DNA from: Tetracentron sinense | Taxonomy: Eukaryota > Streptophyta > Magnoliopsida > Trochodendrales > Trochodendraceae | DNA: 64,000 nucleotides | NCBI GenBank assembly: GCA_015143295.1 | Contig: CM026566.1 | Coordinates: 7,489,072-7,553,071 of the forward strand | Direction of reading: 5' to 3' | Shown here: positions 1-64,000 of the stretch, in pieces | Numbering within the stretch: position 1 is the first letter of the stretch | How the letters are laid out: the number at the start of each line of letters is the position of its first letter | The notes under the pieces: generated by a model | Databases searched by the model: none | What the model saw: only the letters and a program-made list of their open reading frames with translations | Told to the model about the DNA's origin: nothing | Made by a program: the position numbers and the translations under genes

Positions 1-775
1 GAAAATACAGGGAGAAGAGGAACTATAACTAGGAGGGTAGTAAAAAGTATCGACCTTGAAGAGATGAGGAAGAAATCCCTCTTCCAAACGACTGTGAGTT
101 GCTGCCCTAGCTTGGATCGCGAGCTCCACGAATGCCTGAACCGAAATCTTGAAGAAAACGGGCTTGAGGTTGATCTAGGGTTTCAAAACCCTTTGATTTC
201 TCTCCAAAATGGAAACCCTAGGTTGGAATCGCCTTCTCCCCTTTCTCCTATTCTCTCAAACTCTCTAAGTGTCGAATGATGTCCTAAAGACTCGGGTTAA
301 ACTCTTAAGGTAAGAGTGAACCAACCAAAAGACCATAATACCCTTACTAGAATTTCTTGCAATGACGCGAGGACCGTGAATAGTGCTGAACACATTGTGC
401 TGTGAACAGTGCCAAACACATTGTGCTGTGAACAGTGCTGAACACGTTGTGCTGTGAATAGTGCCCACTCGTTGTACGGTGAACAGTGCCAACTCGTTGT
501 GCTGTGAATAGTGCCCACTCGTTGTGCTGTGAATAGTGCCCACTCGTTGTGCGGTGAACAGTGCCAACTCATTGTGCTGTGAATAGTGCTGAACACGTTG
601 TCCGTTGTCTTATGTACAACGTGCCCGTTGTGCTGTACAACGTACCCGTTGTCTGTCGCACAACGCACCCGTTGTCTGTGCATTGTCTGTGCCTTATCAG
701 AGCACATTGCCCGAGCTACGTCCTTAGTGCCTAACCGAGCTACGTCCTTAGCGCATAACCGAGCTACGTCCTTAG
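1..775 (-). mobile_element. Partial Tekay-type Ty3/gypsy LTR (L1), cut by window edge
   Basis: Read on the minus strand, this matches the promoter-side half of the LTRs at 30162-32711 and 60985-63224. It shares the leader around the TATA region, the GTTGTGC-rich repeat block, and the stretch that continues into the AAGGTCGGTACTT motif. The left end runs off the window. The right end stops abruptly near 775, where a plus-strand LTR of another subfamily begins. No terminal duplication is visible, so the edge is a rearrangement or a truncated insertion. Family assignment rests on internal similarity only. Confidence 0.75.
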
Positions 776-777
776 GG
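386..777. repeat. Promoter-side repeat cassette of L1 (25-bp units plus ACGT-type motifs)
   Basis: About eight tandem units of roughly 25 bp (GTTGTGCTGTGAATAGTGCC with small variation) are followed by several GTTGT/ACAACG inverted motifs and three copies of GAGCTACGTCCTTAG spaced about 24 bp apart. The same position in other LTRs of the window holds a different set of palindromes. Confidence 0.85.
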
Positions 778-1667
778 ATTATTTACAACACTTAGAAGCT
801 TTTGAGAGTTAGGGAGAGAGGAGAAGAGACTCTAACCTAGGGTTTTGATTTTGAGGAGGAGTCAAAGGGGGTTTAAGAACCCTAGATCCCCCAACTCGTT
901 TGGCTTCGATTGCAAGACTCAAGCTCTTGTGGGACTCCTCCTCCTAAGCTAGGGCAGCACCCACACACGTTTTTTTGAAAGGGGTTCCTTCCCCAACTCA
1001 AGTCTTCCTCAAGCAAGGGTTGTTCCCTACCCTTTTTGGAGCTTCAATCAAGGTTCCTACCAAGATCAAGCCTTGATCTAAGGTTAGTACACCCTACTAA
1101 CTTACCCTAGCAATAAATCTAAGTTTTCTTTATGAAATGTGATTTAGGCAATTATGTTTACTTTCTTGTGAAATGTATCATCCCTAATAAATATAAACAA
1201 GATAAAGAAATGGTATGGATGTTGGATGTGGCGATTGGATGCCGAATGGGTGATGTATGGTATGTGTGGGCCGTGGATTGGAAAATGGAGGATGGGCATT
1301 ACACAAATAATAAACTTATCTTGTGTGATTGAATGTAAAATATGCACTAAAAAGGAGAAAATGAACAATGAGAAAACTTGCATGCTAAGTGTTTGACGAA
1401 ATACCTAAACTATGAAATAATGATTTAAATGAAGAAATGGAAAGGGGCCTTATGCATGTATTCTCATGAATGATGAATGGATTTAAATACCATGTTGATA
1501 ACTCAATTTCTCATATGCTTATATTGTGAATTGAATGGTGATGTCATACCTCTCTTATTACCCTTATTCCATGGTTGTCACAATTGACACGTACACGAGC
1601 ACGCATGATAGCATGAACAGAGATTTCAAGAGCATGTGCATATAATAACCAACAAGAAAATATTGCA

Positions 1668-1950
1668 TGTCAAGGAGGTTGGTAGCCCAGGGACATTCGG
1701 GTACTAGCCTCTGGCTCACAAGAAAACCCCTAAAACACCTATTGTCAAGGAGGTTGGTAGCCCAGAAAAAATTCGGGTACTAGCCTCTGGCTCACAAGAA
1801 AACTAAACAAGTAATAAAAATCACCTATTGTCAAGGAGGTTGGTAGCCCAGGGACATTCGGGTACTAGCCTCTGGCTCACAAGAAAACCATGCATATCAA
1901 GGAGGTTGGCAGCCCAGGGAGATTCGGGTGCTAGCCTCTGGCTCACAAGT
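1668..1950 (+). repeat. LTR minisatellite, four units (CAAGGAGGTTGGTAGCCC family)
   Basis: Four related units each contain CAAGGAGGTTGGTAGCCC, a variable middle, and CTCTGGCTCACAAG. Spacing between units varies here, unlike the strict 69-bp array at 19053-19604. Confidence 0.9.
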
Positions 1951-2212
1951 TACAAGATGATGACAAGACATTCATGCAGGCACGCATACATGATTTTAAA
2001 ATGCATATCGGGACATGGAAACAGGTTTTCAAGCATGAGTTTTGTCGGCGTTTTTGCATTCATGCTCATCAAGATGATTAATATTGTTTAATTCTATGAT
2101 TTTATTATTTGGAATTGATGATTGGTATTGTACTACTCTTTGCATGTTTATTATTGTTATGGATGGTTAGTAGCTTGTACTCGCTGAGTATTCCATGCTC
2201 AGCCGTACTTTC

Positions 2213-2353
2213 ATGCCGGCAGGTACCGAGGGAGCCCTCGACCCGGAGCCTTGGGTCGAGGAAGAATATATAGAGGAGAGAGAGCCGTCTATCCTACTAC
2301 AGTCTCAGGTGGATCGAGACCTCTACATGTGGCCATACCTCGACTACTGTTGA
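2213..2353 (+). other. Conserved LTR acidic micro-ORF (copy in L2)
   Basis: An uninterrupted frame of 46 codons plus stop starts Met-Pro-Ala-Gly-Thr and contains the core PWVEEEYIEE. It ends near WPYLDYC. It lies ten bases after a stem-loop (GCTGAG, nine-base loop, CTCAGC at 2183-2203). The frame is shared with the other LTR copies listed here. Function unknown; the peptide is strongly acidic, with no signal peptide or membrane segment. Confidence 0.6.
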
Positions 2354-2681
2354 GGGGAGAGTACGAGAGGATCTTTTATGTATTTTGACATTTTGATAGG
2401 TGGGTCTGTCTACCTTAGACTTAGACATGTTTGTATATACGTTAACTTGGAATACTATTTGAGAAATCTTAGAAGAAAAGAAAAAGTTGGTTTGCGCTTC
2501 CGCATTTATGTTTAGCTTCCGCGCTCTGATTTTCATTGTTTTAGTACTTAAATTATCTTGGTCATGACAGGATGGTTTGGCAGGTACGTATAGTCACGCC
2601 TAAAGTATCCCTAAACTCCTAGGGGGTATTTTGGGGCGTTACATATACTTTCTCGCCTGAACTAATCCAAGCTTTGGCTTT

Positions 2682-5600
2682 CTACTGCATGATAGGATCT
2701 CTGATGCCCAGACTATCAAGGATGTTGAAAGCTGAAACACAGTCGTCGTTCATCTGATCAAAATCCTTGAAGTTTCTATTGAGTAGTGAGATCTTCAAAC
2801 CTTCAAGTATGTGCTTAGCACTCTCTGCATAAGCATCGGCCAACAGCTTGGATGGAGGAGGGATGGGAGCATTGTTGGTTACTCCAAAAGTAAATGGTGG
2901 AGCATCAATGATTCGTCTGATAATGCCTACAAAAAAAATTATGAGTTAGCAAATATGAAAATCATTTGGTTAAAAGAAGAGGAGAAGTCAAAGCTATGTA
3001 TTGGGAAGTACAGAGATTCTCCCAAGAAGCGAATCAAAATTATTCCTGTCCACCAACCATCTATCAGATGGAATGCCCCTAGATCCTTGAGGCCCTTTGT
3101 CGGATTTTTTTGGTGGAGGAGTAGAGGGAGTATATTTAGGTGAAGGGGGTCTGACAGGAGATGTCGGGGATTGATCAGCCGAAGGAGTAAATGGTCTATA
3201 TTCAGGTGAGGGGGTCATGGTAAGAAAAGGTAAATCTTCAGAGGTTGACCCTTCAACAGTGAACAACATAGAATAGGGAACTATTTCCATTTTTAATCAC
3301 GTCGGTATCCCGGTCTTCTTCTTGGACATGGAGTTCAGAAATGTTCAACTCAGACTCGTGAGTGGCCTCAATATTGACTCTAGCTTCAGGCACAGTCCCC
3401 ACATCTGACTCAACATCAAGTTTAATGTTGGTCTCAGCTTCAGGTCCTATATCGACCTCGATACCCATCCCAACCTCTGACCTTGTCTCGGCAGTCATTT
3501 CAGCCTCCAGCTTAATTTCAGCCTACAGTTCTTAACTTATCTCTGCCTCAACCCTTTCTTCAGACCCCATATCAACCCTTGTCTTAACTTCAAAGGCAAT
3601 GTTCTCTTGCTCTTGTGGCACTTCAGCTATCACTGACCTTGTAGGCTCAACTGATTTGGTATGTTCTATATTGGGAACTTCATCGACAGGGTTGATACTT
3701 GTTGTGTTCGCTGTCACAGTTCTTGTAAAGCTAGGACCAATCTCAGCTGGTGCAGCCTCGGAAATATCTTTTACTGGTTGGATGAATTCTCCATCGGTCT
3801 TTGAACTAGAGGATTGCCCAATATTAAGAGCATGCTTCTTAGCTTTCCTGATAGCCCGCTGGGCTTAGAGAGAGAGCAGAGCGGCTTCAGTTATTTAAGC
3901 TTTAAAAAATAGATGCACTTTTAGCTCATTGGCTCTACGAGATTCTTCTAGTGCAACCACCAAATGATCTCCATAAAGATTCAGACTCACAGAATCATCT
4001 TGACTATTATCAGCAAATTCATTTGAACTCGATCAAGAGTGGATTGATGATCGTCATGTGCCGGTGAATCAGTTCCATCATCAACATTATTGGTTGGGTC
4101 AGCTACAATGGTCTCACCAAATCCTTCCAAAATACGAGGATGAACAGCTACCCCAACAGTGGTCACAGCCGAATGGTCTTTTGGACGAACAATAAATTTT
4201 ACGGCACCATAAGGTCCTTCCTGTGTTTTCCCAAAATCGCCGGTGTCAGCATTGATGGGTATATCATGTTTGGCCGCAAGGAAGCTATCTTGGCCATCTG
4301 GTTCTCTTCCTCGGTCAGCTCTATTATGGGAGAAGGACTTCTCTGAGCATGCTTGCCTTTCCCCTTAGAAGTTGGTTTGGTTCTTGGACGCTTATGGGTA
4401 GTGGAAGCTATCTTTTGTCTCTTAGCGGGTGCTTTGGCCCTTGACAGTTCTTTCCTTTTCCTAGCACCATGTGCTTGAGTGGGAACGGATGCACCTGCCT
4501 TAGTAGTAGCAGTGGTAATCCTCGCCAAATGTTCTTTCATGATCACGACTGGAATATCACAGCCACCATACTTCAAGTAAGTAGAGGTGCAATTTAACCA
4601 CTATATAGAGAATGTTAGTGAGGGTCGACCTTCCTGCGCTTGAGAGGGAATGAAGAATCTTGATCGAGTATCAACGCACATCAAGTGATTCCACTCTTGT
4701 TTGATCTGATGAAAATCAGTCAAAGTGCAATCAATAATTTCTAAAGTCGGTGGTTTTGCTTGGTCATACCCAAATTGTCGGCCAAATCTGCTCAGGTAGT
4801 AAGGTTCCATGAAGCATTCCTTTCCAAGACGCCACAGCAGCTTAGTTGGACGAAGACTTGTCATCATAAAAAATTCTCTGCTGGAATAGCCCGAACTCAT
4901 GTCATCTACTAAGTAGTCGTTCCCAGCTAGCTCGGAAGCTCCCTTGAAAGGACGAGCCTTGTAAAGACCAAGAGCGGTGCACATGCTTTTAATTGCCTCC
5001 CAGGAGCAATACTTTGCTGGTGTTTGATCGACTATGTAGACCAAGTATGTCAGATTCATCTCAGCTTCAGTAGTTATCTGTCTCGGATAAAAAGAAGGGA
5101 AATATTAACCGATCCAGCCAAATAGGTACTGGAAGGGACCTTGGGCTAATTGGTGACCTGGGTACTTGTTTTGGGCAATGATCCTATCTCTTTGTACAAC
5201 GATGCCATCATTGGGATAAGTAGAGAATGCCTCACACCAGTCGCCATCCGTCTAGCCACCACAAATGTTTTAGGATGGATTACTTCTGCTCTGTGTGAAG
5301 GTAGGACAAAACTGCACAACTAGCAGGATAAGAAGGCAGCCAGATAACCTTCTCTGCTGACTCCGTCACTGGTCTTGATTATCGAATTCCTGATTTCTTA
5401 ATTTGATGGAGTCATGTAAATCGGCTTGGAATACTCATATGGCTCTCTCTTGAAGAAATATTCCAACCATTACCTTAGAGTGACTCTGCTCACTTTACGT
5501 GCCTTCGCACCTTTGCTCAACATTGGTTCTTTAGTTTCTTCTTCAACAGCGGGAGCCTTACCCTTATCAGTAGGAATGGTGGCTCAATCCGCATTTGCTT

Positions 5601-6337
5601 TTAGAAGGGCGTTGTAAACCTTGTACAATTCTTGAGTGCAAGCAGGGATGTTCTCTGAATATAGAACGTTGTTGAAGGGTTGAATTCATCGTAGAAGACT
5701 CCACTGACCAGCAGCCCTGAAATGCGGCTCATCGAATGAATTGAAAATCTGACCTCCTCCCAGGCCATATCAAAATTGTTGATATCGGTGCACCACTGGT
5801 TAAGAAGGCTGCAAAATAGAAAAACATCTTGCTTGTATTCATATTTGGCAAGTCCAACTGTTCCTCGGATGCTAAGAGCTGTCAACTCATCAGTGAAGCG
5901 TACATATACGTCATGAACCCATGACTACCACAAAGTTCTGCCATCGACTGTGGAGCAACTCCTGATGGCCATAGATGCATCCCAGCAAATGCCATCAGTC
6001 TTGGTCAATAGAATAGGAAACAATTCCTTCAATACCCTCTCTGGGTCTTTGCCTGGCGGGTCTATTGCAGCGTGAGAAGGTATCAGATAGCTTCCATCAG
6101 AAACAAATCGGTTGCCTATCAAACCTTTTTTAGCATCATAAATGCATACAGGTATTCTTCCACGAAGTACCCACTCTCTCAGATCTGTAACTGGAAGCGG
6201 CTCAACATCCTCTACCCCAAATGCTCCCATGATCTCCAATTGGCGATCAGACTCGCCCCATTTTTGTCATCTTTGTCAGTGTCGACTTGACAAAGGTTTT
6301 CAGTTCCATGAAAGTATCTCAGTGCTCTAGCCATTCT
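2682..6337 (-). pseudogene. Decayed gene resembling plant-mobile-domain (PMD) proteins
   Basis: Minus-strand coding pieces follow one another. The N-terminal part (about 6337-5601) includes MARALRYFHG at the start, and a stretch WEEVRFSIHSMSRISGLLVSG that recalls the aminotransferase-like plant mobile domain (PF10536) pattern. Next is a region with WEAIKSMCTALGL (about 5059-4601), then a Lys/Arg-rich basic linker (4576-4199). An acidic stretch and a Pro/Ser-rich low-complexity stretch follow (about 3717-2994). Last is a final exon-like piece (2926-2682) preceded by a T-rich tract ending in TTGTAG, ending in Ser-Leu-Gly-Ile-Arg-Asp-Pro. Several breaks show it is dead. It may be a host-derived PMD gene or the antisense extra ORF known from some Tat-lineage gypsy elements, which would fit the plus-strand LTR-like block beside it. 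Family call is from motif memory, not a search. Confidence 0.5.
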
Positions 6338-6730
6338 GCAAAAGAAAAAGGCAGAATATGCAATGATTTAGTTCAACGACATTAAACCAAATCATGAATT
6401 TCAGATTACATGGTCAAAAGTGGGCCTTTAGATGGGGGTATACACCTGTCCTGATAATGATTAATAAATATGCGATTAAAAGATTTATTAATTCCAGACT
6501 TAGGTTTAAAACCCGAGTCTGTGAAATTTGGATGCCTCACTTAAAGTTTGCATCTAAGGATGAAATTACTTTAAAAAGTAATCACCCTAAGGATTTTTTG
6601 CTATTGCAAATGTCCATAGGTAATTATCATGGCAAATGTCTAAGGACAAATGCTAAGGGTGAGATCCGTAGACAAGCCAATGGACAGTTTCTGATTCAAG
6701 GATTAAGGTCCTGTGGATAGCCAATCCATG

Positions 6731-7050
6731 GGAAATATCCACGGATACTCAAAATTTCCATGGATAGAAGTCTGTGAAAATTAAGTGTATCCGTGGACAA
6801 AACTCCACAGATAAGTTTGTTAGGCTCACAGGACCAGATTCCTGTGGGCAGTATGTCCGTTGAAAATATTCATGGAGACTCAAAATTTCCACGGACAGAA
6901 GACTGTGAAAATTAAGTGTATCTGCGGACAAAACTCCACGGATAAATTTGTTAAGCTCACGGATCAGAATCCTATGGGCAGCATATCAGTGGAAAATATC
7001 CACGGATACTCAAAATATTCACGGATAAAATTCCATGAATAATAAAAGTA
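6731..7050. repeat. About 130-bp tandem repeat, roughly 2.5 units
   Basis: Units start near 6731, 6862 and 6992 (GAAAATATCCACGGATACTC type) with a period of 130-131 bp. Each holds several CCGTGGA/TCCACGG inverted words. Confidence 0.85.
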
Positions 7051-7996
7051 TCCATGGACAATATATCGGAGCTGATGGACAAAAGTCTTGTGGGCAAGCT
7101 GTCCGTGGCCATAACCACAGGCAGTGAGTCATCGGTCTGGTTGCCCATGACCGGAGAATTCAAGGGTTCCAGCAATGGGACCAGAATTCTTGCTAGAAAT
7201 TGTAGAAAGCCCAAAAGGGCATCCCAGGCTCTCCCTGACTTGGGAAAACCCAAGAAATGCAAAAGAATGCATTTAAAGGGATCCCAGGACCAAAAATATC
7301 CAAAGAATGCCCAAAGGGGCATCCAATCCTCTGGGATGAGGTCTGAAACCCTCATTCCCGTTTTCGGTAAAAAAAAAAGAAAACAACAAAAAAGGGTAGG
7401 GCAAAACACTGGTTCTTCCCCCATTAACCCTTACCAGGGTCAAATCTTACCCGAAATGAAGGAAAGATTAGAAAGAAACGAAGAAGAAGAAAATTCTTCT
7501 TGAAGAAAATTTTTCTGAACACAGAAGTTTCTGGGTTCGGAAGGTTAGGGAAGACAAAGTGTCTTCCCCGAGTTTAAGGCATCCTTATAAAGGTTGCCTC
7601 TAGGTCAATCCTGACCATCTATTTCGAAATGGACGGTCCGGATGAAAGGAATGCTCCCTGCCATTTGGTCTTAATGGTGGAGGTTACCTCATCATGGGTT
7701 TCCCACTATCACCTTAAGTGGAAGGTAATTACACCTCTCCACTGTCACTGCCAGGTGTCAGGATCCAGCTGGATGAATCATTTCCAACCATCCAAATCCT
7801 GAGGGGTATTTTATGGGCAGTTAAATCTCACCGTCCATTGCCTAGGTGCATGTGCAATGGCACACACCAGATCACCATCTCTCGGAGAGATGGTTCAAGT
7901 TTGCACGTGCCTATATCATGCGCATGCCTTTAGCTGTCAGCATTAAATGCTGATGGCTGGCCATTATGCCACCCAGCAAGGCAAAGTGGGGTTTTG

Positions 7997-8570
7997 ATCC
8001 GTGAGGATAAACTTCACGGATCTAACCCTAAGTACCAACCTCCGAGAGGCTGACACCTGTCTATTCCATGAGGACCAAAACCTCATGGATAACCTTTGAG
8101 TGTCAACCTCTGAGAGGCTGACACTTGTCCAATTCGTGAGGGTTAAAATCTCATGGATCTATCTCTTGTACCAGCCTCTAAGAGGCTAACATGTGTCCCA
8201 TCCATGAAGATCAAAATCTCAAGGATAACTTTTGAGTGCTAGCCTTAAAGAAGCTAACACGTGTATGATCCGTGAGGACTAAAACCTCACGGATGAGTCT
8301 TTAGTGTTAGTCTCTGAGAAATTGACATGTATCCCATCCGTGAGGATTAAAACCCCATGGATAGCATCTGAGTGTCAGTCTCTGAGAGACTGACACGTGT
8401 CTAATTCGTGAGGACCAAAAACCTCACGGATGACTCTCTAATACCAACCTCTAAGATATTGACACGTCTCCTAGCCGTGAGGATAAACCCCACGGATCAA
8501 ACTTGAGTGCCAGCCTCCTAGAGACTGACATGTATCCAATCCATGGTAGCTAAGACCTCACGGACCAACT
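7997..8570. repeat. Tandem 66-bp repeats, each with two hairpins (about nine units)
   Basis: Each unit carries CCGTGAGG..CCTCACGG as a stem around an A-rich loop, then CCTCTGAGAGGCTGACAC, where CCTCT/AGAGG pairs again. Units start about every 66 bp (for example 7999 and 8065). Sequence drifts while pairing is often kept. Confidence 0.9.
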
Positions 8571-8601
8571 ATCACCATGCTTGGTCCTGGACCTAACCAT
8601 G

Positions 8602-8950
8602 GACCATGGGCAAGACCTATGGTCTTACCCTCTGGTCCGTGGACGAGACCTATGGTCTCACCATGTGGTCCGTGGGCGAGACCTATAGTCTCATCCTCTG
8701 GTCCGTGGGCGAGATCGGTGAGACCTATGGTCTCACCTTGTGGTCCGTGGATGAGACCTATGGTCTCACCCTTTGGTCCATGGGCGAGACCTATGGTCTC
8801 ACCTTGTCGTCCGTGGGCGAGATTTATGGTTTAACCTTGTGGTCCATGGGCGAGACCTATGGTCTCACCATGTGGTTTGTGGGCGAGACCTATGGTCTTA
8901 CCCTTTGGTCCATGGGCAAGACCTATGGTCTTACCCTCTGGTCTATAGAC
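8602..8950. repeat. Tandem 33-bp repeats (about ten units) with GAGACC-TAT-GGTCTC palindrome
   Basis: Units read roughly GGTCCGTGGGCGAGACCTAT followed by GGTCTCACC. The 33-bp period is a multiple of three, so several frames stay open and give an apparent 11-residue peptide repeat. No sign of a real gene. Confidence 0.92.
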
Positions 8951-9367
8951 TGACCTAGGTCAGTCTGTCCCCAGCTGACAGTCAGCATCTGACTGTCATA
9001 GGGCAGAGAATCCTTGATAAAAAAGATTCTCTATCAAGTTGTGGGGATCCCAAGATAAGGATCTCCTCTTTTAAAATCTCATGGGATGGCACATGGCACT
9101 CCATAATTGTGATAGGATTAGGACTATGTCCTATATCCTAGGAAATGATCTGATTAAACATCCTCCTTTTCGATAGGTACTAGGATTCCTCCCAAATAAA
9201 GGGAAACCTGGTACAAGAGTCCTCAAAAGAAGAGGATTCTCTTGAGCTTGAGGAGTCTCCCTGATAAGGGAGACCCACGAGCTGGCACACTCTAAGAGGA
9301 GAGCCCAAGTTGAATTCCCTAAAATAGGGGAGTCAAAGAGAGATACGAAAAAGGACTCTCTTAAACC

Positions 9368-9374
9368 TATAAAA
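9368..9374 (+). promoter_or_regulatory. TATA box of the putative Tat-like LTR
   Basis: TATAAAA in CCTATAAAAGG is followed by a purine-rich leader, as expected for an LTR promoter read on the plus strand. Confidence 0.6.
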
Positions 9375-9618
9375 GGAAGGCTTCTCACAAGAAACAAACA
9401 CGAAGAAAGAAGAGAAAAAGAAGAGAAAACTCTCTCCTCCCTTTCAAGCAACAGCAAGCCAGTAGCAAATAGCAAGGAAGAAGAAGATCTCCCCTGCCAA
9501 TAAAGAACATCAGGTGAGCCTCATAAAATGGTCACCCTATCTTCTTTCTTTTTCTATAAATATAAAGACCTCAATGAGGCATTTGTAATGCCTATATGGG
9601 ATTTGGGCAACCCCATTG

Positions 9619-9628
9619 AATAAATAAA
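9619..9628 (+). terminator. Poly(A)-like signal of the putative Tat-like LTR
   Basis: AATAAATAAA about 250 bp after the TATA box is followed by T-rich sequence. Confidence 0.45.
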
Positions 9629-9902
9629 AATATGTTTATTCAAATTTTTTTCTTCTTCTTAATCAGAGGTTCTTCCCCAAATAGGGAAGGTAATTTAACA
9701 ATCTGAGTTTACTAAGATTGGAAGGATAGTCCCCCACAACAAACAATAAACTCCATACAACAATGGAGAAAATTTGATAAGACAAATTTTGCGCTTACAT
9801 GGAGTTTATCTCTAACTTAATATGTAAGAAAGAGGATTCTAATTGGACTAGAATTTAGAACGAGGAGTTTGACTTGATCTACAAGTTAGCAATCAAGGGG
9901 TC

Positions 9903-9910
9903 TATAAATA
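9903..9910 (+). promoter_or_regulatory. TATA box of copia LTR F
   Basis: TATAAATA in TCTATAAATAGACCCC, typical of plant LTR promoters. A C/T-rich leader follows. Confidence 0.6.
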
Positions 9911-10689
9911 GACCCCATAGGGTGGAAAGTCCACCATAAGAGATCTCTCTTTCTTCCATGTTTTTCTCTCTCTCCCCTCTTGAGTTGTACGACCACCTCT
10001 CTCATGGTGATTCTTTGGTTGGTTTTGGATCCTGAAGAAGATTAAGAACAAATTCTTGATGATCAAGAATTGTTCAAACCACATTTTGTAGAACCCCGGA
10101 TCTCGCTTTCATGGCCTATGAATAGTACTGTAAATAGTGCTATGAATAGTGCCTTCAAGGCCTAAAGCCTTAATGAAATTATGGGTTCATGTTTTAAAAT
10201 GAAAGGAGGTTTTGAATGAATAAAAATATGTGTGGAAAGTGTTTGTGGGGGTTAGGGATAAATGAAAAATGAGAGTATGACATACTCTAAGTGTCAAAGA
10301 AAGGAATGCCCAAACATATCCTCAACTTGAAGGAGCTTTAGATTTCTCACTACGGATTGGAATCGAATGATTCTTGAATTTTTGGAAAGATATCAAAACC
10401 CTCTTTGAGGCTCATGTTTATCACTTTTTCAAATTTTGAGTCGAGGTTGGGTCAAACGTCAGAATTCCAGAAACGAGTCTACTGAAAATCTAGGGTGCTG
10501 AAATCCATTTTCAAACCAGTCAGCTTTAGATCTAAATTAGACAATTAAGAACTCAGAATTTGGAGTTGCATAAAATATAAATTTTTTCCCCTTTGAAAGA
10601 TGAATCTATCACAAGTTGAATCGTCAAAATCCGATAAGTGAGTCAAAAGTTATGGTCAAAATACCGGAGCAGGAAAAACTCCACCCAGT

Positions 10690-10815
10690 CAGAGTATCCA
10701 CTCGTTGCCGAGTGCCTTGGACTCGTCCACAAGTAAACCAAAAAAAATGCAAATTTACCCTATTCGGCGAAGATTTTCGACCACTCGTCGACGAATGGAA
10801 CCCACTCGTAGACGA
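10690..10815. repeat. Palindrome cassette of L3 (ACTCGT/ACGAGT words)
   Basis: Repeated ACTCGT words include the palindrome TCGTCGACGA. They lie between the conserved AGTTATGG module and the TATA box, at the same position as the GATCGATC-type cassettes in other LTRs. Confidence 0.65.
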
Positions 10816-10902
10816 TTTCATGCCCAGAATGACCCAGAATTCTTCCACCGACCTTGGGAGATATTTTGCAAGGACTTTTAGGGATTTTTACAACCCAAGA
10901 CC

Positions 10903-10910
10903 TATAAATA
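10903..10910 (+). promoter_or_regulatory. TATA box of L3
   Basis: TATAAATA in GACCTATAAATAGGATC, about 90 bp after the palindrome cassette. Confidence 0.7.
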
Positions 10911-11459
10911 GGATCTGAATTCGTTGGATTGATCTATTCAAACCCTAAGCTTGGATTTTTGAGAGATTAAAGAAAATAAGAAAAAGAAGAAAATTTTGAT
11001 TTCTCAAAGCGTTCTTCTCAGACCAAAGTGAAGCTCAATCCTTATTTCTAAGGTTTGTACTTTGCTATTTTTAGTGTTTTAGAGCTTAGATTTTCTACCC
11101 AATGTGATTCTCAAATTCTGAAATCAAAAGAGGGGTTTTTGGTTTTGTTTTCCAATTAAGGTTCAGGCTTCTCAAAGCTTCAACCAAGTTTCCTCAAGCT
11201 TGATTCTTGTTCCATAGAAGTGTAAAAGCTTCCTTTTGAGGTAGATACACTCTACGATCTAACCTTGAATATTCTTTAAATAAAACCATATTTTACAGTG
11301 TGTTCTTGGATGAATTGAAATGATGGATTCTCATGGTTTGTAAGCTATCACTATTATTAAATTTCTATAATTATGATTCCATGTTTTTAAGCTTTCCAAG
11401 TATAGTATGATGTTCACAAGCACTATATGCACTCTATGTCTTACATATCTCGTATGATT

Positions 11460-11960
11460 TGAAGGTTTTCTCATAAGTCGGGTTTATCGAAACATTCATA
11501 AGGATTTCTAAGAACTCATAAGCTACCGAGTTCAAAAGCATTGATAAAGCCAAACTAAGGGTTGGTCAAGGATAGGGCATATCCAAGGATATGTCATATC
11601 TGGCTCAAAGAAATCTCATAAGAAATTGGATAAAGCCAACGGGAAGGTTGGTCAAGGATCTTGGCAGCCCACTTCTATGTATTCGATGAAGGATATTTAC
11701 ATGTCTGGCTCTAAGTCTTTTCACGGGTGCTAAGGTCTGGCTCTAAGTTATGCTCATAAGTGAATCTCATAAGCTCATAAGTGAATCTTAAAGGCTCTAA
11801 GTGCTCTAAGTGGATCTCATAAGTGCTCTAAGTCTCTAAGCTCATAAGAACTCTAAGCTCACAAGAATTCTAAGAACTCTAAGGCACTCTAAGAACTCAT
11901 AAGACTTGATTCTCATACGCTCATAAGACTCATAAGGTTTTGGATTTCATAAGAAACCCA
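11460..11960. repeat. Degenerate CTCATAAG / CTCTAAG short-unit array of L3
   Basis: Many 8-20 bp units built on CTCATAAG and CTCTAAG fill the place where other LTRs carry the 69-bp minisatellite. Confidence 0.8.
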
Positions 11961-12113
11961 TAAGGAAATGGTTTTGGAATTAGTACGGGTTTTCACAGAT
12001 TTCTATACTCCACAGTTCTATGTCTTGCATGCTCCATGATATTATTATTTCACTATTAGCTAGTCGTTTGTATGCGACTGAGTATTCCATGCTCAGCCGA
12101 TTTATTGACTTCG

Positions 12114-12212
12114 GTAGGTGCACGTATTCCTTTCGATGTCTGTGGTTCGGAGCCTTGGATTGAGGAAGAATACTACGAGCTGGAGCCTACCATGGATCAT
12201 TACCAAGACTAG
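12114..12212 (+). other. LTR micro-ORF homologue in L3 (no ATG at the usual place)
   Basis: A 32-codon open frame starts Val-Gly-Ala-Arg and carries PFDVC and PWIEEEY, ending in DHYQD. It follows the stem-loop at the usual distance. The usual start codon is not present in this copy. Confidence 0.5.
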
Positions 12213-12723
12213 GGGGCTCTAGATAGGCGACCCATTTTCGATTTCTGTTGAGAGAGTGAGAGAGATGATACTTATATTTTGATAGTATTCAGAGTGGGAC
12301 TTGTCCACTCCATACTTCATATTTTGGACATGTTCTGTTGGTTCAAACATGAACCTAACGATATGAGTATTTTATTATGAACTGTTTTCGCCTTGTTTCC
12401 ACTATGTGTTATAACTTGTGTACTCTGACAGGTTGATATGTGTCGCGACCCAAAATACCCCCTGGGAGTTAGGGATACTTTGGCTCGTGATGTGCCATAT
12501 CCGATACCAAACCATCCTGTAATAACATCCAAGTCATGACAACCATAATCATGAATAAGGTGGAAGCTTAAACCAATGTGCGGAAGCGTAATCCAAAAAT
12601 TTCTTTTCTATACATGCTGTGTATTCCAAGTTTGTACATACATCACAAAAGTAAAGGTGGACATGCCCACCTATCAAAATACAAAATGATAATACTCTCT
12701 CTCTCTCTCTCTATGTAATCACT

Positions 12724-12855
12724 CTAAAAGGGCCAGTGGTCTAAGTCATTTGCCTCATCCTGAGGCTCTACATATGGCTCCTCCTCGCCATAATCCTCCT
12801 CTATCCAGGGCCCCTGATCACATATGTCAAATGGAGTCCGTGTACCTGCCGACAT
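12724..12855 (-). other. Conserved LTR acidic micro-ORF (copy in L4)
   Basis: An open frame of 43 codons starts ATGTCGGCAGGT (Met-Ser-Ala-Gly) and carries PFDIC and PWIEEDYGEEEP, ending DHWPF. The stem-loop lies at 12866-12886, just upstream on this strand. In this copy the frame also stays open upstream through the stem-loop, but that part is not shared by the other LTRs. I therefore take the Met-Ser start. Confidence 0.62.
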
Positions 12856-13029
12856 AACATGTACGGCTGAGCATGGAATACTCAGCGAGCAAAATCTACT
12901 AGCTAACAATGCTATCATAATCACAATATTTTATACAGTGCGTAAAAGAATACAAATCACCAAAATCCATGCTTAAAACCCGTCGGGAAAAACCTTTCAT
13001 AAAACTTGTTCTTTTCATGGAAAACAAAC

Positions 13030-13330
13030 CCTCTCATGTATGCTTATGAGTTCTTATGAATGCTTGTGAGCCTCGTGTTTTCTTATGAGTTCTTGTGAGC
13101 TTAGAGTTCTTGTGAGCTTGTGAGTACTTGTGAGCTTATGAGCTTCTTGTGAGCTTATGAGTACTTGTGAGCTTCTTGTGAGCTTATGATCCTTATGAGC
13201 TTGTTCTCCTTGGAGACATATGCAAGATCTTAGACTTGTGAGTTTCTTATGAGTTCTTGAAAAGCCTTGCGAGACTTATAATACGTGGAGTTCATGCAAG
13301 ATCTAGACTTGATCCTTGTGAGCGTGGAGT
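13030..13330. repeat. CTTATGAG / CTTGTGAG short-unit array of L4
   Basis: Repeats of GAGCTTATGAGTTCTTGTGA type occur as the minus-strand counterpart of the CTCATAAG arrays in L3, L6 and L8. Confidence 0.85.
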
Positions 13331-14369
13331 AACCGATCTTAGAATGCCAACCCAAAGTTTGGCTTAGTCTATGCTTATGCATGTATGCTTCTTATTTATG
13401 AATGCCTTTGAAAATCCTCTTATGTTTTCTTGAAAATTCATGCTTATGAGAAAAACTACGGTCGTGCAATACTTATCATGCGTAGAGTGCTTGTGAGCAT
13501 TATAACATCTATGTGGAAGGCTTTAACAAATTAAACATGTTCATGCAAGGCATAATGATCATTATAGTATACTTGAAGACCTTAAGTAACTCATATGGTT
13601 CATACAAGGTATATTAGCATCATAACATACTTAAACAATTCTAGAATGTAGAACATTTCATTCATTGCGTCACATCATAACAATCATGGCTTCTAAGCCT
13701 AATTCATCATATCACACTTAAAATCATGGTTCCTTGGAGGATATTAACACTTACTTGCACTTATAGTCATATTCACCCTTTTATTGGAAAACCCCCAAAA
13801 TCTTAAATCCTTATTTGCTTATTTGAACATAATCAAGTTCACCCAAAATCCCTTGTTTGTCATTGCATCATAGTATACTTAAAATCATGGTTCATTTAAA
13901 GGTATTACAATTTTCTTACAAGTTTAGCCATATTCATCCTTGTTATTAAAAAATCCCCAATTTGTAAAACCCTATTTGATTGTTTATTCATGATCTAGTT
14001 CACCCAAATTTCCACACTTCCTATTTGTATCATAATAGAATTAAAATCACCTATTTGAATCATCTTTGTATGATAACAAGGCTAGATAGTAGTTTACTAA
14101 CCTCTTTGGATCAATTTCTAGGTTGAAGAAACCCCTTGAGAAATCCTTACTTGATTTGAATGATCCAAGCTTGATTTGGGGAAGATCCAACCCTTGATTG
14201 AAGCTCTTCTTGGATTCAAGCAAAACCCTCTTTGGAATGCTCAAGATCCTTTCCTTCTCTTTCTAGGAACTCTCCTTGGTTTAGGGTAACCCAAAAACCC
14301 TCCTAAAGTCTTCTATTTATAGTGTAAGGGGTGAAAAACCCCTAAAAAATCGCATCCAAGAAAGTAAAA

Positions 14370-14565
14370 TCGCGTATCTACGATCGTTCGTAGCGATTTA
14401 CGATCGATCGTAGCCTTCTACGATCGATCGTAGCTTCCTACGATCAATCGTGGTTTCACCCGAGAGTTTCCAGCATTTCTAGGGCTTTACGATCGATCGT
14501 AGCAACTCTACGATCGTTCGTAGCTCCACTACGATCGTTCGTAGGGTCCCTACGAGCGATCGCAA
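14370..14565. repeat. Palindrome cassette of L4 (CTACGATCGATCGTAG)
   Basis: About eight close copies of the 16-bp palindrome, some with one or two changes, lie between a TATA-like CTATTTATAG (minus strand, about 14310) and the conserved GGCCATAACTTTT module. Confidence 0.9.
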
Positions 14566-15616
14566 CTTTTGCAGAAAGCTTCAGCATTTTTGTGTTTTCG
14601 TATCTCGGCCATAACTTTTAACTCGCTTGTCCAATTTTGAAAATTGTAACTTGTGTTGGATTTGTATTTCGAAGGAGAACAACTTTCATGTTTTTCACAA
14701 CTTCCAATTCTTCCTTTTTTTTGGACCATTTTGCCCCTAAACTTGACTGATCCGAAATTGGGTTTCGTCAATCCAGATTTTAAACCGAACCGACTTCAGA
14801 AATCGGTCTTTTGACCTAACACCAACTCAAAACCAAGACAAGTGATCAACATAAACTCCAAAGAGGGTTCAATTACCTTTCTAAAAATCTAAGAATCGCT
14901 TGATTCCGTCGAGCAGTGTGAACGCTAGGGCTATTTAGAGTCGAGGGTATGCCAAGGCATAACCCTTGTCAATACTCAAGAGTATTCTATACTCTTGCCT
15001 ATTTCATTCCAAACACCCATACAGCATAAATACATTCTTAAATGCTTTAGTATATGATATCATTCGTCGTACATGGCCATCAAGATCCGGGGTTCTACAA
15101 TATGTATGCCTTATGTATCATACAGGATGTATGATACGGCGACCACGAGCTAAAGTATCCCTAACTCCTAGGGGTATTTTGGGTCACGACACATGTTCCC
15201 TTCTTATTTCTTTTCTTGATTTTTGTTTTTTATCTTGGATAATATTAGAACCAATCTTTATGAAAGGATCTTACATTCAAGAAATGATCTTGCATTCAAG
15301 AAAAGAATAAAAGATAATTGAGTTTGAATGGAAGTGATTGATCAAGAAAGGTTTTTAAATCAAAGATAAGAAGAAAAGATTAAAGAGCATTGATTGGAAG
15401 GGCCATTAGCTTCCATTAGAGTAAAGCTTTGGAGATTTAAAGAAGGTTCGTGTGAATCGACAGGAGACTGTACGCTTGAGAAGTTTTATAAGTATGTTTC
15501 CTCGCACCATGATTTAATATGATCATAGGATGACCCTTGGGAAGATTTTGATTAGATCAAAATCAAGTTTAAATTAAAAATAGTGCTTCGAAAAATTTTA
15601 TATTCATGTCTTTTAG

Positions 15617-15634
15617 TGGTATCAAAGTCTACCT
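15617..15634 (+). promoter_or_regulatory. Primer-binding site of copia element F
   Basis: TGGTATCAAAGTC resembles the complement of plant initiator tRNA-Met, next to the end of LTR F. Confidence 0.55.
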
Positions 15635-18356
15635 TATGATCTATTAATTTTATGGTGTTATTGCATGTTTTCCCTTTGATTAAAATCAATTAGATACCTA
15701 TAGATATTTTAGGCCAGCATTTATTAATGGGATCTTATTTAATTAAATGTTATTTAATAAATCCCATGGTGTTTGACACCCTTGCTTAAGTGTTCTAGGA
15801 GATTAAAGCTTATTTCGATTTGATTTGATTCATTGATTTTCGAATTTGTATTTGATTAGGAGAATCGATACAGTTTCGGTATTTCAGCCATAACTTTGTG
15901 ACTGTAAGTCCGATTTATGTCCTTTAGTGCATCGTTTCGAAGCTGTCGAAAATATCTACAACTTTCGTGAAGAAAGTTTTTCAAGAAGCAATCGTTTTGA
16001 ATGTCAAAACTTCAGTCGAAAATCTTAAGCGGGAAAATGAGTCTTCTAAATTAATTTTTCAAGAGGCTTTCAAATTTTCCCTTAATTCCATATTTGATTT
16101 GAGAGCATGAGATGCTATTAAATCATTTAACGGGCTATCATTTAATTGAATAGTTTAATTATTTGATTCGAGATCACAGGCTAAGATTTAATTAAATTGT
16201 TTAATTATCTGCTTCGAGTCCATGGGCTATCATTTAATTAAATGTTAATTATGAAATTCTTTCTAGTCTCCTAAAAGGTTTATGAGAATAATACCATAGT
16301 TATTGTAGTTGATTCGGATCAATTACATGTGCTCAGAAATACCAGCTACATAGTATTTATAAGTTTTTATTTGATTAATAGTTAATCAAGTAATTACGTA
16401 AATGCCATTGGTTGAGATACAGGGTTTTATCTCAAGTAAATTTTAATTGATAGAGATCAATTATTTTATGGACATTTAATACTATTGTTTAGGGTATTAT
16501 TTTATTTAATTGTTAAATCAAATAATCCCTAAAGTAGTTGGCCCTTATGAAAATTTTTGAATTCATCTATTATTGATTTTGAACTTAATTTTGGAATCAA
16601 TATATGATGATAATAACAAATTAGCAATTTTCTGATTTTTATTTTGGTCTATTAATAGTTATTAGATCAAAATAATATGGAAGGGATTAGATCCCTAGGC
16701 TAGCCAAATTTAATATGGTGTTTTCTATTTGTTTATCAATTGAGAAATGTAAGGATGAATTTTAGGGTCAGATTAAATCTTAGAGAAATTGTTTCTCTCA
16801 ATGATTTCCCAAGCATTAAAGGAAAATAGTTTTCTTTTAATGATGATCTAAAGCCCTAAGAATTCATTCTAGACATGCTTGCTTTACTAATTGCTCTAGG
16901 TTTTTTCTATTAAATGTTAATAGAGGCCTTAACTATATGGGAAATAGTTTCCTTAAGGTTAGAAAAACCCTTGTTGAGTTTATGGACTTTCTAAGTTATT
17001 TTTCATGCCATGTTATTATTCATAGTTGATGAATTGTTGATATATATTCTTGTTGAATGGTGGATGAGTTCCATGATCATGCCTTGTTCTCCCTATCTAT
17101 TCTCTTCTCTTTCTTCTTATGGGTTGTACTCCCCTTGAGCACCCTATTTTGGTTGGTTTCTCAAGGTTTCTTATTTTGAATATGAAGTAATTTTAGTATT
17201 AGGAGTTGCTGATTTTTCTATGGAGAAATTGAATTGAAGATCGAAGATGATGGTGATCGCATAGAGAATAAATCTTGGAAGGTGTTCTACAAGAGTAGTT
17301 GTAGGATTTCTAAGATAGCATGATCATGTGGACCCATTGTGTGCCTATATTATATATTTCATGTGATGATTTGTTATAGCTTTTAGTTGCTTAGAATAAT
17401 ATGATTATCATTTTTTTGTGCAAATTTTGGATAATTGGATCAAACCTCACAATATGTGTTTTGTTGAAACATAAAAAGTTTGTGTTTAAATAAAACACAT
17501 TATTATAGCCCTTTTAGATGTGATGCATATAGTCCATGTTGAAAATTTTACATGAAATTTTTTACTTGCATGATCATGAGATAATTGTGTCTTAATTGGG
17601 CTAACAATATTCACGATTATGGGAAGTGCTTGAGTGACACTTATAAACCCTAGTAGAGGTCTTAGAGAGTTGTTTAGAGACTCCCATAATTTCTTTTAGA
17701 CTCAGGATTGGTGTACCCTAATGTGCTAAAATTAATTCATAGAGAATTAAAGGATAATATAGTCCATTTTGACTTATGAGCTTTAGTGATGAACATGAAC
17801 ACTTTATAATTGTTATTTTGGGCCCATGATGCTTGGTATAACCAATGGTCCATCATATGGATGAGTGAACCGTCTAAAGCCCACCGACGTTAAAAATAAC
17901 ATTTGTACCCTTGGATTAGATCCATTAAGATTTCCGGGCGTTATGGGAGTTCATTGGAATCAGTTTGATCTAATTAAATGAAATTTAATTTATTATCATA
18001 TGATGATTTTGTATATTGTTTTATACATAAGATACAAGTATATTTATTGTGAATGCTTTTGATATATGCATGAGATGTATAATTTGTTCATAATATTCTG
18101 TTTTCCCTCAAGAAAAATATTAAGTGAATTAAATGGGCTAATTTATCCTGCAGGATAATTTACCCTATGACCTTTCATTATCAATAAGACTAGGAATTAA
18201 TTAGCATGAGTCTTGTCTCTCTGGCAAGAATCAAGCATAATTCATTCTAAATTAAACTCCTAGTGCTTTATTTCTATAGTATATAAGAATGTGTATGATC
18301 TGATAGGGAGTGTCAACTAGCATGGGGGCATATTCCTACTTGATCATATGACAACC
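15635..18356 (+). mobile_element. Non-coding leader and decayed internal start of copia element F
   Basis: AT-rich sequence with no credible ORF. 15750-16080 matches 47500-47850, the leader of copia copy C, which ties it to the same broad copia group. The rest has many short A/T tracts and no recognisable gag. Treated as the long untranslated leader and worn internal region of an old element. Confidence 0.5.
15865..15980 (+). other. Shared GCCATAACTTT-GTCCGATTT module (copia leader)
   Basis: Order of words: TTTCGGTAT, GCCATAACTTT, GTCCGATTTA, TTTCGAAG, ACAACTTTC. The same order occurs at 47650-47770 and, in other elements, in the promoter half of the gypsy LTRs (for example the plus strand of 14590-14700). 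Confidence 0.6.
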
Positions 18357-18636
18357 TGTCACGCCCCAAAATACCCCCTAGGAGTTAAGGGATACTTTAG
18401 AGGTGACTACGTGTACCTGTCAAACCATCCTGTAATGCAAGAGGCTAAACATAATATAATACAATGATAATCAGAGCGCGGAAACTAAACATAAGTGCGG
18501 AAGCATAAGCCAACTTTTTCTTTTCTTCTATAACTCCAAATAGTATTCCAAGTTAACATATACCAAATACAATCAAAGTAAAGGTGGACATGCCCACCTA
18601 TCAAAATACAAAAAGGAACTCTCTAACCCTCTCCTC

Positions 18637-18777
18637 TCAACAGTAGTCGAGGTATGGCCACACATCCAAGTCCCCATCCTCCTGAGACTGCCATGGGATA
18701 GGTGGCTCCCTCTCCTCTACATACTCCTCCTCGACCCAAGGCTCGGGGTCGAGGACATCCGCGGTACCTGCCGACAT
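18637..18777 (-). other. Conserved LTR acidic micro-ORF (copy in L5)
   Basis: 46 codons, Met-Ser-Ala-Gly-Thr start, core DPEPWVEEEYVEE, end WPYLDYC. Compared with the D copy many codon differences are silent (for example GAG/GAA in the Glu run). Confidence 0.62.
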
Positions 18778-19052
18778 AAAAGTACGGCTGAGCATGGAAT
18801 ACTCAGCGAGTACAAACTACTAGCTAACCATAACAATAACGAAAGCATAACAACAGTGAGCAATACAAGATATTAATTTAAAGCAATAGTGAGAGCATAA
18901 GATACATAGCCATATCTTGACATGCGTATATGAATGCAAAAACCTCGGTAAAACTCATGTCTCGGAAACCTTTTTCGTGTCTCAGTCAAATCATGTATGT
19001 GTATCGTGTCTTGTCTTGTATTTCATGTCTTGATTTGTTCTTGACTTGTATA

Positions 19053-19604
19053 CTTGTGAGCCAGAGGCTAGCACCCTTCCTTGGGCTACCAACCTCCTTG
19101 TCATGTTCTTGTTCCATTTCTCTTGTGAGCCAGAGGCTAGCACCCTTCCTTGGGCTACCAACCTCCTTGTCATGTTCTTGTTCCATTTCACTTGTGAGCC
19201 AGAGGCTAGCACCCTTCCTTGGGCTACCAACCTCCTTGTCATGTTCTTGTTCCATTTCTCTTGTGAGCCAGAGGCTAGCACCCTTCCTTGGGCTACCAAC
19301 CTCCTTGTCATGTTCTTGTTCCATTTCACTTGTGAGCCAGAGGCTAGCACCCTTCCTTGGGCTACCAACCTCCTTGTCATGTTCTTGTTCCATTTCTCTT
19401 GTGAGCCAGAGGCTAGCACCCTTCCTTGGGCTACCAACCTCCTTGTCATGTTCTTGATGCATTTCACTTGTGAGCCAGAGGCTAGCACCCTTCCTTGGGC
19501 TACCAACCTCCTTGTCATGTTCTTGATTCATTTCACTTGTGAGCCAGAGGCTAGCACCCTTCCTTGGGCTACCAACCTCCTTGTCATGTTCTTGATTCAT
19601 CATA
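19053..19604. repeat. Minisatellite of eight 69-bp units in L5
   Basis: Units start every 69 bp (19053, 19122 and so on) with CTTGTGAGCCAGAGGCTAGC and differ at very few positions, mostly in the ATTTCTC/ATTTCAC junction. Because 69 is a multiple of three, long open frames appear on both strands (up to 230 codons). They are repeat artefacts. Confidence 0.96.
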
Positions 19605-20562
19605 TACAAATACAATCTTGGGAAACCCGGTTTCATGCATGCATGTGTACTCGTGTGCGTGCCAATAGTGACAATCATGGGGACACGTGTAACAAGAGGG
19701 ATATCGCATCATATTTCAATTCATAGTATAGCATGTAAGCATTTAGGTGATCAACATGGCATTTGGTCAAGTCATCATTTGCAAGAATAATTACATAAAG
19801 CTTACATCCATTTCCTTTATCAATTTCATTTATTCTTGGTTTAGGCATATTATCAAACATCCAGTGTGCAACATTTTAGTAGTTTTATTTCCCCTTTTTA
19901 GCGCATAAATTTCCAACACAACATCCAAGTATGTTCATTATTCATAGAGTGCCCTTCCACCGTTTTCCATACCCACATTTCACCACGTCCAACGGCATCC
20001 AATCGCCTCTACATCCACCATTCATACATACAACCCCACATTCACATTTATCTTGTTTAGGTTTAGGAAGTATAGCACATTTCAAGTAAGGGAAGATACA
20101 AGACCAACATCATAATGTCAAAGGGGAAAAACTAGATTATTGCTAAAGAAAGTTAGTAGAGTGTACTAACCTTAGATCAAGGTTTGATCTTGAAGAAACC
20201 TTGAAATAGAAGCTCTATTTGGAAGGAGGAAGCCTTTGCTTGAAGGGGACTTGAGTTAGGGAAGAAACCCCTTTCAAAAACGTGAGTGAGTGCTGCCCTA
20301 GCTTGGAGAATGCACCTCCACCCGAGCTTGAGTTGAAGTCTTGAAGAAAACGTGCTTGGGGACGATCTAGGGTCTTCACCCCTTTGATTTCTTCTCCAAA
20401 AGCAACCTAGGTTTAGGAAACCCTTTTCTCCTCTCTCTTATCTCCCAAATCTCTCTAAGTATAGTGAATGATGCCCTAAGGCTCGGGCAAGCCTTAAGGA
20501 GAAAGGGTTTAACCCCCAAAAGACGATAAAGCCCTTACTGAAATTTATGCAAAAACGCGAAG

Positions 20563-20745
20563 ACCGAGCGATCGGTGGTTATGACCGATCGATCGGTTGC
20601 CTACCGAGCGATCGGTGTTTATGACCGCTCGATCGGTCAAAAACTCACTCTCTAGAAAATTTCCCCATACAAAATTTCTGACCGTGCGATAGCTACCGAT
20701 CGATCGGTTATGGACCGATCGATCGCTGACTGGACCGAGCGATCG
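20563..20745. repeat. Palindrome cassette of L5 (ACCGATCGATCGGT)
   Basis: Some eight copies of ACCGAGCGATCGGT / ACCGATCGATCGGT lie between the promoter module and the gene-side leader of this minus-strand LTR. Closely similar to the cassettes at 53578-53770 and 61197-61385. Confidence 0.9.
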
Positions 20746-20959
20746 GTGCTCTGTATATCTGGACTGTTTTGACCATATCTTTTCACTCGCTCGTCGGATT
20801 TCGATGATTCAACTTGCGTTGGGTTCGTCTTTCGAAAACGCACATTTCTGACATTTTGGAATTTCCAATTTCTCCCTTATTTATTAATTAGACTACGAAA
20901 ACGGCCAATTAGCTATGAAAGTGCCATTCATTAAAGATGAAAAAGTCTGGGGTGCTACA

Positions 20960-23507
20960 CAACCAAGAATAATGGGTTTCACTTAACCAAGGAACATGAT
21001 GGCTGATAGGTGACAGTCATGTTATCCTTAGAGGTCATAAGAAAATTAGGAATCACTGATTAACATAAGGAGTTATGCATGAGATGTTCAGATGATGGAT
21101 AGTTACCATCCACCTTGTGGTGCATGTGTAATACTATCGTAGTATAGAAGATTGCATGTGCATTATAAGGCACCCAATACTCATCAGAAATATGAAGTAA
21201 CATATTTTCTAATTTTATAGATTGAGGGGTATATGAAATTTGACTGAATGATGAGCAATATCATCAAAGCTTGAAAGCCCTGATCTAATGATATTATAAT
21301 GTGTGATATTATGATGTATGTTTTATATATTGCCATGTCATTCGATTACCACCTTATCAAGACTTTAATGAGAATCTCTTGACCAATTCAAAGTGTTTGG
21401 AATGGAAAAGGAATCTCAAGTTTGTACTTATTATCTAAAGAATTGCCTAAGTTCTCACTACTAATGTTAAATCTCATTTGAGATGTTTATAGAATACAAA
21501 AGGGTTGTTAGGCAGCTTACTATATAAAATGACAAGTGGACACCAAGTTGACTAGGGAAACCCAGTCACAAAGAATATAATAGAGATCATGAGATTCATA
21601 AATCCCAATTCTTGGTGCTGAGATAAATTGAAATAAATTTATGAGATCAGAGGATATGATCTTCAACTAATTCTTGAAGTCCTTTAATATGGTTATGTTG
21701 AACAATTAGGGAATCAGATTGTCTGAAGTCCCACATGTTGCATATGTCTAAGAACCTTTGAAGAGTTCAATGCTTCTTGCAAAGATGTTCAAAAGAGTTG
21801 GATGTTCTAAATCCCGAGCATTTATGCAAAGGACATAAATCCAAGATTTTCCATTGGAAAGATATTCTGGTAGTATGGACAAAGGCTCTTCTGAGAAGAA
21901 AGGAAAGTATAAGGATTGTGCTTCACAGTGAAGGATTGTCCAGCTTGTATACTCATCAAGTCCAACTTAATTGCTAGAACCTCCAGCTCCTAATGCTTGG
22001 TATGACCTTGCATAAGTGCAATAGTTGCATGTTTGTTAAGGAGAAGGAGAAATCTGAGTAGATAAAACTTCTACTTGGGAATAAGACAAAAGCAATAGTT
22101 GCCATAGTCACCATTAGGATGTTTTTATAAAAACTAGCTCAAAATAGTATTTCATTCTTAGAGACTATGTATGTGCCAATTACTTGTAGAAATTAGTTTT
22201 GTATATTGTTACTATTATAACATTAATTTTTATCTGGCACATCCCTTAGTCTTTGTGAACTTAATACTATGAGTAATTATCATAGAGAAAGATGCGTCTT
22301 CCCATATTGTATTAATACACACGGATGATCGTAGTCATATGAATCTTCCATTAAGAGGTAGCTAACTTTATTTCACCTTCTTTGAAAAGTTCAAGGAATT
22401 CCGCAATGAAATAAAGAAACAGCTGGGTAAGTCTTCCATGATTGGGAAGAGTACCTCTTAATAGAAATTTCATAAGTTACTCTCATTACATCTTGTCTCA
22501 AATAATTCCCATAACAAACCATACCATGATGGTGTTGTTAATTAAATCGAACTATATTGAATATGATTTGATAGAAGATGAGCTTGGGATTCGCATTAGA
22601 GACATTTAGTCTCTATTCCTGGATAACGAAAGATATTTGTAAACAAGAATACAAGTTTCCTATAAGAGAAACTGAATCTAGAATTGTTCTAGAAGTGGAA
22701 GCCCAATAGACCGATAACTATAAGAATTGATAGAGATCAACTCTCTACTCTCACCATACCTAAATAGTACACTAGAACCCATAGGTCCCAGAATCTGTAG
22801 TTTGACTAACTTTTATTCTGATAAAGTAATCAAACTGTTTGATTTTCATTTAAGGATGAAAGTATCCTTTGTGTACAAACTGGTTAGTGGGAGCATGATT
22901 ACTTTCCTGGTTTTATGCAAAGATAATATTCTTTTCATTGTAAATGAAATGTGAATATTATTCTTCTCTTAGATGTGATCTAGCAATTTTGCAATGAATG
23001 AAAAAAACTTTGACATCATGTTTTCTTAGTCCTAAATGGTTTAGAGATAAAAGGAAAATGATATTGTTATTCTCCCAATAACAATCATGTTTTTGTGCAA
23101 GTAAGATTCCAAGAAAAGAGTTTCTACATTTGGGGAATGGAATCTGTTTCTCTTAGATATGTGATATCATAAGACAGTATACTTGTACTAGATCAGATAT
23201 TCATGACATGTTGATGTAATAAGATATTGGTCAGATTAGTCTGGAGCATTGCACAATAGTAAAGCACAAGCAAGTTAATTTTTGAAAAATGATTGTTGGA
23301 CAATATCATTTTGTTTAGTCTTTTAAGACTGTGGTTATTGATAATAAACCTACAAGAGTTACAGGTTGTATTGCATTACTACAATTGTTGTTGTAAAGCA
23401 GACATGATAGACCCATATATATTAAGTTATGTCTTAGTTGGTGTTTGAGCAACATCATTGAGAAGATGGGCATTACATCTAATTGGCTTAGAGTGCAAGT
23501 GGGAGAT
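20960..23507 (+). mobile_element. Worn Ty1/copia internal region (G)
   Basis: No ORF above about 75 codons and no clear domain survives. It ends in GTGCAAGTGGGAGAT, the usual copia polypurine tract, directly before an LTR starting TGTTGGACAT. That end signal is the main evidence that this is the 3' part of a copia element. It may be continuous with the leader before L5 (element F) or be another element. Confidence 0.5.
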
Positions 23508-24135
23508 TGTTGGACATATATGCCCTCGAAAGCCAATAAAAGACTTTTCTATGTTGATTAGACAAGCATCGTATACAGACAACCAACTATAAAGGGTATT
23601 TATAATAATTACTGTCTCATTTGAGGATGACATAAAAGTTGCATAGGTAACATTGTGAGAAAATCATGCAAAGGTTACGAGGAGATATAATTTTCCAGTT
23701 CCTTGTAAACCTAATATTGTTCAAAGCCTCTAGAGTATTGGTTGGGGGCCGTACTTCATCATGGCTTGCACATGTGTAGTTCTATAAGATAGTGTGATGA
23801 ATCTCATTCGTAAAGAGTGTTGAATCTTGACTAACATGTGAGTATATGTAGCAAGTACGTAATACTGAACGGGGTCACTAGTGGATACCCTATGGAATAC
23901 ACTGCCAGATTGTATTAGGGTTATCCATTCGACAAATTGTCCTTAGACCTGAGAGGTTAACATCTTCTCAAACACCTGTCTATATGGCTTTGATGTGTCA
24001 ATCGGCAATGTCCAATTCACAAGACTAACTCCGGGTACGTTGGGTCATGTACACGATGTATGGAGAAGTGTGTAAACACTCAATAAGGAATCCACTACTC
24101 CTTAATTGGAGATAATGATATCAAGGTGATACTTG
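23508..24135 (+). mobile_element. Start of copia 3' LTR (G), interrupted by element B
   Basis: TGTTGGACATATATGCCC follows a polypurine tract (GTGGGAGAT). It shares the words AGATATAA.TTTTCCAGTTCCTT with the LTR of B, so G and B are related families. At 24136 a second LTR start (TGTTAGACATGATGC) begins, read as the insertion of B. Confidence 0.65.
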
Positions 24136-24737
24136 TGTTAGACATGATGCTCAAAAAATTCATTTAGATTGTAAGATTCTTATTAATTTGATTAATATAG
24201 ACTTCTTCTTTATCTATTGTGTATTCATTATGGGTAATTAACCATGATCTATACGATATGAGATATCGATAAAGGTCCTTAGGATATATTGTAGGAAAGG
24301 TATATGATTGGATTATCACATGCAGATATAACTTTCCAGTTCCTTATACCTTATATAGTCACAGCTATGGGTGAAGCTGGGCACTTCACTTAAATGGCTA
24401 CCACTATGCTGAGATGTTCTCAATAGTTGAGATGTAGTTCTATCTCGAACTATTGTAGTGGAGATTACACATCAGCATATGGGTGCTTAAATGTACACTG
24501 ACTGATTGCATGCAATGAGAGACCTCTAGCATAAACATTGTAGTGTCCCGGAACTTTCCGTACCTAATGAACAGTGTTTTCATAGCCACTTGGCCTTTCA
24601 CGTAGTCCAATTAATAATTGGATGTCGATAACCCATGGGCAGTGTGAAGGAGGGAGTTTAAGACCCTAAAAATATGGAGGAAAAGGTTTGAAATGCCCCA
24701 AGGTATCTACAGGTGAAAAATGATGAAAATTTGGGAT

Positions 24738-24900
24738 TGACAATCGATCGCCACATGGCGACGATCGATCGTCATGAGCCCAGAAATCTGGGCAACCTTC
24801 AGGTTCTTATACGATCAATCGCCAGGGACCAGGAAAATTGGATAGTCTACTAAAGGTGTGGATGATCGATCATCCCAAGTCGATGATTGATCGTCATCGC
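24738..24900. repeat. Palindrome cassette of the A 5' LTR
   Basis: Several CGATCGATCG-centred words (GACGATCGATCGTC type) lie just upstream of the TATA box; the counterpart is in the 3' LTR at 39800-39985. Confidence 0.85.
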
Positions 24901-24951
24901 AAAAATCTGTTTTTAAGAACACGTGAGAATAAGGGTTTCAACCCTTGGGCT

Positions 24952-24959
24952 TATAAATA
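24952..24959 (+). promoter_or_regulatory. TATA box of element A
   Basis: TATAAATA in GGGCTTATAAATAGAAAGCC, also present in the 3' LTR near 40038. Confidence 0.75.
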
Positions 24960-26399
24960 GAAAGCCATTTGGGGTTTTTGGCTCACCCTAAACCTAGAAG
25001 AGAGAAAGAGGAGAGGAAGAAAGAGAGAAAAAGGAGAAAAAGGAGAGGAGAGATTGGGAAATCCAAAGAGGGGTTTTTGGATTTGCAGATCAATTGAGCT
25101 CAAGGAAGATCTTCCTCCTCAAGGATTACTCCTCCATCAAGTTGGGATCTCAAACAAAGGTTTTGCTTTAAGATCAGGCTTTGATCTTCAAGGTTGGTAT
25201 ATCCTCCTAACTAACTTTGTAATAACCTAGATATTCCTTAAAGAATGCTTATGGATTGATCTTAGATACTTCATTTTCTTGAAATGCTTAAATTTCCCGA
25301 TAAACAAGATAAAATAATGGTGATGGATGTGTGTAAGGGATGATTAGTTGAGGCGATTGGATGCCATGTAGGACATGATTGTTGTTGTTGTGTGATGGAG
25401 AAATGGGAAGGGCAATGTACTCATAATGAATACACTCCATGTGCTTGATGAAATGTTGAACTTGAAAAGCATGAATAAAATGCGAAAGGGATGTTGCATG
25501 CCAAGTGTTTGATGGAATGCTTGTATGAAATTAGAACCAAGACTATGCCATATGAATTAGGGACTTTTCCCCAACTAATTGGAAATCATGCTAATATGCT
25601 TTACATGTCCCTAAACTCTCACATTTTTATGAAAATCTTGAAAATGTTATATGATGCTTAATTTCATGTCATATGATGTCACCTATTGATTATACACCAG
25701 TGCTAAGAATCGAAATAACAAGTGAAACTCATCAAGAATAATACACAAGAATTCATAGGAACTTACAAGAAATGTTCACAAGAAATGCTCACAAGATGTA
25801 GAACCCCGAAACCGAGTTCACTAGCCTGTGAATAGTGTTGTGAATGGTGTGTGAATAGTGCTATGAATAGTATTGTGAATAGTGTTTTTTCTAGGCCAAA
25901 ACCCTTAATGGGATGATGGCTTCATGTTCTAAAATGAAAGGAGATTTCAAATGAGGCAAAAAATGTGTGAAAAATGGTTTAGGGTGTTGGGATGAAAATA
26001 AAACAAGAGTATACAATACTCTAAGTGTCGCAAAGAGGAATGTCGAAGAATACCTCAACTTGAGAGAACTCTAGTTCTCTCATCCAAAATTGGAATCGAG
26101 TGATTCTTCAGGCATTAGAAAGATATCAAGATCCTCTTTAAGGTTCATGTTTATCACATCTCCTGATCTTGAGTCGAAGCTCGGTGAAAAGTGTGTTTTA
26201 GGCAAATTGTCTGCTAAAATTCCTGACCAGTAGCCTTTAGGACCATTTTGGAATATGAAGATAGAATAATTAGGCTTTATGAAAAACATGAAAGTTGTTT
26301 CCATTTAAATGTATAATCCAACACAAGTTGAATTGTTAAAATCAGATCACCGAGTCAAAAGTTATGGTCGAAATACCACAGCGGGAAAAATGAAGGAAT

Positions 26400-26580
26400 G
26401 AATAGTGAAGGATCTATATAGTTTGGGGAGGATAGATCCTTCAATCCCATACACTGATGGATCTATCCATCCCCATGACCGATCGATTGACCAAGCAGAT
26501 TTTTGTACTGGTTTTTTGGCCAGAGAAGGGTTTTTTGAAGGATCTATCCGTGCTCATGATGGATAGATCCTTGGTGCATG
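26400..26580. repeat. Palindrome cassette of L6 (GGATCTATC / GATAGATCC)
   Basis: Inverted copies of GAAGGATCTATC and GATAGATCCTTC plus ACCGATCGATTGACC lie before the TATA box. Same cassette in L8 at 36895-37075. Confidence 0.85.
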
Positions 26581-26649
26581 ATTTTGCCTTGGAACCGACT
26601 CCTTGAGATATTTAGGGGGTGTAATGGTCTTTGGCCTCACCCCTTGGCC

Positions 26650-26657
26650 TATATAAA
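26650..26657 (+). promoter_or_regulatory. TATA box of L6
   Basis: TATATAAA in GGCCTATATAAACCAC, downstream of the palindrome cassette. Confidence 0.65.
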
Positions 26658-27539
26658 CCACAATTTTGTGGCTAGGGTTACAAGAACCCAAGAGAGGAGA
26701 TTTTTGAGAGAAAGTTGAAGGAAAAGAGGGAGAAGAGCTCGGGTTCTTCTAGGCTTTGTGCTAGTGATCAAGTGGAGTTGATTTTTCACTTCAAGCTTTC
26801 TTCCTAAGCTTGGATCATGCTACCATGGAGTATTCCCAAGCTATAAACCGTAGGGATCCAGTTTTTGAAAGGTAGAACAATCTACTAACTCTCTTTTTAT
26901 GATTCATTTATGCTTAGTAATTAGAAAAACATGATTTTGGGTGAAAATTAGTAGATACTTCCTACTAGCTCTCTATGTTATGCTTCATGTATGAATTAAT
27001 GAAGGGTTACGCTATGTGGGGTGTAAGAACCTATGAAAAGGGATATGAGGAGTTAGGGGTTTTAAGAAAAAGAGTGTAGACACACCCTACTAATTGGCCA
27101 TGTTATGATTCCTTGCTAAATAAGTAGGATTTGTGTATGGTTTCATGAAATTAAGGCCTTTGGCCTTATCCTTGTAAAGTATATTATAATCTAAGTGCTT
27201 AAATGGTTTTCTAGTTTTTCCTAAATTGCTCACCAACTATATACATGATTTAAGCATGATTATACTATGGAGATTGATAAATGGTATTGATGAATTCCAT
27301 GGCCTATGGCCTTGTCCTTATTAAAGAAGTAATGGATTTCACAATTGAGGATTTCTTGCTTTCCTATTACTCACAAATGATGTATATTGTCGTCATACTT
27401 TTATGATGAATTTTGTATGAAGCATTAGTATGAAAAGGAGGGTTTTACCATAAAGTAAGCTTTGAATTGTGATTTTTACAAAATAGGCTAAGTAGCCCAA
27501 GTATATGCTATGATAACTCCATGAATGAAATTCCATAAT

Positions 27540-28400
27540 CTCTTTTGATGTTTTCAATACTCACTATGAGGACTATGATGCTCACGAGGTGACTAAATGG
27601 TTATAAGTTTTCCACAAATACTATGATGCTCACACTTGCTCCCATGAAAGTAATTCTATATTTAAATGCTTTCTATTATACCATGATACTCACAAGTACT
27701 CGATGCTCACACGCACTCCATGCTATGCATATGACTAAATGTTTAAGAGCTTGCTATGATCACTATAATGCTCACAAGTATGCTCTAATGCTCACCAATG
27801 CTCTAAGCACATGTATGATATTTCTATGATTGTAGTTCTATGGGTATGTGATGATGTTTAAGAGCTTTCTAATTATATAATGATGCTCACATGTTCTCTA
27901 TGATACGCACAAGTACTCTATGCTCTATGTCTTGCATGATCTCATAAGTACGGACACATGAAATCTCATAAGTAAATGCTCCTAAGAATAACTCATATGC
28001 AAAAGCTCATAAGAAAATCTCACAAGTTTATAAGCATTGATAAAGCCAAACTTTGGGTTGGTAATTGATAAGGCCAAACTTTGGGTTGGTATTCTAAGAT
28101 CGGTTACTCAAGCTCTAAGGATCTCATAAGTCTAAGATCGTCTCACAAGCTTTATGGATCCCACATGCTCTATGCTCTAAGGATCTCAATGCCCTATGCT
28201 TTAAGGATCACACATGCTCTATGCTCTAAGGATCTCACATGCTCTATGCTCTAAGGATCTCAATGCTCTAAGTACTCTAAGGAACTCTAAGAACTCTAAG
28301 GAACACTAAGGAACTCTAAAGAATTCTAAGAACTCTAAGGAACTCATACAACTCACAAGACTCATAAGATTCATAAGGAACTCATAAGATATCGTATGTT
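27540..28400. repeat. Short-unit array of L6 (ATGCTCACA, then GCTCTAAGGATCTCA)
   Basis: Two successive arrays: ATGATGCTCACA-type units and then GCTCTAAGGATCTCA/ACTCTAAGGA units, with the motif GCCAAACTTTGGGTTGG in between twice. Longer than in L8. Confidence 0.85.
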
Positions 28401-28566
28401 ATGATTCAATGTGTACACTTGTTAATTCATTTTGGTTTCCGCACTTTGATGTTGTATATTCTATGATGAACTGTACACTATATGTTATGTTAATGTTTTA
28501 TAACATTGTTAGTTAGTAGTTTATAGATGCTGAGTATTCAACGCTCAGCCGAAGTTGTTATCTTCG

Positions 28567-28647
28567 GCAGGTCACAGGTTGGAGGGTTGTGTTCCTGAAC
28601 CAGGGGTTGAGGAGGAGTATGTCGAGAAGCCGATGGGCAGTCATTAG
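28567..28647 (+). other. LTR micro-ORF homologue in L6 (short form)
   Basis: 26 open codons starting Ala-Gly-His-Arg, core GVEEEYVEKP, end MGSH. Lacks the usual ATG and the Trp of the core. Follows a changed form of the stem-loop (GCTGAGTATTCAACGCTCAG). Confidence 0.45.
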
Positions 28648-28966
28648 TGATGGTTGAGTGCTAAGAGGGAGAGACATGTATTTGGGGTTTCATGTTGGGG
28701 GTTTTGCATTGGACTTGAGTTGGTAACTCAAGGGATGGATTTTGTATAAAAGGTTTAGTTTCTCATTCAGTCTTAGTTGAGTTTTGTACATGGAAACTTA
28801 TTGTATAGACGAAATTTTCAATTTCACTATTTACTATGCCTTGTATGCTCTCTCACAGGTGGTAAAGAAGTCTTATGTGTTATACAAGATGGTATGACAC
28901 GGCGGTCTCGAGTCGAAAGACTCCTAACTCCTAGGGGGTTTTTGGGTCGTGACACAAGAAATGGAA

Positions 28967-29262
28967 ATGTCAAGGAGGTTGGTAGCCCCGGTTAAGGGTG
29001 CTAACCTCTTGCTCACAAGAGAAGCTCACAAGTACATGGTCAAGGAGGTTGGTAGCCCAGGGATGTGCGGGTGCTAACCTCTTGCACACAAGAAAAGATC
29101 TCACAAGTTTCTCATAAGAAAGGCTCACAACTGCATGGTCAAGGAGGTTGGTAGCCCAGGGATGTGCGGGTGCTAACCTCTGGCTCACAAGAAATGGCTC
29201 ATAAGTTGATATATGGTCAAGGAGAATTGTAGCCAAAGTTGTACGGGTACTAATCTCTTGCT
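28967..29262 (+). repeat. Minisatellite of the A 5' LTR (four units, CAAGGAGGTTGGTAGCCC family)
   Basis: Four units with CAAGGAGGTTGGTAGCCC and GCTAACCTCTTGCTCACAAG, then ACTCATAAGAACTCACAAG short repeats to about 29460. Counterpart at 40880-41190. Confidence 0.88.
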
Positions 29263-29596
29263 CAAAAGAATAACGATGGAAGCGCTCATAAGAATCACAT
29301 AAGGACTCACAAGAACTCATAAGAATTCACACGAACTCATAAGGACTCACAAGAACTCATAAGAACTCACAAGAACTCATAAGGACCCACTAGAACTCAC
29401 AAGAACTCACAAGGCTTATATGGAATCATAAGAATCTCATAAACTCACAGGAACTCATATGATTTGTATGTTGTTTTAAGAATGAATCATGAACTGTATT
29501 CTTTAATTAACTGTTATGATAGCATGTATGCTTATTATTACGGTTGTTAGCTAGGAGCTTGTACTCGCTGAGTATTCCATATTCAGCCGTACTTTC

Positions 29597-29749
29597 ATGT
29601 CAGCAGGTACACGAGTCCTTTTTGACATTTGTGCTCCGGGTCCTTGGATAGAGGAGGACTATGACGAGGAGCCATGTATGGAACCGGCAGTGGAGCCTCA
29701 GGTGGAGGCAAAGGATTTATACCATTGGCCCCATGGGGGTGACTATTAA
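29597..29749 (+). other. Conserved LTR acidic micro-ORF (copy in A 5' LTR)
   Basis: 50 codons, Met-Ser-Ala-Gly-Thr start, FDIC then GPWIEEDYDEEP, end HWPHGGDY. The 3' LTR carries a broken relative at 41497-41646. Confidence 0.6.
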
Positions 29750-30022
29750 GAGAGAGAGTTATATTACTTTTCTATTTTTATAGGTGGGCATGTCCACGTT
29801 TACTTGCTATGTTTTGTATATAAAAACTTGGAATACTTGTCAGGTATATAGAAAAGAAAATTTTGGTTGCGCTTTCGCAATACCTTAGCTTCCGCACTCT
29901 GTGTTATATCCCTACTAGATCATGTTATGCCTTGTTCATTACAGGATGATTTTCCAGGTTAAGTATAGTCACACCTAAGTTATCCCTTAACTCCTAGGGG
30001 GTATTTTGGGGCAAGACAGAAG

Positions 30023-30034
30023 TGGTATCAGAGC
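30023..30034 (+). promoter_or_regulatory. Primer-binding site of element A
   Basis: TGGTATCAGAGC, complementary to plant initiator tRNA-Met, four bases after the LTR end. Confidence 0.9.
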
Positions 30035-30379
30035 TCTAGGCATTAGAGTCCTTAGGGTCAATTAGTACTCAATACCATGATTGAATAAGTTAATAGGTGT
30101 TATGAAAGAGTCATATTCCAAGTATAGACTAGCAAGTTAGTCTTAGTCAAAATAGGTTGAATGTAGAGCCCCGGACCTTTTCACATTTAGTGCATGACAC
30201 TTTCGTTGCCATTTTGCCTTTAAAGAGGTATAATTAATAAATAAGGAAGAAATTGGAAATTCTGATATGTCAGAAATGTTCCTTTTCGAAGTACGAACCC
30301 AACGCAAGTTTAATCGTCAAAATCGGACGAATGAGTCAAAAGATATGGCCAAAACAGTCTGGACCTGTAGGCAATCGTG

Positions 30380-30862
30380 CTCTGATAAGGCACAGACAAC
30401 GCATAGACAACGTACTCTGATAACGTATACGTTGTGCATCCGTTGTGCAACAGACAACGGGTATGTTGTACAGCTCACGACGTGCTCTGATAACGTATAC
30501 GTTGTGCATCCGTTGTGCAACAGACAACGGGCACGTTGTACAGCTCACGACATGCTCTGATAACGTAAACATTGTGCAACAGACAACGGGTACGTTGTAT
30601 AGCTCACAACGGGCACGTTGTACATAAGACAACGGACAACGTGTTCGGCACTATTCACCGCACAACGTGTTCGGCACTATTCACCGCACAACGTGTTTGG
30701 CACTATTCACCGCACAACGTGTTTGGCACTATTCACAGCACAACGTGTTCGGCACTATTCACAGCACAACGTGTTTGACACTATTCACCGCACAACGTGT
30801 TTGGCACTATTCACATCACAACGTGTTCGGCACTATTCACAGCACGACGTGTTCGGCACTCG
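30380..30862. repeat. Palindrome and tandem-repeat cassette of L7
   Basis: First ACGTATACGT and ACAACGGGCACGTTGT-type units of about 65 bp, then about eight 26-bp units (CACTATTCACCGCACAACGT followed by GTTCGG). Same cassette in L1 and L9. Confidence 0.9.
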
Positions 30863-31779
30863 TGCTTTTGCAGAAATTTCAGTAAGGGTATTATGGTCTT
30901 TTGGTCGGTTCACTCTTACCTTAAGAGTTTAACCCGAGCCTTTAGGGCTTCATTTTCGACACTTAGAGAGATTGGGAGATAAGAAGAGAGGAGAGGGCGA
31001 TTCCTAAACCTAGGGTTTCCATTTTGGAGAAGAATCAAAGGGGTTTTGAGACCCTAGATCACTTCAAGTCCGGGTTTTTCTCCAAGATCACGGCTCAAGC
31101 ACTCTTGGAGAGCGTTCTCCAAGCTAGGGCAGCAGCTACACGGTCGTTTTGGAAAGGGGATTTCTTCCTCACTTGATCAAGGTCGGTACTTCTTACTACC
31201 CTCATAGTTATAGTTCCTCTTTTCCCTTTATTTCTTTTGATTTTCTTTCATTTACACATGTGCTATGAGATGGATGGTTGTGAATGGTGAATGGAGATGG
31301 AATGGGTGATTGGATGCCAAGGGCTGTGTTGTTATGATTAAAATGGGGAGGGCATTGTATCCATAATAAACACACTTTTGTGATGTGAGTAAACTCACCT
31401 AGAAAAGCATGATTTAGGTTTAAATGAATAATGGATAATGAACACACCATGTTTGATGAAATGCCAAGGTGAATAAAATGAGTTGTAAATTAGGAAATGC
31501 ATGCCTAATAAATTATGAATATTGCTAGGGCCTATGATAGTGTGTTCTCTTGCTTTCCTAAATAATATGAATATTACATTGCTCAATCATTGATGTTATA
31601 TGTGTTGTGAAATTACCCAAATGTCATATTTAAATTTAAATGCAAGTATGTACACGGTTCCCACGAGCACGGCATGCATGACATGATTTATCGGGGTTTT
31701 CAAGAACGTGGTTAGAGGTGGGACATATCCTACGATATGTTTTACCTCGCTTTTCACAAGAAAACAAGAACCAACATTC

Positions 31780-31965
31780 CACGAGGGGTCTCCCCTCACT
31801 CACAAGTACATATCATGAAGAAGGACCTCCCTTCCCTCGCAAGTACATACATATCATGAAGAAGGGTCTCCCTTCCCTCGCAAGTGCATTGCATAAAGAA
31901 GGGTCTCCCTTCCCTCTCAAGGCATCTCTCAAGTGCATCTCACAAGGATATCTCACAAGTGTATC
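31780..31965. repeat. Minisatellite of L7 (GAAGAAGGGTCTCCCTTCCC)
   Basis: About four units of roughly 35-40 bp built on AAGGGTCTCCCTTCCCTC and CAAGTGCAT. Each has an internal GGGNNTCCC inverted repeat. Matching array in E at 62285-62475. Confidence 0.88.
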
Positions 31966-32298
31966 TCACAAGTTACATGATCACAAGAAAGCACGCATGA
32001 CATGCATGACATGACACGTACGACACGCTCGACAAGATCAAGTAAGACAAACACGATAAGCTTTCAAGTACGAAAAGATATTTCAAACCAAGTCAAGTGC
32101 ACGATGTTTCCAAGAGGTTTTATCGGCTTTCTACGAAATACAAGCATGATTATAAATTGCTTTACTTCCTTGTATGATATGAATTGTTTCCGTCTACATA
32201 TATGAATTGCTCCTGATTTATGTATTGCCATTTTTATGCTATGACTATTGGTTAGTATTTGGTACCCGCTGAGTATTCCATGCTCAGCCGTACTTCTT

Positions 32299-32418
32299 AT
32301 GTCGGCAGGTTCTGAGGGAGCTACTGCTCCATTTGATGTTTGTGCTCTTGGTCCATGGGTGGAAGAGGAGTACGTCGAGGAGCCTTTGGAGGAACCTCCC
32401 GTAGAGGGTTACCATTAG
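32299..32418 (+). other. Conserved LTR acidic micro-ORF (copy in L7)
   Basis: 39 codons, Met-Ser-Ala-Gly-Ser start, PFDVC, GPWVEEEYVEEP, end VEGYH. The stem-loop GCTGAG..CTCAGC lies just upstream. Confidence 0.6.
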
Positions 32419-32711
32419 GTGGTTGTAGATTCTGAGTGAATAGCTGTGGGTGAGATGAGAGATATACATTCATGTATTTTGGCGGGTCTGTCCGCACTTT
32501 CTTTTGGTTACTTTTTGTATAAACTTGGATTGCGTATGTATATACATAGAGGTTTGGTAGACTTCCGCTATACCATGTTAGAGTATGTTTCCGCTGTTTT
32601 TGTCCTCTATTGTATATGCTCTGTGGGTTTTGCAGGTTGGTTTGTCAAGCAAGTCATGATTAGTCGTCCAAAGTTCACTCTAACTCCTAGGGTGGGTCTT
32701 GGGTCGTGACA

Positions 32712-35700
32712 TTGAACTTCAACCGAACTTAGAGTCCTACGCTAGGAACATGGATTGTATGTTATGCCATTGTTATGTATATCATGTGTGCATTGTTCTA
32801 TACTTAATGAATTACGCATTGTGTAAATTATGAAATTGTTACTAAATAAGTATCCAAGTTAGACTCACGTTGTACTGTCGTTCTCAGGATTTGATCATGA
32901 GACGCAGTGCTCGGGCTTACAGATACAATACAAGGGAGAGTGGAAGTGATACCCCTTCGGGTGACGAGCAACCTGACTTTGCTCAAGCTTTTGCATCTAT
33001 AGCCGAGACTTTGGTTATGCTAGCAGCTAGGCCAGTTGTCGTTACTCTTACTGCACCTACACCTCCTCTTGTACACCATGCTTCAGGATTAGAGGCATTT
33101 AGGAGATTACGTCCTCCTACCTTCTTTGGTACTACTGACCCGATGGTCATAGAAGCATGGGTAATACAACTAGAGTAGATTTTCAGAGCGCTCCACTGCA
33201 CGGATGAGCAGCGAGTGGACTGGGCCACCTTTGTAATGGAAGGTGCGGCTGAACACTAGTGGAGAGCCACACAGAGACAGAGGGAGTCCACCAAGTTAGG
33301 AGAACCATGGACATGGCTGGGAGTATTTGGATGTGTTTGTGGAAGAACTTCCTGGATTGCCTCCTGATCGAGAGATAGAGTTCGCGATTGAGCTTGCTCC
33401 GGGCACAACTCCAATTTCAAGAGCACCTTATAGGATGGCCCCTATTGAACTCAAGGAGTTAGAGGTGCAGTTAGAAGAACTGTAAAGCCTGGGGTTCATT
33501 AGGCCAAGTGCCTCACCGTGGGGTGCCGCAATGCTATTTTTGAAAAAGAAAGATGGTTCAATGCATATGTGTATTGATTACCGACGGTTAAATAAGGTCA
33601 CGATCAAGAACCGTTATCCTTTACCACGGATAAACGATTTATTCGACCAGTTAAAGGAAGCGAGATTCTTCTCCAAAATTGATCTAAAGTTCGGGTATTA
33701 TCAATTGAAGATCAAGGAGGTAGATATTCCGAAGGCGGCTTTCAGGACTCGGTACGGACACTACGAATTCCTTGTCATGCCTTTTGGTTTGACAAATGCT
33801 CTGGAAGCTTTCATGGATTTGATGAACAGGATGTTCAGGTCTTATCTTGATCAATGTGTCATGGTGTTCGTCGGCGATATCTTGGTATATTCCCCGACAC
33901 GGGAGGATCACGATCGAGACCATCGCATTGTTCTTGAGATGCTTCGAGAGCATAAGCTATATGCCAAGCTAAGCAAGTGCGAATTCTGGTTGGAGAAAGT
34001 AGTATTTCTCAGGCATGTGGTATCCGCCAAGAGCATTACAGTGGATCTAGCAAAGATAGAGGCAGTGATGAACTAGGAGAGCCCTAAGAGTATCACAGAG
34101 ATACGTAGTTTCCTCGGTTTGGCAGGCTACTACCGGAGATTTGTAGAGAGATTCTCCAATTTGGCTGCCCCTCTCACTTACTTGATGAGAAAAAATGCCA
34201 AGTTTACCTGGAGCGACAAGTGTGAGAGTAGCTTCATGGAGTTAAAGAAGAGGCTCACTACAGCTCCGGTCCTTACAGTGCCATCCAGGAGTGGCGGCTT
34301 CATGGTTTATAGTGATGCCTCGCACGTCGGGTTAGGATGTGTCTTGTTGCAAGATAAGAAAGTTATTGCTTATGCTTCAAGGCAATTAAAGGATCATGAA
34401 AAGAACTACCCTACACATGACCTAGAGCTTGCCGCCGTTGTATTTGTATTGAAGATGACACTATCTCTACGGGGAACAGTTCGATGTGTTCACAGATCAC
34501 AAAATTCTTAAGTATCTGTTTTCCCAAAAGGAGTTGAACTTGAGGCAGTGGAGATGGATGGAGTTCTTAAAGGATTATGAATGCTCTATTCAATACCATC
34601 CAGGCAAGATGAATGTGGTGGCTGATGAACTTAGTAGGAAGCCTCATGGACTCTTGGCTCACATGATGGTGCAAGAATGGAAGTTGTTGGAGGATGCATC
34701 TAACCTCAACATCAGTTCCAGTCTCCTTACCGTTAGGCCGGTAATGGCTAATATCACCGTTAGGCCTTACATCCTGGGCATGATCCAAGAGATGCAAAAA
34801 AAGGATGCCGAGCTCTTTGCTTACCTGGACTAGGCAGTTAGCAAGGGTAGCAAGGATTTTGGTGTGAGGGATGATGGGACTATCACCTTCAAGGGAAAAG
34901 TATGTGTCCCTGCCGATGAGAAGCTTAAAAGAGAGATCTTGGATGAAGCTCACCGGTCTAAGTATACCATTCACCCCGGGGTACCAGAATGTCTAGAAAC
35001 TGAAAGGGCACTTTTGGTGGTGGAATATGAAGAGGGAAGTAGCGGAGTATGGGTCTAAGTGCTTGGTGTGCCAGCAAGTCAAGGCCGAGCACATGAGGCC
35101 GGCAGGTCTGTTACAATCCCTCCCCATTCCCGAGTAAAAATGGGAGAAAATTTCTATGGATTTCATCATGGGATTGCCACGAATGGCTAGAAATTCCGAT
35201 GCTATATGGGTCGTAGTTAACGGGCTGACAAAGTCTGCCCATTTCTTGTCGTATCGGACTACTTTCAACTCAAATCAACTAGTACCACTGTACATCAAGG
35301 AAATAGTTCGGTTGCACGGAGAGCCAGTGAGCATCGTGTCGGAAAAGGATCCTAGATTTACTTCTAGGTTCTAGAAGAGCTTCTAGAGTGCTATGGGCTC
35401 CCATTAAAACTTTAGCATGGCTTTCCATCCCCAGACTGACGGGCAAACCGAGAGGGTGAATCTACTTTCAACTCTAATTAGCTAGTAGCATTGTACATCA
35501 AGGAAATAGTTCGGTTGCATGGAGTGCCAGTGAGCATCGTGTCGGAAAGGGATCCTAGATTTACTTCTAGGTTCTGGAAGAGCTTCTAGAGTGCTATGGG
35601 TTCCCGTTTAAACTTCAGCATGACTTTCCATCCCCAGATTGACGGGAAAAACGAGAGGGTGAATCAGGTGATAGAGGATATGCTCCGAGCCTGCATGCTT

Positions 35701-36266
35701 GACTTCAAGGGTAGTTGGGAGGATCACCTGCCTTTGGTTGAATTCGCTTACAAAAATAGTTATCAGGTGAGCATCCAAATGGCACCTTTCGAGGTATTGT
35801 ATGGGAGAAGTTACAGATCTCCTATATACTAGGATGAAGTAGGTGAAAGAAAGGTGTTGAGTCCTGAGTTAATTGAACAAACTGCCGATAGGGTCAAGCT
35901 TATCCAGGAAAGGCTGAAAGCCGCATAGGATCGACAAAAGAGCTATGCCGACACCCGTAGGAGAGATCTTGAATTCATGGTGGGTGACCTTGTGTTTGTC
36001 AAGATTTCGCCAACTAAAGGTGTTATGAGGTTCGGGAAGCGAGGGAAGCTCAATTTGAGATATGTGGGTCTGTTCGAGATCATCACTAGAGTTGGTGAGG
36101 TGGCTTACCGTGTTGCCTTACCCGCTCATATAGCGGCGGTCCAGAATGTATTCCACATTTCTATGTTCCAGAAATATATCTCGGATTCATCCCATGTCAT
36201 CGAGCTTGGTCCAGTAGAAATCCGAGAAGATCTCACATTAGTAGAGCAACAAGTTCAGATCTTGGA
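32712..36266 (+). mobile_element. Internal gag-pol fossil of element A
   Basis: Leader remainder to 32896, then a gag N-terminal part (MRRSARAYRYN, later GLEAFRRLRPP) and pol. Visible pol pieces: RT ([27 protein letters not shown]), RNase H ([25 protein letters not shown]), integrase (MDFIMGLPRMARNSDAIWVV; FHPQ..G region), and the tail with GKRGKLNLRYVGLFEI. Domain order gag-PR-RT-RH-INT is that of Ty3/gypsy. Fossil with well over ten breaks; it cannot make a working product. Confidence 0.9.
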
Positions 36267-36894
36267 TGTAGAACCCCGGAACCGAGTTCACTAGGCTGTG
36301 AATAGTGCTGTGAATGGTATGTGAATAGTGCTATGAATAGTGTTGTGAATAGTGCTATGAATAGTGTTGTGAATAGTGTTTTTCTAGGCCAAAACCCTTA
36401 ATGGGATGTTGGCTTCATGTTTTAAAATGAAAAGAGATTTCAAATGAGACAGAAAATGTGTGGAAAATGTTTTAGGGTGTTGGGATGAAAATAAAACAAG
36501 AGTATACAATACTCTAAGTGTCGCAAAAAGGAATGTCGAAGAATACCTAAACTTGATAGAAATCTTGTTTTCTCATCCGAAATTGGAATCGAGTGATTCT
36601 TGAGCCATTAGAAAGATATTGAGATCCTCTTTAAGGTTCATGTTTATCACATCTCCCGATCTTGAGTCGAAGCTCGGTGAAAAGTGGGTTTTAGGCAAAT
36701 TATCTGCTGAAATTCCTGACCAGTAGCCTTTAGGACAATTTTGAAATATGAAGATAGAATAATTAGGCTTTATGAAAAACATGAAAGTTGTTTCCATTTA
36801 AATGTAGAATCCAACACAAGTTGAATTGTTAAAATCAGATCACCGAGTCAAAAGTTATGGTCGAAATACCACAGCGGGAAAAATGAAGGAATGA

Positions 36895-37075
36895 ATAGTG
36901 AAGGATCTATCTAGTTTGGGGAGGATAGATCCTTCAATCCCATACACTGATGGATCTATCCATCCCCATGACCGATCGATTGACCAAGCAGATTTTTGTA
37001 CTGGTTTATTGGCCAGAGAGTGATTTTATGAAGGATCTATCGGTGCTCTTGACCGATAGATCCTTGGTGAGGGTT
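36895..37075. repeat. Palindrome cassette of L8 (GGATCTATC / GATAGATCC)
   Basis: Same inverted words as in L6, with a further ACCGATAGATCCTT unit. Confidence 0.83.
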
Positions 37076-38099
37076 TTTGGCTTGGAACCGACCCTTTGAA
37101 ATATTTTAAGGGTCTAAGGGCCATTGGCCTCCATCCCATGGCCTATTTAAGCACAAATTTGTGGGTGTTAAGGTTTCTACAACCCTCAGCAAGTTTTTGG
37201 GAGAAAGCTTGATAGAGAAAGAGGGGAAGGTTTGGGTTTTTGCTAGGGTTTGTGCTAGGAGTAAAGAGGTGAACTAGGATTTGCTTCTCAAGCTTAGAGC
37301 TCACCTCCAGAAGCGTTCTAAAGCGTGAATCTTGTTCTCCTCAAGCTTGGGATTGATTCAAAAGCTTCCTCAAAACTTTCTTTTGCCTTCAAGTAGTATT
37401 CCAAAGCGAGAAACCATAGGGATCCGGTTTTTAAAAGGTAGAACAATCTACTAACTCCATTGTTATGATTCATTTATGCTTAGTAATTAGAAAAACATGA
37501 TTTTGGGTGAAAATTAGTAGATACTTCCTACTAGCTCTCTATGTTATGCTTCATGTATGAATTAATGAAGGGTTATGCTATGTGGGGTGTAAGAACCTAT
37601 GAAAAGGGATATGAGGGGTTAGGGGTTTTAAGCAAAAGGGTGTAGACACACTCTACTAATTGGCCACGTTATGATTCCTTGCTAAATAATTAGGATTTGT
37701 GTATGGTTTGATGAAATCAAGGCCTTTGGCCTTATCCTTGTAAAGTATATTATAATCTAAGTGCTTAATTGGTTTTCTAGTTTTTCCTAAATTGCTCACC
37801 AACTATATACATGATTTAAGCATGATTATACTATGGAGATTGATAAATGGCATTGATGAATTCCATGGCCTATGGCCTTGTCCTTATTAAAGATGTAATA
37901 GATTTCACAATTGAGGATTTCTTGCTTTCCTATTACTCACAAATGATGTATATTGTCGTCATACTTTTATGATGAATTTTGTATGAAGCATTAGTATTAA
38001 AAGGAGGGTTTTACCATAAAGTAAGCTTTGAATTGTGATTTTGACAAAATAGGCTAAGTAGCCCATGTATATGCTATGATAACTCCATGAATGAAATTC

Positions 38100-38800
38100 C
38101 ATAATCTCTTTTGATGTTTTCAATACTCACTATGAGGACTATGATGCTCACGAGGTGACTAAATGGTTATAAGTTTTCCACAAATACTATGATGCTCACA
38201 CTTGCTCCCATGAAAGTAATTCTATATTTAAATGCTTTCTAATTATATAATGATGCTCACATGTTCTCTATGATACGCACAAGTACTCTATGCTCTATGT
38301 CTTGCATGATCTCATAAGTACGGACACATGAAATCTCATAAGTAAATGCTCCTAAGAATAACTCATATGCAAAAGCTCATAAGAAAATCTCACAAGTTTA
38401 TAAGCATTGATAATGCCAAACTTTGGGTTGGTAATTGACAAGGCCAAACTTTGGGTTGGTATTCTAAGATCGGTTACTCAAGCTATAAGGATCTCATAAG
38501 TCTAAGATCGTCTCACAAGCTCTAAGGATCACACAAGCTCTATTCTCTAAGGATCTCAATGCTCTATGCTCTAAGGATCTCACATGCTCTACGCTCTAAG
38601 AATCTCAATGCTCTATGCTCTAAGGATCTCACATGCTCTATGCTCTAAGGATCTCAATGCTCTAAACTCGAAGGATCTCAATGCTCTACGTACTCTAAGG
38701 AACTCTAAGAACTCTAAGGAGCTCTAAAGAATTCTAAGAACTCTAAGGAACTCATACAACTCATAAGACTCATAAGATTCATAAGGAACTCATAAGAGAT
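38100..38800. repeat. Short-unit array of L8 (GCTCTAAGGATCTCA)
   Basis: Counterpart of 27540-28400 with a different number of units, showing array length change since L6 and L8 separated. Confidence 0.85.
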
Positions 38801-38974
38801 CATACGTTATGATTCAATGTGTACACTTGTTAATTCATTTTGGTTTCCGCACTCAGATGTTGTATATTATATGATGAACTGTACACTATATGTTATGTTA
38901 ATGTTTTATAACATTGTTAGTTAGTAGTTTGTAGACGCTGAGTATTCAAAGCTCAGCCGTAGTTGTTATCTTCG

Positions 38975-39058
38975 GCAGGTCACAGGTTAGAGGGTTGTGC
39001 TCCTAAACTAGGGGTCGAGGAGTTGTATGTCGAGAAGCCGATGGGCAGTCATCAGTGA
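38975..39058 (+). other. LTR micro-ORF homologue in L8 (short form)
   Basis: 27 open codons, Ala-Gly-His-Arg start, GVEELYVEKP, end MGSHQ. Lacks the usual ATG, like L6. Confidence 0.4.
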
Positions 39059-39363
39059 TGGTTAAGTGCTAAGAGGGAGAGACATGTATTTGGGGTTTCA
39101 TGTTGGGGGTTTTGCATTGGACTTGAGTTGGTAACTCAAGGGATGGATTTTGTATAAAAGGTTTAGTTTCTCATTCAGTCTTAGTTGAGTTTTATACATG
39201 GAACCTTATTGTACAGAAGAAATTTTCAGGTTCACTATTTACTATGCCTTGTATGCTCTCTCACAGGATGGTAAAGAAGCCTTATGTGTTATACAAGATG
39301 GTATAACACGGCGGTCTCAAGCCGAAAGACTCCTAACTCCTAGGGGGTTTTTGGGTCATGACA

Positions 39364-39592
39364 TTTGACAGGCGAGATCAAGTCTTGTGCAACAAGACCA
39401 ATCCCTTAGTCCTTGTAAGATGGCAACATCATTCGATAGAAGAGGCTACATTGGAGCATGAGGTCGAAGTGAGAGAAAAATATCCTCAATTGTTTATTTA
39501 GAACTTTGGGACACTTTTGTATTTTGTCACAATCTTATACATGTATGTATCATCTAAATTTTGGGGACGAAACTTTTGTAAGGGGGGGAGAA
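39364..39592 (+). mobile_element. Pol tail (chromodomain-like) and polypurine tract of element A
   Basis: The remainder of pol carries words matching ATWEREAEV-type chromodomain ends of E and D. Then comes non-coding sequence with TTTTGGGGACGAAAC and the polypurine tract AAGGGGGGGAGAA at 39580-39592, directly before the 3' LTR. Confidence 0.85.
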
Positions 39593-39799
39593 TGTAGCGC
39601 CCCGAAACTTTCCGTACCTAATGAGCAGTGTTTTCATAGCCACTTGGCCTTTCACGTAGTCCAATTAATAATTCATGAATAATTGGATGTCGATAATCCA
39701 TGGGCAACATGAAGAAAGGAGTTTAAAACCCAAAAAATATTGAGGAAAAGGTTGGAAATGCCCCAAAGGGTTTGCAGGTGAAAATGATGAAAATCTGGG

Positions 39800-39985
39800 A
39801 TTGACGATCGATCGCCACATGGCGATGATCGATCGTTATGAGCCCAGAAATCTGGGCAACCTTCGGGTTCTCATACGATCGATCATCCCAAGCATGACGA
39901 TTGATCGCCGGGGACCAGGAAAATTGGATAGTCAACTAGAGGTGTGGACGATCGATCGACCCAAGTCGACAATCGATCGTCATCG
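39800..39985. repeat. Palindrome cassette of the A 3' LTR
   Basis: CGATCGATCG-centred words, as in the 5' LTR, with one more unit. Confidence 0.85.
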
Positions 39986-40879
39986 CGAAAATCTGTTCTT
40001 AAAAACACGCAAGAATAAGGGTTTCAACCCTTGGGCTTATAAATAGAAAGCCATTTGGGGTTTTTGGCTCACCATAAACCTAGAGGAGAGAAAGAGGAGA
40101 GGAAGAAAGAGAGAAAAAGGAGAGGAGAGATTGAGAAATCCAAAGAGGGGTTTTTGGATTTGAAGATCAAGGGAGCTCAAGGAAGATCTTCCTCCTCAAG
40201 GATTGCTCCTCCATCAAGTTGGGATCTCAATCAAAGGTTTTTCTTCAAGATCAAGCTTTGATCTTCAAGGTTAGTACACCCTCCTAACTAACTTGGTAAT
40301 AACCTAGATATTCCTTAAAGAATGCTTATGGATCGATCTTAGATACTTTATTTTCTTGAAATGTTTAAATTTCCCAATAAACAAGATAAAATAATTTTGA
40401 TGGATGTGTGTAAGGGATGATTAGTTGAGGCGATTGGATGCCATGTAGGACGTGATTGTTGTTGTGGTGTGATGGAAAAATGGGAAGGGCAATGTACTCA
40501 TAATGAATACACTCCATGTGCTTGATGAAATGTTGAACTTGAAAAACATGAATAAAATGCTAAAGGGATGTTGCATGCCAAGTGTTTGATGGAATGCTTG
40601 TATGAAATTAGAACCAAGACTATGCCATATGAATTAGGGACTTTTCCCCAACTAATTGGTAATCATGCTAATATGCTTTACATGTCCCTCAACTCTCACA
40701 TGTTTCTGGGAATCTTGAAAATGTTATATGATGCTTAATTTCATGTCACATGATGTTGCCTATTGATTATACACGAGTGCTAAGAATCGAAATAACAAGT
40801 AAAACTCATCAAGAATAATACACAAGAACTCGTAAGAACTTACAAGAAATGCTCACAAGAAATGTTCACAAGAAATGGA

Positions 40880-41190
40880 AATGTCAAGGAGGTTGGTAGC
40901 CATGGTTAAGGGAGCTAACCTCCTGCTCACTAGAAAAGTTCACAAGTACATGGTCAAGGAGGTGGGTAGCCTAGGGATGTGCGGGTGCTAACCTCTTGCT
41001 CACCAGAAAAGATCTCACAAGTTGCTCATATGAAAGGCTCACAAGTACATGGTCAAGGAGGTTGGTAGCCCAGGGATGTGCGGGTCCTAACCTCTGGCTC
41101 GCAAGAAAAGGCTCATAAGTTGATATATGGTCAAGGAGATTGGTAGCCCAGGTTGTACGGGTACTAATATCTTGCTCACAAGAATAACGA
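40880..41190 (+). repeat. Minisatellite of the A 3' LTR (four units)
   Basis: CAAGGAGGTTGGTAGCC units followed by ACTCATAAGAACTCACAAG short repeats up to about 41350. Confidence 0.88.
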
Positions 41191-41915
41191 AGGAAGGGCT
41201 CATAAGAATCACATAAGGACTCACAAGAACTCATAAGAATTCACATGAACTCATAAGGACTAACAAGAACTCATAAGGATTCACACAAACTCACAAGAAC
41301 TCACAAGGCTTCTAAGGACTCATAAGAATTTCATAAATGCACAAGAACTCATATGATTTGTATGTTGCTTTAAGAATGAATCATGAACTGTATTCTTTAA
41401 TTAACTGTTATGATAGCATGTATACTTGTTATTACGGTTGTTAGCTTGGAGCCTGTACTCGCTGAGTATTCCATACTCAGTCGTACTTTCATATTGGCAG
41501 GTACACAAGTCCCTTTTGACATTTGAACTCCGGGTCTTTAGATAGAGGAGGACTATGGCGAGGAGGAGCCATATATGGAGCCGGCGGTGGAGCCTCAGGT
41601 GGAGGCAAAAAACTTAGACCATTGGCCCCATGGGGGTGACTATTGAGAGAGAGAGTTATATTTCTTTTATGTTTTGATAGGTGGGCATGTCCACCTTTAC
41701 TTGCTGTATTTTGTTTATAAAAACTTGGAATACTTGTTAGGTATATAGAAAAGAAAAAGTTGGTTGCGTTTCCGCAATACTTTAGCTTCCGCGCTCTGTG
41801 TTATATCCCTATTAGATCATGTTATGTCTTATTCATTACATGATGGTTTTCCAATTTGAGTACAGTCAGACCTATAGTATCCCTTAACTCCTAGGGGGTA
41901 TTTTGGGGTGCGACA

Positions 41916-43566
41916 AACATACTATTAGATAGTTGGTCTCTCATTCACATTGAACAGTTTCGATGATCCTTAGATCTAATGAGTTCATCTATGATTAAAA
42001 TATAATCTGACTGTTTTTATTCCACCAAAGTATTTTCTACCTCAGGGAATACGATAGAGTGACAGTTGGATAGTCAAAAATCTGTTCGAGTCATAATGAA
42101 TTTCAAACAAGAAATCCATACTCATTAATTTGAGAGATTATCCAAGTTCCGAGTAAGACAGACGATTAAGCTTAAATCCTACGTAGGTGATTTTGCAATA
42201 AAACAAATTTGAAATATATTTTATTTAAAATATATTATACTTATAAAAATATTTTTCTCAAAATGTTTTACATGAGAAAATGTTTCTCATGGCTTAATCA
42301 GAAGTCTTGGAAACCCAGATGATGTGCAATGGGCTATGAGTTAGATAGTATAAATAATCTCAAAGGGCCATTAAGGATAATGTAATTGGAATGATTAATT
42401 GAATTAAAAAGTTCATGTGGTGGGATCCGTATTGGTTAATGTTCTTACACTGGGATTCAATTGCAACATGGATATCTCACGTCACTTGCAATTCTGATGA
42501 AATTCCTATTTAGGGTCAATGGGATAACATTGGGTATGCCATGGTTTGAATGTCCAAGAGCAATCTGTGGAGATGCTCACATAAGAAATACAAGCTCAAA
42601 CAATTGATTAAATGTTAATTAATTATTTTAAAAAATGATTAAATGTTAATCATTGATTAGAGGATAATATGTAGTAGGTTTTGGCAATCTGTAAAGGGCA
42701 GATTCATTCAATTTCCCTAAAAAGGGCGAATGAAATACTAGTTTCCCTAATCCCATTTAAATTCCATATTATACATTGGTGGAGATGCTGTTAAGGAGGA
42801 TGCTGCGATGATGATCTTGATAAAATGATAAAGGAAGGGATCGCGAAGGAGTTTGCAAGCTGCCTTTATTCTTGTCTCATTCTCTTGCATCCATACATTT
42901 TAATTTTACTGACCCATAGCTATTAATCTCATATGAAGTTTATTATTGTTTATTATCATGAGATGATGCTGTTGATTTTATCATGAGATGATAATTATTG
43001 TTTATGTGTTTAATTATTCTGTTGAAATAATTGCCTTAATATATCATGTGAATATAAGACTGGGGACAAGTCCCTAAGTATTATGATCTTCTACCATACA
43101 CTATGTGATCTTATAGTGGGGAGTGTGAGTCAGCTGACAGGCCAAAGCCGGGCCTAATCCCTCTCACCTATGTGAGAACATGGTGAAACCTGTACACGCA
43201 AATAGTGGGAGCAACAACGCCAAAGCGTGAGCTTTCGCTAGGTGTTTATTAGGTTCATGGTAGGTGGGCACATGAATAAGAGATATTATACAATAACGCC
43301 AAAGCGTGAGTATAACATCCCTTATACATCAGACAGTAGATCGAATGCTCCAAAATTCACTAGATGAGATCTGTGAAAACGGAGAAAATAGTTTCTATCT
43401 ACCTATTCAAGGTGGTATGATATTGTGCCCAAATGTAGGATCACATTAAGCCAGTGTCTAGGTATTTGATGTCAATCGAAACTTCCTAAATTGGCAATAC
43501 TATTAGAAACAGACCCATAATGTAATAGTAATTAATGAATACAATAGATCCCTAATACTATTTTAT
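41916..43566 (+). mobile_element. Rest of copia B LTR and its untranslated leader
   Basis: 41921 to about 42655 continues the B LTR (matching 45546-46200 in C). From about 42660 the sequence matches the C leader (48110-48940), up to a gag start at about 43567. AT-rich, no gene. It includes two copies of AACGCCAAAGCGTGAG. Confidence 0.75.
43216..43310 (+). promoter_or_regulatory. Paired leader motif AACGCCAAAGCGTGAG (copia B)
   Basis: Two copies of the 16-mer, at 43216-43231 and 43295-43310. The same pair at similar spacing is in the C leader (48662-48677, 48741-48756). GCTTTCGC after the first copy can pair with GCGTGAGC-type sequence, so a small RNA structure is likely. Position between primer site and gag suggests a packaging or translation element. 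Confidence 0.5.
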
Positions 43567-45140
43567 TTGTCAATTGATTACATCATGACAGGCCTACACC
43601 CATTGATTGAAATTCTTTGTGAGGAAAAGTTAGTTGGAACTAACTATGTAGATTGGAAAAGAAAGATTAGAATAGTATTTGCCGCGGATAACTTTGACCT
43701 ATGTCTTAAGACACCTAAACCCAAAATTCCTCCAGATGGTTCACCAGCCCAAAAGGCTGAGTTAGAGCAATGGGAGAGGTCCAATCAGATGACCAAGTGT
43801 TACATATTGGCTTCGTTGTCTAACATTTTGCAAAGCTAGCATGAACACATGGATAAGGCTTCTGACATTTTGCAAAACCCGCATGAGATGTTTGGTGAGC
43901 AAAATAGGTCAGCTCAAAAAGAAAAGTTGAAATCCCTTGTTAATACCAAGATGGTTGAGGGAACTTCAATTAGGGAGCACATTATAAAGATGATGAGCTT
44001 ATTAAATGAGCTAGAAATTCTTGGTGGAGAGATGGATGCCATCACTCAGGTTGACATTGTTCTGCAGTCACTCCCTTCGTCCTTCAATGCGTTTGTGTTA
44101 AATTATAACATGAACAAGAGTGAAATGTCACTAAGTGAGCTTATGAACTCACTTGTGGCTGTAGAAGATTTGATCAAAAATTCAACTAAGGGCGAAACTT
44201 TAATAGTCGATAAACTTGATACCTCCAATAGATCTAAAAAGTTTAGAAAATGGAACAATGACAAAGGTAAGTTTAAAGACAATAGGGGTAAGGCAAGAGT
44301 TGTCAAAGGTTCTTTAGGTGATACTGGCAAGGAAAACAAAGGCAAGGGAAAGTGTTTCCACTATGGTAAAATAGGCCACTGGAAGAGGAATTGTAGGACT
44401 TACCTTGCAACTCTTGAGAAGGGTGGCGGCAATACTCAAGGTATGAGATGCTTTGAAGTATTGATTACTATTGAGTCAAATTTTCTGGATTGTCCTCCTA
44501 ACTCATGGTGCATGGATTCTGGATCCACTGTACATGTTTGCAATTGTTTGCAGGGGTTCAAGGAAACCAAAAAACCGACCAAACAGGAGAAGAAGCTTAA
44601 AGTTGGCTCGGGTGCAAATGTTGCAGTGAAGTCAATCGGCTTATTTATGCTTTATTTAACTAATAGAAAGACATTAATTTTAGAAGACTACATTTATGTG
44701 CCTTCTGCACATCGTAATTTGATTTCAGTATCTAGACTTTCATTTTGTCGATTCTCTATTAATTTTAATTCAATTGTTGAAATTAAGAAAGATGAAATGG
44801 TCTTGATTACTGGCAATCTTATTAATGGTCTTTATTTAATATTTCCTTTGGTAAATAATGAATGTCTGCAAAGTGATAATGCCTCATCATCTAAAATGTC
44901 TGGAATGAAGAGACATTGCACAGAGTCTACTAATCTTTGGCATAAGAGACTTGGTAACATTAATTTTGATAGGATCAAGAGGTTGGTAAAAGATGGTCCC
45001 CTTGAATTTCTCAAGCTGGAACCACTCCCTACTTGTGAGTCTTGTCTTGAAGGGAAGATGACCGAGAAACCTTACCCTAAGAAGGTAGGAAGAGCGAAGA
45101 AAAGTTAAGACTCATACATAGTGATGTATATGGTCCATTT
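43567..45140 (+). mobile_element. Copia B gag and start of pol (fossil)
   Basis: Gag of the UBN2/copia type (LHPLIEILCEEKLVGTNYVDW, later LNELEILGGEMDAI), a zinc-knuckle region (GKIGHWKRNC), protease core (WCMDSGSTVHVC), then the GAG-pre-integrase domain (LWHKRLGNINFDRIKRLV, CESCLEGKM). It stops in the early integrase where copia copy C begins. A few breaks; RT and RNase H are not seen in the window. Copia lineage not assigned. Confidence 0.85.
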
Positions 45141-46791
45141 TGTTGGACATGATGCCTAGGAAAGTCATTTAGATTGTTAGAACCTTATTAATTTGATTAA
45201 TAAATGCTTCTTCTTAATCTATTGTGTATTCATTATGGGTAATTGACCATAATCATGAGATGATCTATACGATATAAGATATCGATAAAGATCCATAGGA
45301 TATATCATAGAAAAGTTATGTGATTAGATTATCACAGGTAGATAAAACTTTCCGATTCCTTATACCTTATATAGTCACAGCTGTGGGTGAAACTGGGCAC
45401 TTCACTTATATGGCTGCCAGAATGCTGAGATGTTCTCAATAATTGAGATGTAGTTCTCGAACTATTGTAATGGAGACTACACATCAGCATATGGGTGCTT
45501 AAATGTACACTGACTGATTGCATTCAATGAGAGACATCTTGTACAAACATAGTATCAGATAGTTAGTCTCTCATTCACATTGAACAGTTTCGATGATCCT
45601 TAGATCTGATGAGTTCATCTATGACTGGGCAGTGATCTGACTGTTTTGATTCCACCAACGTATTTTCTAACTTAGGGAATACAATACAGTGACAGTTGGG
45701 TAGTCAGAAAGTTGTTCGAGTCACGATGAATTTCAAACAAGAAATCCATGCTCATTAATTTGAGAGATTATCCAAGTTCTAGGTAAGACAGTGGTTTAAG
45801 TTCAAATTCTGCGTAGGTGATTTTTAAAATAAAATAAGTTTTGAAATATACATTTATTAAAATGTATTATACTTATAAAATGATTTTTTCAAAATGTTTT
45901 TCATGAGAAATTGTTTCTCATGGCTTAATCATAAGTCTTGGAAACCCGGATGATTTGCAATGGGCAAGTTCATGTTCATACACTGGGATTCGATTGCAAT
46001 ATGGATATCTCACGTCACTTGTAATTCCGATGTAATTCTCATTTAGGGTCAATGGGTTAACATTGGATAAGCCAGGTTAAGAATGTCTCAGAGCAATCTG
46101 TGGAGGTGCTCACATAAGAAATGCAAGCTCAGTAATTGATTAAAAGTGAATCAATTATTTTAAGTGATTAAAAGTTAATCATTTAATTAAATAAATTAAT
46201 ATTTAATCTATTGTTTAAATTAATTGTTAAGTTAAACCAAAGGATTATTTTAGAAATTATTTGATTAACATAATTAAAGAGGAAATGGGTTTGACCCATA
46301 TCCCTAAACCCATTAAAATGGACCTTTAATATGGGCCAAAGCCCATGGGTTTAAACCCTAGGGTGGGGCGCCCACTTGAGGAATCTTAATTGGATTAGGA
46401 TTTGTTTAATTGAATAAATATTGAAATAAAATTCCTTTTATTATGGAATTAAAATCCAAGTGTTGGATTGTAATTAGGATTAAGATGTTATTGTAATTAG
46501 ATTACAATAAGAAGTTTTAACACCTCAAATCCCACGCCCCATAGAAGCTCACGCCCCCCTTGTGGATTCCTAGTTTGACTAGGTTTCCTACTTTGGTGTA
46601 GGATGTTGACTTATCCCTTTTAATTAAGGAATCCTCTTATAATAGAGACTCTTTAATTAATAGGATTACTATAACTAAAGTAGTTATAGATTAAGTATGA
46701 GTTTATTTAATTGATAATAAGAGTTATTGTTAATTAATAAATCCTACTAGATAAGATAAAGTTGGAGTAGGATTAGGATAAGATCCTAGTC

Positions 46792-46799
46792 TATAAATA
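46792..46799 (+). promoter_or_regulatory. TATA box of copia C
   Basis: TATAAATA in GTCTATAAATACCCCAAC, followed by CT-rich leader. Confidence 0.65.
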
Positions 46800-47259
46800 C
46801 CCCAACACCCTAGACCATTAAGAAGAATTCTCCAGAATTTCTTCTCTCCTCTCCTCTCTCTCTCCAAACCATAAGCCCTAGGGGAGACCCCTAAGGATTT
46901 TCGTGAGCTATATTGGTGGTCCTAGTTGGGTTTTGCAAATCTAGGGTTTTGAACCTTAGTATTATTGGTGATAGAAGGTCTAGACCATTGATCCATTTTC
47001 TTCTTCTTGCTTCTATAATTCCAAAGGAGATTCTAAAGCTTCGTGGGGATAGCGAAGAGCAAGGATCAAGCTTCTAGTATTTTTTCGGAGAAATCTCTAC
47101 AAAGAGTTCTGACGGTTCGAGTGGATTATGCTTCACCGATGAAAAATATTCACCGAGGTGATATGACTAAAACTCTTAGATAATTTTGATGCTTTTTATG
47201 GTGTTAAGATCTAGGGGATCCAGTTTCCGCATAAATTTTTATCCGGATCCCCCTTTAAT

Positions 47260-47271
47260 TGGTATCAGAGC
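47260..47271 (+). promoter_or_regulatory. Primer-binding site of copia C
   Basis: TGGTATCAGAGC (initiator tRNA-Met type) with GCATGG after it. Confidence 0.88.
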
Positions 47272-49203
47272 GCATGGTTAGGAGTATTTTTTGTTTATTT
47301 TGATAAGGTAATTAAATGGATGATTTAATTCATGAGATGAATTAATTTAGATCTATTTAATATTGCCCATAGTTTTTATTATTTTATTTGTTCATAAGAT
47401 GAATAAATAAATATTTATTATATTATTTAATGAGATTTGATAATTAAATAAATTTTAAAAACTAGTATTATATGTGATATAATTAAATTCAAAACAAAGA
47501 GTTTATTTTGAAATTCCTTTTAAATGATTTGATCATTAATTAATAAATCCCATGGTGTTTGACACCCTTGCTTAAGCGTTCTTGGAGATTAAAGTTTATT
47601 TCGATTTAAATTGATTAATGGATTTTCGGATTTGTATTTGATTAGAACAATCAATACAGTTTCGGTATTTTGGCCATAACTTTATGACCGTAAGTCCGAT
47701 TTAGGTCCATCAGTACATCATTTCAAAGTCGTCGAAAGGATCTACAACTTTGAGAAGAAAGTTTTTCCAGAATCAATCTTTTTGAGGGTCAAAAGTTGAG
47801 TCGAAAATCTAAAGCGGGAAAAGGAGTTTTCTAAATTAATTTTCGAAGAGGCTTTCAAAATTTTCCTAAATTGCATTATTTGATTATGAAAATTGTTTTA
47901 TGGAAAATATAATTGTTTTATTTTTTTCAGGGTTTCATCTATATAAGATATAGATTTTTATCAGGCGATTTGATAATTGTTATCAAATTTTAAATCCTTT
48001 TTAAAATAAGAAAAAGTACTCCATCACCATGTAGCATCTTTTTTATATGAGATTATAGTTATGGGTCATAATTTATGATAAATTATTTATCATTCATGCA
48101 TTCATACTAGAGGTTAATATATAGTAAGTTTTGGCAATCTGTAAAGGGCAGATTCATTCGGTTTCCCTGAAAAGGGCGAATGGAATACTGGTTTCCCTAA
48201 TGCCATTTAAATTCTATTTAATGCATTGGTGGACATGCTGCAAAGGAGGATGTTGCGATGTGATCTAGATAAGATGAAAAAAGAAGGGATCGCAAAGGAG
48301 TTTGCGAGTTACCTTTATTCTAATCATATTCCATTACATCCACACATTTTAATTTATTGAACCATAACAATTAATCTTGTATACTAATGTTTTATTATCA
48401 TAAGATGATAACTACTGCTGTTTATTTATCATGAGATGATATCTGTTTATATGTTTAATTAATCTGTTAAAATAATTGTTTTTGATATATCATGTGTATA
48501 TAAGACTAGGGATAAGTCCCTAAGTACTATGATCTTCTACCATACACTATGTGATCCTATAGTGGGGAGTGTGAGTAAGCTGACAGGCCAAAGCCGGGCC
48601 CAATCCTTCTCACCTACGAGTGAACATGGTGAAAAATGAATAAGCAAATAATGGGAGCAATAATGCCAAAGCGTGAGCTTTCATTAGGTATTTATTAGGT
48701 TCGTGGTAGGTGGGCACATGAATAAGAGATATTATACAATAACGCCAAAGCGTGAGTATAACATCCCTTATAGATCAGGCAGTAGATCGAATACTCTTCA
48801 CAAGATGAGATCTGTGAAATTGGAGAAGATAGTTTCTATCTGCCTATTCAAGGCGATGTGATGACGTGCCCAAAGGCAGGATCACATTAAGCCAGTGTCT
48901 AGGTTTTCGATGCCAATTAATTCTTCCCAAATTGGCAATACTGTAATGCCCCAAAATACCCCCTAGGAGTTTAGGGATACTTTAGGCGTGACTATACGTA
49001 CCAGCCAAACCATCCTGTCATGAACAAGATAATTAACGTACTAAACAATGATAATAAGAACGCGGAAGCTAAACATAAATGCGGAAGCGTAAACTAACTT
49101 TTTCTTTTCTTCTAAGATTTCCAAAATAGTATTCCAAGTTAAGGTGGACAGAACCACCTATCAAAATGTCAAAATACATAAACGACCCTCTCGTACTCTC
49201 CCC

Positions 49204-49344
49204 TCAACAGTAGTCGAGGTATGGCCACACGTCAAGGTCTCGGTCCGCCTGAGACTGCAGTGGGATAGACGGCTCTCTCTCCTCTATATATTCTTCCTCG
49301 ACCCAAGGCTCCGGGTCGAGGGCTCCCTCGGTACCTGCCGACAT
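49204..49344 (-). other. Conserved LTR acidic micro-ORF (copy in D 3' LTR)
   Basis: 46 codons, Met-Ser-Ala-Gly-Thr, DPEPWVEEEYIEE, end WPYLDYC. Confidence 0.62.
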
Positions 49345-49609
49345 GAAAGTACGGCTGAGCATGGAATACTCAACGAGTACAAGCTACTAACCATCCATAA
49401 CAATAATAAACATGCAAAGAGTAGTACAATACGAATCATCAATTCCAAGCAATAATAAAATCATAGAACTAAACAATATTAATCATCTTGATGAGCATGA
49501 ATGCAAAAACTCCGACAAAACTCATGCTTGAAAACCTGTTTCCCTGTCCCGGTATGCATTTTAAAATCATGTATGCGTGCCTGCATGAATGTCTTGTCAT
49601 CATCTTGTA

Positions 49610-49890
49610 ACTTGTGAGCCAGAGGCTAGCACCCGAATCTCCTTGGGCTGCCAACCTCCTTGATATGCATGGTTTTCTTGTGAGCCAGAGGCTAGTACCC
49701 GAATGTCCCTGGGCTACCAACCTCCTTGACAATAGGTGATTTTTATTACTTGTTTAGTTTTCTTGTGAGCCAGAGGCTAGTACTCGAATTTTTCTTGGGC
49801 TACCAACCTCCTTGACAATAGGTGTTTTAGGGGTTTTCTTGTGAGCCAGAGGCTAGTACCCGAATGTCCCTGGGCTACCAACCTCCTTGA
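49610..49890 (-). repeat. Minisatellite of the D 3' LTR (four units)
   Basis: CTTGTGAGCCAGAGGCTAGT units with CTACCAACCTCCTTGACA. Same order and spacing as L2. Confidence 0.9.
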
Positions 49891-51029
49891 CATGCAATAT
49901 TTTCTTGTTGGTTGTTATATGCACATGCTCTTGAAATCTCGGTTCATGCTATCATGCGTGCTCGTGTACGTGTCAATCGTGACAACCATGGAATAAGGGT
50001 AATAAGAGAGGTATGACATCACCATTCAATTCACAATATAAGCATATGAGAAATTGAGTTATCAACATGGTATTTAAATCCATTCATCATTCATGAGAAT
50101 ACATGCATAAGGCCCCTTTCCATTTCTTCATTTAAATCATTATTTCATAGTTTAGGTATTTTGTCAAACACTTAGCATGCACGTTTCCTCATTGTTCATT
50201 TTCTCCTTTTTAATGCATATTTTACATTCAATCACACAAGGTAAGTTTATTATTTGTGTAATGCCCATCCTCCATTTTCCAATCCACGGCCCACACATAC
50301 CATACATCACCCATTCGGCATCCAATCGCCACATCCAACATCCATCCAAACATCCATACCATTTCTTTATCTTGTTTATATTTATTAGGGATGATACATT
50401 TCACAAGAAAGTAAACATAATTGCCTAAATCACATTTCATAAAGAAAACTTAGATTTATTGCTAGGGTAAGTTAGTAGGGTGTACTAACCTTGAATCAAG
50501 GCTTGATCCTTGGTAGAAACCTTGATTGAAGCTCCAACTTGCAAGAAGAAAGATCCTTGCTTGAAGAAAGCTTGAGTTGAGGAAGAAACCCCTTGGAAAA
50601 ACTTGTGTGAGTTGCTGCCCTAACTTTGGAGGAGGAGTCCCACACGAGTTGAACCTTGAACTTGAAGCAATCCAAGTTGAGGATGATCTAGGGTTCTTAA
50701 ACCCCTTTGATTCCTTCTCAAAATCAAAACCCTAGGTTAGAGTCTGTAACGCCCCGAAATACCCCGTAGGAGTTTAGGGATATTTTAGGTGTCACACTAC
50801 GTACCTATCAAACTATCCTATAATGCACAAGATAAAATACAGTACTAACAACGATAATCAGAGCGCGGAAGCTAACATATATGCGGAACCATAAACAAAT
50901 TTTCATTTCTTCTAATGATCCAAAATGTAGTATTCCAAGTTAATCATAAGTACAAAACACGTCTAAGTCTAACGTGGACAGGCCCACCTATCAAAATATC
51001 AAAATACATAAGACCCAACACTATCTCGC

Positions 51030-51185
51030 TCAATAGTCACCCCCGTGGGGCCAATGGTCTAAGTCTCTCGCCTCCGCCTGAGGCTCGACTACTAGATCCT
51101 CATACGGTTCTTCCTCCCCGTAGTCCTCCTCTATCCAAGGACCCTGATCACAGATGTCAAGAGGGGCTCGTACACCTGCCGACAT
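51030..51185 (-). other. Conserved LTR acidic micro-ORF (copy in L9)
   Basis: 51 codons, Met-Ser-Ala-Gly-Val, PLDIC, GPWIEEDYGEEEP, end HWPHGGDY. Its C-terminal half matches the A copy rather than D. Confidence 0.62.
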
Positions 51186-51469
51186 GAAAGTACGGCTGAG
51201 CATGGAATACTCTGCGAGTACAAGCTACTAGCTAGCCATAACAATAATAACACACGTAATAGTAATACCATATAAAGTAGTAATAGAAGTATCACAAAAG
51301 AAACAGTATAAGGCATGATACAATACAAGCATCCTGACGTGCGTACATGAATGCAAAACACCGATAAAACCCATGCTTGAAAACCCACGTCATGTCTTGG
51401 TATGCCTCGTAGAAATCATGTATGCGTGCATGCATGAATGCATGATCATCATCTTGTAAATTTCCATCT

Positions 51470-51865
51470 TGTAACTTGTGAGCCAGAGGCTAGCACCCGA
51501 ATCTCCCTGGGCTGCCAACCTCCTTGATATGCAATGCACTTGTGAGCCAGAGGCTAGCACCCGAATCTCCCTGGGCTGCCAACCTCCTTGTTATGCAATA
51601 TACTTGTGAGCCAGAGGTTAGTACCCGAATGTCCCTGGGCTACCAACCTCCTTGTTATGAAATGCACTTGTGAGCCAGAGGTTAGTACCCGAATGTCCCT
51701 GGGCTACCAACCTCCTTGTTATGAAATGCACTTGTGAGCCAGTTAGCACCCGAATCTCCGTGGGCTGCCAACCTCCTTGTTATGCAATATACTTGTGAGC
51801 CAGAGGTTAGTACCCGAATGTCCCTAGGCTACCAACCTCCTTGACATGCAATATTTTCTTGTTGT
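51470..51865 (-). repeat. Minisatellite of L9 (six to seven units)
   Basis: CTTGTGAGCCAGAGG..CTACCAACCTCCTTG units of about 60 bp, two slightly different types alternating. Confidence 0.92.
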
Positions 51866-52839
51866 TTATTATATGCACATGCTCTTGAAATCTTGGTTCA
51901 TGCTATCATGCGTGCTCATGTGCGTGCCAATAATAACAATCGTGGGAATGCGTTTAACAAAAGAGATATGGCATTACAATTCAATTCATAATATTAGCAG
52001 AGGTAACTTAAGTAATTCACATGACATTGGATCAATTCATCGTCTATAAGAACACATGCATAAAACCTATTTCCATTTTCTTCGTCTAAGTCGTTTATTC
52101 ATAGTTTAGGCATTTTGTCAAACACAACACATGCAATGTTTCTTAATAATTCATCTTGTTCTTTTTAGCGCATATTTTCCATCCAAACATCAAGGTAAGT
52201 TCATTATTGGTAAAATACACATCCACCATTTCCATCACACACATCACACAACATACATCTCGGCATCCAATCGCCACATCCAACATTTCCATCCACACAT
52301 CCACACCTTTTCCATTATCTTGTTTATATTTAATGGGGGATAACACATTTCATAAGGAGGAAAACATAATATAAAAAATCACATTTTTATATAGAAAACC
52401 TAGATTTTTGCTAGGGAAAGTTAGTAGGGTGTACTAACCTTAGATCAAGGCTCGATCCTTGGTAGAAACCTTGATTGAAGCTCCAACTTGAAAGAAGAAC
52501 ACCTTTGCTTGAAGGAGACTTGAGTTGGGGAAGAAACCCCTTTCAAAAACGTGCTTGGGTTGCTGCCCTAGCTTGGAGAACGCTCTCCACGAGTGCTTGA
52601 GCCGTGATCTTGGAGAAAAACCGGACTTGAAGTGATCTAGGGTCTCAAAACCCCTTTGATTCTTCTCCAAAAGCAAAACCCTAGCTTAGGAAACCCTTTC
52701 TCCTCTCTTCTAATCCCCCAAATCCTCTAAGTGTTGAGAATGAGCCCTAAAGGCTCGGGTTAAACTCTTAAGGTAAGAGTGAACCGATCAAAAGACCATA
52801 ATACCCTTACTGAAATTTCTGCAAAAACACGAGTGCCGA

Positions 52840-53225
52840 ACACGTTGAGCTGTGAATAGTGCCAAACATGTTGTGTTGTGAATAGTGCCGAACACGTTGT
52901 GCTGTGAATAGTGCCGAACACGTTGTACTGTGAATAGTGCCGAACACGTTGTGCTGTGAATAGTGCCGAACACGTTGTCACGTTGTCTTATGTACAACGT
53001 GCCCGTCGTGAGCTGTACAACGTACCCGTTGTTTGCTGTACAACGTACCCGTTGTCCGTTGCACAACGGATGCACAACGTATACGTTATCAGAGTACGTT
53101 GTCTGTGCCTTATCAGAGCACGTTGTCAGAGCACGTTATCAGAGCTACGTCCTTAGTGCCTTCCGAGCTACGTCCTTAGTGCCTCTCCAGAGCTCGTCCT
53201 TAGTGCCCTCCGAGCTACGATTGCC
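52840..53225. repeat. Palindrome and 26-bp repeat cassette of L9
   Basis: Five to six GTGAATAGTGCCGAACACGT units, then ACAACGTACCCGTTGT and ACGTATACGT-type palindromes, then GAGCTACGTCCTTAG copies. Confidence 0.9.
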
Positions 53226-53577
53226 TGTAGGTCCAGACTGTTTTGGCCATATCTTTTGACTCGTTCGTCTGATTTTGACGATTCAACTTGCATTGGGTTC
53301 GTCTTTCGAAAATGCACATTTCTAACGTTTTAGAATTTCCAATTTCGCTCTTATTTATTAATTAGACTATGAGGAAGGCCAAGTAGCTACGAAAACGGTA
53401 TTCATTAAGTATAAAAAAAATCCGGGGTGCTACAGAGTCTCTTCTCCTCTCTCCCTAACTCTCAAAAGCTTCTAAGTGTTGTAAATAATCTCTAAGGCTC
53501 AGGCCTAGCCTTATAAGAAGAAAGGGTTTAACGCCCAAAAGACGAAAATGCCCTTACAAAATTTTCTGCAAAACACT

Positions 53578-53770
53578 GGGACCGAGCGATCGGTGGTTAT
53601 GACCGATTGATCGATTGCCTACCGAGCGATCGGTACTCTGGCCGAGCGACCGGTCAAAAAACTACTCTCTGGAAAATTTCCCCATACAAAATCTTTGACC
53701 GTGCGATAGCTACCGATCGATCGGTTTTGGACCGATCGATCGCTGACTAGACCGAGCGATCGGTGCTCTG
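53578..53770. repeat. Palindrome cassette of the D 3' LTR (ACCGATCGATCGGT)
   Basis: About eight ACCGAGCGATCGGT-type words, as in L5 and E. Confidence 0.88.
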
Positions 53771-53976
53771 CATGTCTGGACTGTTTTGACCATATCTTTT
53801 GACTCGCTCGTCCGATTTCGACGATTCAACTTACGTTGGGTTCGTCTTTCGAAAATGAACATTTCTGATGTTTCAGAATTTCTGATTTCTCTCTTATTTA
53901 TTAATTAGACGATGAGGAAGACCAATTAGCTACAAAAACGGTATTCATTAAGTATAGAAAAGTCTGGGGTGCTACA

Positions 53977-53990
53977 TTCTCCCCCCTTAC
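53977..53990 (-). promoter_or_regulatory. Polypurine tract of element D
   Basis: On the minus strand AAGGGGGGAGAA lies directly before the LTR start TGTAGCACCCC. Confidence 0.85.
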
Positions 53991-54065
53991 AAAAATTTCG
54001 TCCCCGAAATTTGGACGATACATACATGTACAAGACCATAACAATTGCAAGGAAATGTCAAGGCC

Positions 54066-56275
54066 CTAAACAAATAACTGAGGATGCTTTTCCCGAACTT
54101 TGGCTTCTCGTTCCCATGTAGCTTCCTCCCTTGAATGGTGTTGCCATCTCACTAAGACCAAGGGAATGGTCTTGTTACGCAAGACTTGATCTCTCCTATC
54201 CAAGATCTGCACCGGTTGTTCAACTAGGGTGAGGTCCTCTCGAATCTCTATCGGATCCAACTAGATGACATGAGAAGGATCCGGGATATACTTTCGAAGC
54301 ATAGACACATGGAATACATTGTGGACCGCCGTCATATGAGCGGGTAAAGCAACACGGTAAGCTACCTCACCGACTCTAGTAATGATCTCGAATGGGCCCA
54401 CATATCTCGGGCTAAGCTTGCCCCTCTTCCCGAATCGCATAACACCCTTGGTTGGTGAAACCCGAACAAATACAAAATCACCCACTCGAAACTCAAGATC
54501 TCTCATTCGATTGTCGGCGTAGCTCTTCTGTCTATCTTGTGCGGTCTTCAACCTCTCCCGGATGAGCTTGACTCTATCTGCCGTTTGTTCAATCAACTCG
54601 GGGCCCAAAATTTTTCTTTCTCCCACTTCATCCCAATACAACGGGGATCTACAACTTCTTCCGTACAAAGCCTCAAAAGGATCCATCTGTATGCTTGCCT
54701 GATAGCTATTATTGTAGGCGAATTCCACCAAAGGTAGGTGATCTTCCCAACTTCCCTTAAAATCCAGCATACAAGCTCAGAGCATATCTTCAATAACCTG
54801 ATTCACTCGCTCGGTTTGCCCATCCGTCTGTGGATGGAAAGCCGTGCTAAAGTCCAACCGGGAACCCATGGCACTCTGAAAGCTTTTCCAAAACCTGGAG
54901 GTAAATCTAGGGTCCCGATCCGAGACAATGCTCACTGGCACCCCGTGCAACCGAACTATTTCTTTGATATACAATGCAGCCAACTGATTTGAGTTGAATG
55001 TAGTCCGGTACGGTAAGAAATGGGTGGACTTCGTGAGTCTGTTGACCACGACCCATATAGCATCATAGTTTCTAGCCGTCTTCGGCAACCCCACAATGAA
55101 GTCCATAGAGATATGTTCCCATTTTTACTCGGGAATGGGGAGGGACTGCAAAAGTCCAGCCGGTCTCCTGTGTTCGGCTTTGACTTGTTGGCACACCAAA
55201 CATTTAGACAGATACTCCGCTATTTCTCACTTCATGTTCCACCACCAAAAATGCTTCCTCAAGTCCCTATACATTTTTGTACCCCCGGGGTGAACGGTGT
55301 ACTTGGACCGGTGAGCCTCGTACAAGATTTCTCGCTTAAGCTTCTCATCGGCTGGGACACGTACTCTTCCCTTGAAAGTGATAATTCCATCTTCCCTCAC
55401 CGTAAAATCCTTACTGCCACTTTTAACTGACTTGTCTCGGCAAGAAAGTAGTTCGGCATCCATTTCCTGCAACTCCTGGATCATGCTTAGGATATATGGC
55501 CTAACAGTGATGTTAGCCATTACCGGCCCAAAGGTAGGGAGACTAAAACTGATGTCGAGGTTGGACGCATCCTCCAGCAACCTCCACTCCTTCAGCATCA
55601 TATGCGCCAAAAGTCCAGTAGGCTTCCGGCTAAGAGCATCGGCTACTACATTCGCTTTGCCCGGGTGGTATTGAATGGAGCACTCGTAGTCTTCCAAAAT
55701 TTCTACCCATCTTCTTTGCCTCAGGTTCAACTCCTTCTGGGAAAACAAATACTTAAGGCTTTTATGATCTGTGAATACCTCAAATTGTTCCCCATAAAGA
55801 TAATGTCGCCAAATCTTCAATGCAAACACAACCGCGGTGAGCTCTAAGTCGTGAGTGGGGTAATTCTTTTCATGTTCCTTCAATTGCCTTGATGCATAGG
55901 CAATGACTTTCTTGTGCTGCATAAAGACACACCCAAGTCCGATGTGTGAAGCATCGCTATACACTTCATAACCACCATGTCCGGATGGCACAGTAAGGAC
56001 GGGGGCCGTGGTGAGGCGCTTCTTCAACTCTTCGAAACTCACTTCACATCGGTCACTCCAACTGAACTTGGCATTTTTCCTCGTCAAGTAAGTGAGAGGT
56101 GCGGCCAAACTGGAGAATCCCTCTACAAATCTCCGGTAATAGCCTGCCAACCCGAGGAAACTACGTATCTCCGTGACGCTCTTGGGCCTCTCCCAACTCA
56201 TGACTGCCTCAACCTTGGCTGGATCTACAGAAATACCCTCGGCAGACACTACGTGGCCTAGGAACGCCACTTTCT
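54066..56275 (-). mobile_element. Pol fossil of element D (RT end, RNase H, integrase, chromodomain-like tail)
   Basis: Pieces in order on the minus strand: RT end ([31 protein letters not shown]), RNase H ([35 protein letters not shown]), integrase zinc finger ([19 protein letters not shown]), integrase core ([34 protein letters not shown]), GKRGKLSPRYVGPFEI, and a chromodomain-like end (EEATWEREAKVREKHPQLF). The tail type supports the Tekay clade. About four breaks; the gag and first half of pol are not in the window. Confidence 0.9.
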
Positions 56276-56405
56276 CTGATGACTTGATGTGATATATATT
56301 AGTATTATACAACTAATACAAATTGAATTATTGTGAAATGGAAATGTGATAAATTGTGGTTTCAAGTGAGACTCATGTGGTGCTATTGTTCTCAGGACTT
56401 TAGTC

Positions 56406-59400
56406 ATGAGGCGGGGCACACGGGGTCGTGGACCACACACCCGAGCTTCATCTTCTTCCAGAGATGAGGATGAACAGCTGGACCTCTCTCAGGTCTTAGG
56501 CTCTATTGCTGAGACACTCGCCATACTGGCGGCTCGGCAAGCTATACCATCGTCGGCGGCACCTACTCCACCGCCCGCAGCTCCAGTACATCGTACAGCT
56601 GGAGTTGAGGCATTCAGGAGATTGAGGCCTCCACCATTCCATGGGAGTGTGGACCCTCTTGCTGCGGAGGCATGGATCCTCCAGATGGAGAAGATCTTTG
56701 CGGTCCTCTCGCCTACAGAGGAGGATAGAGTAGCATGGGCAGTTTTCATGCTAGAGAGCGAAGCCCACCATTGGTGGTTGTCCGCATTGAGGATGCAAGA
56801 TTTGACCATGCAGGGTCAACCTTGCACTTGGGAGGAGTTCAAGGACACTTTTTATAAGAAGTACTTTCCGATCGGAGCACGGGAAAGGAAAGAGAGAAAA
56901 TTCATCAACCTTGAGCAAGGTTCGATGTCAGTAGCACAATATGAAGCTAAGTTCTCGGAGCTCTCTAGATTTGCGCCTCACATGGTGGCTACTGAGGCAA
57001 GGAAGGCGAGGAGATTTGAGCAAGGGCTCAAGGATGTTATTATGGAGATTAAGTATCGGCTTTCAGGCACTGTACTTATCTGGAAGTGGTAGACAAAGCC
57101 TTATTGATCGAGGCAAATTCTGAGGTGGTGTCCAAGAAGAGGGAGTTGGCAAGAGGCCAAGCCAGTAGTTCAGCACCTCTAGAGAGGCGGGCTCATACCG
57201 GCCCTTATCAGTATGTGTGGCCAGCACCACCGATGAGGCCATCTTATCCACCTCCAGCTCCACGGCAGTATGTGCCTCAGGTACCGTGACCTCAGGCTCT
57301 TCCAGCTCCACGGCTAGTTACACCTCAGACGGTGAGGTATGCTCCACCTCCGGCCCCTCCGACCTATACACACGAGGTCTGCACTTCGTGCGGCCGAAGG
57401 CACTCGGCAGGAGATTGCCGAAGGGCATCGGGTGGATGTTTTCATTGTGGTCGCCAGAGCCATATGATCAGGGATTGCCCCAGTCGGCATTTGCCAGGCC
57501 AGTCTCAGGGGATTAGGCCCCCAGCATGCCCAGCAGGATCATATCAGGCGTCATCCCAGACTACCCGGTCTACACCTCAGTCTCGCCAGGCAAACCAGGG
57601 GCGAGTTTTTGCCTTAATAGAGGGTGATGCACTTGCATCTGACGATGTAGTGCAAGGTACGCAGTTGTAGCTTATTTAATTACCCGTAAATTAAATTATT
57701 ATGTATTATTCTTTGTGTACGTATATGGCATGTTATATATATAAATACCTATATGTATACATTGTTGATGCATGGATTGACTTAGCTAGCTAAAATTTCA
57801 GGAACCCTACTAGTCAATGAGTGTTTGGCTCGAGTATTGATTGATACCGGGTCTACTCATTCGTTTGTCTCGCCGAGTTTTTCAGAAGGCTTTTCTGTGG
57901 AGCCTACTCAGCTAGAACCGGAGTTATCCATTTTGACTCCTCTCGGCAAAACAGTATTGGCAGATAAAGTGTATAGAAATAGCGTGGTCCAAGTTGGAAG
58001 CCACGAGTTGGCGGTTGATCTCATCGTCCTTGGATTCCAAGACTTTGATGTTATATTGGGAATGGATTGGTTAGCAGCACATCATGGGCATGTAGCTTGC
58101 TTTGAGAAGATGGTACTCTTCAAGCCGGTAGAAGGAAAACCATTTCACTTTCGGGGGTTAAAAAGTAGAGATATCGCTCGTTTTACGGCATTGAGCTTAG
58201 CGAACCTCGAGGCAAAGGACTCTTCGACTATTCCGGTCGTGAGTAAATTCCTAGATGTATTTCCAGAGGAGTTGCGAGGATTGCCTCCAGACAGGGAGAT
58301 TGAGTTTGTGATCGAGCTTGCACCAGGCACAGCTCCTATTTTCAGGGCTCCGTATAGAATGGCCCCTATTGAACTCAAAGAGTTGAAGACTCAGTTGGAG
58401 GAATTACAAGGCCTTGGTTTCATTCGACCAAGTGTCTCACCGTGGGGTGCCCTGATGTTATTTGTTAAGAAGAAGGATGGCTCGATGCGGATGTACGTTG
58501 ACTATCGGCAACTGAACAAAGTCACTATAAAGAATAGGTATCCATTGCCTAGAATTGATGATTTGTTCGATCAGTTGAAGGGAGCGAGATTTTTCTCAAA
58601 GATAGACCTTCGATCGGGTTATCACCAGTTGAAGATTAAGGTGGAAGATATTCCCAAAACTGCTTTCAGGACTCGGTATGGACACTACGAGTTCTTGGTG
58701 ATGCCTTTTGGACTCATGAACGCGCCGGCAGCCTTTATGGATTTGATGAACCGGGTGTTCCGGCCATATCTTGATAGATGCGTGATTGTATTTGTTGATG
58801 ACATTTTGGTCTATTCCCAGACACGGGAAGATCACACACGCGACCTACGCCTTGCTTTGGAAATACTAAGAGAGCACAAGCTATACGCCAAACTTAGCAA
58901 GTGTGAGTTTTGGTTGGAAGAGGTGGCATTCCTAGGCCACGTTGTTTCTGCAGAAAGTATCTCGGTAGATCCAAAGAAGATCGAAGCAGTTATGAGTTGG
59001 GTGAGGCCCAAGAGTGTTGCCGAGATATGCAGCTTTCTTGGGTTGGCAGGCTACTACAGGAGATTCGTAGAGGGTTTCTCTAGCCTTGCAGCACCGCTCA
59101 CTTACCTGACAAGGAAGAACGCCAAGTTTGTATGGAGTGATAAGTGCGAGATCAGTTTCACGAAACTGAAGAAGAGGCTTACTACAACCCCTGTCCTTAC
59201 TGTGCCATCTGGACCTTATGGGTATGAGGTATATAGTGATGCCTCACACGTTGGACTTGGGTGTGTACTCATGCAGCACAAGAAAGTCATTGCCTATGCA
59301 TCAAGGCAATTGAAGGAGCATGAGAAGAATTATCCCACGCACGACTTGGAGCTTGCGGTGGTCGTGTTTGAACTTAAGATTTGGCACCATTACCTTTATG

Positions 59401-60883
59401 GGGTGGAGTTCTATGTGTTTACCGATCACAAGAGTCTCAAGTATCTCTTTTCCCAAAAGGAGCTGAATCTAAGGCAACGGCATTGGATGGAATTTTTGAA
59501 AGACTATGATTGTACCATTCAATACCACCCGGGTAAAGCAAATGTAGTGGCTGATGCTTTGAGTAGAAGACCTCCGGGGTTATTAGCATGCATGTCAGTG
59601 CAAGAATGGGAGCTACTTGAAGACTTGGAAAATTTGGACATTAGTGTGAATGACTCTGTCCGTAGTCCTATCTTGGCAAATGTCACGGTTCGGCCATACA
59701 TTATAGATTTGATCCAAGAATACCAAGCCACGGATGCTGAATTGTTGGCTTATCGGGACAAGGAAGGTCCTAAGGGTAGTGAGGACTTCTCTCTCACTAG
59801 CCAAGGTGCTATCACATTCAAGGGAAGGCTGTGTGTCCCAGCCAATGCAGATCTTCGGACGGAGATTATGGATGAAGCCCACCGGTCAAAGTACACTGTG
59901 CATCCAGGGGGTACGAAGATGTACCGGAACCTCAAGAGTCACTTTTGGTGGCGGAATATGAAGAGAGATGTTGCAGAATATGTGGCACGGTGCTTAGTGT
60001 GCCAACAGGTGAAAGCAGAACACATGCGACCCGCCGGTCCAAGATTCACGTCAAGATTTTGGAAAAGTTTCCAAGAGGCTATGGGTTCCCGACTTGATTT
60101 CAGCACCGCTTTTCATCCACAGACGGATGGACAAACCGAGAGAGTGAACCAAGTCATTGAAGACATGCTTCGGGCTTGTATGTTGGATTCAGAGGCAGTT
60201 GGGAAGAGCACTTGCCTTTGGTTGAATTCGCCTATAATAACAGCTATCAGGCAAGTATCCATATGGCACCATTTGAGGCCTTGTATGGGCGAAGTTGTAG
60301 GTCTCCTCTCTATTGGGATGAGGTAGGAGAAAGGAAAGTACTTGGTCCGGAGTTGATTGAGCAAACTGCAAACACAGTTAAGATCATTCGGGATCGATTG
60401 AAAGCCGCTCAAGATCGCCAGAAAAGTTATGCGGACACGCGCCGTAGGGACTTGGAATTTTAAGTAGGGGATCAAGTTTTTATGAAAGTATCTCCTAGCA
60501 AAGGGATCATGAGATTTGGCAAGCGAGGCAAGCTCAGTCCTCGGTATGTTGGGCCTTTTGAGATTATCACGCGAGTTGGTGAGGTTGCTTACAGGGTAGC
60601 TCTCCCACCTCACATGGCCGCAGTTCACAACGTTTTCCATGTGTCTATGCTTCGGAAGTACATTGCTGATCCTTCGCATGTCATAGACTTGGAACCGTTG
60701 GAGATTCGAGAGGACCTCACCTTGATTGAAAGGCCGGTTCAGATTTTGGATCGAAGAGATCAAGTGCTTCGCAACAAGACAATCCCTTTGGTTCTTGTGC
60801 AATGGCAACACCATGCTCGGGAAGAAGCTACATGGGAGCGTGAAGCCGAAGTCAAAGCGAAGTACCTAGAATTATTTGAATGA
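56406..60883 (+). mobile_element. Gag-pol fossil of element E
   Basis: Gag (GVEAFRRLRPPPFHGSVDPL; WEEFKDTFYKKYFP; EARKARRFEQGLK) is followed by two zinc-knuckle motifs (CTSCGRRHSAGDC, CFHCGRQSHMIRDC). Then protease ([13 protein letters not shown]), RT ([29 protein letters not shown]), RNase H ([14 protein letters not shown]), integrase zinc finger ([29 protein letters not shown]), part of the integrase core, and a chromodomain-like tail (EEATWEREAEVKAKYLELF). Gag and the protease frame are separated by an AT-rich interval of about 150 bp. The longest open stretch (57825-60326, 833 codons) shows it decayed recently. About four breaks overall. Confidence 0.92.
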
Positions 60884-60971
60884 GTTTTTGTATAAGTTTG
60901 TATATGACTTGTAATTTTCTTTTTGGTTTGTAATGCAAGTAGCGTCTAAATTTCGAGGACGAAAATTTTGT

Positions 60972-60984
60972 AAGGAGGGGAGGA
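60972..60984 (+). promoter_or_regulatory. Polypurine tract of element E
   Basis: AAGGAGGGGAGGA directly before the LTR start TGTAGAGCCCC; the motif TTTCGAGGACGAAAA is just upstream, as in A and D. Confidence 0.88.
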
Positions 60985-61196
60985 TGTAGAGCCCCGGACC
61001 TTTTCACATTTAATGCATGACACTTTTGTTGCCATTTTGCCTTTAAAGAGGTATAATTAATAAATAAGGAAGAAATTGGAAATTTCGAAATGTTAGAAAT
61101 GTTTGTTTTCAAAGTACGAACCCAACGCAAGTTGAATCGTCAAAATCGGACGAACGAGTAAAAAGTTATGGCCAAAACAGTCTGGACCTACAGGCA

Positions 61197-61385
61197 ACCG
61201 ATCGCTCGGTCCATAGAGCGATCGATCGGTCCAAAACCGATCGATCGGTAGCTATCGACTGGTCAAGATTTTTGTATGGGGGAATTTTCCAGAGAGTTGA
61301 TTTTTGGTCGAGAGCTCGGTCAACACACCGATCGCTCGGTAGGCAACCGATCGATCGGTCATTAACACCGATCGCTCGGTCCTCG
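61197..61385. repeat. Palindrome cassette of the E 3' LTR (ACCGATCGATCGGT)
   Basis: About seven ACCGATCGATCGGT / ACCGATCGCTCGGT words between the AAAGTTATGGCC module and the TATA-like box. Confidence 0.9.
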
Positions 61386-62284
61386 CGATTTGCAGAATTT
61401 TCACTAAGGGCATTTTCGACATTCGGGTGTTATACCCTTTCTTATATAGGATCGCCCGAGCCTTTAGGGCTCATTCTCAACACTTAGAAGATTTGGGGGA
61501 TTAGAAGAGAGGAGAAAGGGTTTCCTAAGCTAGGGTTTTGCTTTTGGAGAAGAATCAAAGGGGTTTTGAGACCCTAGATCACTTCAAGTCCGGCTTTTCT
61601 CCAAGATCACGGCTCAAGCACCCGTGGAGAGCGTTCCCCAAGCTAGGACAGCACCTCACGGTCGTTTTTGGAAGGGGTTTCTTCCTCATTTCTTCAAGGT
61701 CGGTACTTCTTGCTACCCTCCTAGCTATAGCTCCTCTTTTCCTTTATTTCTCTTTGTTTCCTTCCTTTGTACATGTGCTATGAGTTTGGAAGTGTGAACG
61801 TGGTGAATGGAGATGGAATAGGCGATTGGATGCCAATGGTTGTGTTGTGATGATTGAAATAGGGGAGGGCATTGTATCCATAATAAACACACATTTATGA
61901 TGTGAGTAAACTCACCTAGAAAAGCATGATTTAGGTTTAAATAAATAATGAATAATGAACACACCATGTTTGATGAAATGCCAAGGTGAATAAAGTGAGT
62001 TGTAAATTAGGAATTGCATGCCTAATAAATTATGGATATTGCTAGGGCCTATGATAGTGTGTTTTCTTGCTTTCCCTAAATGATGTGAATATTACATTGC
62101 TCAATCATTGATGTTATATGTGTTGTGAATTACCCAAATGTCATATTTAAATTTAAATGCAAGTATGTACACGATTCCCACGAGCACGGCATGCATGACA
62201 TGATTTACCGAGGTTTTCAGGAACATGGTTAGAGGTGGGACATATCCTACAATATGTTTTACCTCATTTTTCACAAGAAAACAA

Positions 62285-62475
62285 GAACCAACATTCCACG
62301 AGGGGCCTCCCCTCACTCACAAGTGCATATCATGAAGAAGGGCCTCCCTTCCCTCGCAAGTACATACATATCATGAAGAAGGGTCTCCCTTCCCTCTCAA
62401 GTGCATTGCATAAAGAAGGGTCTCCCTTCCCTCTCAAGGCATCTCTCAAGTGCATCTCACAAGGATATCTCACAA
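62285..62475. repeat. Minisatellite of the E 3' LTR (AAGGGTCTCCCTTCCC)
   Basis: Four units as in L7, one with GGGCCTCCC. Confidence 0.88.
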
Positions 62476-62803
62476 GTTACATGATCACAAGCAAGCACGC
62501 ATGACATGCATGACATGACACGTACGACACGCTCGACAAGATCAAGCAAGACAAACACGACAAGCTTTCAAGTACGAAAAGATATTTCAAGCCAAGTCAA
62601 GTGCACGATGTTTTCAAGAGGTTTTATCGGCTTTCTACGAAATACAAGCATGATTATAATTTGCTTTACTTCCTTGTATGATATGAATTGTTTCCGTCTA
62701 ACATATATGAATTGCACCTGATTTATGTATTGCCATTTTTATGCTATGACTATTGGTTAGTATTTGGTACCCGCTGAGTATTCCATGCTCAGCCATACTT
62801 CTA

Positions 62804-62923
62804 ATGTCGGTAGGTTCTGAGGGAGCTGCTGCTCCATTTGATGTCTGTGCTCCGAGCCCTTGGGGGGAGGAGGAGTACGTCGAGGAACCCTTGGAGGAAC
62901 CTCCAGTAGAGGGTTATCAGTAG
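62804..62923 (+). other. Conserved LTR acidic micro-ORF (copy in E 3' LTR)
   Basis: 39 codons, Met-Ser-Val-Gly-Ser, PFDVC, PWGEEEYVEEP, end VEGYQ. Same length as L7. Confidence 0.6.
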
Positions 62924-63224
62924 GTGGTGTATAGATTCTGAGTGGATTAGCTGTGGGTGAGCATGAGTGATTATATCTATGTATTTTGGCGGGCATGTCC
63001 GCACTTTCTTTGTTTTGAATTCTTTGTATTAAAACTTGGACCATGTGTATATACTTAGAGGTTGTTAGACTTCTGCTGTGTTTTATAGTTATGTTTCCGC
63101 TGTCATCCTCTATTGTATATGCTCTGTGGGTTTTTGCAGGTTGGTTTGTCAAGCAAGTCATGTAAGCCATGATTAGTCGTCCAAAGTTCACTCTAACAAC
63201 TAGGGTGGGTTTTGGGTCGTGACA

Positions 63225-63416
63225 ATACAACACAACATCATCCATACAATCCATGTTCCTAGCGTAGGACTCTAAGTTTGGTTGAGATTTAACCTATTTC
63301 GACTAGGACTAACTTGATAGTCCATACTTGGAATACAACTAATGCCTTGTTCAATCATGGTCTCTAGTACTACGCGACCCTAGGGACTCTAATGCCTAGA
63401 GCTCTGATACCACTTC
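63225..63416 (-). mobile_element. Leader and primer-binding site of element D
   Basis: On the minus strand TGGTATCAGAGC (63401-63412) follows the 5' LTR, then a leader that matches the A leader (30035-30161 and 32712 on, for example AGAGTCCTACGCTAGGAACA). Confidence 0.88.
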
Positions 63417-64000
63417 TGTAACGCTCCAAAATACCCCCTAGGATTTTAGGGATACTTTAGGCGTGACTATACGTACCTGCCAAACCATCCTGTCATGAAC
63501 AAGATAATTAACGTACTAAACAATGATAATCAGAGCGCGGAAGCGAAACATAAATGCGGAAGCGTAAACTAACTTTTTCTTTTCTTCTAAGATTTCCAAA
63601 ATAGTATTCCAAGTTAACATATATACAAAACATGTTTAAGTCTAAGGTGGACAGACCCACCTATCAAAAAGTCAAAATACATAAAAGACCCTCTCGTACT
63701 CTCCCCTCAACAGTAGTCGAGGTATAGCCACACGTCAAGGTCTCGGTCAGCCTGAGACTGCAGTGGGATAGACGGCTCTCTCTCCTCTATATATTCTTCC
63801 TCGACCCAAGGCTCCGAGTCGAGGGCTCCCTCGGTACCTGCCGACATGAAAGTACGGCTGAGCATGGAATACTCAGCGAGTACAAGCTACTAACCATCCA
63901 TAACAATAATAAACATGCAAAGAGTAGTACAATACCAATCATCAATTCCAGGCAATAATAAAATCATAGAACTAAACAATATTAATCATCTTGATGAGCA
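63417..64000 (-). mobile_element. 5' LTR of element D (3' part only, cut by window end)
   Basis: TGTAACGCTCCAAAATACCC at the left; closely matches 48942-49520. Contains the micro-ORF and stem-loop. The rest lies beyond the window. Confidence 0.92.
63707..63847 (-). other. Conserved LTR acidic micro-ORF (copy in D 5' LTR)
   Basis: 46 codons, Met-Ser-Ala-Gly-Thr, PWVEEEYIEE, end WPYLDYC, almost as in the 3' LTR. Confidence 0.62.

Follow-up and report, generated by a model that had tools for sequence, protein, structure and literature searches.

A micro-ORF with selected amino acids inside the LTRs of a chromovirus lineage in Tetracentron sinense

The LTRs of plant retrotransposons are generally regarded as regulatory, fast-evolving and non-coding. 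In our study of a 64-kb stretch of Tetracentron sinense DNA (64,000 nucleotides of contig CM026566.1; hereafter the window), the LTRs of a chromovirus lineage were found to contain 13 copies of a micro-ORF of 28–51 codons, and selection on its amino acids between families was shown. With a probability of roughly 0.45, we read the micro-ORF as a real peptide-coding segment in the second exon of a transcribed leader, whose acidic peptide would act in trans as an accessory microprotein.

The micro-ORF and its host elements

Each of the 13 LTR 3' ends in the window carries one copy of the micro-ORF. The search for the LTR end motif, with up to five mismatches, gave 14 matches, of which that at 7794 was no LTR end. 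A 28-column peptide profile, run against all six frames, recovered the 13 copies at E 7.5e-11 or better; the profile was built from these same copies, and its informative part is the absence of a 14th from the window, the next match having only E = 2.1.

The first-pass annotation had placed 13 short frames at the same relative position of the LTRs, and all 13 intervals translated as claimed. Twelve were open to the stop, the exception (41497–41646) containing two internal stops, and the described start, ATG followed by Ser (8 copies) or Pro (1) and then by Ala-Gly or Val-Gly, was present in 9 of the 13. The core P-W-[IV]-E-E-[ED]-Y, said to be kept, was found in its strict form in nine copies, whereas the other four contained PWGEEEY (62804), PGVEEEY (28567), LGVEELY (38975) and L*IEEDY (41497). 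All thirteen LTR copies exist, but they are not all independent insertions, as 29597 and 41497 belong to the 5' and the 3' LTR of a single element. The statement that pol is broken everywhere needed correction: one pol frame runs for 846 codons without a stop (57786–60323).

Depending on the family, 8, 9, 11, 11 or 14 codons separate the invariant AGGT and the PW core, in one frame throughout; gap events in multiples of three in the raw nucleotide alignment (ORF 5/13, downstream 15/63, upstream 4/22) were uninformative. The motif PW[IV]EE[ED]Y-x-E was kept in F1–F4 and [FL]D[IV]C in F2–F4. F5, in which the Trp of the core was replaced by Gly, was the least constrained family (pN/pS 0.49). The peptide is acidic (pI about 4), and its structure model was disordered, with a mean pLDDT of 62. 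A kept core with variable ends would suit a peptide that works through a linear motif.

The F3 element showed the Ty3/gypsy order PROT-RT-RH-INT in Pfam matches (57786–60323), followed by an SH3-like integrase tail (60464–60880) and a chromodomain match (Chromo PF00385, E 4.5e-5) of 23.7 bits, under the curated 25.1. The primer-site motif TGGTATCAGAGC, which we take to be a match to the initiator Met tRNA, had eight matches in the window at up to two mismatches, and two of these stand after LTR ends, 30023 (+) and 63412 (−); it was absent after the other 11 LTR ends, which belong to solo, 3' or interrupted LTRs. The five complete LTRs (2240, 2323, 2550, 2603 and 3232 bases) lie inside the range of 1.1–4.8 kb that the available passages of PMC4029996 give for Tekay/Del. 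The elements are probably of Tekay type, to judge from LTR length, polypurine tract and the weak chromodomain. Coordinates are collected in Table 1.

Table 1. Positions in the window of micro-ORF copies, element parts and predicted signals.
Feature	Family	Position	Strand	Details
Micro-ORF	F1a	2213–2353	+	ATG, 46 aa
Micro-ORF	F4	12108–12212	+	codon 1 ACT instead of ATG, 34 aa
Micro-ORF	F2c	12724–12855	−	solo LTR; ATG, 43 aa
Micro-ORF	F1b	18637–18777	−	solo LTR; ATG, 46 aa
Micro-ORF	F5	28561–28647	+	solo LTR; codon 1 TCT, core Trp to Gly, 28 aa
Micro-ORF	F2a	29597–29749	+	5' LTR; ATG, 50 aa
Micro-ORF	F3	32299–32418	+	solo LTR; ATG, 39 aa
Micro-ORF	F5	38969–39058	+	codon 1 TCT, core Trp to Gly, 29 aa
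Micro-ORF	F2a	41491–41646	+	3' LTR, same element as 29597; codon 1 ATA, two internal stops (decayed)
Micro-ORF	F1a	49204–49344	−	ATG, 46 aa
Micro-ORF	F2b	51030–51185	−	3' LTR, polypurine tract just before LTR; ATG, 51 aa
Micro-ORF	F3	62804–62923	+	3' LTR; ATG, 39 aa
Micro-ORF	F1a	63707–63847	−	5' LTR, primer binding site after it; ATG, 46 aa
3' LTR	F3	60985–63224	+	2240 bases; polypurine tract GTAAGGAGGGGAGGA ahead
Solo LTR	F1b	18357–20959	−	2603 bases; target duplication CAACC
pol, two open pieces	F3	57786–60880	+	protease, RT, RNase H, integrase zinc-binding domain; SH3-like and weak chromodomain 60464–60880
TATA box	F2a, 5' LTR	24952–24960	+	TATAAATAG
TATA box	F2a, 3' LTR	40038–40046	+	TATAAATAG
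TATA box	F4	10903–10911	+	TATAAATAG
TATA-like	F3, 3' LTR	61442–61450	+	TTATATAGG
TATA box	F5, one LTR	26648–26659	+	CCTATATAAACC
TATA-like	F2b	53509–53517	−	CTTATAAGG; outer of two promoter-like copies, ~1.1 kb before donor
Predicted 5' splice site	F1a	1082–1083	+	CTAAG|GTTAGT; last exon base 1082
Predicted 5' splice site	F1b	20170–20171	−	CTAAG|GTTAGT
Predicted 5' splice site	F2b	52438–52439	−	CTAAG|GTTAGT
Predicted 5' splice site	F1a	50489–50490	−	TCAAG|GTTAGT
Predicted 5' splice site	F2a, 3' LTR	40269–40270	+	TCAAG|GTTAGT
Predicted 5' splice site	F2a, 5' LTR	25192–25193	+	TCAAG|GTTGGT
Predicted 5' splice site	F4	11052–11053	+	CTAAG|GTTTGT
Predicted 5' splice site	F3, 3' LTR	61698–61699	+	TCAAG|GTCGGT
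Predicted 5' splice site	F3, solo LTR	31181–31182	+	TCAAG|GTCGGT
Predicted 5' splice site	F5	26871–26872	+	GAAAG|GTAGAA
Predicted 5' splice site	F5, second copy	37437–37438	+	AAAAG|GTAGAA
Predicted 5' splice site	F2c	14876–14877	−	GAAAG|GTAATT
Conserved block (example)	F2a, 5' LTR	29568–29589	+	like CTGAGTATTCCATGCTCAGCCG; one ahead of each of 13 ORFs, then invariant [CT]AG|GT within 20 bases
Dyad after ORF (example)	F2a, 3' LTR	41676–41699	+	AGGTGGG CATG TCCACCT; pairing kept with changed bases in other families

Amino-acid selection between families

The first-pass annotation had proposed that the LTR encodes a selected protein. In codon models of the 24 codons after the first four, omega was 0.25 for the 13 copies (2dlnL 31.6 under GY and 33.7 under MG), 0.157 when each lineage was represented by a single copy (8 sequences; 2dlnL 41.4) and 0.242 for the F1/F2 tail alone (2dlnL 20.1). 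When codons 1–4 were included, omega rose to as much as 0.37–0.38 (2dlnL 16.9 GY, 18.8 MG). The check for a dN/dS near 1 thus returned values of 0.13–0.38, according to the set of copies or codons, and 1 was rejected in each set tried.

The flanking LTR, read in all three frames, gave nothing comparable to this signal. Among 48 control window-frames of the aligned LTR 3' region, the two lying in the ORF and in its frame reached 2dlnL 27.3 and 25.4, and the other 46 stayed at or below 4.9. Changes in the core were concentrated at third positions in the ORF frame only, which had a z of 5.0 in the six-frame comparison, against −0.7 to 1.6 in the five other frames, antisense included. The view that the block is conserved as DNA or RNA only, with no peptide, is contradicted by these codon tests and we hold it to be very improbable; the nucleotide-level conservation that speaks for it is found in a 22-base block before the ORF, at the silent sites of codons 3–4 and in a dyad after the ORF.

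The families are far apart. In an LTR tree built without the ORF columns, the branches to F3, F4 and F5 were 0.98, 1.22 and 1.35 substitutions per site, respectively. Within families, pN/pS was 0.48–0.71 in three of four comparisons, with no clear constraint after insertion; purifying selection on the peptide acted in the source elements, the inserted copies decaying.

Start codon, splice-site-like signals and LTR layout

Several LTRs contained, in order, a TATA box, an exon-like stretch with hardly any ATG, the 5' splice-site-like sequence AAG|GTTAGT, an ATG-rich stretch and an acceptor-like block at the micro-ORF. Clear TATA boxes were present in 5 of the 12 donor-bearing copies (both of F2a, F4, the F3 3' LTR and one F5), at 414–460 bases from the LTR start in F2a and F3 and at 852 in F5. 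None was found upstream in F1, the inner F2b copy, the F3 solo LTR and the second F5 copy, and F2c had only the candidate CTAAATAG. The leader stretches lacked ATG in 10 of the 11 copies examined, with 3 ATGs in total against 15.3 expected, and 200 shuffles never gave fewer than 8. The stretch read as the intron contained 21–90 ATGs, and unspliced RNA would therefore hardly be scannable to the micro-ORF. AAG|GTTAGT, exact or with one or two bases changed, occurred in F1, F2a, F2b, F3 and F4, and a different AAAG|GT was found at the corresponding place of F5 and F2c; the search, at up to three mismatches, also listed many unrelated places, and the case for the donor lies in its position and flanking similarity.

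A block like CTGAGTATTCCATGCTCAG precedes the micro-ORF in each of the 13 LTR ends, with a spacing from this hairpin block to the frame of 7, 8 or 9 bases that is not kept modulo 3. At codons 3–4 all 13 copies contained [CT]AG|GT, which was the best acceptor-like AG of the ~630-base stretch in nine copies and the second best in the other four. Since the silent sites of these codons are frozen too, an RNA or DNA signal overlaps the start of the micro-ORF. Splicing at the strongest acceptor-like site near the ORF would remove the ATG, because the exon would begin 10 bases past its A; in 4 of the 12 donor-bearing copies (1082, 20171, 52439 and 11052), use of the best acceptor would also place a TAA immediately ahead of the frame. 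A second acceptor-like site, TTACAG|GATGG, lies beyond the ORF.

The ATG itself is absent from F4 (one copy) and F5 (two copies). Its context is poor, with T or C at −3 in 12 of the 13 copies and G at +4 in none, and a further ATG lies 18–19 bases upstream in nine copies, out of frame in four. Of the proposed selected LTR protein, amino-acid selection is thus strongly supported, whereas a stand-alone, ATG-initiated protein is conjectural, given the families without ATG, the poor context and the acceptor that would remove it.

Expression and possible function of the peptide

In the preferred reading, that of a microprotein acting in trans, transcription would begin from a promoter early in the LTR, splicing at AAG|GTTAGT would join the almost ATG-free first exon to an acceptor that coincides with the start of the micro-ORF or lies immediately ahead of it, and the micro-ORF would be translated from the spliced leader RNA. 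We conjecture that the peptide works for the element by way of the conserved motifs, which may bind a host protein. A solo LTR would carry the whole unit, because promoter, exon, intron and ORF all lie within one LTR. It is a more tentative idea that the LTR is a complete gene, which would have its own promoter and 3' end, an untranslated exon, an intron and a microprotein exon, would be maintained by selection across families with LTRs that otherwise align only with difficulty, and would toggle its start codon by acceptor switching.

The micro-ORF could instead act in cis, as a conserved-peptide uORF (CPuORF) of the genomic RNA: its translation, or its inclusion or skipping by splicing, would control the number of ribosomes arriving at gag, and the peptide would work only during its synthesis. 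Its end, ~260–310 bases before the LTR end and hence ahead of the primer site and gag, agrees with this, and TTACAG|GATGG could serve to skip the ORF. A dyad 33–80 bases past the stop in 9 of the 13 copies, with paired changes between families, points the same way; it comes from a simple best-hairpin search with no shuffle control, is damaged in 29597 and 51185, and is replaced by an unrelated dyad in F5. Arrest peptides usually require a fixed C-terminus, whereas here it differs between families in length and sequence, and with the poor start context we consider a role in cis rather doubtful. Selection on amino acids is shared with CPuORFs, as the available text of PMC5902531 describes them. 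The micro-ORF resembles them as a short ORF in a leader, a location that is predicted here, and differs in lying in an LTR, in its variable C-terminus and in an effect on gag that is hypothetical. Known CPuORFs are, to our knowledge, in host mRNAs.

It is unlikely that the micro-ORF is an exon of a larger protein, in which coding would start at the acceptor GCAG|GT, the ATG would be intronic and an upstream coding exon, for example in gag, would gain an acidic tail. The acceptor-like [CT]AG|GT in 13 of 13 copies versus ATG in 9, the spacing not kept modulo 3 and the frozen codons 3–4 favour such an exon, but the leader stretch without ATG, with its in-frame TAA in 4 of 12 copies, does not; four donors of at least 7 bits were present in the F3 internal region, and none of them retains GT and the required phase in F2 pol, F2 gag lying outside the window. 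MMTV Sag and lentiviral Nef are large accessory proteins encoded in U3 of the LTR, and a similar position would follow if the promoter were a TATA-like stretch past the ORF, with the 3' LTR as the sole source of expression, through splicing or an inner promoter. Among the 13 LTR 3' ends, this stretch, 80 columns past the ORF, is where a TATA aligns best: both F2a LTRs contain TATATAAAAACTTGG or TTTATAAAAACTTGG ~220 bases past the ORF start, and F3 and two F1 copies have weaker forms. In F4, F2b, F2c and the two F1 copies 18777 and 49344 the stretch is of poor quality or missing, F5 has its own variant elsewhere, and the stretch may be a poly(A) signal instead; the upstream TATA, ATG-free stretch and donor form the stronger combination, which makes a U3 location quite improbable. 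The candidate shares with Sag and Nef an accessory protein encoded within an LTR, but its frame is of microprotein size and most likely in R.

In the available open-access literature no comparable LTR-encoded product of plant elements was found, and the accessible text of the review PMC7264820 mentions no ORFs in or within LTRs, Tekay, chromoviruses or Retrosat. The aORF and eORF of plant LTR retrotransposons are likewise extra coding segments beyond gag-pol, but they span hundreds of codons and lie between LTR and gag or between pol and 3' LTR (PMC4093653, available part), whereas the micro-ORF is far shorter and inside the LTR. In CRM group A, another chromovirus clade, the coding region, which encodes the CR motif, extends into the 3' LTR (PMC3059260, available part); coding sequence within an LTR is common to both, but here pol ends ~100 bases before the LTR, short of the micro-ORF, which lies 1.8–2.8 kb inside it. 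A CRM-type extension of pol was rejected for the single F3 element in which pol and a 3' LTR occur together (pol stop 60880, LTR start 60985, ORF 62804). Retrosat2 of rice, placed in Del/Tekay (PMC6317226), resembles our elements in its long LTR with a promoter assigned in silico near the 5' end and a 2-kb R region (PMC3485330), but its extra ORF0 lies outside the LTR, between the 5' LTR and the main ORF (PMC4093653), and the available parts of these three papers mention no LTR ORF.

If the LTR microprotein is indeed selected, it would be an unrecognised gene, present also in solo LTRs and possibly in very many copies per genome. Were the LTR a complete gene, every solo LTR would be a potential source of a microprotein selected by the element, and the choice between two neighbouring acceptors would switch its start codon on or off. 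The peptide would offer a direct handle on the dealings of Tekay-type elements with their host or on the regulation of gag, and small peptides that map to LTR elements would deserve a second look.

The micro-ORF and its host elements

The first-pass annotation had described 13 short frames inside LTRs, 12 of them open to their stop and nine starting with ATG. All 13 were found in our study on the implied strands, 12/13 were open, and ATG was present at the start in 9/13. The aligned LTR ends contained one copy of this acidic micro-ORF (28-51 codons, core PW[IV]EE[ED]Y) at every LTR 3' end of the lineage in the window. The LTR end motif had 14 matches in the window; 13 were LTR ends and the one at 7794 was not, and each of the 13 ends was paired with one micro-ORF and one CTGAGTATTCCATGCTCAG (hairpin) block, the conserved stretch just before the frame. 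The core peptide profile, run against the six-frame window, recovered the 13 known copies, followed by the next match only at E = 2.1.

The LTRs had conserved termini (5' TGTAG, 3' ACA), and the five complete ones were 2240-3232 bases long. The copies were grouped by sequence into families F1-F5, F1 and F2 being broad groups, and most deep joins of the LTR tree had low support. The pol pieces contained protease, RT, RNase H and the integrase zinc-binding domain, followed by a weak chromodomain match slightly below the curated cut-off. The lineage is likely Tekay/Del, judged by LTR length, the polypurine tract and this chromodomain match. The pN/pS of four pol pieces was 0.08-0.20 between F2 and F3, so these families had pol under selection. 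The micro-ORF was rejected as an extension of pol or of the chromodomain.

Positions of LTR copies, elements and other features in the window
Feature	Family	Position (of the micro-ORF for grouped copies)	Target duplication
LTR copies grouped by sequence	F1	2213, 18777, 49344, 63847	
LTR copies grouped by sequence	F2	12855, 29597, 41491, 51185	
LTR copies grouped by sequence	F3	32299, 62804	
LTR copy grouped by sequence	F4	12108	
LTR copies grouped by sequence	F5	28561, 38969	
Solo LTR		30162-32711	TTGAA
Solo LTR		25797-28954	CAAGA
Solo LTR		18357-20959	CAACC
Solo LTR	F2c	12441-15099	ATATG
LTR interrupted by the F2c solo LTR	F4	ending at 15191	
Traceable element, other LTRs nested inside	F2a	24539-41915	AACAT
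Open frame of 422 codons encoding gag and pre-integrase domains of copia type (different superfamily)		43840-45105 (+)	
69-base tandem repeats inside the LTR	F1b	18914-19738	
LTR with second LTR-start sequence TGTAGCACCCC at 53434	F2b	50745-53976	
LTRs with block CCAACGCAAGTTGAATCGTCGAAATCGGACGAGCGAGTCAAAAGATATGG in first 220 bases		60985(+), 30162(+), 20959(-), 53976(-)	
CGATCGATCGGT-like repeats (example)		61190-61380	

Selection on the encoded amino acids

The amino acids of the micro-ORF were, with a probability of about 0.93, under selection. The third codon position was the most different in 10/10 family-versus-family comparisons. Codon models were run on a fixed nucleotide tree with protein-guided alignments, and omega (dN/dS) was tested against 1. 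For codons 5-28 of the 13 copies, omega was 0.25, with 2dlnL of 31.6 (GY) and 33.7 (MG); when codons 1-4 were added, omega was 0.38/0.37 and 2dlnL 16.9 (GY)/18.8 (MG). One copy per lineage (n=8) gave omega 0.157 (2dlnL 41.4, p ~1e-10), and without F5 omega 0.127 (2dlnL 45.7). All other copies after leaving out F4 and F5 (n=10) gave 0.213 (25.5), the entire ORF of F1/F2 0.284 (30.6), and F2 alone (4 copies) 0.330 (12.4). The F1/F2 tail 3' of the core, which is an independent piece of sequence, showed omega 0.242 (2dlnL 20.1, p 7e-6). The dN/dS near 1 that would have spoken against the proposed protein was thus not observed, omega being 0.127-0.38 over sets of copies and codons.

The same silent-site pattern in flanking LTR sequence read in arbitrary frames would also have spoken against it, and was not seen. 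In a control on a nucleotide alignment that was not protein-guided (16 windows of 54 gap-free columns x 3 frames), the two in-frame windows inside the ORF reached 27.3 and 25.4 and the other 46 window-frames <=4.9; when seven LTRs were scanned in the same way over their first 1000 bases, none of 96 window-frames exceeded 9.5. Conservation of the micro-ORF at the nucleotide level alone was rejected on the codon models and window controls. In the core, z was 5.0 in the ORF frame and -0.7 to 1.6 in the remaining five. The third-position share of differences in the 54 gap-free columns was 0.45, a value reached by 20/5000 shuffles. The BLOSUM column-shuffle score (z up to 5.6 in ORF windows, up to 3.7 in 249 windows outside, overall mean 0.95) is supporting evidence only, since conserved columns cluster. 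Raw gap counts were uninformative as a test of frame-preserving indels.

Copies inside one family were found to differ much like decaying copies. Within-family pN/pS was 0.48 in F1a and 0.71 in F5, with few changes behind each; it was 0.53 between the two F2a LTRs, one of which gained two stops, and 0.19 in the F3 pair, again on few changes. F5 lost the core Trp and has no ATG. In the LTR tree built without the ORF, the branches to F3, F4 and F5 were 0.98-1.35 substitutions per site. We attribute the constraint to the source elements during family divergence.

A second coding piece was sought near the LTR start (234 window-frames, both strands). The best value, 15.2 (omega 0.125), came from the four-LTR set (138 window-frames), in a single window of 20 codons that contained two stops; isolated high values can occur in such a scan, and the piece was not taken as coding. 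This window falls in the LTR part bearing block CCAACGCAAGTTGAATCGTCGAAATCGGACGAGCGAGTCAAAAGATATGG. The block was conserved in F1b, F2b and F3, and could still be recognised in F5.

Predicted leader and splice sites

A second layer of constraint was found at the start of the frame. The third bases of codons 3 and 4 were identical in 13/13 copies and those of codon 2 nearly so; with these silent sites frozen, [CT]AG|GT is invariant. It comes after the block GTTAGCTAGTAG..CTGAGTATTCCATGCTCAGCC, and because 7, 8 or 9 bases separate this block from the frame, coding begins at or after [CT]AG|GT. Scored with a generic plant acceptor matrix, its AG was the best acceptor-like site of ~630 bases in 9/13 copies and the second in four. 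In most copies a further acceptor-like site, similar to CAG|G(A/T)TG, was conserved 3' of the micro-ORF at ~70-85 bases from the LTR 3' end; splicing to it would remove the micro-ORF. A dyad followed the stop codon in 9/13 copies (counted without a shuffle control), with paired changes among families (GGTGG/CCACC, AGTGG/CCACT, GCGG/CCGC); it was unrelated in F5 and damaged in 29597 and 51185.

Along the five complete LTRs, ATGs were first sparse and then very abundant. At the border between the two stretches, TCTAAG|GTTAGTA was present without mismatch in F1a, F1b and F2b; F4 differed from it by one base, the F2a 3' LTR and a second F1a copy by two, and the F2a 5' LTR by three. A search at three mismatches also gives many unrelated places, and the case for homology of the donor lies in its position and flanking similarity (e.g., F1b versus F2a, 76 bases at 82%). 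The donor-like site was TCAAG|GTCGGT in F3 and another AAAG|GT in F5 and F2c. Approximately 150-260 bases 5' of the donor, TATA sequences were found as TATAAATAG in both F2a LTRs and F4, TTATATAGG in the F3 3' LTR and CCTATATAAACC in one F5 copy, i.e., a clear TATA in 5/12 donor-bearing copies. F1 and the F3 solo LTR lacked a clear TATA, as did the inner F2b copy and the second F5 copy, and F2c contained only CTAAATAG.

From the TATA, or its place, to the donor, 10/11 copies had no ATG. Together the 11 stretches contained 3 ATGs, whereas dinucleotide shuffles gave an expectation of 15.3 and a lowest count of 8 among 200; in copies analysed without a TATA the length was fixed at 250-335 bases (60 for F2c), and two F1a copies, one insertion-truncated and one cut by the window end, were left out. 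From the donor to the ORF, 593 ATGs were observed against 391 expected, so this stretch could not be scanned as an unspliced leader. The simplest reading of the sequence would be a start, an ATG-free exon, an intron and an exon with the micro-ORF. The micro-ORF probably lies in the leader, a placing kept at this strength because a clear TATA was found in only those five copies. A promoter 3' of the ORF was dropped as first choice once the ATG-poor stretch, donor and upstream TATA were found. In silico work on Retrosat2, a rice element of the same clade, placed the promoter early in the LTR and proposed an R region of 2 kb (PMC3485330).

Repeats were also observed in these LTRs. The 69-base tandem repeats of F1b, inside the predicted intron, comprise nine registered copies (62-100% alike), and similar units can be aligned in further LTRs of F1 and F2. 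The CGATCGATCGGT-like repeats of F1b, F2b and F3 were clustered 5' of the TATA region (LTR positions ~200-400). The F2b LTR also contained a second promoter-like region ~540 bases in, and its first part was thus duplicated or nested.

Candidate roles of the peptide

The peptide was acidic, with pI 4.05 in 10/12 uninterrupted copies. Its structure model had mean pLDDT 62 and pTM 0.14 with no secondary structure reported, and the peptide is modelled as disordered. It keeps PW[IV]EE[ED]Y with free ends, in the manner of a linear binding motif. No matches were found in Pfam for five ORFs, among solved structures, or in Rfam for the window at gathering score. Viral contigs yielded 0 relatives by pattern, the profile confirming 0 of 4 pattern matches; prokaryote genomes yielded 0 by pattern. 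With no plant genome among the sets searched, all these negatives carry little weight.

Among the matches listed, drawn from open-access papers, none described a microprotein encoded in the LTR of a Tekay or any other plant element. In the excerpts seen, the closest known cases among these matches were CRM group A, where the coding region enters the 3' LTR (PMC3059260), and extra ORFs of plant elements, which lie outside the LTRs (PMC4093653). An excerpt on grape reports 47 non-conventional peptides mapped onto LTR retrotransposon regions (PMC9070638), and those of PMC3601003, PMC11656987 and PMC5838962 held nothing decisive on LTR anatomy.

Three roles were weighed. That the micro-ORF is an exon of a larger protein appears improbable: a coding splice from exon 1 (TATA to donor) at GCAG|GT was rejected, the exon 1 ATG being absent in 10/11 copies and an in-frame TAA present in 4/12, and no splice donor inside pol was conserved. 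A leader peptide acting in cis is rather unlikely, and a putative microprotein acting in trans is a tentative reading, held at slightly under even chances. With the predicted acceptor CTCAG|CCG, no other ATG would precede that of the ORF in the spliced RNA of 8/9 ATG-bearing copies, and one would in 12855; with the predicted acceptor GCAG|GT, the ATG of the ORF would be removed. Both acceptors may be in use, which would act as an on/off switch for the peptide.
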